In this document: positions 1-50,639 of the stretch, in pieces
Numbering within the stretch: the first letter of the stretch is position 1
How the letters are laid out: each line of letters starts with the position of its first letter
NCBI RefSeq assembly: GCF_900113875.1
Contig: NZ_FORA01000009.1
Coordinates: forward strand, 1-50,639
DNA from: Jannaschia pohangensis
GTDB taxonomy: Bacteria; Pseudomonadota; Alphaproteobacteria; Rhodobacterales; Rhodobacteraceae
Length of the DNA stretch: 50,639 nucleotides
Direction of reading: 5' to 3'
Translations under genes and position numbers: made by a program
Notes under the pieces: generated by a model
What the model was told of the DNA's origin: nothing
The model's database searches: none
Seen by the model: the letters and a program-made list of their open reading frames with translations, nothing else

Positions 1-95
1 ACGCCCGAAAACCCGCTGACGGCGGCGTTGAGGCCGATGACATGCGGCACGGGGCGGAGTTCGGCCAGGCGCAGCGCGATGGCCCCGCCGGCGGA
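1..95. repeat. Terminal direct repeat, left copy (circle join)
   Basis: These 95 bases are identical to the last 95 bases (50545-50639). The bchO reading frame runs through the join without a break. This is the signature of a circular molecule whose sequence was written slightly past its closing point, probably an assembly overlap of one k-mer length, rather than a biological long terminal repeat. The circle is then 50,544 bp. Confidence 0.95.
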
Positions 96-419
96 ATGGC
101 CGATCAGGGCGGCGGGGTCCCAACCCTGGTCGTCCATCAGGCGGGCGATATCCTCGGCCATGGGGTCGAGACCGCAGCGGCCCGGTGCGCCCATCCGGGT
201 AAAGCCCTGACCGGGCAGATCAAAGGCCACGACGCGGTGATCGCGGGCCAGACGGGGCATCAGGTGCCGCCAGCTCTGTGTCGCGCCACCCGCCCCGTGG
301 AGCAGGATCAGGAGCGGGCCCGCGCCCGTCTCGGTCACGTGCCAGCGGTGCGGGGTGCAATCGACGATGCGGGAATGCTCGGCCAGCGGCCAGTCGGAGG
401 ACGTGCCGGGCCAGCGCAT
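1..419 (-). CDS. bchO: BchO, magnesium chelatase accessory alpha/beta hydrolase (N-terminal part)
   Basis: N-terminal 139-140 codons of BchO; the gene continues at 50544 on the circle and stops at 50112, giving 283 aa, normal for the family. The start ATG (419-417) lies 4 nt after the bchD stop, so the two are translationally coupled. Visible alpha/beta-hydrolase features are the oxyanion-hole HGAGG (residues 41-45) and the nucleophile elbow GHSAGG (107-112, Ser109). The acid and histidine are in the other part. BchO is found with bchI and bchD in purple bacteria and is linked to Mg insertion into protoporphyrin IX, but its exact reaction is not settled. Identity is strong from sequence and from operon position crtA-bchI-bchD-bchO. 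Confidence 0.93.
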   Translation of the reverse strand, partial: MRWPGTSSDWPLAEHSRIVDCTPHRWHVTETGAGPLLILLHGAGGATQSWRHLMPRLARDHRVVAFDLPGQGFTRMGAPGRCGLDPMAEDIARLMDDQGWDPAALIGHSAGGAIALRLAELRPVPHVIGLNAAVSGFSG

Positions 420-423
420 CGGG

Positions 424-2079
424 TCAGTCGCCCATTGCGGCGCTGATGGCCCCCGAAAGGCTGCGCGCGTCGGCGCGGGGCAGGGGCAGATAGGCACCGC
501 CAAGCGTCTGGGCCATTTGGCGCAGGCTGTCTTCGGGGCGACGGCCGGTGTCGATCACGATGGCGTCGAGCCGGTCGGCGGCCAGAAGGCGGGTCAGGCG
601 GGTCACATCCTCGGCCGCCTGCGCGCGATTGGCGGTGCCGTCCAGCGCGATGTTGCTGCGCCCGTCGGTGAGCAGGACGAGGGTCGGGGTCAGGCCCTTG
701 CGGCGGGCGGCCCGTGCCATGGCCTGGGCCTCGACCAAGCCCGAGGCGAGAGGGGTCGCGCCGCCGCCGGGCAGATCGGCCAGTCGGCGCTTCGTCTGGA
801 CCAGCGAGCGGGTGGGCGGCAGCAGCAGATCTGCCTCGCGCCCCCGGAAGGCGATCAGGGCGACGTGGTCGCGGCGGGCATAGGCCTCGGCCAGCAGGAG
901 TTCGACCGCGCCCTTTGCCTCGGCCAGACGCGCGATTGCGGCGGAGCCTGAGGCATCGACAGCAAAGATCAGCAGGCGGTCGGAGGTCTGCTCGTAGCGT
1001 TTGTGGCGCAGGTCGGAGGTCAGGATGATCGGACCCGTGCGCTCGGGAAATTGGCGCTTGCGCAGCGTCTGCCATGGGGCGGCGGCGCGCAGGCTGGCGA
1101 TGAGGTCGATGCGGGCCCCGGCGCCGCCGCGCGCACCCCGGGCGGGCAGGGGGCGACCGCGCCGGTTGCCCTGACGTTTCGCGCCCGAGCCACTGCCGGA
1201 GCCGCTGCGCGTCTGGCCCGCGTTCAGGCGCGCCAGAAGGTCGGGGGGCAGAGCGGCGCGGATCGCCTCGATGAGCATGTCGTCGGGCAGGGCGTCGGCC
1301 TGTTCGGTGTCGCCCCGGTCGGGCTGGTCGTACTGGTCGTCGGATTGCGGTTCCGGCGTAGGGTCGTCTTCGGGCGGGGCGGGCAGGCGGGTGGCCCGGT
1401 GGGCAAGGACGAGTTGCACGGCCGTCGTGATGTCGTCCTCGGTCGGGCTGTCGTGGCCCATAACGGCGGTGAGGCCGCGAAGGGCGCGCAGGGCCAGAAG
1501 GGGCGCGCGCAAGCCGTCGATGCCGAAGGCTTCGGCCAGGGCGACGATGCGGGGGGCGGTGTCGTCGGGGACTCTCGGGTCTGATTGCGTCTCTGACACG
1601 GGGGTTTCGGGGGTCGGCAGGTCGGCCATGGCAAGGCCGCCCAGGTCGATGTGAAAGGCGCAGCGGTCGGTGAGGTCGGCGGGCAGCGCCTCGTCCTCCT
1701 TGCCCTCGTCACAGGCGATGAGGGGGCCGTGACCGGCGTCCAGATGCGCGGCGAGGCGCTTGGCGACGAAGGGCTGCGCCCGCTCGCCCATGGGCAGGAT
1801 CAGGGGGCCACCCCAGGCCAGCAGGCCGCGCGTCATCACCGGCGCGCCGGCGGCCAGCGTGGCCTGAACGTCGAGGCCGCCGTCGAGGTCTTCGGGGCCG
1901 ACGGTCACGGGCACCTTGCGCAGGGGGCCGAGCGTGGCGCGACAGAGATCGAGGGCCGCGCTTTGGGCGGGGCCAACGCGCCCGCGCAGGACCAGACCGC
2001 CCAGACCCGGATCGGCGCGCAGAAGGCGCAGGGCCAGCGTCAGGCGCGCCCAGGTGTCGAGGGCGGGCGCGTCGGTCAC
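424..2079 (-). CDS. bchD: BchD, magnesium chelatase subunit D
   Basis: Subunit D of the ATP-dependent Mg-chelatase (BchI, BchD, BchH), which inserts Mg2+ into protoporphyrin IX at the first committed step of bacteriochlorophyll synthesis. The 551-aa protein has a degenerate AAA+ N-terminal half, an acidic/Pro-rich linker (about 232-268), a Gly/Ser-Arg basic stretch (about 290-322), and a C-terminal von Willebrand A integrin-like domain with the MIDAS motif DASGS (375-379). The AAA+ half lacks a proper Walker A, as is usual for BchD. Its ATG overlaps the bchI stop by 4 nt (ATGA). Cytoplasmic. Confidence 0.96.
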   Translation of the reverse strand: MTDAPALDTWARLTLALRLLRADPGLGGLVLRGRVGPAQSAALDLCRATLGPLRKVPVTVGPEDLDGGLDVQATLAAGAPVMTRGLLAWGGPLILPMGERAQPFVAKRLAAHLDAGHGPLIACDEGKEDEALPADLTDRCAFHIDLGGLAMADLPTPETPVSETQSDPRVPDDTAPRIVALAEAFGIDGLRAPLLALRALRGLTAVMGHDSPTEDDITTAVQLVLAHRATRLPAPPEDDPTPEPQSDDQYDQPDRGDTEQADALPDDMLIEAIRAALPPDLLARLNAGQTRSGSGSGSGAKRQGNRRGRPLPARGARGGAGARIDLIASLRAAAPWQTLRKRQFPERTGPIILTSDLRHKRYEQTSDRLLIFAVDASGSAAIARLAEAKGAVELLLAEAYARRDHVALIAFRGREADLLLPPTRSLVQTKRRLADLPGGGATPLASGLVEAQAMARAARRKGLTPTLVLLTDGRSNIALDGTANRAQAAEDVTRLTRLLAADRLDAIVIDTGRRPEDSLRQMAQTLGGAYLPLPRADARSLSGAISAAMGD

Positions 2080-3089
2080 GCCCCGAGCACCTCGGCCACC
2101 GTGCGGGCGACACGGGTGCCGGACCCGGCCTCGTCCAGCGGATCGCGGCGCAGGCGGTGGCGCAGGGCAAGGGTGGCGACGGCGCGGATATGGGTGCGGC
2201 CCACGGCGGTGTCATCGCGGAAGGCGGCAAAGGCGCGGGCGGCGCGCAGCAGGATGAGTTCGCCGCGCAGACCGTCGGACCCGAGGCGCAGGCAGAGGCC
2301 CGCGATATCCTCCAGCGCGCTGTCGGGGGTGGTAACCTGTTTCAGGGCCTGACGGGCGGTCACGATGCGGTCGCGCAGGGCGGCATCCTCGGCTTGCCAG
2401 CGGAGCATGAAGGCGCTGTGGTCGCGCTCATAGGCGTCGCGGCGGCGGATGACCTCCACGCGTTCCGAAACCTCCTTCGGGGAGGTGACGTCGACCGAGA
2501 GGCCGAAGCGGTCGAGGAGTTGGGGGCGCAGTTCGCCCTCCTCCGGGTTGCCGGAACCAACGAGGACGAAGCGCGCGGCGTGGCGGATCGACAGACCTTC
2601 GCGCTCCACCACGTTTTCGCCCGACTGGGCCACATCGAGCAGCAGGTCGACGATGTGATCCTCGAGCAGGTTGACCTCGTCGATATAGAGATAGCCACGG
2701 TTCGCCTTGGCCAGAAGACCCGGTTGAAACGCCTTTTCCCCCAGTGTCAGAGCCTTTTCGATGTCGAGCGCGCCGGTCACCCGATCTTCGGACGCGCCAA
2801 GCGGCAGGTCGACGACGGGGGTCGGGATGTCGTGCGAGACGTCGGGCAGGTCACCGGCCCAATCGGGGCAATCGGCGCGCTGTGCGGCGTTCACCGGACA
2901 GTCGCGGATCGCGGTGATGGGCGGCAGAAGGGCGGCCAGCGCGCGCACGGCGGTGGACTTGCCCGTGCCCCGGTCGCCGAAAACCAGGACGCCGCCGATG
3001 CTGGGGTCGATGGCGGTCAGGATCATCGCGGTCTTCATGTCCTCCTGCCCGACGATGGCCGAGAAGGGGAAGGGGTGGCGGGTGGTCAT
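2076..3089 (-). CDS. bchI: BchI, magnesium chelatase ATPase subunit I
   Basis: AAA+ ATPase motor of Mg-chelatase that forms rings with BchD and drives Mg insertion by BchH. 337 aa, the usual family length. Walker A is GDRGTGKST (38-46) and Walker B is YLYIDE (134-139), followed by NLLEDH. An upstream in-frame extension exists, but the ATG at 3089 is chosen because it starts the conserved protein, follows an AAAGGA ribosome site, and overlaps the crtA stop as ATGA. Second gene of the crtA-bchI-bchD-bchO operon. Confidence 0.97.
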   Translation of the reverse strand: MTTRHPFPFSAIVGQEDMKTAMILTAIDPSIGGVLVFGDRGTGKSTAVRALAALLPPITAIRDCPVNAAQRADCPDWAGDLPDVSHDIPTPVVDLPLGASEDRVTGALDIEKALTLGEKAFQPGLLAKANRGYLYIDEVNLLEDHIVDLLLDVAQSGENVVEREGLSIRHAARFVLVGSGNPEEGELRPQLLDRFGLSVDVTSPKEVSERVEVIRRRDAYERDHSAFMLRWQAEDAALRDRIVTARQALKQVTTPDSALEDIAGLCLRLGSDGLRGELILLRAARAFAAFRDDTAVGRTHIRAVATLALRHRLRRDPLDEAGSGTRVARTVAEVLGA

Positions 3090-3790
3090 GCGGTGTCCTT
3101 TCGCAGGGGCGACGCGCCGCCCCAGGTGCCGGTGTCGTCGAGAAGGGCGAAACGGGCATAGAGTTCTTCCTGAAACCAGCCTTCGTCCCGGACGGCGCGG
3201 ATCGCGTCGCCATGGGGCCCGGAGCGGGCGAAGGCCGCCATGCGGGCGGCGTCGGGCCAGATCGAGAAGGTGACCTGATGCAACCAAGGAACCTCGCCGA
3301 TGCCGATCTTGAACATGACGTTCGGATCGCGCCCGATAACGCGGCTGATGTCGGGGACTCGGCTCCAGAAGCGGCGCATCAGCCCCGGTTTGACCGTGGC
3401 GCGGGTGAGGGCGGCGAGGGGGCCCGAGGTGTCCTGGGTGTCGGAGACGGCAAAGGGTGCCACGCCCGACCAGGCGCCGCGCACCGATTGCGGCGACAAA
3501 AACACCGTCCAGGATTCGGCGGCGCGGACGCGGTAGCGGCGAAACACCGCAGCCTGATCCAGCCGCGCGCGGGCCGTGGCAAGGTCGGGCCAGGTCGAGA
3601 TGATCGCATAGACCGCCGTATTGGGGCGGGGGGTAAAGCCTTCGCCCGTGCCCGAGCCGCAGAGTTTCCAGAAGCCGATGTCGGGAACGCGGGCCATCGC
3701 GGGACGCGCCAGACCCATCATGGCAAAGGCCCAGAGACGCGCGGCCACGGGGCCGAACCTGTAAAAGGTGATGCTGACGACTTGAGTCAT
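3086..3790 (-). CDS. crtA: CrtA, spheroidene monooxygenase
   Basis: Oxygen-dependent ketolase that converts spheroidene to spheroidenone, the pink carotenoid of aerobically grown purple bacteria. The 234-aa protein shows the conserved family stretches RVPDIGFWKLCGSGTGEGF near the N-terminus and PNVMFKIGIGEVPWLHQVTFSIW in the C-terminal half. It is first in the operon with bchIDO. Its promoter faces crtI across 109 bp holding two PpsR boxes. Presence of crtA predicts spheroidenone and fits an aerobic lifestyle. Confidence 0.95.
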   Translation of the reverse strand: MTQVVSITFYRFGPVAARLWAFAMMGLARPAMARVPDIGFWKLCGSGTGEGFTPRPNTAVYAIISTWPDLATARARLDQAAVFRRYRVRAAESWTVFLSPQSVRGAWSGVAPFAVSDTQDTSGPLAALTRATVKPGLMRRFWSRVPDISRVIGRDPNVMFKIGIGEVPWLHQVTFSIWPDAARMAAFARSGPHGDAIRAVRDEGWFQEELYARFALLDDTGTWGGASPLRKDTA

Positions 3791-3807
3791 TCCGGCGAGT
3801 CCCCGAC

Positions 3808-3882
3808 TGTCAACCTAGCCTGACATAACTTGGCCAGCCATGGAAGCGTATGGGCAGAAAAGATTGTAAACCAAACTGGACA
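3808..3882. promoter_or_regulatory. Two PpsR/CrtJ boxes between crtA and crtI
   Basis: Two perfect TGT-N12-ACA palindromic boxes at 3808-3825 (TGTCAACCTAGCCTGACA) and 3865-3882 (TGTAAACCAAACTGGACA) lie in the divergent crtA/crtI promoter region. PpsR/CrtJ binds such paired sites cooperatively and represses under oxygen and light; the ppsR gene is on this replicon. Binding is inferred, the motif is seen. Confidence 0.88.
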
Positions 3883-3899
3883 GTCCTACAGTTTGCAAC

Positions 3900-5468
3900 A
3901 TGACCAACCGCATCCCACACCCCGCCACCGCGCCCGACGACGGCCATGCAATCGTCATTGGTGCGGGGCTTGGGGGCCTCGCCTCGGCCATGCGGCTTGG
4001 GGCCAAGGGGTATCGCGTCACCGTTCTGGACCGGCTGGACCGGGCGGGCGGGCGCGGATCGTCGATCAGCCAGGACGGCCACCGATTCGATCTGGGTCCG
4101 ACCATCGTCACCGCACCGCAGGTCTTCGAAGAGCTGTGGGCCGCCTGCGGGCGCGATTTCCGCCGCGATGTCGACCTGCGCCCCGTCGATCCGTTCTATG
4201 AGGTCCGCTGGCCCGATGGCACGCGGTTCCGCGCCACGGGGGACGACGCGAAGATGATGGAGGAGGTGGCCCGCATCTCTCCGGGGGATGTGCGCGGCTA
4301 CATGAGATTCCTGAAGGATGCGCAGGCGCGCTATGTCGTCGGGTACGAGGGCATGGTGGCGAAACCGATGCACCGCCTGTGGGAGACGATCAAGGTCCTG
4401 CCCCGGTTCGCGATGCTGCGCGCCGACCGCTCGATCTATGGCCATGCCGCCGCGCGGGTGCGGGACGAAAAGCTGCGCATGGCGCTGTCGTTTCATCCGC
4501 TCTTCATCGGGGGCGACCCGATGCATGTGACGTCGATGTATGCGCTGGTCGCGCATCTGGAGAAGACCTTCGGCGTGCATTACGCCATGGGCGGGGTGCA
4601 GGCGATTGCCGACGCCATGGCCGACGTGGTGCGCGATCAGGGCGGAATCATCCGCCAGGGTGTCGAGGTCGATGAGATCCTGATCAAGGGGAATGCCGCG
4701 CGCGGTGTCCGCCTGACCGACGGTCAGGAGATGGCCGCGCCGCTGATCGTGTCGAACGCCGATGCCGGGCACACCTATGACCGCCTGCTGCGCAATCACA
4801 AACGCCGCCGCTGGACCCGTCGCAAGCTGGCGGCGAAACGGTGGTCCATGGGTCTCTATGTCTGGTATTTCGGCACCAGGGGCACGCGCGGCGATTGGGC
4901 GGACCTGGGGCATCACACGATCCTGAACGGGCCGCGCTATACCGGGCTGCTGCGCGACATCTTCCTGCGCGGCAAGCTGTCGGATGATTTCAGTCTTTAT
5001 ATCCACCGCCCCTCGGTCACCGATCCGACGGTTGCGCCCAAGGGCGACGACACCTTCTATGTGCTGTCGCCGGTGCCGCATCTGGGGTGGGACGATCCCG
5101 TCGATTGGGAGGCCGAGGCGCCGAAGTATCGCGACAAGATCGCCGCCGTTCTGGAAACCGTCATGCCGGGGTTCCGCGACAAGATCAGCACGCAAACCGA
5201 GTTCACCCCCGCCACCTTCCGCGACCGATATCTGTCGCCCCATGGCTGCGGGTTCTCGATCGAGCCGCGCATCCTGCAAAGCGCCTGGTTCCGGCCCCAT
5301 AACGTCAGCGAAGAGGCGAAGGGCCTGTTCCTCGTTGGGGCGGGCACGCATCCCGGCGCGGGCCTGCCCGGTGTCGTGTCGAGTGCGACCGTCATCGACA
5401 AGATGATCCCCGATTGCCCCGTGGCCCGCAGCGCGGACACCACGCCGACCCGATTGGCCGCCGAATGA
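3900..5468 (+). CDS. crtI: CrtI, phytoene desaturase (neurosporene-forming type)
   Basis: FAD-dependent, membrane-associated desaturase introducing double bonds into phytoene; in spheroidene-pathway bacteria it stops at neurosporene (three steps). 522 aa. The N-terminal dinucleotide fold GAGLGG (21-26) is followed by LDRLDRAGGRGS, and the C-terminal FAD motif is LFLVGAGTHPGAGLPGVV. The start ATG lies 17 nt after the second PpsR box, with only a weak ribosome site. The stop overlaps the crtB ATG (ATGA). Number of desaturation steps is inferred from the accompanying crtA/C/D/F genes. Confidence 0.96.
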   Translation: MTNRIPHPATAPDDGHAIVIGAGLGGLASAMRLGAKGYRVTVLDRLDRAGGRGSSISQDGHRFDLGPTIVTAPQVFEELWAACGRDFRRDVDLRPVDPFYEVRWPDGTRFRATGDDAKMMEEVARISPGDVRGYMRFLKDAQARYVVGYEGMVAKPMHRLWETIKVLPRFAMLRADRSIYGHAAARVRDEKLRMALSFHPLFIGGDPMHVTSMYALVAHLEKTFGVHYAMGGVQAIADAMADVVRDQGGIIRQGVEVDEILIKGNAARGVRLTDGQEMAAPLIVSNADAGHTYDRLLRNHKRRRWTRRKLAAKRWSMGLYVWYFGTRGTRGDWADLGHHTILNGPRYTGLLRDIFLRGKLSDDFSLYIHRPSVTDPTVAPKGDDTFYVLSPVPHLGWDDPVDWEAEAPKYRDKIAAVLETVMPGFRDKISTQTEFTPATFRDRYLSPHGCGFSIEPRILQSAWFRPHNVSEEAKGLFLVGAGTHPGAGLPGVVSSATVIDKMIPDCPVARSADTTPTRLAAE

Positions 5469-6484
5469 CTTCGGCCGCCGACCTTGCCCATTGCCGCGAG
5501 GCGATCCGGACCGGGTCGCGGTCGTTCCATGCGGCGTCCAAGCTGCTGCCCGCGCGCGTGCGGGATCCGGCGCTGGCGCTCTATGCCTTTTGCCGACTCG
5601 CTGATGATGAGGTGGACGAGGGCTATGACAAGGCGCGCGCCGTGCTGCGGCTTCAGGCGCGGCTGGATGCGGTCTATGCGGGCACGCCTGACGATGCGCC
5701 CGAGGATCGGGCCTTTGCCGGTTTGGTCCGCGATTTCGACATGCCCCGCGCGCTGCCCGAAGCCCTGCTCGAGGGGTTGGCCTGGGACGCGACGGGCCGC
5801 CGCTATGCCAGCCTGTCCGACCTGCGGTCCTATTCCGCGCGGGTGGCCAGTGCGGTCGGCGCGATGATGTGCGTGCTGATGGGGGTGCGCGATGCCGATG
5901 CGCTGGCGCGGGCCTGCGATCTGGGCGTGGCGATGCAGTTGACGAACATCGCCCGCGACGTGGGCGAAGATGCGCGGGCCGGTCGGCTCTATCTGCCGAC
6001 GGAATGGCTGGCCGAGGCGGGCATCGACGCGGAGGCGTTTCTGGCCGATCCGCAGCCCACGCCCGAAATCCGCCGCATGACCCGTCGCCTGCTGTCCGAA
6101 GGTCAGCGGCTCTATATCCGGTCCGAGGCAGGGGTGGCGAAGTTGCCCCGGGGCGCGCGTCTGGGCATCTATGCCGCGCGCTACATCTATGCCGGGATCG
6201 GGACGGCGCTGCGGGCGCGGGGCCACGACAGCGTGACGTATCGGGCCCATACCAGGGGTCTGCACAAGGCGTTTCTGGCGGGCAAGGCGGCGCTGCGCAC
6301 GGGCGGGACGTTCGTCCTGCCGCAGTCGCCGGTGCTCTATGCCGCGCCGCTCGACGAGGTGCGCTTTCTGGTGGAGGCCGCCGCCGATGGTGCGCCACGC
6401 GCCCAGGGGCGGACGGCGGCCTTGTTGTCAGTGCTGGCCGACCTTCGGCAGGGCGTCGGCACGACGGGCGTTGCCGCGGAGTAG
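5465..6484 (+). CDS. crtB: CrtB, phytoene synthase
   Basis: Condenses two geranylgeranyl diphosphates head-to-head to phytoene. 339 aa. Both Asp-rich Mg-diphosphate motifs are visible: RLADDEVDEG (47-51 DDEVD) and NIARDVGED (161-169), the latter followed by the signature region GRLYLP. An upstream in-frame start near 5414 was rejected because the ATG at 5465 makes the normal N-terminus and an ATGA overlap with crtI. Confidence 0.96.
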   Translation: MTSAADLAHCREAIRTGSRSFHAASKLLPARVRDPALALYAFCRLADDEVDEGYDKARAVLRLQARLDAVYAGTPDDAPEDRAFAGLVRDFDMPRALPEALLEGLAWDATGRRYASLSDLRSYSARVASAVGAMMCVLMGVRDADALARACDLGVAMQLTNIARDVGEDARAGRLYLPTEWLAEAGIDAEAFLADPQPTPEIRRMTRRLLSEGQRLYIRSEAGVAKLPRGARLGIYAARYIYAGIGTALRARGHDSVTYRAHTRGLHKAFLAGKAALRTGGTFVLPQSPVLYAAPLDEVRFLVEAAADGAPRAQGRTAALLSVLADLRQGVGTTGVAAE

Positions 6485-6505
6485 CGGACGCACTAGGTGC
6501 CGTTC

Positions 6506-6985
6506 ATGAGCATCACACTTTTCCTTCTGTTTCTTCTGGCGTGCTGCGGCGCGGGCGCGACAGGCGCCGTGTTCCAGCCCGGGGCCTGGTACAAGTCGCT
6601 CGAGAAGCCGGACTGGACGCCGCCCGACTGGGTTTTCCCGGTGGCCTGGACGACGATCTATCTGTGCATTTCGTTCGCCGGGGCACGGGTCGCGGTTCTG
6701 GACGGGAACGAATTCGCCCTTGCCTTCTGGGCGATCCAGGGGGCTTTCGCCACACTCTGGACGCCGGTGTTCTTTGGCCTGCGCCGGCTCAAGGGGTCGC
6801 TTCTGGTGATGGTCGTGCTCTGGCCCGCCGTGGCCGGGGCGACGTGGTTCCACCTGCAACTGGATGTCTGGGCGGGGCTGGCGTTCCTGCCCTATCTGGT
6901 CTGGGTCACGGTGGCGGCGGCGCTCAATTTCCGGATGTGGCGGCTCAACCCGGATGTGACGCCGATCCGCCCGGGCGAGCTGTAG
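6506..6985 (+). CDS. tspO: TspO/CrtK tryptophan-rich sensory membrane protein
   Basis: Five-helix membrane protein (159 aa) of the TspO/MBR family, known in Rhodobacter as an oxygen-responsive modulator of photosynthesis gene expression that affects tetrapyrrole intermediates. Seen: hydrophobic start MSITLFLLFLL, the family core WYKSLEKPDWTPPDWVFPVAWT, and several further hydrophobic Trp-rich segments. The ATG at 6506 follows AGGTG; a GTG at 6497 would add three residues. It follows crtB closely, and its last 41 nt overlap the 3' end of the convergent crtC. Confidence 0.93.
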   Translation: MSITLFLLFLLACCGAGATGAVFQPGAWYKSLEKPDWTPPDWVFPVAWTTIYLCISFAGARVAVLDGNEFALAFWAIQGAFATLWTPVFFGLRRLKGSLLVMVVLWPAVAGATWFHLQLDVWAGLAFLPYLVWVTVAAALNFRMWRLNPDVTPIRPGEL

Positions 6986-7886
6986 GCCAGCCTGACCGGC
7001 GCGGGACCCGCACCGCCAGCATCGGTTTCAAGAGCGGATTGGCATATCGCGTCAGATCCAGCGTTTCGTGCACGCCGGTGACGGTTTCCCCGTTCAGCGT
7101 CGTCTCGACCACTGCGCGATTGTAGAACGGCGCGTCCAGCATCGGCTTTACCTGTCGCGGTGTGGTGCCGGGGTCGGCGCGGGTCTCGCGGCGCAACAGC
7201 CAGTTGGACCGCCGGAAGGCCGTGACCGGCGGCGGGGTCACATCGCGCCCGGTGCCGTCGCGGTCGAAGGTGAAACCGGCGGCCAGTGTGCTGCCGTCGC
7301 GGCGGGTCGCGTCATAGATGCAGGTGGCCCCCCCGCGGGTCGGATAGCGGCCCCAGGTCCAATAGGTGAAATCGTCCTCGAGCGGCCGTGTCCCGAAATT
7401 GGCGTCGAAATAGCCGTGGCCCGAGAACGTCCAACCGGGTGCATCCAGGTCGACCTTGATCCGCGCGACCGGGGCGAAGGGCCGCCAGACATGCGCGCCG
7501 TCGGGGGTTAGCGGAAGCTCGACCCCGGTGACGGCGGCGGGGGTGACCGTGATTCGGCCCCGCATCCGCGAGATAAGCGGCGGCGAGGAGATTTCGTTGA
7601 CGTCGATGCGCAGCTCGTGCCCCGTCCAGTGCATTTCCGACGGCCCGATCCGAAGGCGGGTGTCGGTCTGGCGCAGGGCGTCGCGGCCCCGGTCGGTCAT
7701 GGCAAAGCGCCCGCCCGGGCCATAGGTCGCGACGTTGAGGCAGCAGTGGTTTGCCGGATCGCCCCGCCCGGACCAGTGATACCAGGGCGAGAAGACCGAG
7801 CCGATGAACCCTATGACCGAGATCGCGCGGGTGCCGTCATCGCTGACCCCGTCGACATACCACCAGGCATAGCCGCCCGGCGGGAC
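6945..7886 (-). CDS. crtC: CrtC, hydroxyneurosporene synthase (carotenoid 1,2-hydratase); start unclear
   Basis: Adds water across the C-1,2 double bond of neurosporene. The conserved family sequence begins with VPPGGYAWWYVDGVSDDG and continues through FIGSVFSPWYHWSG and HCCLNVATYGPGGRFAMTDRG. The open frame extends to an ATG at 8192, but that stretch is merely crtD read in another frame. No ATG, GTG or TTG lies in this frame between 8192 and the conserved region; at the place where related proteins appear to start (before the FIGSV block) the codons are GTC ATA, the ATA overlapping the crtD stop. The coordinate 7886 marks the first clearly conserved codon, not a proven start. The 3' end overlaps tspO. 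Confidence 0.85.
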   Translation of the reverse strand, partial: VPPGGYAWWYVDGVSDDGTRAISVIGFIGSVFSPWYHWSGRGDPANHCCLNVATYGPGGRFAMTDRGRDALRQTDTRLRIGPSEMHWTGHELRIDVNEISSPPLISRMRGRITVTPAAVTGVELPLTPDGAHVWRPFAPVARIKVDLDAPGWTFSGHGYFDANFGTRPLEDDFTYWTWGRYPTRGGATCIYDATRRDGSTLAAGFTFDRDGTGRDVTPPPVTAFRRSNWLLRRETRADPGTTPRQVKPMLDAPFYNRAVVETTLNGETVTGVHETLDLTRYANPLLKPMLAVRVPRRSGWPTARPGGSASHPG

Positions 7887-9361
7887 GCAGAGGTCGAAGT
7901 TCGGTCCTGCAAGATCGCCGCGGCCGCATGCCGCCCGGAGAGCGTCGCCATCGGCACCCCCGCCCCCGGATGCGCCCCGCCCCCCGCCAGATACAGTCCC
8001 TTGATCCGGGTCCGCGCCGTCGGCCGCGCGAAAGCCGCCATCATCCCGTGCGGGGATTGCCCGTAGAGCGATCCGCTGCTGCCCGGGAACAGCCGGTCGA
8101 ACGCCGCCGGGTCGGTCAGCGTCGCGGGCCCCGGTTCGGGCGAGAAGGTCAGGCCGAACTGCGCGAGACGCTGGAAAACCGGTGTCGGACATGGGGGGGA
8201 CTCCTGGGTAGACGGGGCAGGGGGCGCGTTGCGGATGATCTCGAACCGTTCCAACGGGGGTGGGGTGGCATCGGCCCCCCGGTCCTGCGCACAGATATAG
8301 AGAGTGGCGTCGACGGGGACTTCGCCCCGGGCGAGCGGGTCGAACTCGGCCGCTTCGCTGTCGGCAAAGAAGACGTTGTGGGCAGCGAGTGGCGGGCCAG
8401 AGGGCGTGGCGGCGAAGGCGTGAACATGGGCCGACAGGCTGCGCGTCCGGACGGGGCCCGAGGGGACGGCGGCGGCTGCCTCTGCGCCCAGGTAGCCCAG
8501 GGTCAGCGCGCGGGGGTCCCCGTTGAAGAGCACGGCCTCGGCGGGATGGCGGCCGGCTTCGGTCAGCACGGCGGTGGCGCGCCCGTCCCGCACCTCGATC
8601 CCGGTGACGTGGGTGTCGTAGTGGAAGGCGACGCCCCGGTCGCGGGCCAGCCCCTCGATCGCGCGGGCCAGGCTGTGCATGCCGCCCGCGACCGACCAGA
8701 CGCCCGACGATTCGGCGTGCCAGATCAGCGACAGGATGGCGGGGCTGAGCGCGGGGATACCGCCGACATAGGTGGCGTAGCGGCCAAAGAGCTGTTGCAG
8801 CTTGGGTTCGGCAAACGCGCCGCGCAGCATCTGCGACAGGCTGCGCAGGGGGGCCATGTCGCGGATCAGGCGGGGCTGGCGCAGGACGCGGCCGGTCACG
8901 TCGCGCTGCGACGGCGTGGCGGCCTGCATCATCGGGACGTCGAAGGCCTGAAACAGGCGGCGGGTGCGGGCGCTGAACCGGGTGAAGTCGTCGGCGGCCC
9001 GGGATCCGAAGGCGGCAGCGACATTGGCGCGGCTTTCGTCTTCGTCGGCCATCAGGTCGAGCGTCGTGCCATCCGACCAGAAGTGCCGCGCCAGAACGGG
9101 GTTCGCGCGAAGGGTGACGTGATTCGACAGGGATTCGCCCACATCCGCAAAGAGCTCGTCAAAGACATGGCGCAGGGTCAGGACGGTCGGCCCCGCGTCG
9201 ACCGGGCCCGCATCGGTGGGCAGGGCGCGCATCTTTCCGCCGGGGGTCGCCGCGCGCTCCAGCACCGTGACGGGCCGGCCCGCATGGGCAAGGCGCAGCG
9301 CCGCCGCAAGGCCGCCGATGCCCGCGCCGATGATGACGGTTGGGTCGCTCTGATCGGTCAT
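7811..9361 (-). CDS. crtD: CrtD, hydroxyneurosporene (methoxyneurosporene) desaturase
   Basis: CrtI-family FAD enzyme that makes the 3,4 double bond of the spheroidene pathway. 516 aa. N-terminal GAGIGG (12-17) with LERAATPGGKM, and C-terminal FAD motif LYLAGGGAHPGAGVPMATLSGRHA. The ATG at 9361 follows AAGGGGG; a longer upstream frame crosses the promoter and PpsR boxes and was rejected. After the conserved end (about residue 478) a Ser/Arg/Met-rich tail of roughly 38 codons overlaps crtC in another frame. Confidence 0.93.
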   Translation of the reverse strand: MTDQSDPTVIIGAGIGGLAAALRLAHAGRPVTVLERAATPGGKMRALPTDAGPVDAGPTVLTLRHVFDELFADVGESLSNHVTLRANPVLARHFWSDGTTLDLMADEDESRANVAAAFGSRAADDFTRFSARTRRLFQAFDVPMMQAATPSQRDVTGRVLRQPRLIRDMAPLRSLSQMLRGAFAEPKLQQLFGRYATYVGGIPALSPAILSLIWHAESSGVWSVAGGMHSLARAIEGLARDRGVAFHYDTHVTGIEVRDGRATAVLTEAGRHPAEAVLFNGDPRALTLGYLGAEAAAAVPSGPVRTRSLSAHVHAFAATPSGPPLAAHNVFFADSEAAEFDPLARGEVPVDATLYICAQDRGADATPPPLERFEIIRNAPPAPSTQESPPCPTPVFQRLAQFGLTFSPEPGPATLTDPAAFDRLFPGSSGSLYGQSPHGMMAAFARPTARTRIKGLYLAGGGAHPGAGVPMATLSGRHAAAAILQDRTSTSASRRAAMPGGMSTGSAMTAPARSRS

Positions 9362-9391
9362 CGCGCCCCCTTTCGGTCGCCGGTTGCCCGC

Positions 9392-9440
9392 TGTCACCGA
9401 GTGTTGACAGGATCGGGTCAAGTGTCCAGTGTAGTTTACA
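9392..9440. promoter_or_regulatory. Two PpsR/CrtJ boxes between crtD and crtE
   Basis: TGT-N12-ACA boxes at 9392-9409 (TGTCACCGAGTGTTGACA) and 9423-9440 (TGTCCAGTGTAGTTTACA), 31 bp apart centre to centre (three helical turns), lie between the divergent crtD and crtE starts. Arrangement suits cooperative PpsR tetramer binding controlling both directions. Confidence 0.88.
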
Positions 9441-9487
9441 CTATCTGATGTCACGCACGTGATCCACATTTGTCAGGGGGCCCCGCG

Positions 9488-10372
9488 ATGGACCTGTCCG
9501 CCCGTATCGACGCCGCGATCCATGCCGCAATCCGACAGGGGCAGGCCGCACCTTCCCCGGGCAAGCTGGCCTCGGCGCTGCATTATTCGGTGACGCCGGG
9601 CGGGGCGCGGATTCGTCCGACCCTTTTGCTGAGCGTGGCGAAGGCCTGCGGGGACGAGAACCCGGCGCTGGCCGATGCGGCGGCCTGCGCGCTGGAGCTG
9701 ATCCATTGCGCGTCGCTGGTGCATGATGACCTTCCGTGTTTCGACGATGCCGACCTGCGTCGGGGCAAACCGTCGGTGCATCGCGCTTTTGGCGAGCCTC
9801 TGGCCATTCTGGCGGGTGACAGCCTGATCGTGATGGCATTCGAGGTTCTGGCCCGCGCCGCCCCCCATGATCCGCTGCGGGCCGCCGGCCTGATCGGCCT
9901 TCTAGCCGGACGGACCGGAATGCCCAACGGCATCTGCGCGGGGCAGGGCTGGGAGAGCGAGGCGGTCGTCGACCTGTCGGCCTATCACCGCGCCAAGACC
10001 GCCGCGCTGTTCATTGCCGCGACCCAGATGGGTGCGCTGGCCGCCGGTCAGGATGCGGAGCCTTGGGAAGAACTGGGCGCGCGCATCGGCGAGGCGTTCC
10101 AGGTGGCCGACGATCTGCGCGATGCGTTGCTGGACGAGGAGACCCTGGGCAAACCCGTGGGTCAGGATGATCTGCACGGGCGGCCCAATGCAGTCAGCGA
10201 ATTCGGCATCGACGGGGCGATTGCCCGGATGCGCGATATTCTGGCGGGGGCGATCTCCTCGATCCCCAGATGCCCCGGCGAGGCGCGTCTGGCCAAGCTG
10301 GTCACCGCGCAGGCCGAGGCGCTGACCCCGCTCAAGTGGCGCGCGGATCAGGCCCGCGTTCCCGGCGAATAG
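9488..10372 (+). CDS. crtE: CrtE, geranylgeranyl diphosphate synthase
   Basis: Chain-elongating prenyltransferase that produces GGPP, used for carotenoids and for the bacteriochlorophyll tail. 294 aa. First Asp-rich motif DDLPCFDD (80-87) and second motif DDLRD (208-212) are both intact; the residues around them (LIHCASLVHDDLPCFD, QVADDLRD) are typical of short-chain synthases. ATG at 9488 preferred over an upstream TTG at 9470. crtF begins on the base after its stop. Confidence 0.95.
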   Translation: MDLSARIDAAIHAAIRQGQAAPSPGKLASALHYSVTPGGARIRPTLLLSVAKACGDENPALADAAACALELIHCASLVHDDLPCFDDADLRRGKPSVHRAFGEPLAILAGDSLIVMAFEVLARAAPHDPLRAAGLIGLLAGRTGMPNGICAGQGWESEAVVDLSAYHRAKTAALFIAATQMGALAAGQDAEPWEELGARIGEAFQVADDLRDALLDEETLGKPVGQDDLHGRPNAVSEFGIDGAIARMRDILAGAISSIPRCPGEARLAKLVTAQAEALTPLKWRADQARVPGE

Positions 10373-11485
10373 GTGGAGGCCGCCGCCGCACCTGCGCCCC
10401 GCGCCGGATGGGTTCACCGTCTGATCGCGGCCCCCCGGTTCCAAGCCTGGGCCGCGGCCTTTCCACTGACCCGCCGTCTTGTGCGCCGCGAGGGCGAGGC
10501 GCTCTTCGATCTGGTGGCGGGCTTTTGCCACAGCCAGATCCTGTCCGCGCTGGTCCAGCTCGAAATTCCCGAAATGCTGATGGGGCCGCCTGCCTCGGCG
10601 CAGGCATTGGCGCTGCGGTGCAACGTGCCCGAGGCGCGCATGCAGGTGCTGCTTCAGGGGGCCGCATCCCTTGCTCTGCTCAAGCGGCGCGGTGACGGAC
10701 GGTTCAAGCTGACCCGGCGGGGCGCGGCCCTTGTGGGGGTGCCCGGCTTGCAGGACATGATCCGCCATCACGATGTTCTCTACCGCGACCTCTCCGACCC
10801 GGTCGCCTTCTTTCGCGGCGAGGTCGAGACGGAGCTGGCCGACTTCTGGCCCTATGTCTTCGGCGGCGAGATGGAGGCGGGAGCGGCCGCACGCTATTCG
10901 CGCCTCATGGCCGACAGTCAGGCCATCGTGGCCGAAGACACGCTGCGGGCGATTTCGCTGCGCGGGGTCAACCGGCTTTGCGATGTGGGCGGCGGGTCGG
11001 GCGTGTTCCTGACGGCGGCGGGCAAGCGCTATCCCGATCTGTCACTGGTGTTGTTCGATCTGCCCGAGGTCGCGCCGGGCGCGGCTCCGGTTCTGGCCAA
11101 GGCCGGGCTGTCGGACCGATTCGAAAGCCACGCGGGATCGTTCCGGGATGATTCGTTGCCTGATGGCTGCGATGCGATTTCGCTGATCCGGGTGCTTTAC
11201 GATCACGACGACGCCTCGGTCGCCAGCCTTCTGGCCAAGTGTCACGCCGCCTTGCCGGAGGGCGGTCGGTTGATCGTGTCGGAGCCCATGGGCGGCGGCG
11301 CGCGACCCGAGCGTGCCGGAGACGCCTATTTCGCGGTCTACACCATGGCCATGCGCACCGGACGTGCGCGATCGGCTGCGGAAATCGCCGCATTTTGCAC
11401 CGAAGCGGGCTTTGCGGATGTTCGCAGTCCCAAGGTGAAACGTCCCTTCGTCACGTCCTGCCTCGAGGCACGGAAGGCCGGGTGA
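10373..11485 (+). CDS. crtF: CrtF, demethylspheroidene O-methyltransferase
   Basis: SAM-dependent O-methyltransferase acting on the 1-hydroxyl of demethylspheroidene, completing spheroidene. 370 aa. N-terminal dimerisation/winged-helix part, then the SAM-binding motif DVGGGSG (204-210), and LIRVLYDHDD / EGGRLIVSEPMGG in the catalytic domain, as in plant-type hydroxyl methyltransferases. The start is a GTG directly abutting the crtE TAG, so expression probably depends on coupling to crtE. Confidence 0.94.
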   Translation: MEAAAAPAPRAGWVHRLIAAPRFQAWAAAFPLTRRLVRREGEALFDLVAGFCHSQILSALVQLEIPEMLMGPPASAQALALRCNVPEARMQVLLQGAASLALLKRRGDGRFKLTRRGAALVGVPGLQDMIRHHDVLYRDLSDPVAFFRGEVETELADFWPYVFGGEMEAGAAARYSRLMADSQAIVAEDTLRAISLRGVNRLCDVGGGSGVFLTAAGKRYPDLSLVLFDLPEVAPGAAPVLAKAGLSDRFESHAGSFRDDSLPDGCDAISLIRVLYDHDDASVASLLAKCHAALPEGGRLIVSEPMGGGARPERAGDAYFAVYTMAMRTGRARSAAEIAAFCTEAGFADVRSPKVKRPFVTSCLEARKAG

Positions 11486-11492
11486 TCCGGTC

Positions 11493-11548
11493 TGTCACAT
11501 AAAACTGACAAGTTCGTTGACAGGTCAGAGTGTCAGTTTTAGTTTACA
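11493..11548. promoter_or_regulatory. bchC promoter with two PpsR boxes
   Basis: TGT-N12-ACA boxes at 11493-11510 (TGTCACATAAAACTGACA) and 11531-11548 (TGTCAGTTTTAGTTTACA). A TTGACA hexamer at 11517-11522 with 17-bp spacing to TAGTTT (11540-11545) forms a sigma70-like promoter, so the second box covers the -10 element, consistent with repression. It would drive bchCXYZ and read through into puf. Confidence 0.85.
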
Positions 11549-11617
11549 TTCAGGGACGTGCCGGTGCCTGAGTCCATTTGGACCATCCGCAACCGCCACA
11601 GTCAGGGGAGAGCAACA

Positions 11618-12559
11618 ATGGAGACACAGGCCGTCATCCTCGCCGGGGCGCGTTCCCTGGTCGTCGATTCGCTGAAGGTCTCCGCTCCCGCGCAGGGCGA
11701 TGTCGTCGTCCGCGTCGATCATTCCGGAATCTCCACGGGCACCGAGAAGCTCTTCTGGTCGGGCGCGATGCCGCCGTTTCCGGGCATGGGTTATCCGCTA
11801 GTGCCCGGCTACGAGGCCGCAGGCGAAGTGGTGGAGGCCGGACCTCTGTCGCAGCTCAAGGTCGGGGATCGCGTCTTCGTGCCGGGCGCCAATTGCTACG
11901 AGGGGGCCCACGGCCTGTTCGGGGGCGCGGCCCGCTATCTGGTCAGCGATGCCACCCGCGCCGTCCGTCTCGATCCGGGGTTCGGCCCCGAGGGTGCGTT
12001 GCTGGCGCTGGCCGCGACGGCCCGTCATGCGATTGCCGGGCCGCGCGCCGAATTGCCCGACTTGATCGTGGGTCACGGTGTTCTGGGTCGGCTGTTTGCC
12101 CGCCTGACGATTGCCGCGGGCGGCCCCGCGCCGACCGTCTGGGAGATCGATCCGGCCCGGCGGACGGGCGCCACGGGATACGAGGTCATCGACCCCGCGA
12201 CCGATACCCGCCGCGACTATGGCTGCATCTATGACGCCTCCGGCTCGGCGGCGCTGATCCCCGAGCTGATCGGGCGGCTGACCAAGGGCGGCGAGATCGT
12301 GCTGGCCGGTTTCTATTCCGACCCCATCAACTTCGCCTTCCCGCCCGCCTTCATGAAGGAAGCCCGCTTTCGCGTCGCCGCCGAATGGACACCCGGCGAT
12401 CTGCTGGCGACGCGGTCGCTGGTCCAGAGCGGGGCGCTCAGCCTTGCGGGCCTCATCACACACAGGGCCGCGGCGGCCGACGCCCCCGCCGCCTACGAGC
12501 AGGCCTTCAGCGATCCCGCATGCCTGAAAATGATACTCGACTGGGAAGGCACTGCATGA
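11618..12559 (+). CDS. bchC: BchC, 3-hydroxyethyl bacteriochlorophyllide a dehydrogenase
   Basis: Oxidises the C3 hydroxyethyl group to acetyl in bacteriochlorophyllide a synthesis. 313-aa medium-chain dehydrogenase-like protein without the usual zinc ligands. Conserved stretches [39 protein letters not shown] and [15 protein letters not shown] are seen. The ATG at 11618 follows a GGGGAG ribosome site; an upstream frame start at 11558 was rejected. First gene of the bchCXYZ-puf superoperon; ATGA overlap with bchX. Confidence 0.95.
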
Positions 12560-13560
12560 CCCTCGATATTCCGAACCTGACCGATTTCGACCAGCGTCTG
12601 CGCGACGAGGCGCACGAGGATCTGGCCGATGTCATCGCCAGCGAGCCGCCGAAATCCAAGACCCAGATCATCGCGATCTATGGCAAGGGCGGCATCGGCA
12701 AGTCGTTCACGCTGGCCAACCTCAGCCACATGATGGCCGAGCAGGGCAAGCGCGTCCTGCTGATCGGGTGTGACCCGAAATCCGACACCACATCCCTGCT
12801 GTTCGGGGGCAAGGCCTGCCCGACGATCATCGAGACGTCGTCGAAGAAGAAACTGGCCGGCGAGGAGGTCGCCATCGGCGACGTCTGCTTCAAGCGCGGC
12901 GGTGTCTTCGCGATGGAACTGGGCGGCCCCGAGGTCGGGCGCGGTTGCGGCGGACGTGGGATCATCCACGGGTTCGAGTTGCTGGAGAAGCTGGGCTTCC
13001 ACGATTGGGACTTCGACTATGTCCTGCTCGACTTCCTGGGCGACGTGGTCTGCGGCGGCTTCGGCCTGCCGATCGCGCGCGACATGGCGCAGAAGGTGAT
13101 CCTGGTCGCGTCGAACGACCTGCAATCGCTCTATGTGGCCAACAACGTTTGCTCCGCGGTCGAATACTTCCGCAGACTGGGCGGCAACGTCGGTGTCGCG
13201 GGGCTGGTCATCAACAAGGATGACGGATCGGGCGAGGCGCAGGCCTTTGCCAGGACCGTGGGCATCCCGGTGCTGGCCGCCATCCCGCAGGACGATGACC
13301 TGCGCAAGAAATCCGCCAACTACCAGATCGTCGGCACGGCCCAAAGCCAGTGGGGCAGCCTGTTTGCCGCCCTTGGCGACGAAGTGGCCGCCGCCCCGCC
13401 GGTGCGCCCGACCGCGCTGGATCAGGACGGTCTGCTGGCGCTGTTCGACAGCAAGGACACCGGCGGCGATGTCGTGTTGGTGCCAGCGACCGACGCCGAC
13501 ATGCGCGGCAGCAAGTCCAAACCGAAAGAGAGCCTGGAGGTCGTGTACGACGATGTCTGA
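12556..13560 (+). CDS. bchX: BchX, chlorophyllide a reductase iron protein
   Basis: NifH-like ATPase dimer that passes electrons to BchYZ for reduction of ring B of chlorophyllide a. 334 aa with Walker A GKGGIGKS (43-50), switch [10 protein letters not shown], and the two cluster cysteines in GRGCGGRG (Cys131) and GDVVCGGF (Cys166) that hold a shared 4Fe-4S between subunits. Overlaps bchC by ATGA and bchY by 8 nt. Confidence 0.97.
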
Positions 13561-15136
13561 GCGCACGGGATATAACGTATCGTATGACGATACAGGGCAG
13601 GTGGAGATCACCGACGCCTCTGTGCCCGTCACCGATAATGCGCCCGTGTTCGACCTCGCGGCGCCGACGGGGGCCTGCACCTCGACCTCGACGCTGAAGG
13701 AAGCGGCCCGCGCGGCGGGTCAGTCCGAGCTGCTCGACAAATTCGCTGCCGACTATCCCACCGGTCCCCACGATCAGCCGCAGAGCATGTGCCCCGCCTT
13801 CGGGTCGCTCCGCGTCGGCCTGCGGATGAAGCGGGTCGCGACGATCCTGTCGGGATCGGCCTGCTGCGTCTACGGCTTGTCGTTCGTGTCGCACTTCTAC
13901 GGCGCGCGCCGGTCGGTCGGTTACGTGCCGTTCAATTCCGAGACGCTGGTGACCGGCAAGCTCTTCGAGGACATCCGCGAGGCGGTGCACGACCTGGCCG
14001 ATGGCGACCGGTTGGATGCCATCGTGGTCACCAACCTCTGCGTGCCGACCGCGTCGGGCGTGCCGCTGCGCCTGCTGCCCGAGGAAATCGACGGCGTGCG
14101 CATCGTCGGCATCGACGTGCCGGGCTTTGGCGTTCCGACCCATGCCGAGGCCAAGGATGTTCTGGCCGGTGCGATGCTGGCCTATGCCCGGCGCGAGATC
14201 GAGGCCGGCCCCGTCGCCCGCCCTGCCGCAGGCAAGTCCGACCGCCCGACCGTCGCCCTTCTGGGCGAGATGTTCCCCGCCGACCCGATGATGATCGGCG
14301 CGATGCTGGAGCCGCTTGGCCTTGCCGCCGGCCCTGTCGTGCCCTGCCGGGAATGGCGGGAGCTTTATGGCGCGCTCGATTGTGGTGTCGTGGCTGCGAT
14401 CCATCCGTTCTACACCGCGTCCGTTCGCGAGTTTCAGGCCGCCGGTCGGCCCGTCGTCGGCTCGGCCCCGGTCGGACACGACGGGACGGCCGCCTGGTTG
14501 GCCGACATCGGCGCGGCTTTCGGGCTGTCCGCCGACAAGGTGGCCAATGCGCAGAATGCGGTCCTCCCCGCGATCAAGGGCGCGTTGGCCGCCAACCGGA
14601 TCGAGGGGACGATCACGCTGTCGGGCTATGAGGGTTCCGAATTGCTGGTCGCGCGCCTGTTGATCGAAAGCGGCGCGGACGTGCCCTATGTCGGCACCGC
14701 CTGTCCCAAGACGACCTGGAACAAGGCCGATGCCGAATGGCTGGCCGCCAAGGGCGTGCGCGTGAAATTCCGCGCCTCGCTGGAGGACGATCTGGCCGCG
14801 ATGGAGGCCATTCGCCCCGACCTTGCCATCGGCACCACGCCGGTCGTCCAGAAGGGCAAGGAGATGGGCATCCCGTCGCTCTACTTCACCAACCTGATTT
14901 CCGCCCGGCCCTTGATGGGGATCGCGGGGGCCGGGTCGTTGTCGGAAGTGGTGGGCAACGCCATCGCCAACCGCGACCGCATGGCGACGATGAAGGATTT
15001 CTTCGAGGGCGTGGGCGCGGGCGATACCGCCGGCGTCTGGGAAGGCGCGCCGAACCTGCACCCGCAGTTCCGCGCCCAGAACCTCAAGAAACTGGAACGC
15101 CAGCAAAAGGCCGCGAAAGCGGCGGAGATGATCTGA
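13553..15136 (+). CDS. bchY: BchY, chlorophyllide a reductase subunit Y
   Basis: NifD/BchN-like subunit of the BchYZ catalytic component. 527 aa; cysteines in [28 protein letters not shown] and [27 protein letters not shown] are in the places expected for the 4Fe-4S cluster region. The ATG at 13553 lies inside the bchX end, and the stop shares one base with the bchZ start (TGATG). Confidence 0.96.
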
Positions 15137-16599
15137 TGCTGCTTCAGGATCATGATCGGGCCGGCGGCTATTGGGGCGCGGTCTACGCGTTCTGCGCGGT
15201 CAAGGGATTGCAGGTGGTGATCGACGGCCCCGTGGGCTGCGAGAACCTGCCGGTGACGAGCGTCCTGCATTACACCGACGGCCTGCCGCCGCATGAATTG
15301 CCCATCGTGGTCACGGGCCTCTCGGAAGACGAGATGGGATCGGGCACCGAAGAGGCGATGAAACGCGCCTGGCAGACATTGGACCCCGCGCTGCCCGCCG
15401 TGGTCGTGACAGGCTCCATCGCCGAGATGATCGGTGGCGGCGTCACCCCGCAGGGCACGAACATCCAGCGGTTCCTGCCGCGAACGATTGACGAAGACCA
15501 ATGGGAAGCCGCCGACCGGGCAATGACCTGGATCTTCACCGAGTTCGGCATGACCAAGGGTCGAATGCCCCCCGAGAAGAAGCGCGAGGAGGGGTCCGCC
15601 CCCCGCGTCAACATCCTGGGCCCGATGTATGGCACCTTCAACATGCCCTCCGACCTGGCCGAGATCCGGCGTCTGATCGAAGGCATCGGCGCCGAGGTCA
15701 ACATGGTGATGCCGCTTGGCACCCATGTGGGCGAGATGCGCAACCTGGTGAATGCCGACGTCAACGTCACGATGTACCGCGAGTTCGGCCGGGGTCTGTG
15801 CGAAGTTCTGGCCAAACCTTACTTGCAGGCGCCCATCGGGATCGACAGCACGACGAAGTTCCTGCGCAAACTGGGCGAGCTTCTGGGTCTGGACCCCGAG
15901 CCGTTCATCGAGACGGAGAAGCATTCCACGCTCAAGCCCCTGTGGGATCTGTGGCGGTCGGTCACGCAGGATTTCTTCTCGACTTCCAGCTTCGGGATCG
16001 TCGCGACCGAGACCTATGCCCGCGGCATCCGCAATTTCCTCGAGACGGAAATGGGCCTGCCCTGTGCCTTTGCGGTGGCGCGGACGCGCGGCAAGAAGAC
16101 CGACAGCGAACGCGTGCGCGGATTGATCCACGAAAAGCGGCCCATGGTCGTGATGGGGTCGATCAACGAAAAGATGTACATGGCCGAGATGCGTGGCGGG
16201 TTCGGCCCCGCCCCCTCGTTCATTCCCGCCAGTTTCCCCGGCGCCGCGATCCGGCGTCACACGGGGACGCCCTTCATGGGCTATTCGGGCGCGACCTACC
16301 TGATCCAGGAGATCTGCAACGGGCTGTTCGATGCCCTGTTCCATATCCTGCCGCTCGGGTCCGAGATGGATGCAGGCGAGGCGACGCTGACGCCCCTGCG
16401 ACGTGATTTCCCCTGGGATGCAGATGCCCAGGCGAAGCTGGACGAGATCGTGTCCAGCCACCCGGTGCTCACCCGGATTTCTGCTGCAAAGACCCTTCGC
16501 GACGCCGCCGAGAAGGCCGCGCTCGACGAAGGGGCCGAACGGGTCGTCCTCGAGACGATCCAACGGCTTCACACCCCTTCGGGAGGAGGAAGACCATGA
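15136..16599 (+). CDS. bchZ: BchZ, chlorophyllide a reductase subunit Z
   Basis: NifK/BchB-like subunit, partner of BchY in ring-B reduction. 487 aa, close to the Rhodobacter length. N-terminal [33 protein letters not shown] carries the conserved cysteines. The last codons contain the ribosome site for pufQ (GGGAGGAGG) and the stop overlaps the pufQ ATG. In Rhodobacter a puf promoter lies within this region of bchZ; none was assigned with confidence here. Confidence 0.96.
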
Positions 16600-16829
16600 C
16601 GGATTTCACCAACGCCGATGTGCAGGCCCGCGCGACGCGCAGCCGCCACGCCCCGCCGATGCGGGAATATTACGCCTATTTCGCACTGATCTTCGTGGCC
16701 ACGCTGCCGCTGTCGGTGCTGACCTGGACGCTTCAGGCGGCCCGCAGGCTGGAGCTGCCCGAGCGCGGCCCCATTCGCGCCGCCTGGGCCCAGGCCCAAA
16801 TCATCACGCCGCGGATCTTCTCGGCGTAA
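16596..16829 (+). CDS. pufQ: PufQ, bacteriochlorophyll/LH assembly cofactor
   Basis: Small single-span membrane protein (77 aa) needed for normal bacteriochlorophyll and light-harvesting complex formation in Rhodobacter. Seen: a polar N-terminus, one hydrophobic helix ([19 protein letters not shown], about 31-49), and a charged C-terminal tail. It follows bchZ by an ATGA overlap after GGGAGGAGG, and precedes pufB. Identification rests on position plus the family helix. Confidence 0.92.
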
Positions 16830-16838
16830 CGGTTTCGC

Positions 16839-16854
16839 CGTCCTTCGGGGCGGT
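16839..16854 (+). other. UUCG-capped hairpin between pufQ and pufB
   Basis: CCGTCC-TTCG-GGGCGG: a 6-bp stem (one G-U) closed by a C(UUCG)G tetraloop, just after the pufQ stop. There is no T-run. In Rhodobacter, structure in this interval sets the 5' end and stability of processed pufBA mRNA; the same role is inferred here. Confidence 0.6.
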
Positions 16855-16938
16855 GGATCAGGGCAGGGGGTGAGCCTCTGTCGTAGCCCGGCCGCGGGGA
16901 TTGCGCGGTGTTGGCACATTATTTTCGGGAGAAAAAAC

Positions 16939-17094
16939 ATGGCTGACAAATCCGACCTGTCCTTCACAGGTCTGACAGACGAGCAGGCGCAGGAATTGCA
17001 CTCGGTCTATCTGAGCGGATTCTACCTGTTCACCGCGGTGGCAGTGGTCGCTCACATCCTGACCTACTTCAAGCTGCCCTGGTTCAGCTGGTAA
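16939..17094 (+). CDS. pufB: PufB, LH1 antenna beta polypeptide
   Basis: Core antenna beta subunit (51 aa) binding bacteriochlorophyll a in the LH1 ring. The hydrophobic span [20 protein letters not shown] carries the liganding His39; His21 (ELHSVY) is the second conserved histidine at the membrane edge; the end KLPWFSW is the usual Trp-rich C-terminus. The ATG at 16939 follows CGGGAG; an upstream frame start at 16870 was rejected. Confidence 0.96.
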
Positions 17095-17112
17095 TCGGAA
17101 AGGACAAAGCAC

Positions 17113-17277
17113 ATGGCACAGTTCTACAAGATCTGGCTGGTCTTCGACCCCCGCCGCGTTTTCGTGGCTCAGGGCGTTTTCCTGTTCCTGCTGGCAGCGA
17201 TGATTCACCTCGTCCTGCTGAGCAATCCGGAAACCAACTGGTTTAACCGCGCTTTCAGCGCCGAAGCCGTCGAGTGA
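17113..17277 (+). CDS. pufA: PufA, LH1 antenna alpha polypeptide
   Basis: Core antenna alpha subunit, 54 aa. It reads [15 protein letters not shown], then a hydrophobic helix [21 protein letters not shown] with the bacteriochlorophyll ligand His32, then SNPETNWFN and a short acidic tail without the long C-terminal extension seen in some species. Eighteen bases separate it from pufB, with an AAAGGAC ribosome site. Confidence 0.96.
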
Positions 17278-17296
17278 TCGATCCGGTTTGAAAACA

Positions 17297-17329
17297 GTCG
17301 TGGGCGACGGCCCGTTCGCCGCCCACGAC
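17297..17329 (+). other. Stem-loop between pufA and pufL
   Basis: Ten perfect base pairs, GTCGTGGGCG with CGCCCACGAC, around a 13-nt loop, without a T-run. In Rhodobacter an intercistronic hairpin here blocks 3' decay and makes pufBA mRNA outlast pufLM mRNA, giving many LH1 per reaction centre. Same position and shape here. Confidence 0.8.
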
Positions 17330-17390
17330 AAACAACACCCCGTCAGTCGTAGCGCCCAAGACGTTCCGGCGCTTTCCAAGGAGACAGAAG

Positions 17391-18221
17391 ATGGCACAGC
17401 TCACCTTCGAACGAAAATACCGCGTCCGGGGCGGCACACTGATCGGCGGCGACCTGTTCGATTTCTGGGTGGGGCCGTTTTACGTCGGCTTCTTCGGGGT
17501 CACGACGTTCTTCTTTGCCGCACTCGGCACGATCCTGGTTTTCTACGGTGCATCGCTCGGCGACACCTGGAACCCCTGGCTCATCTCGATCGAACCCCCA
17601 GATCTCAGCGTGGGTCTGGGCATGGCGCCCCTTGCCGAAGGCGGTCTGTGGCAGATCATCACGATCTGTGCGACCGGCGCCTTCGTCAGTTGGGCCCTGC
17701 GCGAGGTCGAGATCTGCCGCAAGCTCGGCATGGGCTACCACGTGCCCTTCGCCTTCGCGGTCGCGATCCTGGCCTATGTGACGCTGGTCATCATCCGCCC
17801 CGCGCTGATGGGGGCCTGGGGACATGGCTTCCCCTATGGCATCTTCAGCCACCTCGATTGGGTGAACAACGTGGGCTATGCCTATGGCAACTTCCACTAC
17901 AACCCGGCCCACATGATTGCGATCACGTTCTTCTTCACGACGTGTCTCGCCCTGGCCCTGCACGGCTCTCTGGTTCTGTCGGCGGTCAACCCGCCCAAGG
18001 GCCAGCAGATCAAGTCGCCCGATCACGAAGACACCTACTTCCGCGATCTGATCGGCTATTCGATCGGGCCGCTCGGCATCCACCGTCTGGGCCTGCTCCT
18101 GGCGCTGAACGCCGGCTTCTGGAGTGCGGTCTGCATCGTGATCTCGGGGACCATCTGGTTCGACTCCTGGGCATCCTGGTGGGACTGGTACGCTAATCTG
18201 CCCTGGTGGGCCGACCTGTAA
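17391..18221 (+). CDS. pufL: PufL, reaction centre L subunit
   Basis: L subunit of the type II photosynthetic reaction centre, 276 aa with five membrane helices. Conserved stretches include [20 protein letters not shown] N-terminus (here [14 protein letters not shown]), [36 protein letters not shown] with the chlorophyll-ligand histidines, and [19 protein letters not shown] with the iron-ligand histidine. Start ATG at 17391 after AAGGAG. Confidence 0.98.
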
Positions 18222-18235
18222 GGAGGGTCTGTGAC

Positions 18236-19162
18236 ATGATCGAATATCAGAACATCTTCACGCAGGTTCAGGTTCAGGGCCCGGCCGAGATGGGCATGGT
18301 GGAAGGCGTCGACGCCGACCGCGAACGCACCAAGGGCGCAAGCTTCAGTCAGCTTGCGGGCCTGGTGGGCAACGCCCAACTCGGACCCATCTACCTCGGG
18401 CCCTTCGGCCTTGTGTCGCTGGCGACGGGCTTTGCGTGGTTCTTCATCGTCGGGATGAGCTTCTGGGCTCAGGTCGACTACTCGCCGGGTCTGTTCTTCC
18501 GCGACCTGTTCTGGCTGGCGCTGGAACCCCCGTCGGAGGATTACGGCCTGGGCATGGCCCCCCTGAACGAGGGCGGCTGGTGGATCATCGCGTCGTTCTT
18601 CCTGCTGGTCTCCGTGCTCAGCTGGTGGATCCGCACCTATCGCCGCGCCGAGGAACTGGGCATGGGCAAGCACGTGGCCTGGGCCTTCGCCTCCGCCATC
18701 TGGCTGTTCCTGGTCCTGGGTCTTTTCCGTCCCATCCTGATGGGCTCCTGGTCCGAGGCGGTGCCCTACGGCATCTTCCCGCACCTCGATTGGACGAACC
18801 TGTTCTCGCTCACTTACGGCAACCTGTTCTACAATCCGTTCCACGCCCTCTCGATCGTCTTCCTCTATGGCTCGGCCCTGCTGTTCGCCATGCACGGAGC
18901 GACCATCCTCGCGGTCAGCCGTTACGGCGGCGAGCGCGAGATCGAGCAGATCGTCGACCGCGGAACCGCGACCGAACGTGCCGCATTGTTCTGGCGCTGG
19001 ACCATGGGGTTCAATGCCACGATGGAAGGCATTCACCGGTGGGCCTGGTGGTTCGCGGTGCTGACCACGCTGACCGGCGGCATCGGCATCCTTCTGACCG
19101 GAACCGTCGTGGACAACTGGTTCGTCTGGGCACAGGATCACGGCTACGCGCCGCTGGATTGA
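18236..19162 (+). CDS. pufM: PufM, reaction centre M subunit
   Basis: M subunit pairing with PufL, 308 aa, five helices. Seen: [21 protein letters not shown] at the start, [52 protein letters not shown] with special-pair and accessory ligands, and [36 protein letters not shown] at the end. There is a strong AGGAGG ribosome site 14 nt after pufL. The gene usable as the standard AAP marker is thus plasmid-borne. Confidence 0.98.
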
Positions 19163-19181
19163 GACAAGGGAGACTGAGACG

Positions 19182-19424
19182 ATGGCAAATCACGACTACC
19201 TGGGCATGGCCAATGTCCCCAACCTGAGGCTCAAGGCCGAAGTTCTGATCCTGATGCTCAAGGGGGCGGGTTACGCCGCCGTCTTCAGCCTGGGCGTCGT
19301 GTTCTTCGTACTGATCTTCTATTGGCTCGGACTGCTCTTGCCGCCCGAATCCAAGGAAGCGCCCGATCCGTCCTATGGCTCCGTCATCACCGAGCCGGTG
19401 GATACGGGCATCCGCCTGACCTGA
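19182..19424 (+). CDS. pufX: PufX, RC-LH1 core complex polypeptide
   Basis: 80-aa single-span protein directly after pufM. It matches Rhodobacter PufX in layout: polar N-terminus ending PNLRL, the Gly-bearing [15 protein letters not shown] at the start of the helix, hydrophobic span to about residue 52, [12 protein letters not shown], and a C-terminal TGIRL. PufX opens the LH1 ring for quinone exchange and organises core dimers in Rhodobacter. No pufC follows. Ribosome site AGGGAG. Confidence 0.88.
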
Positions 19425-19430
19425 CCGATT

Positions 19431-19458
19431 TGCCGGGGCGGCGCGCGTCGCCCCGGCA
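19431..19458 (+). other. Stem-loop after pufX
   Basis: TGCCGGGGCG and CGCCCCGGCA form a perfect 10-bp stem with an 8-nt loop, 6 nt after the pufX stop. No T-run follows, so it is more likely an mRNA 3' stabiliser or partial terminator between puf and dxs than a strong rho-independent terminator. Confidence 0.7.
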
Positions 19459-19523
19459 CACCCCCCGCCCGGGGGTTGGCCTCGGCTTCTCCGGTGCGGT
19501 TCCCGACCTGCCGGAGAATGACC

Positions 19524-21431
19524 ATGACCCGCCCCACCCCCCATCTCGACCGCGTCACCGTTCCGTCGGACCTCGCTGCCCTCAGCGACGCCGAGCTGAA
19601 GCACCTGGCCGACGAGTTGCGCGCCGACGTGATCGACAGCGTGTCGCAGACTGGTGGGCACCTCGGTTCCTCCCTCGGTGTGGTCGAGCTGACCGTGGCG
19701 CTTCACGCCGTCTTCGACACCCCGCGCGACAAGGTGATCTGGGACGTCGGGCATCAATGCTACCCCCACAAGATCCTGACCGGCCGCCGCGCCCGCATGA
19801 ACACCCTGCGCCAGGAAGGCGGCCTGTCGGGCTTCACCAAGCGGTCGGAATCGGAATACGACCCCTTCGGCGCGGCCCATAGCTCCACCTCCATCTCGGC
19901 CGCGCTCGGCTTCACCGTCGGCCGCGACATGGGCGAGCCTGTGGGCGATGCCATCGCCGTCATCGGCGACGGGGCCATCGGGGCCGGCATGGCCTTCGAG
20001 GCGCTGAACGCCGCCGGGGCCGAGGGCCGCCGCATGTTCGTCATCCTCAACGACAACGAGATGTCCATCGCGCCGCCCGTGGGCGCGCTGTCGAAATATC
20101 TCTCAGGCCTCTATGCCTCGCCCCTGGGCAACCTTCAGACCATGGCCGAGGGGATCGAGGCCGCCTTACCCGGCCCCCTGCGCGACCAGGCCCGCCGCAT
20201 GCGCCAGATGGTGACCGGCGCCACCGGCGGGCAGGGCACCCTGTTCGAGGAGTTGGGTTTCCAATACATCGGCCCGATCAACGGCCACGACATGGATCAG
20301 CTGCTGGCCGTCCTGCGCACCGTGCGCACCCGCGCCACCGGACCGGTCCTGATCCATTGCTGCACCGTCAAGGGCAAAGGTTATGCCCCCGCCGAAGGGG
20401 CCGCCGACAAGGGGCATGGGGTGTCGAAGTTCGACGTCTCGACCGGTGCGCAGGCCAAGTCGCGGCCCAATGCGCCAAGCTATACCAAGGTCTTCGGCGA
20501 GGCCCTCGCCAAACTGGGCGAAACGGATCCCCGCATCATCGGCATCACCGCCGCCATGCCCGGCGGCACCGGCATGGATATCTTCGCCAAGGCGCATCCC
20601 GCGCGCATGTTCGATGTCGGCATCGCCGAACAGCACGGCGTGACCTTCGCCGCCGGTCTGGCAGCCAGCGGGTTGAAGCCGTTCTGCGCCATCTACTCCA
20701 GCTTCCTGCAACGGGGCTATGACCAGATCGTCCATGACGTCGCCCTGCAAAATCTTCCCGTCCGCTTCGCCATCGACCGCGCGGGCCTCGTCGGGGCCGA
20801 TGGCGCGACCCATGCGGGGGCCTTCGATGTCGGATACCTCTCTGCCCTGCCCAACATGACCGTGATGGCCGCCGCGGACGAGGCCGAACTGGTCCACATG
20901 GTCGCCACCGCCGCCGCCCACGACAGCGGCCCGATCGCCTTCCGCTATCCGCGCGGCGAGGGGGAGGGGGTGCCTTTGCCCGAGATCGGCACGCCACTGG
21001 CCATCGGCAAGGGTCGCATCACGCGGCAGGGGACGGACATCGCCCTTCTGTCCTTCGGCGCGCATCTGTCGACCTGCGACAAGGCGGCGGACCTTCTGGC
21101 CGAACAGGGGCTGTCGGTCACCATCGCCGACGCCCGCTTCGCCAAGCCGCTGGATCACGCGCTGATCCGCAAACTCGCGCGGGGTCACCGCGCCCTCGTC
21201 ACCGTCGAACAAGGCGCTGTCGGCGGCTTTGGCGCGATGGTCCTGCACCTCATGGCGGGCGAGGGGTTGCTTGACGGCTCCCTCGCGGTGCGCACCATGA
21301 CCTTGCCCGACCGCTTCATCGATCAGGCTGCGCCCGATGCGATGTATGCCGACGCGGGCCTGACAGCGACCGATATCGCCGCGACCGCGGCCCAGGCCGT
21401 CGGCGCGAAAATCGGCCAGACCGCAATCTGA
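19524..21431 (+). CDS. dxs: Dxs, 1-deoxy-D-xylulose-5-phosphate synthase
   Basis: Thiamine-diphosphate enzyme joining pyruvate and glyceraldehyde 3-phosphate, the entry step of the MEP isoprenoid pathway. 635 aa. Seen: [15 protein letters not shown], the ThDP motif from GDG (148-150) to NDNEMSI, and the transketolase pyrimidine region [18 protein letters not shown]. The ATG at 19524 has a GGAG 7 nt upstream; the ATG at 19518 is too close to it. Its place after puf supplies precursors for carotenoids and the phytyl tail. A chromosomal dxs very likely also exists. Confidence 0.96.
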
Positions 21432-21439
21432 CCTGCAAG

Positions 21440-21473
21440 AAGGGCGCCGGTCCAGAATCCGGCACCCTTTTCT
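21440..21473. terminator. Rho-independent terminator between dxs and bchP
   Basis: Stem from AGGGCGCCGG and CCGGCACCCT (one mismatch) with an 8-nt loop, followed by TTTTCT. It ends the long bchC-puf-dxs transcription and faces the convergent bchP. Confidence 0.8.
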
Positions 21474-21502
21474 CTGCTTCAGAAATACTCCGGGGGGTCG
21501 CG

Positions 21503-21518
21503 GGGGGGCCGGCCCCCC
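21503..21518. repeat. GGGGGGCCGGCCCCCC palindrome downstream of bchP
   Basis: A perfect 16-bp G/C palindrome 12 bp beyond the bchP stop, preceded by AAATACTCCGGGGGG. Similar G-rich intergenic palindromes after an AAATA(C/T)TCC lead are common in Rhodobacteraceae genomes and may act as bidirectional terminators; that role is inference. Confidence 0.5.
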
Positions 21519-21529
21519 GCGCCGTTCCG

Positions 21530-22714
21530 CTAGACGCGTGTCGGCGACACCAGCCCCATCAGATGGGCGATGTTCTTCACCCCGATCTTCAGATGCGCCA
21601 GCGGCCGGGCGGCGACCAGCTTCTTGTTCATGTAGGCCTCGAAGGTCAGCTTCTGCACATCGACATCATGGCAGAGCGAGACGAACCGCTCGCGCCGCAT
21701 GTCGCTGCGGTAATAGGCGTTCTGCATCGCGCCCAGAACCTTGAAGACGCCCTTGTGCTCTTTCATGAAGAGCTTCCGCGCCAATTTGAGATCGGCCACC
21801 TTGCCTGACGCAAGGCAGGCCGCCGCCGCCGTGGCCGCCACGCGGCCCCCGACCATGGCGTAGTAAATGCCTTCGCCCGATGACGGGGCCACCACACCGG
21901 CCGCATCGCCGGCCAGCACCACATCGCGGCCATTGTCCCACCGGTCCAGCGGCTTCAGCGGAATCGGCGCGCCCTCCTTGCGGATCGTCTTGCAGTCGGT
22001 CAGGCCCGAGGCCCGGCGCAGCGCGGTCGTCGCCAGTTTCAGGTCGATGGACCCGTCTTGGGTGCCCATGCCGACGCTGGCATGCTTGCCGTGCGGAAAG
22101 ACCCAGCCATAGAAGTCGGGCGAGATCGTCCCGTCATAAATGACGTCGCAGCGGTCCGGATCATAGGCTTCGGTCGTGGCCGGCGCCTCGATGATCTCGT
22201 GATAGGCGATCACATAGGGAATGCGGTCGCCGCCCGGCACCTCGGCCTTGGCCACGTTCGACCGCGCCCCGTCGGCCCCGATGACCAGTTTGCAGGTCAG
22301 CCGCGCCGTCTCGCCGGTGGCCTTGTCGCGGTAACAGACATGGGTTCCCCCGCCGTCCCGCTCGATCTTCTGGAAGGTGCCGGTGATCCGCCGCGCGCCC
22401 GCGGCTGCCGCGCGGCAGCGCAGGAATTCGTCGAAATGCTCCCGATCGACCATGCCGACAAATCCATTCTCGATGGGGATATCGACCTTGCGCTTGGTGG
22501 GCGAGATCATCCGCGCCGTCCGGATGCGGGCGACCAGCTGTTCGTCGGGCAGGTCGAAATCGGCGATCAGGCGCGGGGGGATGGCCCCGCCGCAGGGCTT
22601 GATCCGCCCGTCCCGGTCCAGAAGGACAACGCTGTACCCGCTGCGGGCCAGATCCTCGGCGGCAGTGGCCCCGCTCGGACCTCCGCCGACGACGACAACA
22701 TCGAAGTTGGTCAT
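21530..22714 (-). CDS. bchP: BchP, geranylgeranyl (bacteriochlorophyll) reductase
   Basis: Flavoprotein that reduces the geranylgeranyl tail of bacteriochlorophyll stepwise to phytyl. 394 aa. FAD-binding GGGPSG (10-15) with VVLLDRD, KPCGGAIPPRLI, and the GDAAGVVAPSSGEGIYYAMVGG motif of the family. Last gene of the ppaA-ppsR-bchG-orf428-bchP minus-strand run; its ATG is 3 nt from the orf428 stop. Confidence 0.96.
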   Translation of the reverse strand: MTNFDVVVVGGGPSGATAAEDLARSGYSVVLLDRDGRIKPCGGAIPPRLIADFDLPDEQLVARIRTARMISPTKRKVDIPIENGFVGMVDREHFDEFLRCRAAAAGARRITGTFQKIERDGGGTHVCYRDKATGETARLTCKLVIGADGARSNVAKAEVPGGDRIPYVIAYHEIIEAPATTEAYDPDRCDVIYDGTISPDFYGWVFPHGKHASVGMGTQDGSIDLKLATTALRRASGLTDCKTIRKEGAPIPLKPLDRWDNGRDVVLAGDAAGVVAPSSGEGIYYAMVGGRVAATAAAACLASGKVADLKLARKLFMKEHKGVFKVLGAMQNAYYRSDMRRERFVSLCHDVDVQKLTFEAYMNKKLVAARPLAHLKIGVKNIAHLMGLVSPTRV

Positions 22715-22717
22715 GGT

Positions 22718-24004
22718 CTATTCCCCCGGAACGGCGGCCCCACGTGGGGCGGCCTGTGTGGTCATGATCCGCGCAGCCATGGCTGCGGCGGCAAGAAAGA
22801 GAGCGGCCTCGACCGCGAACACCGACCCGAAGGCCTGGCCATCGGACATCGACATCCGCAACAGATCGACGGCGGCGGCCCCGGCCAGACCGCCGAAGCC
22901 CGCGGCAATTGCCTGCGCGGCACCCCAGAGACCCATCCGCGTGCCGGTGCGCCCGTGCCGCCCCTCAGAGGCGAGCGCCATCATCGACCCGATGGCGGCG
23001 ACGGCGAACATGCCGTTGAACGCGCCCAGAAGAACGACCAGCGGCGTCAGCGGCAGGGCCAGGCTGCCAATCCCTGTAAGTGCGATTATGTTAAGCGTGA
23101 GCGCCGAGCCAAGGCAGCCCGCCACGACCCAGGCCCGCAAGCTGCCGATGCGGAACCCCGTCGCCAGCACCCCGACGAGCAGCATGCCCATGAAGACGCC
23201 GCCGTTCTGCGCGCCGCTCAGCGCGGTGCTTTCGCCCAGGGAGAAGTCGAAGACAAGGCCCGCAAAAGGTTCGAGGATCAGCTCCTGCATGAAATAAGCG
23301 TTCATCGACAGGAAGACGAAGATGGTGAAGTTGCGCGCCCGCCGCTCGGCCCAGATCTCGCGCAGGCCCACGAGAAACGGTGTCGCGGGTTCGGCCGGCA
23401 AGGCGGTCACGCCGTCCTCGATCCGGCCCACGGCGACGACTGTCAGGGCGAAGGCAAGGCTGACGACCACCGCCACGACCACCAGAAGACGGGTCGGTGA
23501 ATAGGGGTCGAGGAAGCTGCCCACGGTGATGGCGGTGGCCGCGATGCCGAATATCATCATCAGCCAGGTGATCGTCGCCGCCGCCGCCCGTCGGCGTGGC
23601 GCGGTGCCAGAGGCCAGAAGCGCCAGAAGCGATGTCCCCGACGCGCCCACGCCCAGACCGATGAGCGCATAGGCCACGACCGACATGGTCAGGCCCGCGG
23701 CATAGCTGACGGTGAACAGCGTCACGCCATAGGCGGCCAAGAACCCGCCAAGTGCGAGCACCGCCATCCCTGCGATGATCCAGCGGGTGCGACTGCCCCC
23801 GGTGTCGGACATGAACCCCCACCGGGGCCGCGACAGCTGAATGCCGTAGTGGAACGCCACAAGCGCGCCCGGCAGGATCGCGGGCAGCGAGAATTCCAGG
23901 ACCATCAGGCGGTTCAGGGTCGAGGTGGTCAGCACGATGATTGCGCCCAGGGCCATCTGGACCAGCCCGAGGCGGGCGATCTGGAACCAGCTGAACCCGG
24001 TCAT
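22718..24004 (-). CDS. PucC-family major facilitator protein (ORF428 type)
   Basis: 428-aa, about 12-helix membrane protein of the bacteriochlorophyll-delivery (BCD/PucC/LhaA) branch of the major facilitator superfamily. Seen: NRLMVLEFSLPAILPGALVAFHYGIQLSRPRWGFMSDTGGSRTRWI near the N-terminus and MQELILEPFAGLVFDFSLGESTALSGAQNGGVFMGM in the second half. In Rhodobacter capsulatus an ORF of 428 codons sits at the same place between bchG and bchP. Probable role: chaperoning pigment into light-harvesting complexes. The open frame extends upstream over bchG; the ATG at 24004 overlaps the bchG stop (ATGA). Confidence 0.9.
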   Translation of the reverse strand: MTGFSWFQIARLGLVQMALGAIIVLTTSTLNRLMVLEFSLPAILPGALVAFHYGIQLSRPRWGFMSDTGGSRTRWIIAGMAVLALGGFLAAYGVTLFTVSYAAGLTMSVVAYALIGLGVGASGTSLLALLASGTAPRRRAAAATITWLMMIFGIAATAITVGSFLDPYSPTRLLVVVAVVVSLAFALTVVAVGRIEDGVTALPAEPATPFLVGLREIWAERRARNFTIFVFLSMNAYFMQELILEPFAGLVFDFSLGESTALSGAQNGGVFMGMLLVGVLATGFRIGSLRAWVVAGCLGSALTLNIIALTGIGSLALPLTPLVVLLGAFNGMFAVAAIGSMMALASEGRHGRTGTRMGLWGAAQAIAAGFGGLAGAAAVDLLRMSMSDGQAFGSVFAVEAALFLAAAAMAARIMTTQAAPRGAAVPGE

Positions 24005-24903
24005 GCCAGCGCCCGCAGGGCGAAGGCCGCGACCATCATGCCCGAGATGTAGAACAGCACGCCGGTCCCGTTGTACCACGGCGCCTTGCCGCGCGGATCG
24101 CGCAGCAGAACCCGCATCGCCGCCAGCTGCGCCAGCAGAAGGCCGGTCACCACGGCGGCGTGGATCGGTCTGTCCCACTGGACCAGCAGACCCACCACGA
24201 CCAGTTGCGGCACCGCCATGATCCAGCAGGCCAGCCGCGCCGCCCGCTCGGGTCCGAGCGTCACGGGAAGCGAGTTGACGCCCATCTGGCGGTCGCCTTC
24301 CAGCGCCTTGAAATCGTTCAATGTCATGATGCCATGCGCGCCCATTGCATAAAGGCCCGCGACGATGACGATGGGCCAGGACGGCGCCCCGGCGCTCAGC
24401 ACGGCGGCCCCGGTGAACCACGGCAGCCCCTCGTAGCACAGGCCGACAAGACCCGGCCCCCACCAACCCGATCGCTTCAGGCGGACCGGCTCGGCGGAAT
24501 AGGCCCAGGCGGCCAGCACACCGACGACGGTCGCGCCGAACCCCCAGGGGCCCAGTTGCCAACCGATCAGCAGCGACAGCGCCGACATGGCCAGCGCAAC
24601 CCAGAGACCCCACCGACCGGGCACGCGGCCCGACGGGATCGGGCGGTCGGGTTCGTTGATCGCGTCCACATGGCGGTCGCACCAGTCGTTGGCCGCCTGG
24701 CTCATCCCGCAGACGATGGGACCGGCCAGCACGATCCCGAGCAGAACCATGCCCCAATCGGGGGCCATCGGCGCGCCCGACGACACCGCGCCGCACAGAT
24801 AGGCCCACATCGGCGGAAACCACGTGATCGGCTTGATCAGTCGCAGCAGCGCCATCGGGTCCGGCAGGGTCCGGGTCGGGACGGGGGATGTGAGGGTCGA
24901 CAT
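24001..24903 (-). CDS. bchG: BchG, bacteriochlorophyll synthase
   Basis: UbiA-type polytopic membrane prenyltransferase that esterifies bacteriochlorophyllide a with geranylgeranyl diphosphate. 300 aa; the prenyl-diphosphate binding motif NDWCDRHVD (72-80) followed by INEPDRPIPSGR is intact, and GIMTLNDFKALEGDRQMGVNSLPV is the second conserved loop. A PpsR box ends 2 nt upstream of the ATG, so the gene has its own regulated promoter after ppsR. Confidence 0.96.
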   Translation of the reverse strand: MSTLTSPVPTRTLPDPMALLRLIKPITWFPPMWAYLCGAVSSGAPMAPDWGMVLLGIVLAGPIVCGMSQAANDWCDRHVDAINEPDRPIPSGRVPGRWGLWVALAMSALSLLIGWQLGPWGFGATVVGVLAAWAYSAEPVRLKRSGWWGPGLVGLCYEGLPWFTGAAVLSAGAPSWPIVIVAGLYAMGAHGIMTLNDFKALEGDRQMGVNSLPVTLGPERAARLACWIMAVPQLVVVGLLVQWDRPIHAAVVTGLLLAQLAAMRVLLRDPRGKAPWYNGTGVLFYISGMMVAAFALRALA

Positions 24904-24905
24904 AG

Positions 24906-24923
24906 TGTCAGCCTAGCTTGACA
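24906..24923. promoter_or_regulatory. PpsR/CrtJ box at bchG
   Basis: TGTCAGCCTAGCTTGACA, a TGT-N12-ACA box whose edge is 2 nt from the bchG ATG, in the 52-bp gap after ppsR. It is nearly the same sequence as the crtA-side box at 3808. It may block transcription start or elongation into bchG. Confidence 0.82.
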
Positions 24924-24955
24924 CTCTGAGTCGCGGCAAGTGTAAACTCGGCCAA

Positions 24956-26425
24956 TCAGCCTTCGTCGCGCTTCAGAATGTCGTATTTCCGAAGCTTCAC
25001 ATAAAGCGACTGTCGCGACAGGCCGAGCATGTCGGCGGCGGCCACGCGATTGTTGGACGTCAGCTCTACCGCAGCCTCGATGCACATCTTCTCGATGACA
25101 TCGGTGGTGCGGGCGACGATATCCTTAAGCGACTGTTTTCCAATAAGATCGATGACCGATCCCATATCGACCGACCCGCTTGGCGGCTTGGCGCGCACGG
25201 CATCGACCCGGCTGGCATCTCGCATCACGAGGGCAAAGATCGTCTCGCTTCCGGCCCGCAGGCGGGTGATCGAAATCTCGACCGGACGCGCGCCGCCATG
25301 GGCGCCGATGATCTTGGTGGCAAAAAGCCGCAGCACGCCGGAGCGTTCCGCATTCTCCAGCAGGATCGAGGCATCGACCCCGCCCCGGTTGAGAAACTCG
25401 GCCAGGGGCCGACCCCGCACGTCCTGCTCCTGACCGATGTCGGCCAGATCGAGGAAACTGCCGTTGGCACTCAGGATTGCACCATCGGCGGCGGTAAAGA
25501 TCATTGCATCGGGGCTGTTGGCGAAGAGGCCCGCCAGACGGTCCTCCATCGGGCCGCCCACTTCGCGGCCCGCGCGGCGACGCTCCACCCGGCAGAGCAG
25601 CATATGCGTCCCCGACGTGCGGAACGACGACGGAAAGACATCGACGTCCATCCCGCTCGCCGCCAGTTGCGCCGTCACCTTGCCTTCGCCCGCGGCGGCG
25701 ACATCGATCAACCGGTCGGTCAGATCCTCGTCGCCCTCGCGGTGCAACAGGGCGTGCAGCGGGCTTCCGGCCAGAACATCCTGACGCCGCCCGAACAGGC
25801 TGGCGGCGGCGGCATTCGCCTCGGTCACTTCGCGGCGCGCGACGTTCACGAACAGACAGGCCTCGGGCTGTGCGGCCATCAGGACGCGCAGGCGGGTTTC
25901 GGTGTCGCGTTGCTTTTCGTAATCGCGTTCCAGCGAAATCTGGATCGAGACAAGCTGCTGCTGCATCTCGGCCATGGGGCGCAGGTCGCGCCCGAGCATC
26001 AGGATCTCGCCATCGGCTCCGATGCGGTGAAAGCTGTAGGAGACCGGCATCTCGTGGCCGTCACTGCCCAAACGGTGGTTCAACTCGGTCAACGGCACTG
26101 CCGCGCTGCCCTGCCGCAGTGTCGCCAGGCACCTGTCGAATTTGACCAGGCTTTCGCGGTTCAGATAGTCCCGCATCGGCTTGCCGACCCACAACGACAT
26201 ATCGACGCCCGGATTGAGCGTCGGCTTGGCACGAAGTTCAAGGATCCGCCCGTCGGATCGCAGCAAAAGCGCAAGGTCGGAAATCCCCGAGATCAGCCCG
26301 GACATCAGCTCCGCTTGCGCATCGGGCAGCATGCCGCCGAACCAGGCTTCGGCGGCCCCGCCTGCGGGACTCATGTCACGGACCGCAGGGTCGGCGGTCC
26401 GTTTGGCATCGTCGCGGCCCGACAT
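24956..26425 (-). CDS. ppsR: PpsR/CrtJ, aerobic repressor of photosynthesis genes
   Basis: PAS-domain transcription factor, 489 aa as drawn. Layout: N-terminal PAS-like region, glutamine-rich linker (MQQQLVSIQISLERDYEKQRDTE), two further PAS domains, and a C-terminal Fis-type helix-turn-helix NNRVAAADMLGLSRQSLYVKLRKY. Cys448 in the HTH region (EKMCIEAA) corresponds to the redox-active cysteine of the family; a second cysteine is in MLLCRVERR. The ATG at 26425 is favoured by GAGGAGG upstream; the ATG at 26374 would make an ATGA overlap with ppaA and a 472-aa protein. It should bind the nine TGT-N12-ACA boxes of this replicon. Confidence 0.95.
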   Translation of the reverse strand: MSGRDDAKRTADPAVRDMSPAGGAAEAWFGGMLPDAQAELMSGLISGISDLALLLRSDGRILELRAKPTLNPGVDMSLWVGKPMRDYLNRESLVKFDRCLATLRQGSAAVPLTELNHRLGSDGHEMPVSYSFHRIGADGEILMLGRDLRPMAEMQQQLVSIQISLERDYEKQRDTETRLRVLMAAQPEACLFVNVARREVTEANAAAASLFGRRQDVLAGSPLHALLHREGDEDLTDRLIDVAAAGEGKVTAQLAASGMDVDVFPSSFRTSGTHMLLCRVERRRAGREVGGPMEDRLAGLFANSPDAMIFTAADGAILSANGSFLDLADIGQEQDVRGRPLAEFLNRGGVDASILLENAERSGVLRLFATKIIGAHGGARPVEISITRLRAGSETIFALVMRDASRVDAVRAKPPSGSVDMGSVIDLIGKQSLKDIVARTTDVIEKMCIEAAVELTSNNRVAAADMLGLSRQSLYVKLRKYDILKRDEG

Positions 26426-27180
26426 GACTGCAGGACCTCCTCGATGTCATTGGTCACGAGGTCGGCGCCGGTCCGACCCAGAAGCCCGTGCGCCGTTCCG
26501 ATGATCCCGCCGCCAAGCGCCACCAACGGCGCGCGGCCGAAGGTTCGGCTTTTGATGACGCAGGCCTGAAGCTTCGCCAGGCTTTCGCGACCCGTCGCGG
26601 AAATCAGGACGACGTCGAAATCGCGTGTGTCGGGCATTTCCGCAGGATCGAGCAGCGCCCTGACGCAAAGACCCCGGCGTCGCAATTGCGACGCAAGGAC
26701 GAACATTCCCAGGGTGTGCTGCGCCCCTTCGGGCACCCGGATCAGAATGCGCAATCGCGCCAATGCACCACAGCGCGGCGGGATCGGCGTGCAATCTTCC
26801 AGCCAGCGGACGATCCCGGCCAGACGGCTGGACGCGATCGAAACCGTCGCCCAGTTTAGACGATCTTCCAGCCAGGCATCGCCCAGAACGCGGGCGGCGG
26901 CCGGGATATAGAGGTCGATGATATCCTCGTCGCGGACAAGGGCCGACCGCATCTGATCGACGACAGCGCGAAACGCCGTCGGATCGGCATCGCAGGTCGA
27001 GGTCACGAACCGCTGCAACAGAGGTTTGCGCACCATCCTGCGGCTCTCTTCGGCGACTTGGGACAACGCATCCTTTGCGACCCGGGCCAACTCGTCGAGA
27101 GGCATCAGTTCAGTCTGATGGTGAAGCGGTTGCAGCTGCGAATCCTCCCTGGAGGGGGTGAGCGAATTGCCCCTCTCCAT
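26371..27180 (-). CDS. ppaA: PpaA/AerR, cobalamin-binding antirepressor
   Basis: Member of the PpaA/AerR family that binds B12 and modulates PpsR/CrtJ. 269 aa from the ATG at 27180; a TTG at 27207 lies inside a PpsR box and was rejected, and an ATG at 27105 after GGGAGG could give a shorter form like the short AerR of R. capsulatus. C-terminal B12-binding fold: RILIRVPEGAQHTLGMFVLASQLRRRG (His of QHTLG in the cobalamin-ligand position), DVVLISATGRESL and ALGGGIIG. Transcribed ahead of ppsR, divergent from bchF. Confidence 0.9.
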   Translation of the reverse strand: MERGNSLTPSREDSQLQPLHHQTELMPLDELARVAKDALSQVAEESRRMVRKPLLQRFVTSTCDADPTAFRAVVDQMRSALVRDEDIIDLYIPAAARVLGDAWLEDRLNWATVSIASSRLAGIVRWLEDCTPIPPRCGALARLRILIRVPEGAQHTLGMFVLASQLRRRGLCVRALLDPAEMPDTRDFDVVLISATGRESLAKLQACVIKSRTFGRAPLVALGGGIIGTAHGLLGRTGADLVTNDIEEVLQSCRAATMPNGPPTLRSVT

Positions 27181-27201
27181 CGTCACCGATGCTGCGGTAA
27201 G

Positions 27202-27219
27202 TGTCAAACAATACTGACA
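27202..27219. promoter_or_regulatory. PpsR/CrtJ box at ppaA
   Basis: TGTCAAACAATACTGACA, about 22 bp upstream of the ppaA ATG. It suggests that the ppaA-ppsR transcript is itself under PpsR control (autoregulation, inferred). Confidence 0.82.
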
Positions 27220-27307
27220 TTCTTCACGGCGGTGCAGAGCAACCCTTGTTTTCTTTGTCTTTTACCGGAAAATTCCTGCAATGATCGGCTCCCCTTCGGA
27301 TCGCGTA

Positions 27308-27325
27308 TGTAAATCAACGTTGACA
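27308..27325. promoter_or_regulatory. PpsR/CrtJ box at bchF
   Basis: TGTAAATCAACGTTGACA, 51 bp upstream of the bchF ATG; its end coincides with a TTGACA hexamer (27320-27325) that could serve as a -35 element. It lies 106 bp from the ppaA box, and the two may cooperate over the divergent promoters of the superoperon. Confidence 0.85.
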
Positions 27326-27375
27326 CATTGCGGGCCGAGTGACACCTTTCCAGCAAGCAAACGTCGGGGGGATAA

Positions 27376-35169
<7,794 letters not shown>

Positions 35170-35170
<1 letters not shown>

Positions 35171-35829
35171 TGTCCTATGACGCCACCCTGACCCGGGTCG
35201 AAACCTATTTCGACCGCACCGCCACCAAGGCGTGGGAGGCTCTGACCTCCGACGCGCCGGTGTCGGGCGTGCGCGCCACCGTGCGCGCGGGACGGGACCG
35301 GATGCGCGCCATCCTGCTCAGCCAGATGCCCCGCGACCTGTCGGGTCTGCGCATTCTCGACGCGGGCTGCGGCACCGGGGCGCTGGCCCATGAGATGGCG
35401 CTGCGCGGGGCCGAGGTGGTCGCCATCGACATCTCGCCGCAACTGGTGGACATCGCGCGCCGCCGGGCACCCGACGGAGTGCAGATCGATTTTTGCACCG
35501 GCGACATGCTGGACCGGGGCCTTGGCACCTTCGACCACGTCACCGCCATGGACAGCCTGATCTATTATTCCGAGGCCGACCTTGCCGACGCGCTCGACGC
35601 GCTTGCGACGCGGGTCACCGGCTCGATCCTCTTTACCGTCGCGCCGCGCACCCCGCTCCTGATGGCGATGTGGCGCGCGGGCAAGATGTTCCCCCGTGCC
35701 GACCGCTCGCCCACCATGGTGCCGCAGTCCCATGCCCGCCTGTCGCGTCGCATGGCCGCGACGCTGACCCCGGTCACGCGGGTCACCTCCGGCTTCTACA
35801 TCTCTCACGCCCTGAAGGTTTCGGCATGA
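35170..35829 (+). CDS. bchM: BchM, Mg-protoporphyrin IX methyltransferase
   Basis: SAM-dependent methylation of the C13 propionate of Mg-protoporphyrin IX, between Mg-chelatase and the cyclase. 219 aa; SAM motif LDAGCGTG (63-70), AIDISPQLV as motif II, and DHVTAMDSLIYY. Start shares one base with the bchL stop (TGATG); stop overlaps lhaA. Confidence 0.95.
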
Positions 35830-37256
35830 TTTTCGGTCGCAATACCGTCAAGCGCCTGTCGCTCTCGATGCTGCCCTTCTCGGACGCGGTCAGTGCGCAG
35901 CTGCCCCTGAGCCAGCTTCTGCGCCTGTCGCTGTTTCAGGTGTCGGTCGGCATGGCCGCCGTCATGCTTCTGGGCACGCTCAACCGCGTCATGATCGTGG
36001 AGCTGAAGGTCGCCGCCACCATCGTCGCCCTGATGATCGCCATTCCGGTTCTGGTGGCTCCGTTCCGCGCGCTTCTGGGCTTTCGCTCCGACACCTATCG
36101 CTCGGCCATCGGCTGGAAGCGCATTCCCTACCTCTGGTTCGGCTCCATGTGGCAGTTCGGCGGCCTTGCGATCATGCCCATGGCCCTGCTGGTGCTTTCG
36201 GGCGATCAGGCGGCCGGACCGGAATGGGCGGGCACCGTCGGCGCGGCCCTGGCCTTCCTGATGACCGGCATCGGCATGCACATGACCCAGACCGCCGGTC
36301 TGGCGCTCGCCGCCGACCGCGCCACCGATGAAACCCGGCCCCAGGTCGTCGCCCTGCTCTACGTGATGTTCCTTGTCGGCATGGGCATATCCGCCCTGAT
36401 CGTCGGCGCGCTTCTGACGAACTTCAGTGCCCTGCGCCTCGTGCAGGTGGTACAGGGTACGGCGGTCGCGACCCTCCTCCTCAACGTCATCGCGCTGTGG
36501 AAACAGGAAAAGGTCAACCCCATGACCCGCGAGGAACGCGCCGCCCCCCGCCCCGCCTTCCGCGCGGCCTGGGCCGATCTGACGGCCCTGCCCGATGTGG
36601 CACGCCTTCTGGTCGTGGTCTTCATCGGCACTTTGGCCTTCAACATGCAGGATGTCCTGCTGGAGCCTTATGGCGGCCAAATCCTGGGCCTTTCGGTCAG
36701 TTCGACAACGCTCCTGACGGCCGTCTGGGCGCTTGGCGCATTGGTGGGCTTCGGGCTGGCCGCGCGCTGGCTCAAGGTCGGCCATGACCCCTACCGCCTG
36801 GCGGCCCGGGGTATCCTCGTGGGCCTTGCCGCCTTCAGCGCGGTGATCTTCGCCGCCCCGCTGGCCAGCCCCGCGATCTTCTATGCGGGCGCGGCGGGCA
36901 TCGGTCTGGGCGGCGGGCTTTTCGCGGTCTGCACCCTGACCGCGATCATGGCCGTCGACACCGAAGGCACGGCGGGCAAGGGCCTGGCGCTCGGGGCCTG
37001 GGGCGCGGCACAGGCCACCGCCGCCGGCTGCTCCATCTTCATCGGGGGCGCGGTGCGCGACGGGGTCAATGCCCTGGCCATGTCCGGCACCCTGGGCGAG
37101 GCGCTGGCCAATCCCGCCACCGGCTACTCGCTCGTCTACCACCTCGAAATCGCGCTGCTTTTCGCCACGCTGGTCGCCCTCGGCCCGCTGGTGAAATCGC
37201 GCGGCCTGACCAAGCAAACCGCCCGGCCCATCGGCCTGGCCGAATTTCCCACATGA
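35826..37256 (+). CDS. lhaA: LhaA, LH1 assembly protein (PucC/BCD family)
   Basis: 476-aa, 12-helix major-facilitator-like protein that assists LH1 assembly in Rhodobacter, probably by handling bacteriochlorophyll. Seen: LLRLSLFQVSVGMAAVMLLGTLNRVMIVELKVAATIVALMIAIPVLVAPFRALLGFRSDTYRS and NMQDVLLEPYGGQILGLSVSSTTLLTAVWALGALVGF. Located between bchM and puhA as usual. Related to the orf428 protein between bchG and bchP. Confidence 0.95.
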   Translation: MIFGRNTVKRLSLSMLPFSDAVSAQLPLSQLLRLSLFQVSVGMAAVMLLGTLNRVMIVELKVAATIVALMIAIPVLVAPFRALLGFRSDTYRSAIGWKRIPYLWFGSMWQFGGLAIMPMALLVLSGDQAAGPEWAGTVGAALAFLMTGIGMHMTQTAGLALAADRATDETRPQVVALLYVMFLVGMGISALIVGALLTNFSALRLVQVVQGTAVATLLLNVIALWKQEKVNPMTREERAAPRPAFRAAWADLTALPDVARLLVVVFIGTLAFNMQDVLLEPYGGQILGLSVSSTTLLTAVWALGALVGFGLAARWLKVGHDPYRLAARGILVGLAAFSAVIFAAPLASPAIFYAGAAGIGLGGGLFAVCTLTAIMAVDTEGTAGKGLALGAWGAAQATAAGCSIFIGGAVRDGVNALAMSGTLGEALANPATGYSLVYHLEIALLFATLVALGPLVKSRGLTKQTARPIGLAEFPT

Positions 37257-37276
37257 CTACCCTCGGAGGATAAACC

Positions 37277-38050
37277 ATGCTCGGCACCAACTTCTTTGGC
37301 ACTTTCGATCTGGCCAGCGCCGCGATCTGGATGTTCTGGATCTTTTTTGCGTTGCTCGTCTTCTATCTGCAGACCGAAAACATGCGCGAAGGTTATCCGC
37401 TGACCGATGACGACGGCAAAGAGGCCGCCAACCAGGGGCCCTTCCCGCTGCCCAAGGACAAGACCTTCCTGCTGCGCGATGGCCGCGGCGAAGTCACCGT
37501 CCCCTCGGGGGCGCGCGGCGACCGCGACAACCTCGCGCTGGAGCGGACGGGCGTGGCCAACGGCCTGCCCTTCGTGCCCACGGGTGATGCGATGGTCGAC
37601 GGCGTCGGCCCCGCCTCCTGGGCGCCGCGCCGCGATGTGCCAGAACTGGACGGGCACGGCCACGTCAAGATCAAGCCGCTCTCCCAGATCGAGGATTTCC
37701 ACATCTCGGCCGGCATCGACCCCCGTGGCAAGGCTGTGCAGACCGGCGACGGCGAAGTCGTGGGCCGCATCATCGACATGTGGGTGGACGTCCCCGAGCA
37801 GATGGTGCGCTACCTCACCGTCGATCTGAACCCCGAAGGATCGGGCCAGACGCGCCTGATCCCGATGAACTTCGCCCGCATCCGCAAGGACCGGGTGCAG
37901 ATCAAGTCGCTCTATTCGCACAACATGGCGAACATCCCGACGACCAAGTCGGGCGATCAGGTGACCCTGCTCGAGGAAGACAAGATCATGGGCTACTTCG
38001 GCGGCGGCACGCTCTATGCCGATCCCAAGCGGCTTGAACCGCAGATCTGA
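37277..38050 (+). CDS. puhA: PuhA, reaction centre H subunit
   Basis: H subunit capping the cytoplasmic face of the reaction centre. 257 aa, one membrane helix (about 12-31, LASAAIWMFWIFFALLVFYL) followed by a soluble PRC-barrel domain with DFHISAGIDPRGKAVQTGDGEVVGRIIDMWVD. Start after GGAGGA, 20 nt beyond lhaA. Confidence 0.97.
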   Translation: MLGTNFFGTFDLASAAIWMFWIFFALLVFYLQTENMREGYPLTDDDGKEAANQGPFPLPKDKTFLLRDGRGEVTVPSGARGDRDNLALERTGVANGLPFVPTGDAMVDGVGPASWAPRRDVPELDGHGHVKIKPLSQIEDFHISAGIDPRGKAVQTGDGEVVGRIIDMWVDVPEQMVRYLTVDLNPEGSGQTRLIPMNFARIRKDRVQIKSLYSHNMANIPTTKSGDQVTLLEEDKIMGYFGGGTLYADPKRLEPQI

Positions 38051-38057
38051 CCGACCC

Positions 38058-38082
38058 GGGGCCGCCCCGGACCGGCGGCCCC
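38058..38082 (+). other. Stem-loop between puhA and puhB
   Basis: GGGGCCGCC and GGCGGCCCC form a perfect 9-bp stem with a 7-nt loop, 7 nt after the puhA stop, no T-run. It probably protects puhA mRNA and lowers expression of the assembly factors downstream (inference). Confidence 0.65.
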
Positions 38083-38121
38083 GTTCCATCCACCTGCCAG
38101 AGACTCACCAAGGGGGCGACC

Positions 38122-38766
38122 ATGCACCACGATGATTTCAAATTCGAACCCGTGCGCGGCCTCCCCGAGGCATTGCCCAAGGGCGAGCACATCCTGTGGC
38201 AGGGGTCGCCCGCGCCGCTGCGCCTGGCCAAGGAAGCCTGGAAACTGAACTGGGTTCTGGGCTATTTCGCCGTCCTGGCGGTCTGGCGCACCGGTGCCTC
38301 GCTCGCCATGGGCCACCCCCTGACGGAATCGATGGCCCATGCCGTCCCGCTCCTCCTCCTCGGGGCGATTGCCGCGCTGATCGTGACCGGCATGGCCTGG
38401 GTGCAGGCCAAGGCCACCGTCTATACGCTGACCAACAAGCGGGTTGCCCTGCGCATCGGCGCGGCGCTGACCATGACGCTGAACCTGCCCTATACCTGTA
38501 TCGCCAACGCCAACCTGGCGCGCACCAAGGGCGGGCATGGCACCATCGCCTTCGACCTCGTCAAGGACGGGGCGCGTATCTCCTACCTGATGACCTGGCC
38601 CCATGTGCGGCCCTGGCGCTTCAACCCGGCACAGCCGGCCCTGCGCGCCATTCCCGATGCGGCCAAGGTTGCCGCCATCTTCACCGAAGCCGCCGAAACG
38701 CGGATATCCGAGCCGCGTATCACGCAAGCGCCGATGTCCGCGGGCGTGGCCCTAGCCGCGGAGTGA
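38122..38766 (+). CDS. puhB: PuhB, photosynthetic complex assembly protein
   Basis: 214-aa membrane protein with a bacterial PH-like domain, required for efficient reaction centre assembly in R. capsulatus. Seen: LPKGEHILWQGSPAP at the start, hydrophobic segments about 48-90, and VYTLTNKRVALRIGAALTMTLNLPYTCI. Follows puhA after the hairpin. Confidence 0.93.
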   Translation: MHHDDFKFEPVRGLPEALPKGEHILWQGSPAPLRLAKEAWKLNWVLGYFAVLAVWRTGASLAMGHPLTESMAHAVPLLLLGAIAALIVTGMAWVQAKATVYTLTNKRVALRIGAALTMTLNLPYTCIANANLARTKGGHGTIAFDLVKDGARISYLMTWPHVRPWRFNPAQPALRAIPDAAKVAAIFTEAAETRISEPRITQAPMSAGVALAAE

Positions 38767-38771
38767 CCCCG

Positions 38772-39242
38772 ATGCAATCGACCACATCTTCCCTCGCCAA
38801 CCAGATGAAGCATCGCGACCGTGAAATGGTCCCGCGCTTCCTCGTGGTGTCCATGTTCGCGCTGATGGCGGCGGCCCTGGCCCTCGTGGCCTTTGCCCAA
38901 GCGACCAACCGCCCGCTCGAAGGGGTCCATGCCGTGACCCCCATCGTCCAGGAATTGTCCGTCACCCTCGAAGGCACCCGGTCGACCGGGGTTGCCGTGA
39001 TCGACGAAGACGGCCGCCAGCTGGCCCATTCCACCGAAGACAAGCGCGGGTTCATCGACGTGATCTGGGTCTCGGTCATGCGCGAACGCACCGTGCAGCG
39101 GGTCGAAGGGAACGCCCCGATCCGCATCACCCGGCAGGAAAGTGGACATATTGTCCTGATCGACGATTCAACGGGGTGGTCCATCGCCCTGATCGGCTAC
39201 GGTAAAGACAACGTCGCCGCTTTCGCAGACCTCCTTTCGTAA
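38772..39242 (+). CDS. puhC: PuhC, photosynthetic complex assembly protein
   Basis: 156-aa protein with one N-terminal membrane helix (about residues 22-42, FLVVSMFALMAAALALVAFAQ) and a periplasmic-type domain with GVAVIDEDGRQLAHSTEDKRGFIDVIW. PuhC affects LH1/RC core organisation in R. capsulatus. The ATG at 38772 is used; a GTG at 38763 in the same frame overlaps the puhB stop as GTGA and is an equal candidate. Confidence 0.9.
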   Translation: MQSTTSSLANQMKHRDREMVPRFLVVSMFALMAAALALVAFAQATNRPLEGVHAVTPIVQELSVTLEGTRSTGVAVIDEDGRQLAHSTEDKRGFIDVIWVSVMRERTVQRVEGNAPIRITRQESGHIVLIDDSTGWSIALIGYGKDNVAAFADLLS

Positions 39243-39270
39243 CCCCCACCATCCAAAGGACGACCAATCC

Positions 39271-39567
39271 ATGGGACTGATGACAAGAACCAGAGAGACC
39301 GCACCCTGCAGGGTGACCATCTCGCACCGCTTCGAAGAGCTTTCGGCTCACGTGAAATTCCTCAACGGCGCCGTCGTGAACCCGGGCGACACCGTCCAGG
39401 TCGAAGGCCCCGAGATCATGGCCGCCTATGGCGAAGTGGTCGAGGAAGACCGCATCGCCACGATCACCCGCGCTTCGGCCATCGAACGCTTCTGGACGCG
39501 CCAGACAGGCGATTTCGAATTCATGGAGCTTTGCGAATTCTCTTTCTCCGAGGAGGTGCTGTCATGA
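39271..39567 (+). CDS. bciE: BciE-like small subunit of the oxygen-dependent cyclase
   Basis: 98-aa soluble protein between puhC and acsF, overlapping the acsF start by ATGA. It has no membrane span. Seen: CRVTISHRFEELSAHVKFLNGAVVNPGDTVQVEGPEI (small beta-rich module), VEEDRIATITRASAIERFWTR, and an acidic C-terminus FEFMELCEFSF. In Rhodobacter sphaeroides a small gene just before acsF encodes BciE, an extra subunit needed by the alphaproteobacterial aerobic cyclase; assignment here is by position, size and coupling. It could alternatively be called a conserved PGC protein in the puhD position. Confidence 0.72.
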   Translation: MGLMTRTRETAPCRVTISHRFEELSAHVKFLNGAVVNPGDTVQVEGPEIMAAYGEVVEEDRIATITRASAIERFWTRQTGDFEFMELCEFSFSEEVLS

Positions 39568-40703
39568 ACAAGCCACAGCATTCCGCGTTCGCCGAGACCG
39601 CCGAAGACGCCATCGCCGCCCAGGACGCGACCGCCAAGGCCGAAGACCTGCGCCTCGGCATCACCTCCGAAGAGGCGACGCAGGTCGCGATGCAGAACAC
39701 CCTTCTGACCCCGCGCTTCTATACCACCGACTTCGAGGAGATGGACGCGATCGACGTGACGCCCGTCCGCGAAGACTGGGACAAGCTGATCGGCCAGATG
39801 AAATCCGACCCCAACAAGGGCCATTTCAAGAAGAACGACGATTGGGTCGTCGATTGGGAAGGCATGGATCCCGCCCTGCGCGCCGAATTCATCGACTTCC
39901 TGATCTCGTCCTGCACCGCCGAGTTTTCGGGCTGCGTGCTCTACAAGGAAATGAAGCGTCGCGGCTCGAACGAGGACATCACCACCCTGTTCCAGCTCAT
40001 GGCCCGGGACGAGGCGCGCCACGCGGGCTTCATCAACGACGCCCTGCGCGAGGCGGGCATCCGCGTGAACCTCGGCTTCCTGACGCAGCAGAAGAAATAC
40101 ACCTACTTCCGGCCCAAGTTCATCTACTACGCCACCTACCTGAGCGAGAAGATCGGCTATGCCCGCTACATCACGATCTTCCGGCACCTCGAAAAGCACC
40201 CCGAGCATCAGTTCCACCCGATTTTCGGCTGGTTCCGCGAATGGTGCAACGACGAGTTCAGCCATGGCGAGGCCTTCGCGCTCCTGCTCAAGACCGACCC
40301 CAAGCTGACCTCCGGGATCAACCGCTACTGGATCAAGTTCTTCCTGACGGCGGTCTATTCGACCATGTGGGTGCGCGACCATCAGCGCCCGCTGTTCCAC
40401 GAGGCCCTGGGCGTCGATACGACCTGGTATGGTCAGGAAGTCTTTGCCAAGACCTCCGAGATCTCCAAGCAGGTCTTCCCCTTTACCCTCGACATCGACC
40501 ACCCGCGCTGGCGCCCGAACCTCGACCGGATGGAGGCCGCCTCCCGGCAGGTCGCCGCCGCCAAGAAGCGGGGCGGCATCGAAGGCTTCGTGTCGCGCGT
40601 GGCGGGCATGGCCAAGGCGACCTTCGCCTTCGTCTCGCTCTACACCATCCCGGTCGTTCCCAACGAGGTCCCCGAAAGCCCCCGGATGGAGCCCGCCTAC
40701 TGA
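39564..40703 (+). CDS. acsF: AcsF, oxygen-dependent Mg-protoporphyrin IX monomethyl ester cyclase
   Basis: Di-iron membrane-associated oxidase making the isocyclic ring E with O2. 379 aa. Two iron-ligand motifs are visible: DEARHAGF (E150/H153) and DEFSHGEAF (E231/H234), with earlier glutamates in SCTAEFSGC. Ribosome site AGGAGG lies inside the preceding small gene. As no bchE is on the replicon, this is the only cyclase encoded here, so pigment synthesis from these genes alone needs oxygen. Confidence 0.97.
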   Translation: MNKPQHSAFAETAEDAIAAQDATAKAEDLRLGITSEEATQVAMQNTLLTPRFYTTDFEEMDAIDVTPVREDWDKLIGQMKSDPNKGHFKKNDDWVVDWEGMDPALRAEFIDFLISSCTAEFSGCVLYKEMKRRGSNEDITTLFQLMARDEARHAGFINDALREAGIRVNLGFLTQQKKYTYFRPKFIYYATYLSEKIGYARYITIFRHLEKHPEHQFHPIFGWFREWCNDEFSHGEAFALLLKTDPKLTSGINRYWIKFFLTAVYSTMWVRDHQRPLFHEALGVDTTWYGQEVFAKTSEISKQVFPFTLDIDHPRWRPNLDRMEAASRQVAAAKKRGGIEGFVSRVAGMAKATFAFVSLYTIPVVPNEVPESPRMEPAY

Positions 40704-41500
40704 TGTTCGAGACAGCCTGGATCGCGGCCCTTGTGGCCCTCTTCGCCTGGTGGTTCTCCACCGGGGCGATCCTGCTGCTCGTGCGTCGCTCCGACATCAG
40801 CGCGCCCGACGCCCACGGGCGCTCGGTGGTGCTGACCGTGCCCTTCCTGGCGCTTGGCGTCGCCGCCCTCGTCGTCTCGGCCGAGGCGCATACGGTGGCC
40901 AACGTCTACCTGTCCTTTGCCGCGGTCCTGCTGATCTGGGGCTGGATCGAACTTGCCTTCCTCGCCGGTGTCGTCACCGGCCCCGAACGCCGCCCCTGTC
41001 CGCCGGGCCTGTCCAGCGGCACGCGCTTCCTGCGGGCCTGGACCACTGTGTCGCACCATGAACTGGCGCTTCTGATCGGGTTCTTCGCCGTGGTGATCGT
41101 CACTGTTCCGGCCGAAAACACCATCGCGCTCTGGTCCTACGGCCTCCTTCTGGCGGCGCGCATCTCGGCCAAACTGAACCTCTTCTTCGGGGTGCCGCAC
41201 ATCAACACCGAATTCGTCCCGCGCCCGCTCGCCCACCTCAAATCCTACTTCCGGACCGGCCCGATCACCGCGGCCTTTCCGATCGGCGTCGTTGCGCTCT
41301 GCCTGACGACCGCCTGGTTCGGCGCGCAGCTCGCCGCCGCCACAAGCCCGGCGGAAACGGTGGGCTTTGCCCTGCTGACCGCCCTCGCCGGCCTTGCCGC
41401 ACTTGAACACTGGCTGATGGTCATCCCCCTGCCCGACGCCAAACTCTGGAGCTGGATGATGCCCGCTCCGACGACACACCACGAAGGGACCGATCCATGA
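40703..41500 (+). CDS. puhE: PuhE, putative photosynthetic complex assembly protein 2
   Basis: 265-aa polytopic membrane protein (about seven helices) of the DUF3623/PuhE family; in R. capsulatus its loss alters bacteriochlorophyll production and core assembly. Seen: [55 protein letters not shown] and [27 protein letters not shown]. Shares one base with the acsF stop and overlaps hemA by ATGA. Confidence 0.93.
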
Positions 41501-42711
41501 ATTTCGACAACCTGTTTTCCGCCCAATTGGACGCCCTGAAATCCGAAGGCAACTATCGCTACTTTGCGGAACTCGAACGCAAATGCGGCAAATTCCCTCG
41601 CGCCGCCAACCATCACGCGGGCGAAAAGCGCGACGTGACGGTGTGGTGTTCGAACGACTATCTGGGCATGGGCCAGCACCCCAAGGTGATCGACGCCATG
41701 TGCGAGGCGGTCAAACGCACCGGCACGGGCGCCGGCGGCACGCGCAATATCTCGGGCACCAACCACGACCACCTTCTGCTGGAGGCTGAACTGGCCGACC
41801 TGCACGGCAAGGACGCCGCGCTCCTGTTCACCTCGGGCTATGTGTCGAACTGGGCGGCGCTGTCGACCCTGGGCTCCCGCCTGAAGGATTGCATCATCCT
41901 GTCGGACGCGGGCAACCACGCCTCGATGATCGAAGGCATCCGCCATTCGCGCGCCCAAAAGGTCATCTGGCGTCACAACGACGTCAAGGATCTGGAGGCC
42001 AAGCTGGCCGCCCTGCCCGCCAACGCGCCCAAGATCGTCGCCTTCGAGTCGGTCTATTCCATGGACGGTGACATCGCGCCTATCCGCCAGATCGTCGAAG
42101 TGGCCGAGAAATACGGCGCCATGACCTATCTCGACGAAGTCCACGCCGTCGGCCTCTACGGCCCGCGCGGCGGCGGCGTCTCCGAGCGCGAGGGGCTGGC
42201 ACACCGCATCACCCTGATCGAGGGCACGTTGGGCAAGGCCTTCGGCGTCGTCGGCGGCTATATCACCGGCTCCGCCCCGCTGTGCGACTTCATCCGCAGC
42301 TTTGCCTCGGGTTTCATCTTCACCACCGCCCTGCCCCCCGCTGTGGCTGCCGCCGCCCGCGCGTCGATCCGCCACCTCAAGGAGAGCAGCACCGAGCGCG
42401 AACAGCAGCAGGCCCAGGTCGCCCGCCTCCGCGCCGCCCTCGACCGCGAGGGGATCCCCCATATGGCCAACGACAGCCATATCGTGCCCGTCATGATCAA
42501 GGACCCGGTCAAGACCCGGATGCTGGCCGATTACCTGATGGACGAATGGGGCATCTACGTCCAACCCATCAACTACCCGACGGTCCCCAAGGGGACGGAG
42601 CGTCTCCGCTTCACCCCCTCACCGCTCCACAGCGATGCCGACATCGATCATCTGGTGACCGCGCTCAAGACCCTCTGGCGGCAGTGCGCCATCGCCCACA
42701 TGACCGCCTGA
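41497..42711 (+). CDS. hemA: HemA, 5-aminolevulinate synthase
   Basis: PLP enzyme condensing glycine and succinyl-CoA, the first tetrapyrrole step in alphaproteobacteria. 404 aa. Seen: [48 protein letters not shown] and the PLP lysine in [14 protein letters not shown] (Lys247). Terminal gene of the bchF-hemA run and one edge of the PGC; the plasmid backbone starts 19 bp on. A chromosomal hemA probably also exists for haem. Confidence 0.97.
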
Positions 42712-42717
42712 ACAGTC

Positions 42718-42735
42718 TCTGACGCGGCGGTCAGA
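42718..42735. terminator. Possible bidirectional hairpin between hemA and vapC
   Basis: TCTGAC-GCGGCG-GTCAGA, a 6-bp inverted repeat in the short gap where hemA and the minus-strand toxin gene converge, overlapping the toxin stop. No T-run, so termination is only a suggestion. Confidence 0.35.
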
Positions 42736-43117
42736 CCATCCTGACCGGCGCGCCATACTCCGCCAACCGACTGTCCGCCGTCAGGAGCGGACAGCCCTCG
42801 ACCGATGCCTGCGCGATCAGCATCCGGTCGAAGGGGTCGCCATGCACCGGCGGCAAGGCCCCGACGGCCAGCGTATGCGGTGCAGTGATCGACAGTTCGC
42901 CGTATCCCCCGGTCAGCAACCCTTCGCGCAGCGCCAAGGCCGAGACAGTGAAATCGGCCCGGCCCAGTCCGGACTTGATGACCACTTCCCAAAGCGATGC
43001 GACCGAAAACACCGGCTCCGACGCGACGTCCCCCAGATAGTCTCTCACAAAAGGCGTAAGCCGGTCAGACCCGGTCGCCGCCCAAAGCAGAAGATGCGTG
43101 TCCAACAGGGCCCTCAT
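42731..43117 (-). CDS. vapC: VapC-type PIN-domain toxin
   Basis: 128-aa PIN-domain ribonuclease toxin. The conserved acidic set is visible: LLDTH (Asp6), SLWEVVIK (Glu44), DPFDRMLIAQA (Asp94/Asp97) and LLTADSRLAEY (Asp115). Start overlaps the antitoxin stop (ATGA). With its antitoxin it would kill or arrest cells that lose the plasmid. The PIN clan is certain; the specific target RNA is unknown. Confidence 0.88.
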   Translation of the reverse strand: MRALLDTHLLLWAATGSDRLTPFVRDYLGDVASEPVFSVASLWEVVIKSGLGRADFTVSALALREGLLTGGYGELSITAPHTLAVGALPPVHGDPFDRMLIAQASVEGCPLLTADSRLAEYGAPVRMV

Positions 43118-43350
43118 GCGCCGCCGAAGGCCGTCTCGATCTGATCCTCGCCCATGGTGTCGAAGTCATCGGGCACCTTGGCCCCGGCCAGAAACCCGAT
43201 GCGCCGACCGGTCAGGTCGGCGGGCTCCAGCGCCACGACCTTCACCAGCGGCTTGCCCGCACGCGCGATCACGAAAGGCTCGCCGCCCAGGGCGGCCTCG
43301 ACCAGCCGGGACAGGTTCGTCTTGGCGTCATGCATATTCACGGTCTTCAT
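43114..43350 (-). CDS. Phd/YefM-type antitoxin
   Basis: 78-aa antitoxin partner of the PIN toxin. The N-terminus MKTVNMHDAKTNLSRLVEAALGGEPFVIARAGKPLVKVVAL is the Phd/YefM DNA-binding fold; the C-terminal part (GAKVPDDFDTMGEDQIETAF) should wrap the toxin. There is a GGAGG ribosome site. The 54-bp upstream gap has a TTGAAG/TAAGTT promoter-like pair and AACTAAGTT, and abuts the parS-like palindrome at the end of parB. Confidence 0.87.
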   Translation of the reverse strand: MKTVNMHDAKTNLSRLVEAALGGEPFVIARAGKPLVKVVALEPADLTGRRIGFLAGAKVPDDFDTMGEDQIETAFGGA

Positions 43351-43404
43351 CGCGTCCTCCGGGCTTAGCCCGCTTAACTTAGTTTATCTCGCCTCGAACT
43401 TCAA

Positions 43405-43424
43405 GATTTCCCCGCGGGGAAATC
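43405..43424. repeat. parS-like palindrome, copy 1 (parB stop)
   Basis: GATTTCCCCGCGGGGAAATC, a perfect 20-bp palindrome that overlaps the parB stop codon. An identical 20-mer lies inside parA and a 16-bp core copy upstream of parA. Proposed centromere (ParB binding) sites; binding is inferred. Confidence 0.75.
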
Positions 43425-44523
43425 ACCGCCCCAACTCGGTGAAGAAGGCCTCGATCGCGCGTTCCAGCTTGTCACGGTCAACCGCCGCGAAATCCATGTC
43501 GGCCCGCATCTCCATCTTGCCGTCCGTCGCGGTGCAGCGCACCCCCGGCCCCACCGGCACCGACAGACCCACCCTGCCCCGCCGCGCCGCCTTGGGCGCG
43601 CCCCGCGTCTTGGCGGGCAGCGGCGCGCTTTCCCGCTCCAGCGCACGACGCAGGATCGCCACCTCCTCCTCCGCGGTCCGGTCCGGCGCCTCGCGCAGCG
43701 CCCCGATGATCCGCTTGAGCGCCTCGGGCGCGCCCTCGATCCGGTCGGCCAGTTTCAGGCCAAGCGACCGGGGCAAGGCGGGCGCATGGCTCAAGTGCTT
43801 GTCCATCAGCCGCAGGACCAGGGCGAAGCGCCGGATATAGCTCCGCTTCTGCGGCCCCACGGAGGCATAGAGCCGGTTCACCGCCTCATCCACGTCGCTG
43901 CACCCCTCCACCCGCTCATCGGCATAGGCCAGCGCCAGAGCCGCCATCTCGGCGAACGACACGCCCTTGCGGATCAGGTTTTCATCCACCATCCGCCGAT
44001 AGAGCGCGGCCGCGCCCTGCCCCGCCGCGACCATGCCGGCGGGAATCCTGTCCCACTTGGGGTTGCCGGTTTCCTGCGACAGCTCTCGATAGGCCGACAG
44101 CCGCCGCAATCCCTCGACCAGTTCATAACGACCCCCAGCAACGGACTCGACCCGGATCGGGTTCGACAGCCCGACCTCGCGCAGCGACGCCTTCAGCTCT
44201 GCCAATTCCAGGTCGCCCGACCGCGCCCGGTCACGCGTCAGCTTGTGCGTATCGATCAGGTCGATGGGCACCAGGTCGGTGATCAGCCCCTCGCCCTTCA
44301 GCCGCACGAACTCATGGGCCAGCGCGTCGTTCTCGGCCCGGATATCCGCTTCAATGGCCTTACGATAGCGCAGCGCGTCGCCCGTCTCGCCGATCGCCGT
44401 GGCCATCGGTCCGCGCCTGCGACCGGGTGTGGCAGACTTCGTTTCGATCTCAGGGGGAAGGTCCGCGACCTCGGGCGTCTCCTCGGGGACGTCGATGTCG
44501 AACATACGGCGTTTGCGGCTCAT
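43423..44523 (-). CDS. parB: ParB-type partition protein
   Basis: Plasmid centromere-binding partition protein, 366 aa. Seen: an N-terminal ParA-interacting region after KRRMFDIDVP, a ParB/Srx-like N-domain DLVPIDLIDTHKLTRDRA with ELKASLREVGLSNPIRV and the box EGLRRLSAYREL (GERR-like arginine patch), then a helix-turn-helix region around KGVSFAEMAALALAYADER. It likely binds the three palindromes described here. The ATG at 44523 overlaps the parA stop (ATGA). Confidence 0.88.
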   Translation of the reverse strand: MSRKRRMFDIDVPEETPEVADLPPEIETKSATPGRRRGPMATAIGETGDALRYRKAIEADIRAENDALAHEFVRLKGEGLITDLVPIDLIDTHKLTRDRARSGDLELAELKASLREVGLSNPIRVESVAGGRYELVEGLRRLSAYRELSQETGNPKWDRIPAGMVAAGQGAAALYRRMVDENLIRKGVSFAEMAALALAYADERVEGCSDVDEAVNRLYASVGPQKRSYIRRFALVLRLMDKHLSHAPALPRSLGLKLADRIEGAPEALKRIIGALREAPDRTAEEEVAILRRALERESAPLPAKTRGAPKAARRGRVGLSVPVGPGVRCTATDGKMEMRADMDFAAVDRDKLERAIEAFFTELGR

Positions 44524-45824
44524 TGCTCTTCCTCCAACTGCTTCCAGGCGGTCAGGACGTGACCGATGAATTCGCCATAGGCGGCATCGAAGGTCGACCG
44601 CGCCCGCCGCCACGTCTCCCGCGTCATGTCCCGGTAATCGATCTCATAGACCGACGACAGGAACCGCCCCGATTGCTCGACCGCGCGGGTGTGTTCGATG
44701 GGGTGCACCGTCATCCGCTCCCCGAACACTTTCCCGAAGGCATCTTTCATCGCGCGGTGCAGATCGTTCCCCGGCTCGTACCGCGTCAACAAAAACCGGA
44801 CATCCAGAAACGCCTTCTTCGATTTCCCCGCGGGGAAATCCGTCCCCGCGTCGAAACCGTGGAGGTCGGCGAGGGCTTCGGAGAGTTGGCCGATGAAGGA
44901 CGTCGTACTGTCGTACTCCCAATAGCCGGGACCGGAGGGGATATAGAGGATGTCGGCCGCAAAGACCGCATTCATCGACTGATAGCCGATGGCGGGCGGG
45001 CAGTCGAAAATCACGATGTCATAGGCGTCTGGCGGCAGGGCGTCGAGCCAGCGTTGGACGGCGGCAAAGAACGACCAGTCGGGGTTGACGTGCCGGTACT
45101 GGGCGCTCGCGAATTCCACGAAAGCCGCGTTGGCGCAGCTTGGCACGATGTCGATCGTTGACCAGCAGGTCGGGCGGATGAAGTCGCTGGCGCGCAGATC
45201 ACTCAGACCCGTATCGGCAATCGACGCGGGCACGCGCCGTTGGGGCAGGGCGCGGCCACTTTCGGCACCTTGCGCAGCGCGATTCATCCGCTCCGTCTCG
45301 CGCATCAGGTCGCGGGCCATGATGCCCCAGACGGTGTGATCCTCGGACACGTCGTTGAGCCCCATGGAATGGCTGAGCGTGGCCTGCGGGTCGAAGTCGA
45401 TGGCCAGCACCCGGTAACCATCCAGCGCCGCCGCATGGGCCAGATGCAGCGCAGTCGTCGATTTGCCGGCACCACCCTTGAAGTTCGCCACGGCACAGCG
45501 GATCGCACGCCGGTTGGCGGGCCGTTCGGGCATCAGCGAGCGCCGGTTAACCCGCATCCGGCGGCGCAGTTCGTTCACCTCGTCGAGCGAGAACCAGCGT
45601 TGCCGCCCGTCCGGCTCCACTTCGCCCGACGGCAGGCTCGGATCGGCGGCAAGGCGACCGCGAAAGGTGTTCTGATTCACCCGGAAAATCAGCTCCGCCA
45701 CTTCCCAGGACGAAAAGCGCCGCAAGGTCTTTTCATGCCCGGGCGAAAAGGTCTGCTTGCGGATCCAGCCCTGCATTCGGAGCGACGCGTCGCGCAGCGC
45801 CTCCAGGTCGGTATGGTCATACAT
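44520..45824 (-). CDS. parA: ParA-type partition ATPase with N-terminal HTH
   Basis: Type Ia ParA, 434 aa. N-terminal winged/MerR-like DNA-binding part (FSSWEVAELIFRVNQNTFRGRL ... WFSLDEVNELRRRM), then the deviant Walker A FKGGAGKSTT (115-124), IDFDPQATLSHSMGL, and IFDCPPAIGY as Walker B. Large ParAs of this kind also repress their own operon. A TTG at 45836 was rejected for the ATG at 45824. The coding stretch for DFPAGKS is made by the parS-like palindrome at 44821-44840. Confidence 0.92.
   Translation of the reverse strand: MYDHTDLEALRDASLRMQGWIRKQTFSPGHEKTLRRFSSWEVAELIFRVNQNTFRGRLAADPSLPSGEVEPDGRQRWFSLDEVNELRRRMRVNRRSLMPERPANRRAIRCAVANFKGGAGKSTTALHLAHAAALDGYRVLAIDFDPQATLSHSMGLNDVSEDHTVWGIMARDLMRETERMNRAAQGAESGRALPQRRVPASIADTGLSDLRASDFIRPTCWSTIDIVPSCANAAFVEFASAQYRHVNPDWSFFAAVQRWLDALPPDAYDIVIFDCPPAIGYQSMNAVFAADILYIPSGPGYWEYDSTTSFIGQLSEALADLHGFDAGTDFPAGKSKKAFLDVRFLLTRYEPGNDLHRAMKDAFGKVFGERMTVHPIEHTRAVEQSGRFLSSVYEIDYRDMTRETWRRARSTFDAAYGEFIGHVLTAWKQLEEEQ
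44821..44840. repeat. parS-like palindrome, copy 2 (inside parA)
   Basis: The same 20-bp palindrome GATTTCCCCGCGGGGAAATC, embedded in parA where it is read as part of the codons for DFPAGKS. A full-length identical copy inside a coding region argues that the DNA site itself is selected. Confidence 0.75.
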
Positions 45825-45915
45825 CTGCCGCCTCAACGTTATTATGTTCTGAATTCCGAAATACGCCGAATTTGACTTTCACGCAATCCTCCGGACATGA
45901 TAGGGTCAGATCCCA

Positions 45916-45931
45916 TTTCCCCGCGGGGAAA
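45916..45931. repeat. parS-like palindrome core, copy 3 (upstream of parA)
   Basis: TTTCCCCGCGGGGAAA, the 16-bp core of the 20-bp palindromes in parA and at the parB stop, flanked by outer GGGTC and GACCC arms. It lies about 90 bp upstream of the parA ATG, where a ParB or ParA operator would be expected. Confidence 0.72.
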
Positions 45932-46007
45932 GACCCTTGAAGACGCTTCAACAGGGCCTTGACCGATTCGCAGGACTGAGACTGAAACTGGCGCGGCAGC
46001 ACTCGAT

Positions 46008-46054
46008 CTTGAGGGGACATCAGGAGGCTTCCCCCACAGCTTGAGGGGACATCA
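46008..46054. repeat. Iteron-like direct repeats
   Basis: Two copies of CTTGAGGGGACATCA begin at 46008 and 46040, 32 bp apart (about three helical turns). The second copy extends into GCTTGA-N7-TCAAGC, an inverted repeat at 46039-46057. Candidate replicase-binding sites. Confidence 0.6.
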
Positions 46055-46124
46055 AGCGCGAATGGGGTGACAACCTGAGCGTCCCCCTATACCAACCGCA
46101 TACCGGATTCTTTTTTGCAGTTGG

Positions 46125-46182
46125 CTTCGATTATTCGAAGTCTGGCGAATCTCTTGACACATCGACCCGTCTCAACGCTAAT
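46125..46182 (+). promoter_or_regulatory. rep promoter with adjacent inverted repeat
   Basis: TTGACA (46154-46159), 17-bp spacer, GCTAAT (46177-46182) is a good sigma70-like promoter 38 bp ahead of the rep ATG. The inverted repeat CTTCGA-TTAT-TCGAAG (46125-46140) sits just upstream of the -35 and may be an operator for copy-number control. Confidence 0.6.
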
Positions 46183-46220
46183 CCGACAAGATCGACGAAG
46201 AGCGATGGATTTCGGCGCAA

Positions 46221-46964
46221 ATGCTGAAAGAGGCGAGAGACAGTGATGACCAGACACCCCGATGGACCAGGGTCGATGTCATGATCCGGCGTGACGCACG
46301 ACCGGTGACCGGCGTCCATGCTCCGGCGTTCAAATACGACCTGCTGACGGCGCTTGGCACCTATGCCTGCACTGGCGACAAGCATCGCACCCGACTCGTG
46401 ATCCGGTTCATCACCCTTGTAACCGCGCGCTATGACTGGCGGGCCGATACGCTGACCACGGGCCAGCGCGAGATCGCGCGAATGTGGTCGGTGGATGAGC
46501 GGACGGTAAAACGTGAGATGGCCAGGCTGCGTGAGATGGGGTGGCTTGTGATGAAACGGCCGGCGGCGCGGGGGCGGGTGGCGTGTTACGGTCTGGGCTT
46601 GCAGACCCTGCTGGCCGATACACGGGACGTCTGGGCGCTGGTCGGGCCTGATTTCGAGGCTCGAATGGCGGGCCCGGACCTGATCGCGACCTCGGACAAG
46701 GTGATCGCCTTTCCGCGCGTGGTGTCGGAAGGGGCAAGCCCCTGGGATGACCTCTGTGCCCGCTGGCACGGTGTGGATCCCGCGACGCATCTGGCCTGGA
46801 TCGCGCCGCTGAGCTTCGACGGGTTTGACGACGGCGTCCTGAGCCTGCGCGCGCCGACGGGGTTTCACGCGAGCTTCGTGCGCACACACCATCTGGGCGA
46901 CTTGATGGCCCATGGGCGGAGGGTCATGCCCGGCCTCACCGAAGTGCGGATTTCACCGCGTTAG
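46221..46964 (+). CDS. DnaA-like plasmid replicase
   Basis: 247-aa replication initiator. A winged helix-turn-helix region TLTTGQREIARMWSVDERTVKREMARLREMGWLV (about 78-110) is followed, near the C-terminus, by WDDLCARWHGVDPATHLAWIAPLSFDGFDDGVLSLRAPTGFHASFVRTHH (about 175-224), which resembles the N-terminal domain of DnaA. This fits the DnaA-like replicases known from Rhodobacterales plasmids, including the divergent parAB. The stop overlaps the kinase stop on the other strand by 4 nt. No RepC or RepB gene is present. Family assignment is by recognition; the compatibility subgroup cannot be decided by eye. Confidence 0.8.
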   Translation: MLKEARDSDDQTPRWTRVDVMIRRDARPVTGVHAPAFKYDLLTALGTYACTGDKHRTRLVIRFITLVTARYDWRADTLTTGQREIARMWSVDERTVKREMARLREMGWLVMKRPAARGRVACYGLGLQTLLADTRDVWALVGPDFEARMAGPDLIATSDKVIAFPRVVSEGASPWDDLCARWHGVDPATHLAWIAPLSFDGFDDGVLSLRAPTGFHASFVRTHHLGDLMAHGRRVMPGLTEVRISPR

Positions 46965-47923
46965 AGACTGTTTTGCCGAAAGACGATGCGGAAAGCCGTG
47001 CCCGTGGGCGAGGGGGCCAGCGTGATGGTTCCACCATTCGCCTGAAGCAGGGCCGAGGTGATGGCGAGGCCCATGCCGGTGCCCCCGGACTCGCGTCTGG
47101 TGGTGAAGAAGGGGTTGAAGATACGAGCGCGGTTGCCGTCGGAAATGCCGCTGCCGTCATCCTGTACCGTGATTTCGACGCCTCCGTCCCGGCGCGTGGC
47201 GCGGATCGCCACTTCGGAGGCGCCATGGCGTGCGGCATTGTCGATCAGATGGTCGAGGACGGCCTGCAAACCGTCTCTGGCCAAGGGGATCTGTACATCC
47301 TTGCCGTCGATTTGCAAGGAAGGTGGGCCCTTTAGTGCAAGGTCGGACAGGCGGGTTTCGCCCCGGTGATCGGCCTCGCGCGCAGCCGTCACCCGGGCGA
47401 GGGCGGCCAGCTGCGCCTCGATCCGCAGGGTGGCGGTGCCGATCTGGTCCAGAAGGGTGCGGTCATCGGGGGACAGGCCACTGTCCGACAGCAGTTCCGA
47501 GGCGGCACGAATGGCGGCGACGGGGCCCTTCACCTCGTGCGTGACGTGATCGGCAAAGCTGCGGACCGAGGATTCGCGTGCCTGAAGCACCTGCGCCATG
47601 GCCATGACGTTGGTGCCCATCTCGTGCAGTTCCGGCGTGCCGTAGTGGCCCGGGGCCGGGGGCGCGGTGCCGGGCCGGACGCGCACCTGAGCGGCATAGG
47701 CGGACAGATCGCGCACCGGGCGCAGAAGCAGGCGGAGCATGAGCCACCAGGGGATCAGCGTCAGTGCGGCAATGGCGAGGGCGAGGCTGATCGCGGCCTG
47801 GCGAAAGCCGACGACGGGGCCCAGATAGCGCAGCGCGATGAGCCCCAGAAGCGACAGCACGAGTGTGCCCAGAAGCGCGCCGCCGAGGACAAGGGCCAGG
47901 GGCGGACGCCAGCGACGGCTCAT
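46961..47923 (-). CDS. Sensor histidine kinase
   Basis: 320-aa kinase with two N-terminal membrane helices (about 10-32 and 44-66) joined by only some ten residues, so almost no periplasmic sensor domain. HAMP-like linker, then the H-box FADHVTHEVKGPVAAI (phospho-acceptor His129), N-box DHLIDNAARHG, G1 DDGSGI and G2 GTGMGLAI. Third gene of an operon DUF4173-like / regulator / kinase, coupled to the regulator by ATGA. The signal is unknown; a membrane-internal signal or the DUF4173-like protein itself is plausible. Confidence 0.88.
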   Translation of the reverse strand: MSRRWRPPLALVLGGALLGTLVLSLLGLIALRYLGPVVGFRQAAISLALAIAALTLIPWWLMLRLLLRPVRDLSAYAAQVRVRPGTAPPAPGHYGTPELHEMGTNVMAMAQVLQARESSVRSFADHVTHEVKGPVAAIRAASELLSDSGLSPDDRTLLDQIGTATLRIEAQLAALARVTAAREADHRGETRLSDLALKGPPSLQIDGKDVQIPLARDGLQAVLDHLIDNAARHGASEVAIRATRRDGGVEITVQDDGSGISDGNRARIFNPFFTTRRESGGTGMGLAITSALLQANGGTITLAPSPTGTAFRIVFRQNSL

Positions 47924-48597
47924 GCTGAGAGGCCCACGCCGACCCCATGGACCGAGCGCAAGGCATCGGGTGCGCCAGCCTCGGCCAGTTTGCGGCGCAA
48001 GTTGCGCAGATGGCTGTCGAGGGTGCGATCGGAGACGCCGCTGCCCAGGCCCCAGATACGGTCGACCAGTGTCGGCCGGGCGATGAGCTGCCCCGGGCTG
48101 GCCATGAGATGCGTCAGGATCTGGCGTTCGGTGCCGGTCAGGTCGACCTCGGTCCCTGCGACCGACAGGCGATGCGCGGCGGGGTCAAGCTCCAGCAGGC
48201 CATGGCGCAGAAGCGGCGCGGCGCGCCCGGTGCTGCGCTTGAGAATGGCACGGATGCGGGCGACCAGTTCGCGCGGGCTGAAGGGTTTGGTGACATAGTC
48301 GTCGGCGCCGAGTTCGAGGCCCAGAATGCGGTCGATTTCGTCATCCTGCGCGGTCAGGAACAGGATGGGCACGTCCGATCTGGCACGCAGGCGTTTGCAG
48401 GTCTCGAAGCCGTCCATCTCGGGCAGGCCCACGTCGAGGACGATCAGGTCGGGACGCTCCCGCGCTGCATGGGTCAAAGCCTGCGCCCCGTCGGCGGCGG
48501 TGATCGTGGCGAACCCGGCCCGTGTCAGGGCAAGGGAGACGAGATCGCGCAGCTGCGGGTCATCGTCGGTCACGAGGATCTTCTGGGGCGTGGTCAT
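47920..48597 (-). CDS. OmpR/PhoB-type response regulator
   Basis: 225 aa: receiver domain with the acidic pocket TDDD, phospho-acceptor Asp55 in LIVLDVGLPEMDG, and Lys in DDYVTKPFSPRELVAR; then a winged-helix DNA-binding domain with LTGTERQILTHLMASPGQLIAR and SDRTLDSHLRNLRRKL. ATGA overlaps on both sides. It probably binds the four 11-bp-spaced GTGCA repeats upstream of this operon, since OmpR-family regulators recognise such direct repeats. Confidence 0.9.
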   Translation of the reverse strand: MTTPQKILVTDDDPQLRDLVSLALTRAGFATITAADGAQALTHAARERPDLIVLDVGLPEMDGFETCKRLRARSDVPILFLTAQDDEIDRILGLELGADDYVTKPFSPRELVARIRAILKRSTGRAAPLLRHGLLELDPAAHRLSVAGTEVDLTGTERQILTHLMASPGQLIARPTLVDRIWGLGSGVSDRTLDSHLRNLRRKLAEAGAPDALRSVHGVGVGLSA

Positions 48598-50021
48598 CGG
48601 CGGACACCTTGCGTTGCCGGTGCGGTATAGCGCGATGCGCGCCAGTCGCGGAAGGTCCAGTCGCGCCAGCCGTCGATGGTCAGGTCATGGGAGCAGCCGG
48701 TGATGGGGCCGGTGTTGGCGGGAAGGGTGCAGAGATAGCGCCAGTCGGGTTCGTCCAGGGCGACGTTGTGGCGGGCGATGATCGCGCCGAAGTTCACGAA
48801 ACAGGCGGTATAGAGCGTGACGAGGCCAAGGAGCGTGCAGCGGACCATCAGCCAGGCGGTGGTGTGGTTGCGCAGCAGGCCCCAGGCGGTCAGGACAAGA
48901 CCCGCCGCGACGACGCCCATCCAGACGGCGGCATGGATGCGCAGGTAGGTCAGGCCGAGTTCGCCCACGTAGATGTCGAGCCGCGCCACGGCGGAGGCGG
49001 TGGCCAGCAGGTTCTGCGCCAGCCACAGCAGGACGAGCGCGCGCAGGATCGGGTGACCGGCGACGAAGGGCCGGGCGGCGGCGGCGAAGACCCCGGCCAG
49101 CAGGGCGGTCGCGAGCAGGGGATAGGCCCCCCGGTGGGCGTATTCCGCAAGGCTGATCCCCGAGGGCAGGTCCGCGCCGGACCACAGATAGGCGATGTCG
49201 AGGCCGCTCTGCACGGCGATCATGGCGTTGAAGACGACCAGCGCGCGGGCCACGGCGGGCCCGTTCAGAAAGGCGGGCGTGCGCCAGTCGAGGGGTCGGT
49301 CGACGACGGCGGGTGTGGGTTGCAGGAACGGCCAGACGATCAGCGCGAGACCGCTCCAGAACATCAGGCGCGCGGGGGAGGGGCCGTCGGGCAGGCTGAG
49401 CAGGCCATCGAAGACCGGGTTCGATTCGAGCAGAAGCGCCGCCAGCACGAGCGCGCCGCCAAGGGGAAGCGCCCAACCGGTCGCGAGGTGGGTCAGTCGG
49501 CTGCGATCGACGGTGGGTTTGCGCAGGTCCCGCGCGGCGTCCAAGCCGTCGATGGGCAGGCGGTAAAGGATCGACAGGAGCCGTCTGGCGACGCTGCGCG
49601 CCAGGGTCATGGGGCCAGAGGGGCCGTCCAGCAAGGTGATCGACAGGGCCAGGCCCGCCAGCAGGATCGCGACGGACAGGGTCTGAACTGTCTCTATCAC
49701 GGGCAGAATGGCGAAGAGGAGGGTGAGGAGGGGCAGGGCAAGGCCCGCCGTGGCTCCGATCGTCACGATGGCTGCGGCGAAGACCGCGACGGCGAAGAGG
49801 GCGAGGGACAGGCCGGGGGCCGCGTCCCAGAACAGAAGGTCTCCAAGGGCGATCAGGGCCAGCAGAAGGGCCGCGCCCTCGACCCCGCGCCGACCTGTGG
49901 TGCCGGGGGTGACAGGGCCGGTCGGGGGCGGAGGAGGGGCGGCTTCGCCCGCCTGGGTCATCCACCACCCGTCTTGCGCCAACCTGCGGGGAAGGCCCCG
50001 GATCAAGAGATGCTCGGCCAT
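48594..50021 (-). CDS. Polytopic membrane protein, DUF4173-like
   Basis: 475-aa integral membrane protein with about 12 hydrophobic segments, a Pro-rich cytoplasmic N-terminus (GEAAPPPPPTGP), and a C-terminal soluble tail. Seen: ISLAEYAHRGAYPLLATALLAG, LTYLRIHAAVWMGVVAAG and YTACFVNFGAIIARHNV, which fit the DUF4173/DUF4153-type family. Function unknown. Start ATG at 50021 after AAAGGACG. First gene of a three-gene operon with a response regulator and histidine kinase, suggesting a membrane signalling unit. Nothing in it points directly to photosynthesis. Confidence 0.75.
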   Translation of the reverse strand: MAEHLLIRGLPRRLAQDGWWMTQAGEAAPPPPPTGPVTPGTTGRRGVEGAALLLALIALGDLLFWDAAPGLSLALFAVAVFAAAIVTIGATAGLALPLLTLLFAILPVIETVQTLSVAILLAGLALSITLLDGPSGPMTLARSVARRLLSILYRLPIDGLDAARDLRKPTVDRSRLTHLATGWALPLGGALVLAALLLESNPVFDGLLSLPDGPSPARLMFWSGLALIVWPFLQPTPAVVDRPLDWRTPAFLNGPAVARALVVFNAMIAVQSGLDIAYLWSGADLPSGISLAEYAHRGAYPLLATALLAGVFAAAARPFVAGHPILRALVLLWLAQNLLATASAVARLDIYVGELGLTYLRIHAAVWMGVVAAGLVLTAWGLLRNHTTAWLMVRCTLLGLVTLYTACFVNFGAIIARHNVALDEPDWRYLCTLPANTGPITGCSHDLTIDGWRDWTFRDWRASRYTAPATQGVRR

Positions 50022-50071
50022 GCTGCGTCCTTTCTGCGACGACGTTTCCCGCAGGATGTCGCCCGGCCCGG

Positions 50072-50109
50072 GTGCAGGCGCAGTGCATCGGTCGTGCAGG
50101 GGTCGTGCA
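50072..50109 (-). promoter_or_regulatory. Four GTGCA repeats at 11-bp period (regulator operator)
   Basis: GTGCA (TGCAC on the coding strand of the operon) occurs at 50072, 50083, 50094 and 50105, each exactly 11 bp apart. This is the classical geometry of binding sites for OmpR/PhoB-type regulators. The array lies in the 90-bp gap between bchO and the ATG of the membrane-protein gene, about 50-88 bp upstream. Autoregulation by the operon's own regulator is inferred. Confidence 0.75.
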
Positions 50110-50111
50110 GA

Positions 50112-50639
50112 TCAGGGTGCGAGCGCCGCGCGGATCGCCGTTTCGACGCGGGGCGCGTCTTCCTCGTGGGCGAGGTGGCCAAGACCCGGCAGGCTGACGT
50201 GGGTCGCATGGGGCATCCGTGCGGCCAGATCGGCAGAGACGCGGGGCGGCACGGTGTGGTCGCGGTCGCCAGTGATCAGGGTGACCGGCGTTTGCATCTC
50301 CGGCAGGCGCGCCAGGAGGGGGTCGAGCGACCATTGCGCCATCATTGCCAGGGTTCCGGCCACGTGATCCCGGTCGCTGACCAGACGGCGATAGAAGCGC
50401 AGGTCGTCAGATGGCAGATCGGAGCCGGTACCCGCGATCAACCGCTCGACCGACCCGGGGCGCGTTGCCGAGGCGGTGAACATCGTGGCGACGAAGGGCA
50501 GGGCCGACAGAGCCTTGGCCATGAGCGGGAAGAGCACGCCCGCGACGCCCGAAAACCCGCTGACGGCGGCGTTGAGGCCGATGACATGCGGCACGGGGCG
50601 GAGTTCGGCCAGGCGCAGCGCGATGGCCCCGCCGGCGGA
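50112..50639 (-). CDS. bchO: BchO, magnesium chelatase accessory alpha/beta hydrolase (C-terminal part)
   Basis: C-terminal part of the bchO gene whose start lies at 419; bases 50545-50639 repeat 1-95, so the protein closes across the join. It carries the remaining catalytic residues: Asp in LITGDRDHTVPP (residues 233/235) and His263 in PGLGHLAHEE. Stop at 50112. It is the last gene of crtA-bchI-bchD-bchO, and the two-component/DUF4173 operon starts 90 bp further on the same strand. Confidence 0.92.
   Translation of the reverse strand, partial: SAGGAIALRLAELRPVPHVIGLNAAVSGFSGVAGVLFPLMAKALSALPFVATMFTASATRPGSVERLIAGTGSDLPSDDLRFYRRLVSDRDHVAGTLAMMAQWSLDPLLARLPEMQTPVTLITGDRDHTVPPRVSADLAARMPHATHVSLPGLGHLAHEEDAPRVETAIRAALAP
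50545..50639. repeat. Terminal direct repeat, right copy (circle join)
   Basis: Exact copy of 1-95; read together with the in-frame closure of bchO it marks the end of a 50,544-bp circle. Confidence 0.95.

Follow-up and report, generated by a model that had tools for sequence, protein, structure and literature searches.

Photosynthesis plasmids of 44, 49.5 and 54 kb are in print (PMC6739100). The accessible text of that paper (Liu et al. 2019) assigns to Jannaschia pohangensis DSM 19073, with 3.73 Mb in 18 contigs, a photosynthesis plasmid of 49.5 kb and 66.88% GC, which it terms streamlined and classes as plasmid-like as opposed to a chromid; both cytochrome c2 and idi are reported there as lacking in three Jannaschia plasmids. 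The DNA analysed here, a J. pohangensis contig of 50,639 nucleotides (the window), is almost certainly the same molecule: the sizes agree (50,639/1024 = 49.45), as does the GC content (66.877% in the window), both are PufX-type with a type I layout and without cytochrome c2 or idi, and we found no difference between them. The minimal circular photosynthesis plasmid itself is already described. The statement of the first-pass annotation that known photosynthesis plasmids are about two times larger is outdated, and the novelty of size that it implied fails, the 44-kb plasmid of Oceanicola sp. HL-35 being smaller than the window (Liu et al. 2019, PMC6739100). Other closed photosynthesis circles, of 49.2, 50.8 and 52.9 kb, were found by us in other genera.

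By their description in the accessible parts of Liu et al. 2019 and Brinkmann et al. 2018, the HL-35 plasmid and the 54-kb plasmid of Shimia sp. wx04/ponticola are near-minimal too, with a DnaA-like I module. The Shimia contig (G220 C12, 54,394 bp) differs from the window in the opposite orientation of its replication module, in a cycA-like frame retained after hemA and in its ends, which show no terminal overlap when compared. Roseobacter litoralis pRLO149_94 and its relatives have the circular gene order of the window and a related ParA (75%), but their module, placed between hemA-cycA and bchO, is inverted relative to ours, 43 kb of cargo sits between dxs and bchP, the palindrome is TGTCCCCGCGGGGACA, and there is no PufX match at the position of the window's pufX (the accessible text of PMC6739100 lists them as PufC-type). 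Sulfitobacter guttiformis pSD118 also shares the circular order, and its joint likewise holds a ParA-like gene; unlike in the window, 68 kb of cargo lies between bchG and ppsR, and the ParA is only 27% alike with no replicase match, which makes it another module type (RepB-III in the accessible parts of the papers).

The window is the entire contig C18 of the host assembly (3,733,035 bp, 18 contigs). Its ends overlap by exactly 95 bp, and merging them gives a circle of 50,544 bp. De Bruijn assemblers leave such terminal overlaps on circular contigs. BchO joined across the ends forms a single open frame that reaches 335 bits over positions 1-275 of the 278 of TIGR03056, while its two overlapping halves taken singly reach 194 and 166 bits. 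Exact overlap and joined protein confirm, at the level of the assembly, the earlier proposal that bchO closes in frame and that C18 would be a closed circle. It is highly improbable that the window belongs to a chromosome or a larger replicon and that the overlap is a repeat or an assembly error. The assembly is a draft, from whose sequence the circularity is deduced, but the 95-mer, checked against the whole host genome, has two matches, the two ends of C18; the contig has its own replication module; and a second photosynthesis contig of the genus (G003 C5) has an overlap of likewise exactly 95 bp, those of other photosynthesis contigs being 77, 90, 121, 127, 139 and 299 bp. Nine relatives with terminal overlaps (G002, G003, G005, G038, G115, G126, G185, G239 and G253) and seven records marked circular are all of the same build. 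A chromosomal or artefact origin is rejected on the overlap, its uniqueness and the closure of BchO.

Table 1. Features of the window and the evidence for each
Feature	Position	Strand	Evidence
Terminal repeat, left copy (assembly overlap of the 50,544-bp circle)	1..95	+	identical to 50545-50639; unique in genome
bchO, 5' part (our choice of start codon)	1..419	-	joined protein TIGR03056
bchD	424..2079	-	NF009943, 608 bits
bchI (start not fixed)	2076..3080	-	TIGR02030, 525 bits
crtA, spheroidene monooxygenase	3086..3790	-	NF045923
crtI	3900..5468	+	TIGR02734
crtB	5465..6484	+	NF045921
tspO	6497..6985	+	NF047825
crtC	6945..7817	-	NF045922
crtD	7811..9358	-	NF045637
crtE (polyprenyl diphosphate synthase)	9470..10372	+	NCBIfam matches below cut-off; position and synteny
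crtF (methyltransferase)	10373..11485	+	weak NCBIfam match; position and synteny
bchC, bchX, bchY, bchZ	11618..16599	+	TIGR01202, TIGR02016, TIGR02015, TIGR02014
pufQ	16596..16829	+	PF05398
pufB and pufA, presumed LH1 beta and alpha	16939..17277	+	frame translation
pufL and pufM, reaction centre	17391..19162	+	TIGR01157, TIGR01115; PF00124
pufX	19182..19424	+	PF11511, 1.1e-22
dxs	19521..21431	+	TIGR00204
bchP, pucC-like transporter, bchG	21530..24903	-	TIGR02023, PF03209, TIGR01476
ppsR and ppaA regulators	24956..27207	-	TIGR02040 (ppsR); ppaA by position and sub-cut-off CarH match
bchF, bchN, bchB	27281..30698	+	profile matches
bchH, bchL, bchM	30691..35829	+	profile matches
lhaA, puhA, puhB, puhC	35826..39242	+	profile matches
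orf98, acsF, puhE	39271..41500	+	TIGR02029, TIGR03055; orf98 conserved, no family above cut-off
hemA (5-aminolevulinate synthase), bordering the joint	41497..42711	+	TIGR01821, 658 bits
PIN-domain toxin	42731..43117	-	PF01850, above cut-off
Phd/YefM antitoxin	43114..43350	-	PF02604, above cut-off
parS-like 16-bp palindrome, copy 1, immediately following parB	43407..43422	.	0 expected by chance
parB	43423..44613	-	PF02195, PF13614 (parB/parA pair); TIGR03453 below cut-off
parA	44520..45836	-	PF02195, PF13614 (parB/parA pair); TIGR03453 below cut-off
parS-like palindrome, copy 2, within parA	44823..44838	.	same palindrome search
parS-like palindrome, copy 3, in the parA-rep gap	45916..45931	.	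same palindrome search
Candidate origin, an iteron-like TTGAGGGGACA repeat in two copies 32 bp apart	46009..46051	+	repeat search
DnaA-like plasmid replicase	46221..46964	+	DnaA_N 4e-4, below Pfam cut-off; 289 plasmid records match
Sensor kinase and response regulator	46961..48597	-	profile matches
DUF4153 membrane protein	48594..50021	-	PF13687
bchO, 3' part (continues at 419-1)	50112..50544	-	joined protein 335 bits, TIGR03056
Terminal repeat, right copy	50545..50639	+	identical to 1-95; unique in genome

NCBIfam and Pfam profiles run on selected ORFs of the window found puf, puh, bch and crt genes (Table 1); the pufB and pufA frames, read from the translation, are presumed to be LH1 beta and alpha by their likeness to these. 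Of the claim that the gene set is complete, a near-complete phototrophy set stands and the word complete does not, cytochrome c2 being absent: no CxxCH frame occurs within 4.5 kb after hemA, and the host's 10 PF00034 matches all lie on contigs other than C18, which leaves the electron carrier for the host to provide. There was no idi among the scanned ORFs, no tRNA gene was found in the window, and no Rfam family matched it at the gathering threshold. As in an extrachromosomal photosynthesis gene cluster (exPGC) of Rhodobacterales, the cluster sits on a non-chromosomal replicon, here without cycA, and with what is, by homology of its replicase and ParA, probably a DnaA-like I module (RepB-III being the other type). 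No transposase or conjugation gene is present among the scanned ORFs, as had been stated earlier. Since these ORFs also hold no relaxase or type IV secretion gene and the host genome no VirB4-type secretion ATPase (PF03135), self-transfer is rejected; the relaxase and/or type IV secretion system of a conjugative or mobilisable plasmid was not seen among the scanned ORFs.

The replicase, ParAB and toxin-antitoxin seen earlier are all present by profiles and homology, the replicase with a DnaA_N match below cut-off; the gene list needed correction in that the toxin belongs to the PIN-domain proteins and its antitoxin is of the Phd/YefM type, the two genes overlapping by 4 bp as a type II pair, and in that a two-component pair and a DUF4153 protein are also present. 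Plasmids of R. litoralis and T. omphalii have homologous replicases, and their ParA proteins fall on the same side of a 100/100 branch as that of the window; the order of the window's replicase with divergent parAB fits the DnaA-like I group, its DnaA_N match (4e-4) staying below the Pfam cut-off. Elsewhere in the genus, seven of 10 DnaA-like loci have at least one exact copy of the parS-like palindrome. Among 19 further genomes of the genus, DUF4153 was found in only two (44-51% alike), on other contigs, so it looks like private cargo; on this distribution the kinase, regulator and DUF4153 genes are rejected as part of the photosynthesis unit.

We are close to certain that the window is a closed 50.5-kb plasmid of DSM 19073, already in print, that works roughly as follows. 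The replicase would start replication in the parA-rep intergenic region, to judge from the two iteron-like repeats, ParAB would partition the plasmid by acting on the three CCCCGCGGGG-core palindromes, and the Phd/PIN pair probably punishes its loss. The remainder is one superoperon, and the replication module links its two ends, hemA and bchO. The only PF00124 matches of the host, its reaction-centre L/M genes, are on C18, so a cell that lost the plasmid would become a heterotroph; its gain would bring phototrophy if tetrapyrrole precursors and a cytochrome donor are available from the host, the latter because cytochrome c2 is not on the plasmid. A role as a unit for gain or loss of phototrophy, suggested in the first reading, is plausible.

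The comparison with other replicons goes beyond the published record. The circular gene order is common to 17 of the 18 photosynthesis replicons mapped, and the eighteenth carries one local inversion. Replication genes, where found in them, always lie between hemA and bchO, and the module sits between bchIDO and the hemA/puh end in the window and 17 other mapped replicons, in S. guttiformis and G038 placed only by a 27% ParA match. A 613-kb Roseinatronobacter plasmid, of which 80 kb were mapped, has another build. pufM was found in 14 of the 20 genomes of the genus and 93 of the 246 of the family, 106 different genomes, of which 80 entered the layout survey; the 26 left out were mostly fragmented or had pufM near a contig end. 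The four markers lay on different contigs in 14 of the 80 and were spread over more than 80 kb in five, leaving 61 classed. Ten of these are plasmid contigs, recognised by a terminal overlap and/or a module in the joint (G000, G002, G003, G038, G115, G126, G185, G220, G239, G253). Among the remaining 51 clusters, which lie on no recognised plasmid, 35 are rotations of the main circle, with all four openings present; five contigs (G020, G040, G047, G164, G175), at 68-103 kb, are too short for a chromosomal location to be certain. The opening was located exactly for G007, G151 and the clusters open at hemA/bchO. Judged by gene order, this suggests that type I and type II, as published, represent the same circle opened at different points. 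The shared circular order, the position of the module and this reading of the types are what we suggest as new: no paper found in our search paired 'photosynthesis gene cluster' with 'circular permutation' (subscription papers, e.g. Petersen 2011 and 2012, lay outside its scope), and the reading was not met in the accessible main texts, taken apart from supplements, of Liu 2019, Brinkmann 2018, Zheng 2011, PMC13386836 and PMC12654162.

The idea that the Rhodobacterales cluster travelled as a circle, with the hemA/bchO joint as a docking site that exchanges modules and with hemA-cycA and bchO neighbours in chromosomes as scars of a plasmid stage, is one to which we would give a little less than an even chance; one order underlies the plasmids and many chromosomal clusters. 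It is also possible, if somewhat less likely than not, that the type I/II differences arose within chromosomes and without circles, by ordinary transposition of segments or through tandem duplications and deletions. Rotating the cluster upsets just one internal junction, only one operon junction being broken, so selection alone would favour rotations; 16 of the 51 clusters cannot be obtained by rotating the main circle; and layouts are clustered on the tree (13 changes versus at least 24 in 500 shuffles), so that independent events were few. Against this origin, however, replicons with the circular order do exist, and in the 45 classed genomes that share the common strand pattern, 10 of which are plasmid contigs, the four rotations are the only orders seen, with none of the other 20. 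Moreover, one chromosomal rotation (G151) is nested among plasmid clusters and has kept plasmid shoulder genes; the p-value of this test is not blind. This cluster looks like a reintegrated plasmid.

Independent formation of the plasmids, by insertion of a linear cluster with hemA and bchO as its ends beside a module, would make the shared joint a convergence, which we consider rather unlikely. In Jannaschia plasmids of 67-125 kb the module is flanked by cargo to either side, much as if a linear cluster had been inserted, and the modules come from several lineages; yet the Roseobacter-type module fits tightly between hemA-cycA and bchO, with the large cargo at dxs/bchP. By their photosynthesis proteins the four Jannaschia plasmids group in one clade (support 1.00), whereas such a grouping is rejected for their ParA (AU p 1.9e-5; the group was taken from the photosynthesis tree, but a quick ParA tree was known beforehand, so the p-value is not blind). 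Within these limits the test rejects vertical inheritance of the module with the photosynthesis genes in the genus. Module exchange fits better, and the replication module appears to have been exchanged in place.

Several genera have near-minimal circles of 49-54 kb, which offer transfer experiments a natural unit. It has long been debated whether Rhodobacterales inherited phototrophy and lost it, or passed it around; the plasmid alone adds nothing new to this debate, but the comparison prompted by it may. If the circle reading is true, type I and type II would merely be different openings, the structure of the hemA/bchO joint would serve to test whether phototrophy was once transferred by plasmid, and chromosomal clusters would carry a readable mark of plasmid passage, of which G151, its plasmid shoulder genes still attached, would be a first worked case.

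Circular contigs are usually recognisable by end overlaps of assembler-word length. The window is contig C18 of a host assembly of 3,733,035 bp in 18 contigs; by sequence comparison, its first 95 bases equal its last 95, and this 95-mer has no further copy anywhere in the host genome. bchO is open across the join, and the joined protein scores 335 bits against TIGR03056 (positions 1–275 of 278), its overlapping halves taken singly 194 and 166 bits. The photosynthesis contig of a congener (G003, C5) likewise overlaps by exactly 95 bp, and further photosynthesis contigs by 77–299 bp. Because the end overlap is unique, BchO reads through the join and relatives overlap as well, we accept a circle of 50,544 bp; the first two points bear out the closed circle proposed in the first-pass annotation.

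Genes were called from NCBIfam and Pfam scans of selected ORFs, with pufA and pufB read from a frame translation, and crtE, crtF and ppaA assigned by position and matches below the cut-off. The circle runs bchO-bchD-bchI-crtA, crtI-crtB-tspO, crtC-crtD, then crtE-crtF-bchCXYZ-pufQBALMX-dxs, bchP-pucC-bchG-ppsR-ppaA and bchFNBHLM-lhaA-puhABC-orf98-acsF-puhE-hemA. After hemA come a PIN toxin with Phd antitoxin, parB, parA and a DnaA-like replicase (rep), followed by a sensor kinase/response regulator pair and a DUF4153 protein, and back to bchO. The scanned ORFs include no transposase or relaxase, searches of the window for tRNA and Rfam RNAs gave none, and the host genome has no pufL or pufM beyond the window copies. 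DUF4153 has no match in the 10 other plasmids of our first mapping set, where kin of the kinase and regulator are distant and confined to Sulfitobacter S190 (28–31%); a DUF4153 protein is present in 2 of the 19 other genomes of the genus. The gene set described at first pass (RC-LH1, bacteriochlorophyll a and spheroidenone genes, replicase, ParAB, toxin-antitoxin, no transposase) stands, except for its completeness: the cytochrome-c-like CxxCH frame found downstream of hemA in 41 of 55 clusters examined is absent here, as it is from the other three Jannaschia photosynthesis plasmids. All 10 cytochrome-c domain matches of the host lie outside C18, and Liu et al. 2019 describe the three Jannaschia plasmids of their set as lacking cytochrome c2 and idi (PMC6739100).

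The plasmid itself is already known. In that study J. pohangensis DSM 19073 has a photosynthesis plasmid of 49.5 kb and 66.88% GC (the window has 50,639 bases, or 49.45 × 1024, and 66.877% GC), termed streamlined, and other small ones are listed for Oceanicola sp. HL-35 (44 kb) and Shimia sp. wx04 (54 kb) (PMC6739100). The first-pass interpretation is therefore supported in part: the circle holds and the novelty of its small size does not. Kindred replicons, which it proposed to look for, do exist in related genomes. pufM occurs in 14 of 20 genomes of the genus, four of which (G000, the host, and G002, G003 and G005) carry it on one contig with a DnaA-like replicase, each contig with a terminal overlap. 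In the family sample, where 93 of 246 genomes have pufM, we found further small circles and one small contig (see the table); near-minimal photosynthesis circles thus form a recurrent class. Two genome assemblies contain additional reaction-centre genes. G072 has a second, divergent pufM and puhA on a different contig from its normal cluster and may thus encode two distinct reaction centres; the two pufM genes of G192 (C67 and C99, 71% and 77% to the window) reflect either a second cluster or contamination.

Coordinates and sizes of features and small photosynthesis replicons
Feature	Replicon	Position or size	Remark
parS-like palindrome	window	43407-43422	CCCCGCGGGG core; after parB
parS-like palindrome	window	44823-44838	CCCCGCGGGG core; inside parA
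parS-like palindrome	window	45916-45931	CCCCGCGGGG core; between parA and rep
iteron-like TTGAGGGGACA, two copies	window	46009-46051	32 bp apart; between parA and rep
CreBC-like two-component pair and DUF4153 protein	window	46961-50021	between rep and bchO
second DnaA-like replicase of host	G000 C17 (82,357 bp)	50754-51359	37% alike
divergent second pufM	G072 C3	52535-53446	56%
puhA	G072 C3	49376-50095	34%
small circle	G126 C33	49,231 bp	139-bp overlap
small circle	G115 C6	50,779 bp	127-bp overlap
small circle	G038 C18	52,925 bp	127-bp overlap; joint has ParA match of 27% only
small contig	G220 C12	54,394 bp	terminal overlap looked for, none

We mapped the window proteins on 18 replicons: the four Jannaschia plasmids (window, G002, G003, G005), those of Tateyamaria omphalii, Thalassococcus S3, Roseobacter ponti, R. 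litoralis, Sulfitobacter guttiformis, Sulfitobacter S190 and S. alexandrii, the contigs of G115, G126, G220 and G038, and segments of roughly 60 kb from each of G185, G239 and G253, where the contigs have overlapping ends. Round the circle, 17 of the 18 have the shared genes in identical order and on identical strands, the exception being Thalassococcus with bchG-pucC-bchP inverted. All 18 carry their replication genes in the hemA-bchO interval; for S. guttiformis and G038 the sole marker of these genes is a ParA match of 27%. What differs is the place of cargo: it adjoins the replication module in Jannaschia (the larger plasmid G005 C33, 124,925 bp, has 22 kb at dxs|bchP plus cargo at the joint). 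Roseobacter, Tateyamaria and Thalassococcus carry it at dxs|bchP (the last with more before ppsR), and Sulfitobacter at bchG|ppsR, S. alexandrii having some next to the module as well. What Liu et al. describe as type I and type II layouts differ when drawn as lines and coincide when drawn as circles. A nineteenth replicon, the 613-kb plasmid of Roseinatronobacter S2, departs from this order, the 80 kb mapped being rearranged.

The module seems to have a different history from its surroundings. Photosynthesis proteins of the four Jannaschia plasmids form one clade (support 1.00; 3,534 columns, 55 rows), whereas their ParA proteins are split: that of the window clusters with contigs of G009, G018 and G001, all without pufM, and the other three with contigs of G004 and G014. 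ParA monophyly of the four was rejected (p-AU 1.9e-5, a quick ParA tree having been seen beforehand). In S. guttiformis and G038 the ParA at this joint is only distantly related, and two Sulfitobacter plasmids have there a DnaA-like type that is likewise distant. The Jannaschia plasmids and S. alexandrii share the window's orientation of parB-parA-rep, and the remaining plasmids with a replicase match have the opposite one. The replication module thus appears to have been swapped while its position stayed the same.

Three copies of TTTCCCCGCGGGGAAA, where chance predicts none, look like parS sites from their sequence. Of 10 further DnaA-like loci in the genus, on contigs without pufM, 7 have at least one exact copy, as does each of the three other Jannaschia photosynthesis plasmids. 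The variant TGTCCCCGCGGGGACA occurs in T. omphalii, R. litoralis, G220 and G253, the four Roseobacter-type modules read for it, and GTTCCCCGCGGGGAAC in that of G115; within two changes, no palindrome was found in S. guttiformis, S190, S. alexandrii, G126 or G038. The outer bases vary by plasmid group (TTT..AAA, TGT..ACA, GTT..AAC), perhaps as a compatibility mark. No such palindrome lies near the second replicase of the host, whose contig C17 is probably a compatible plasmid. The TTGAGGGGACA repeats make their region a candidate origin; of 10 other modules in the genus, 9 have between one and three copies that differ by no more than an A-to-G change, and the other readable photosynthesis modules have none (three, whose stretch was not excisable, are left out).

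Clusters were classed by four markers (bchI, pufM, bchP, puhA) in 61 of 80 examined genomes, taken from 106 with pufM; leaving out 10 plasmid-like contigs gives 51 clusters. The main circle is opened at puhA/bchI (at hemA|bchO) in 18, at bchI/pufM in 13 (in G007 at tspO|crtC), at pufM/bchP in two (in G151 at dxs|bchP) and at bchP/puhA in two, the last read at marker level, 35 rotations in total. Of the others, 11 fall into two rotations of a second circle, partly inverted and Rhodobacter-like, and five have further inversions. The common strand pattern allows 24 orders, of which the four rotations alone were observed; if the 10 single segment moves of four blocks, three of them rotations, were equally likely, exactly those three would turn up with a probability of 1 in 120, by our own arithmetic, which ignores selection for operon integrity and the non-independence of related genomes. 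In 17 closed-joint clusters the hemA-bchO gap is 0.5–1.3 kb, without a match to the window module, and 16 have a cycA-like frame after hemA.

Several points speak against a wider reading in which chromosomal clusters passed through plasmid circles. The commonest chromosomal layout is open, 16 of the 51 clusters do not fit the main circle in any rotation, and a chromosomal cluster can also be rotated by duplication with deletion. Moreover, the character states are grouped phylogenetically (layout, 13 changes versus at least 24 in 500 shuffles; plasmid or chromosome, 6 versus at least 9; joint closed or open, 10 versus at least 12), and there were therefore fewer events than genomes. The cluster of G151, on a 2.2-Mb contig, is opened at dxs|bchP and has hemA-cycA-bchO closed without a module match. 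It is sister to the Thalassococcus plasmid, nested in Roseobacter-type plasmids; a clade of the seven such plasmids excluding it was rejected (p-AU 0.0009, a test picked after the tree was seen). Beside dxs it has S58 peptidase, SDR and aldehyde dehydrogenase genes ordered as on the T. omphalii and Thalassococcus plasmids, and R. litoralis and R. ponti share the first two; the dxs flanks available for comparison came from a few other chromosomal clusters. G151 is best read as a plasmid cluster back in the chromosome, its module lost and a closed joint left; the reverse, these plasmids derived from such a chromosome, needs more events but may also apply.

Transfer by DnaA-like I plasmids was proposed earlier by Brinkmann et al. 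2018 (PMC6052148). Transfer genes were not recognised on the plasmid, nor was a VirB4 homologue found in the host genome, so we assign no route of transfer. The worth of the finding lies in the shared circular order and in what this order offers for testing whether a cluster once passed through a plasmid.
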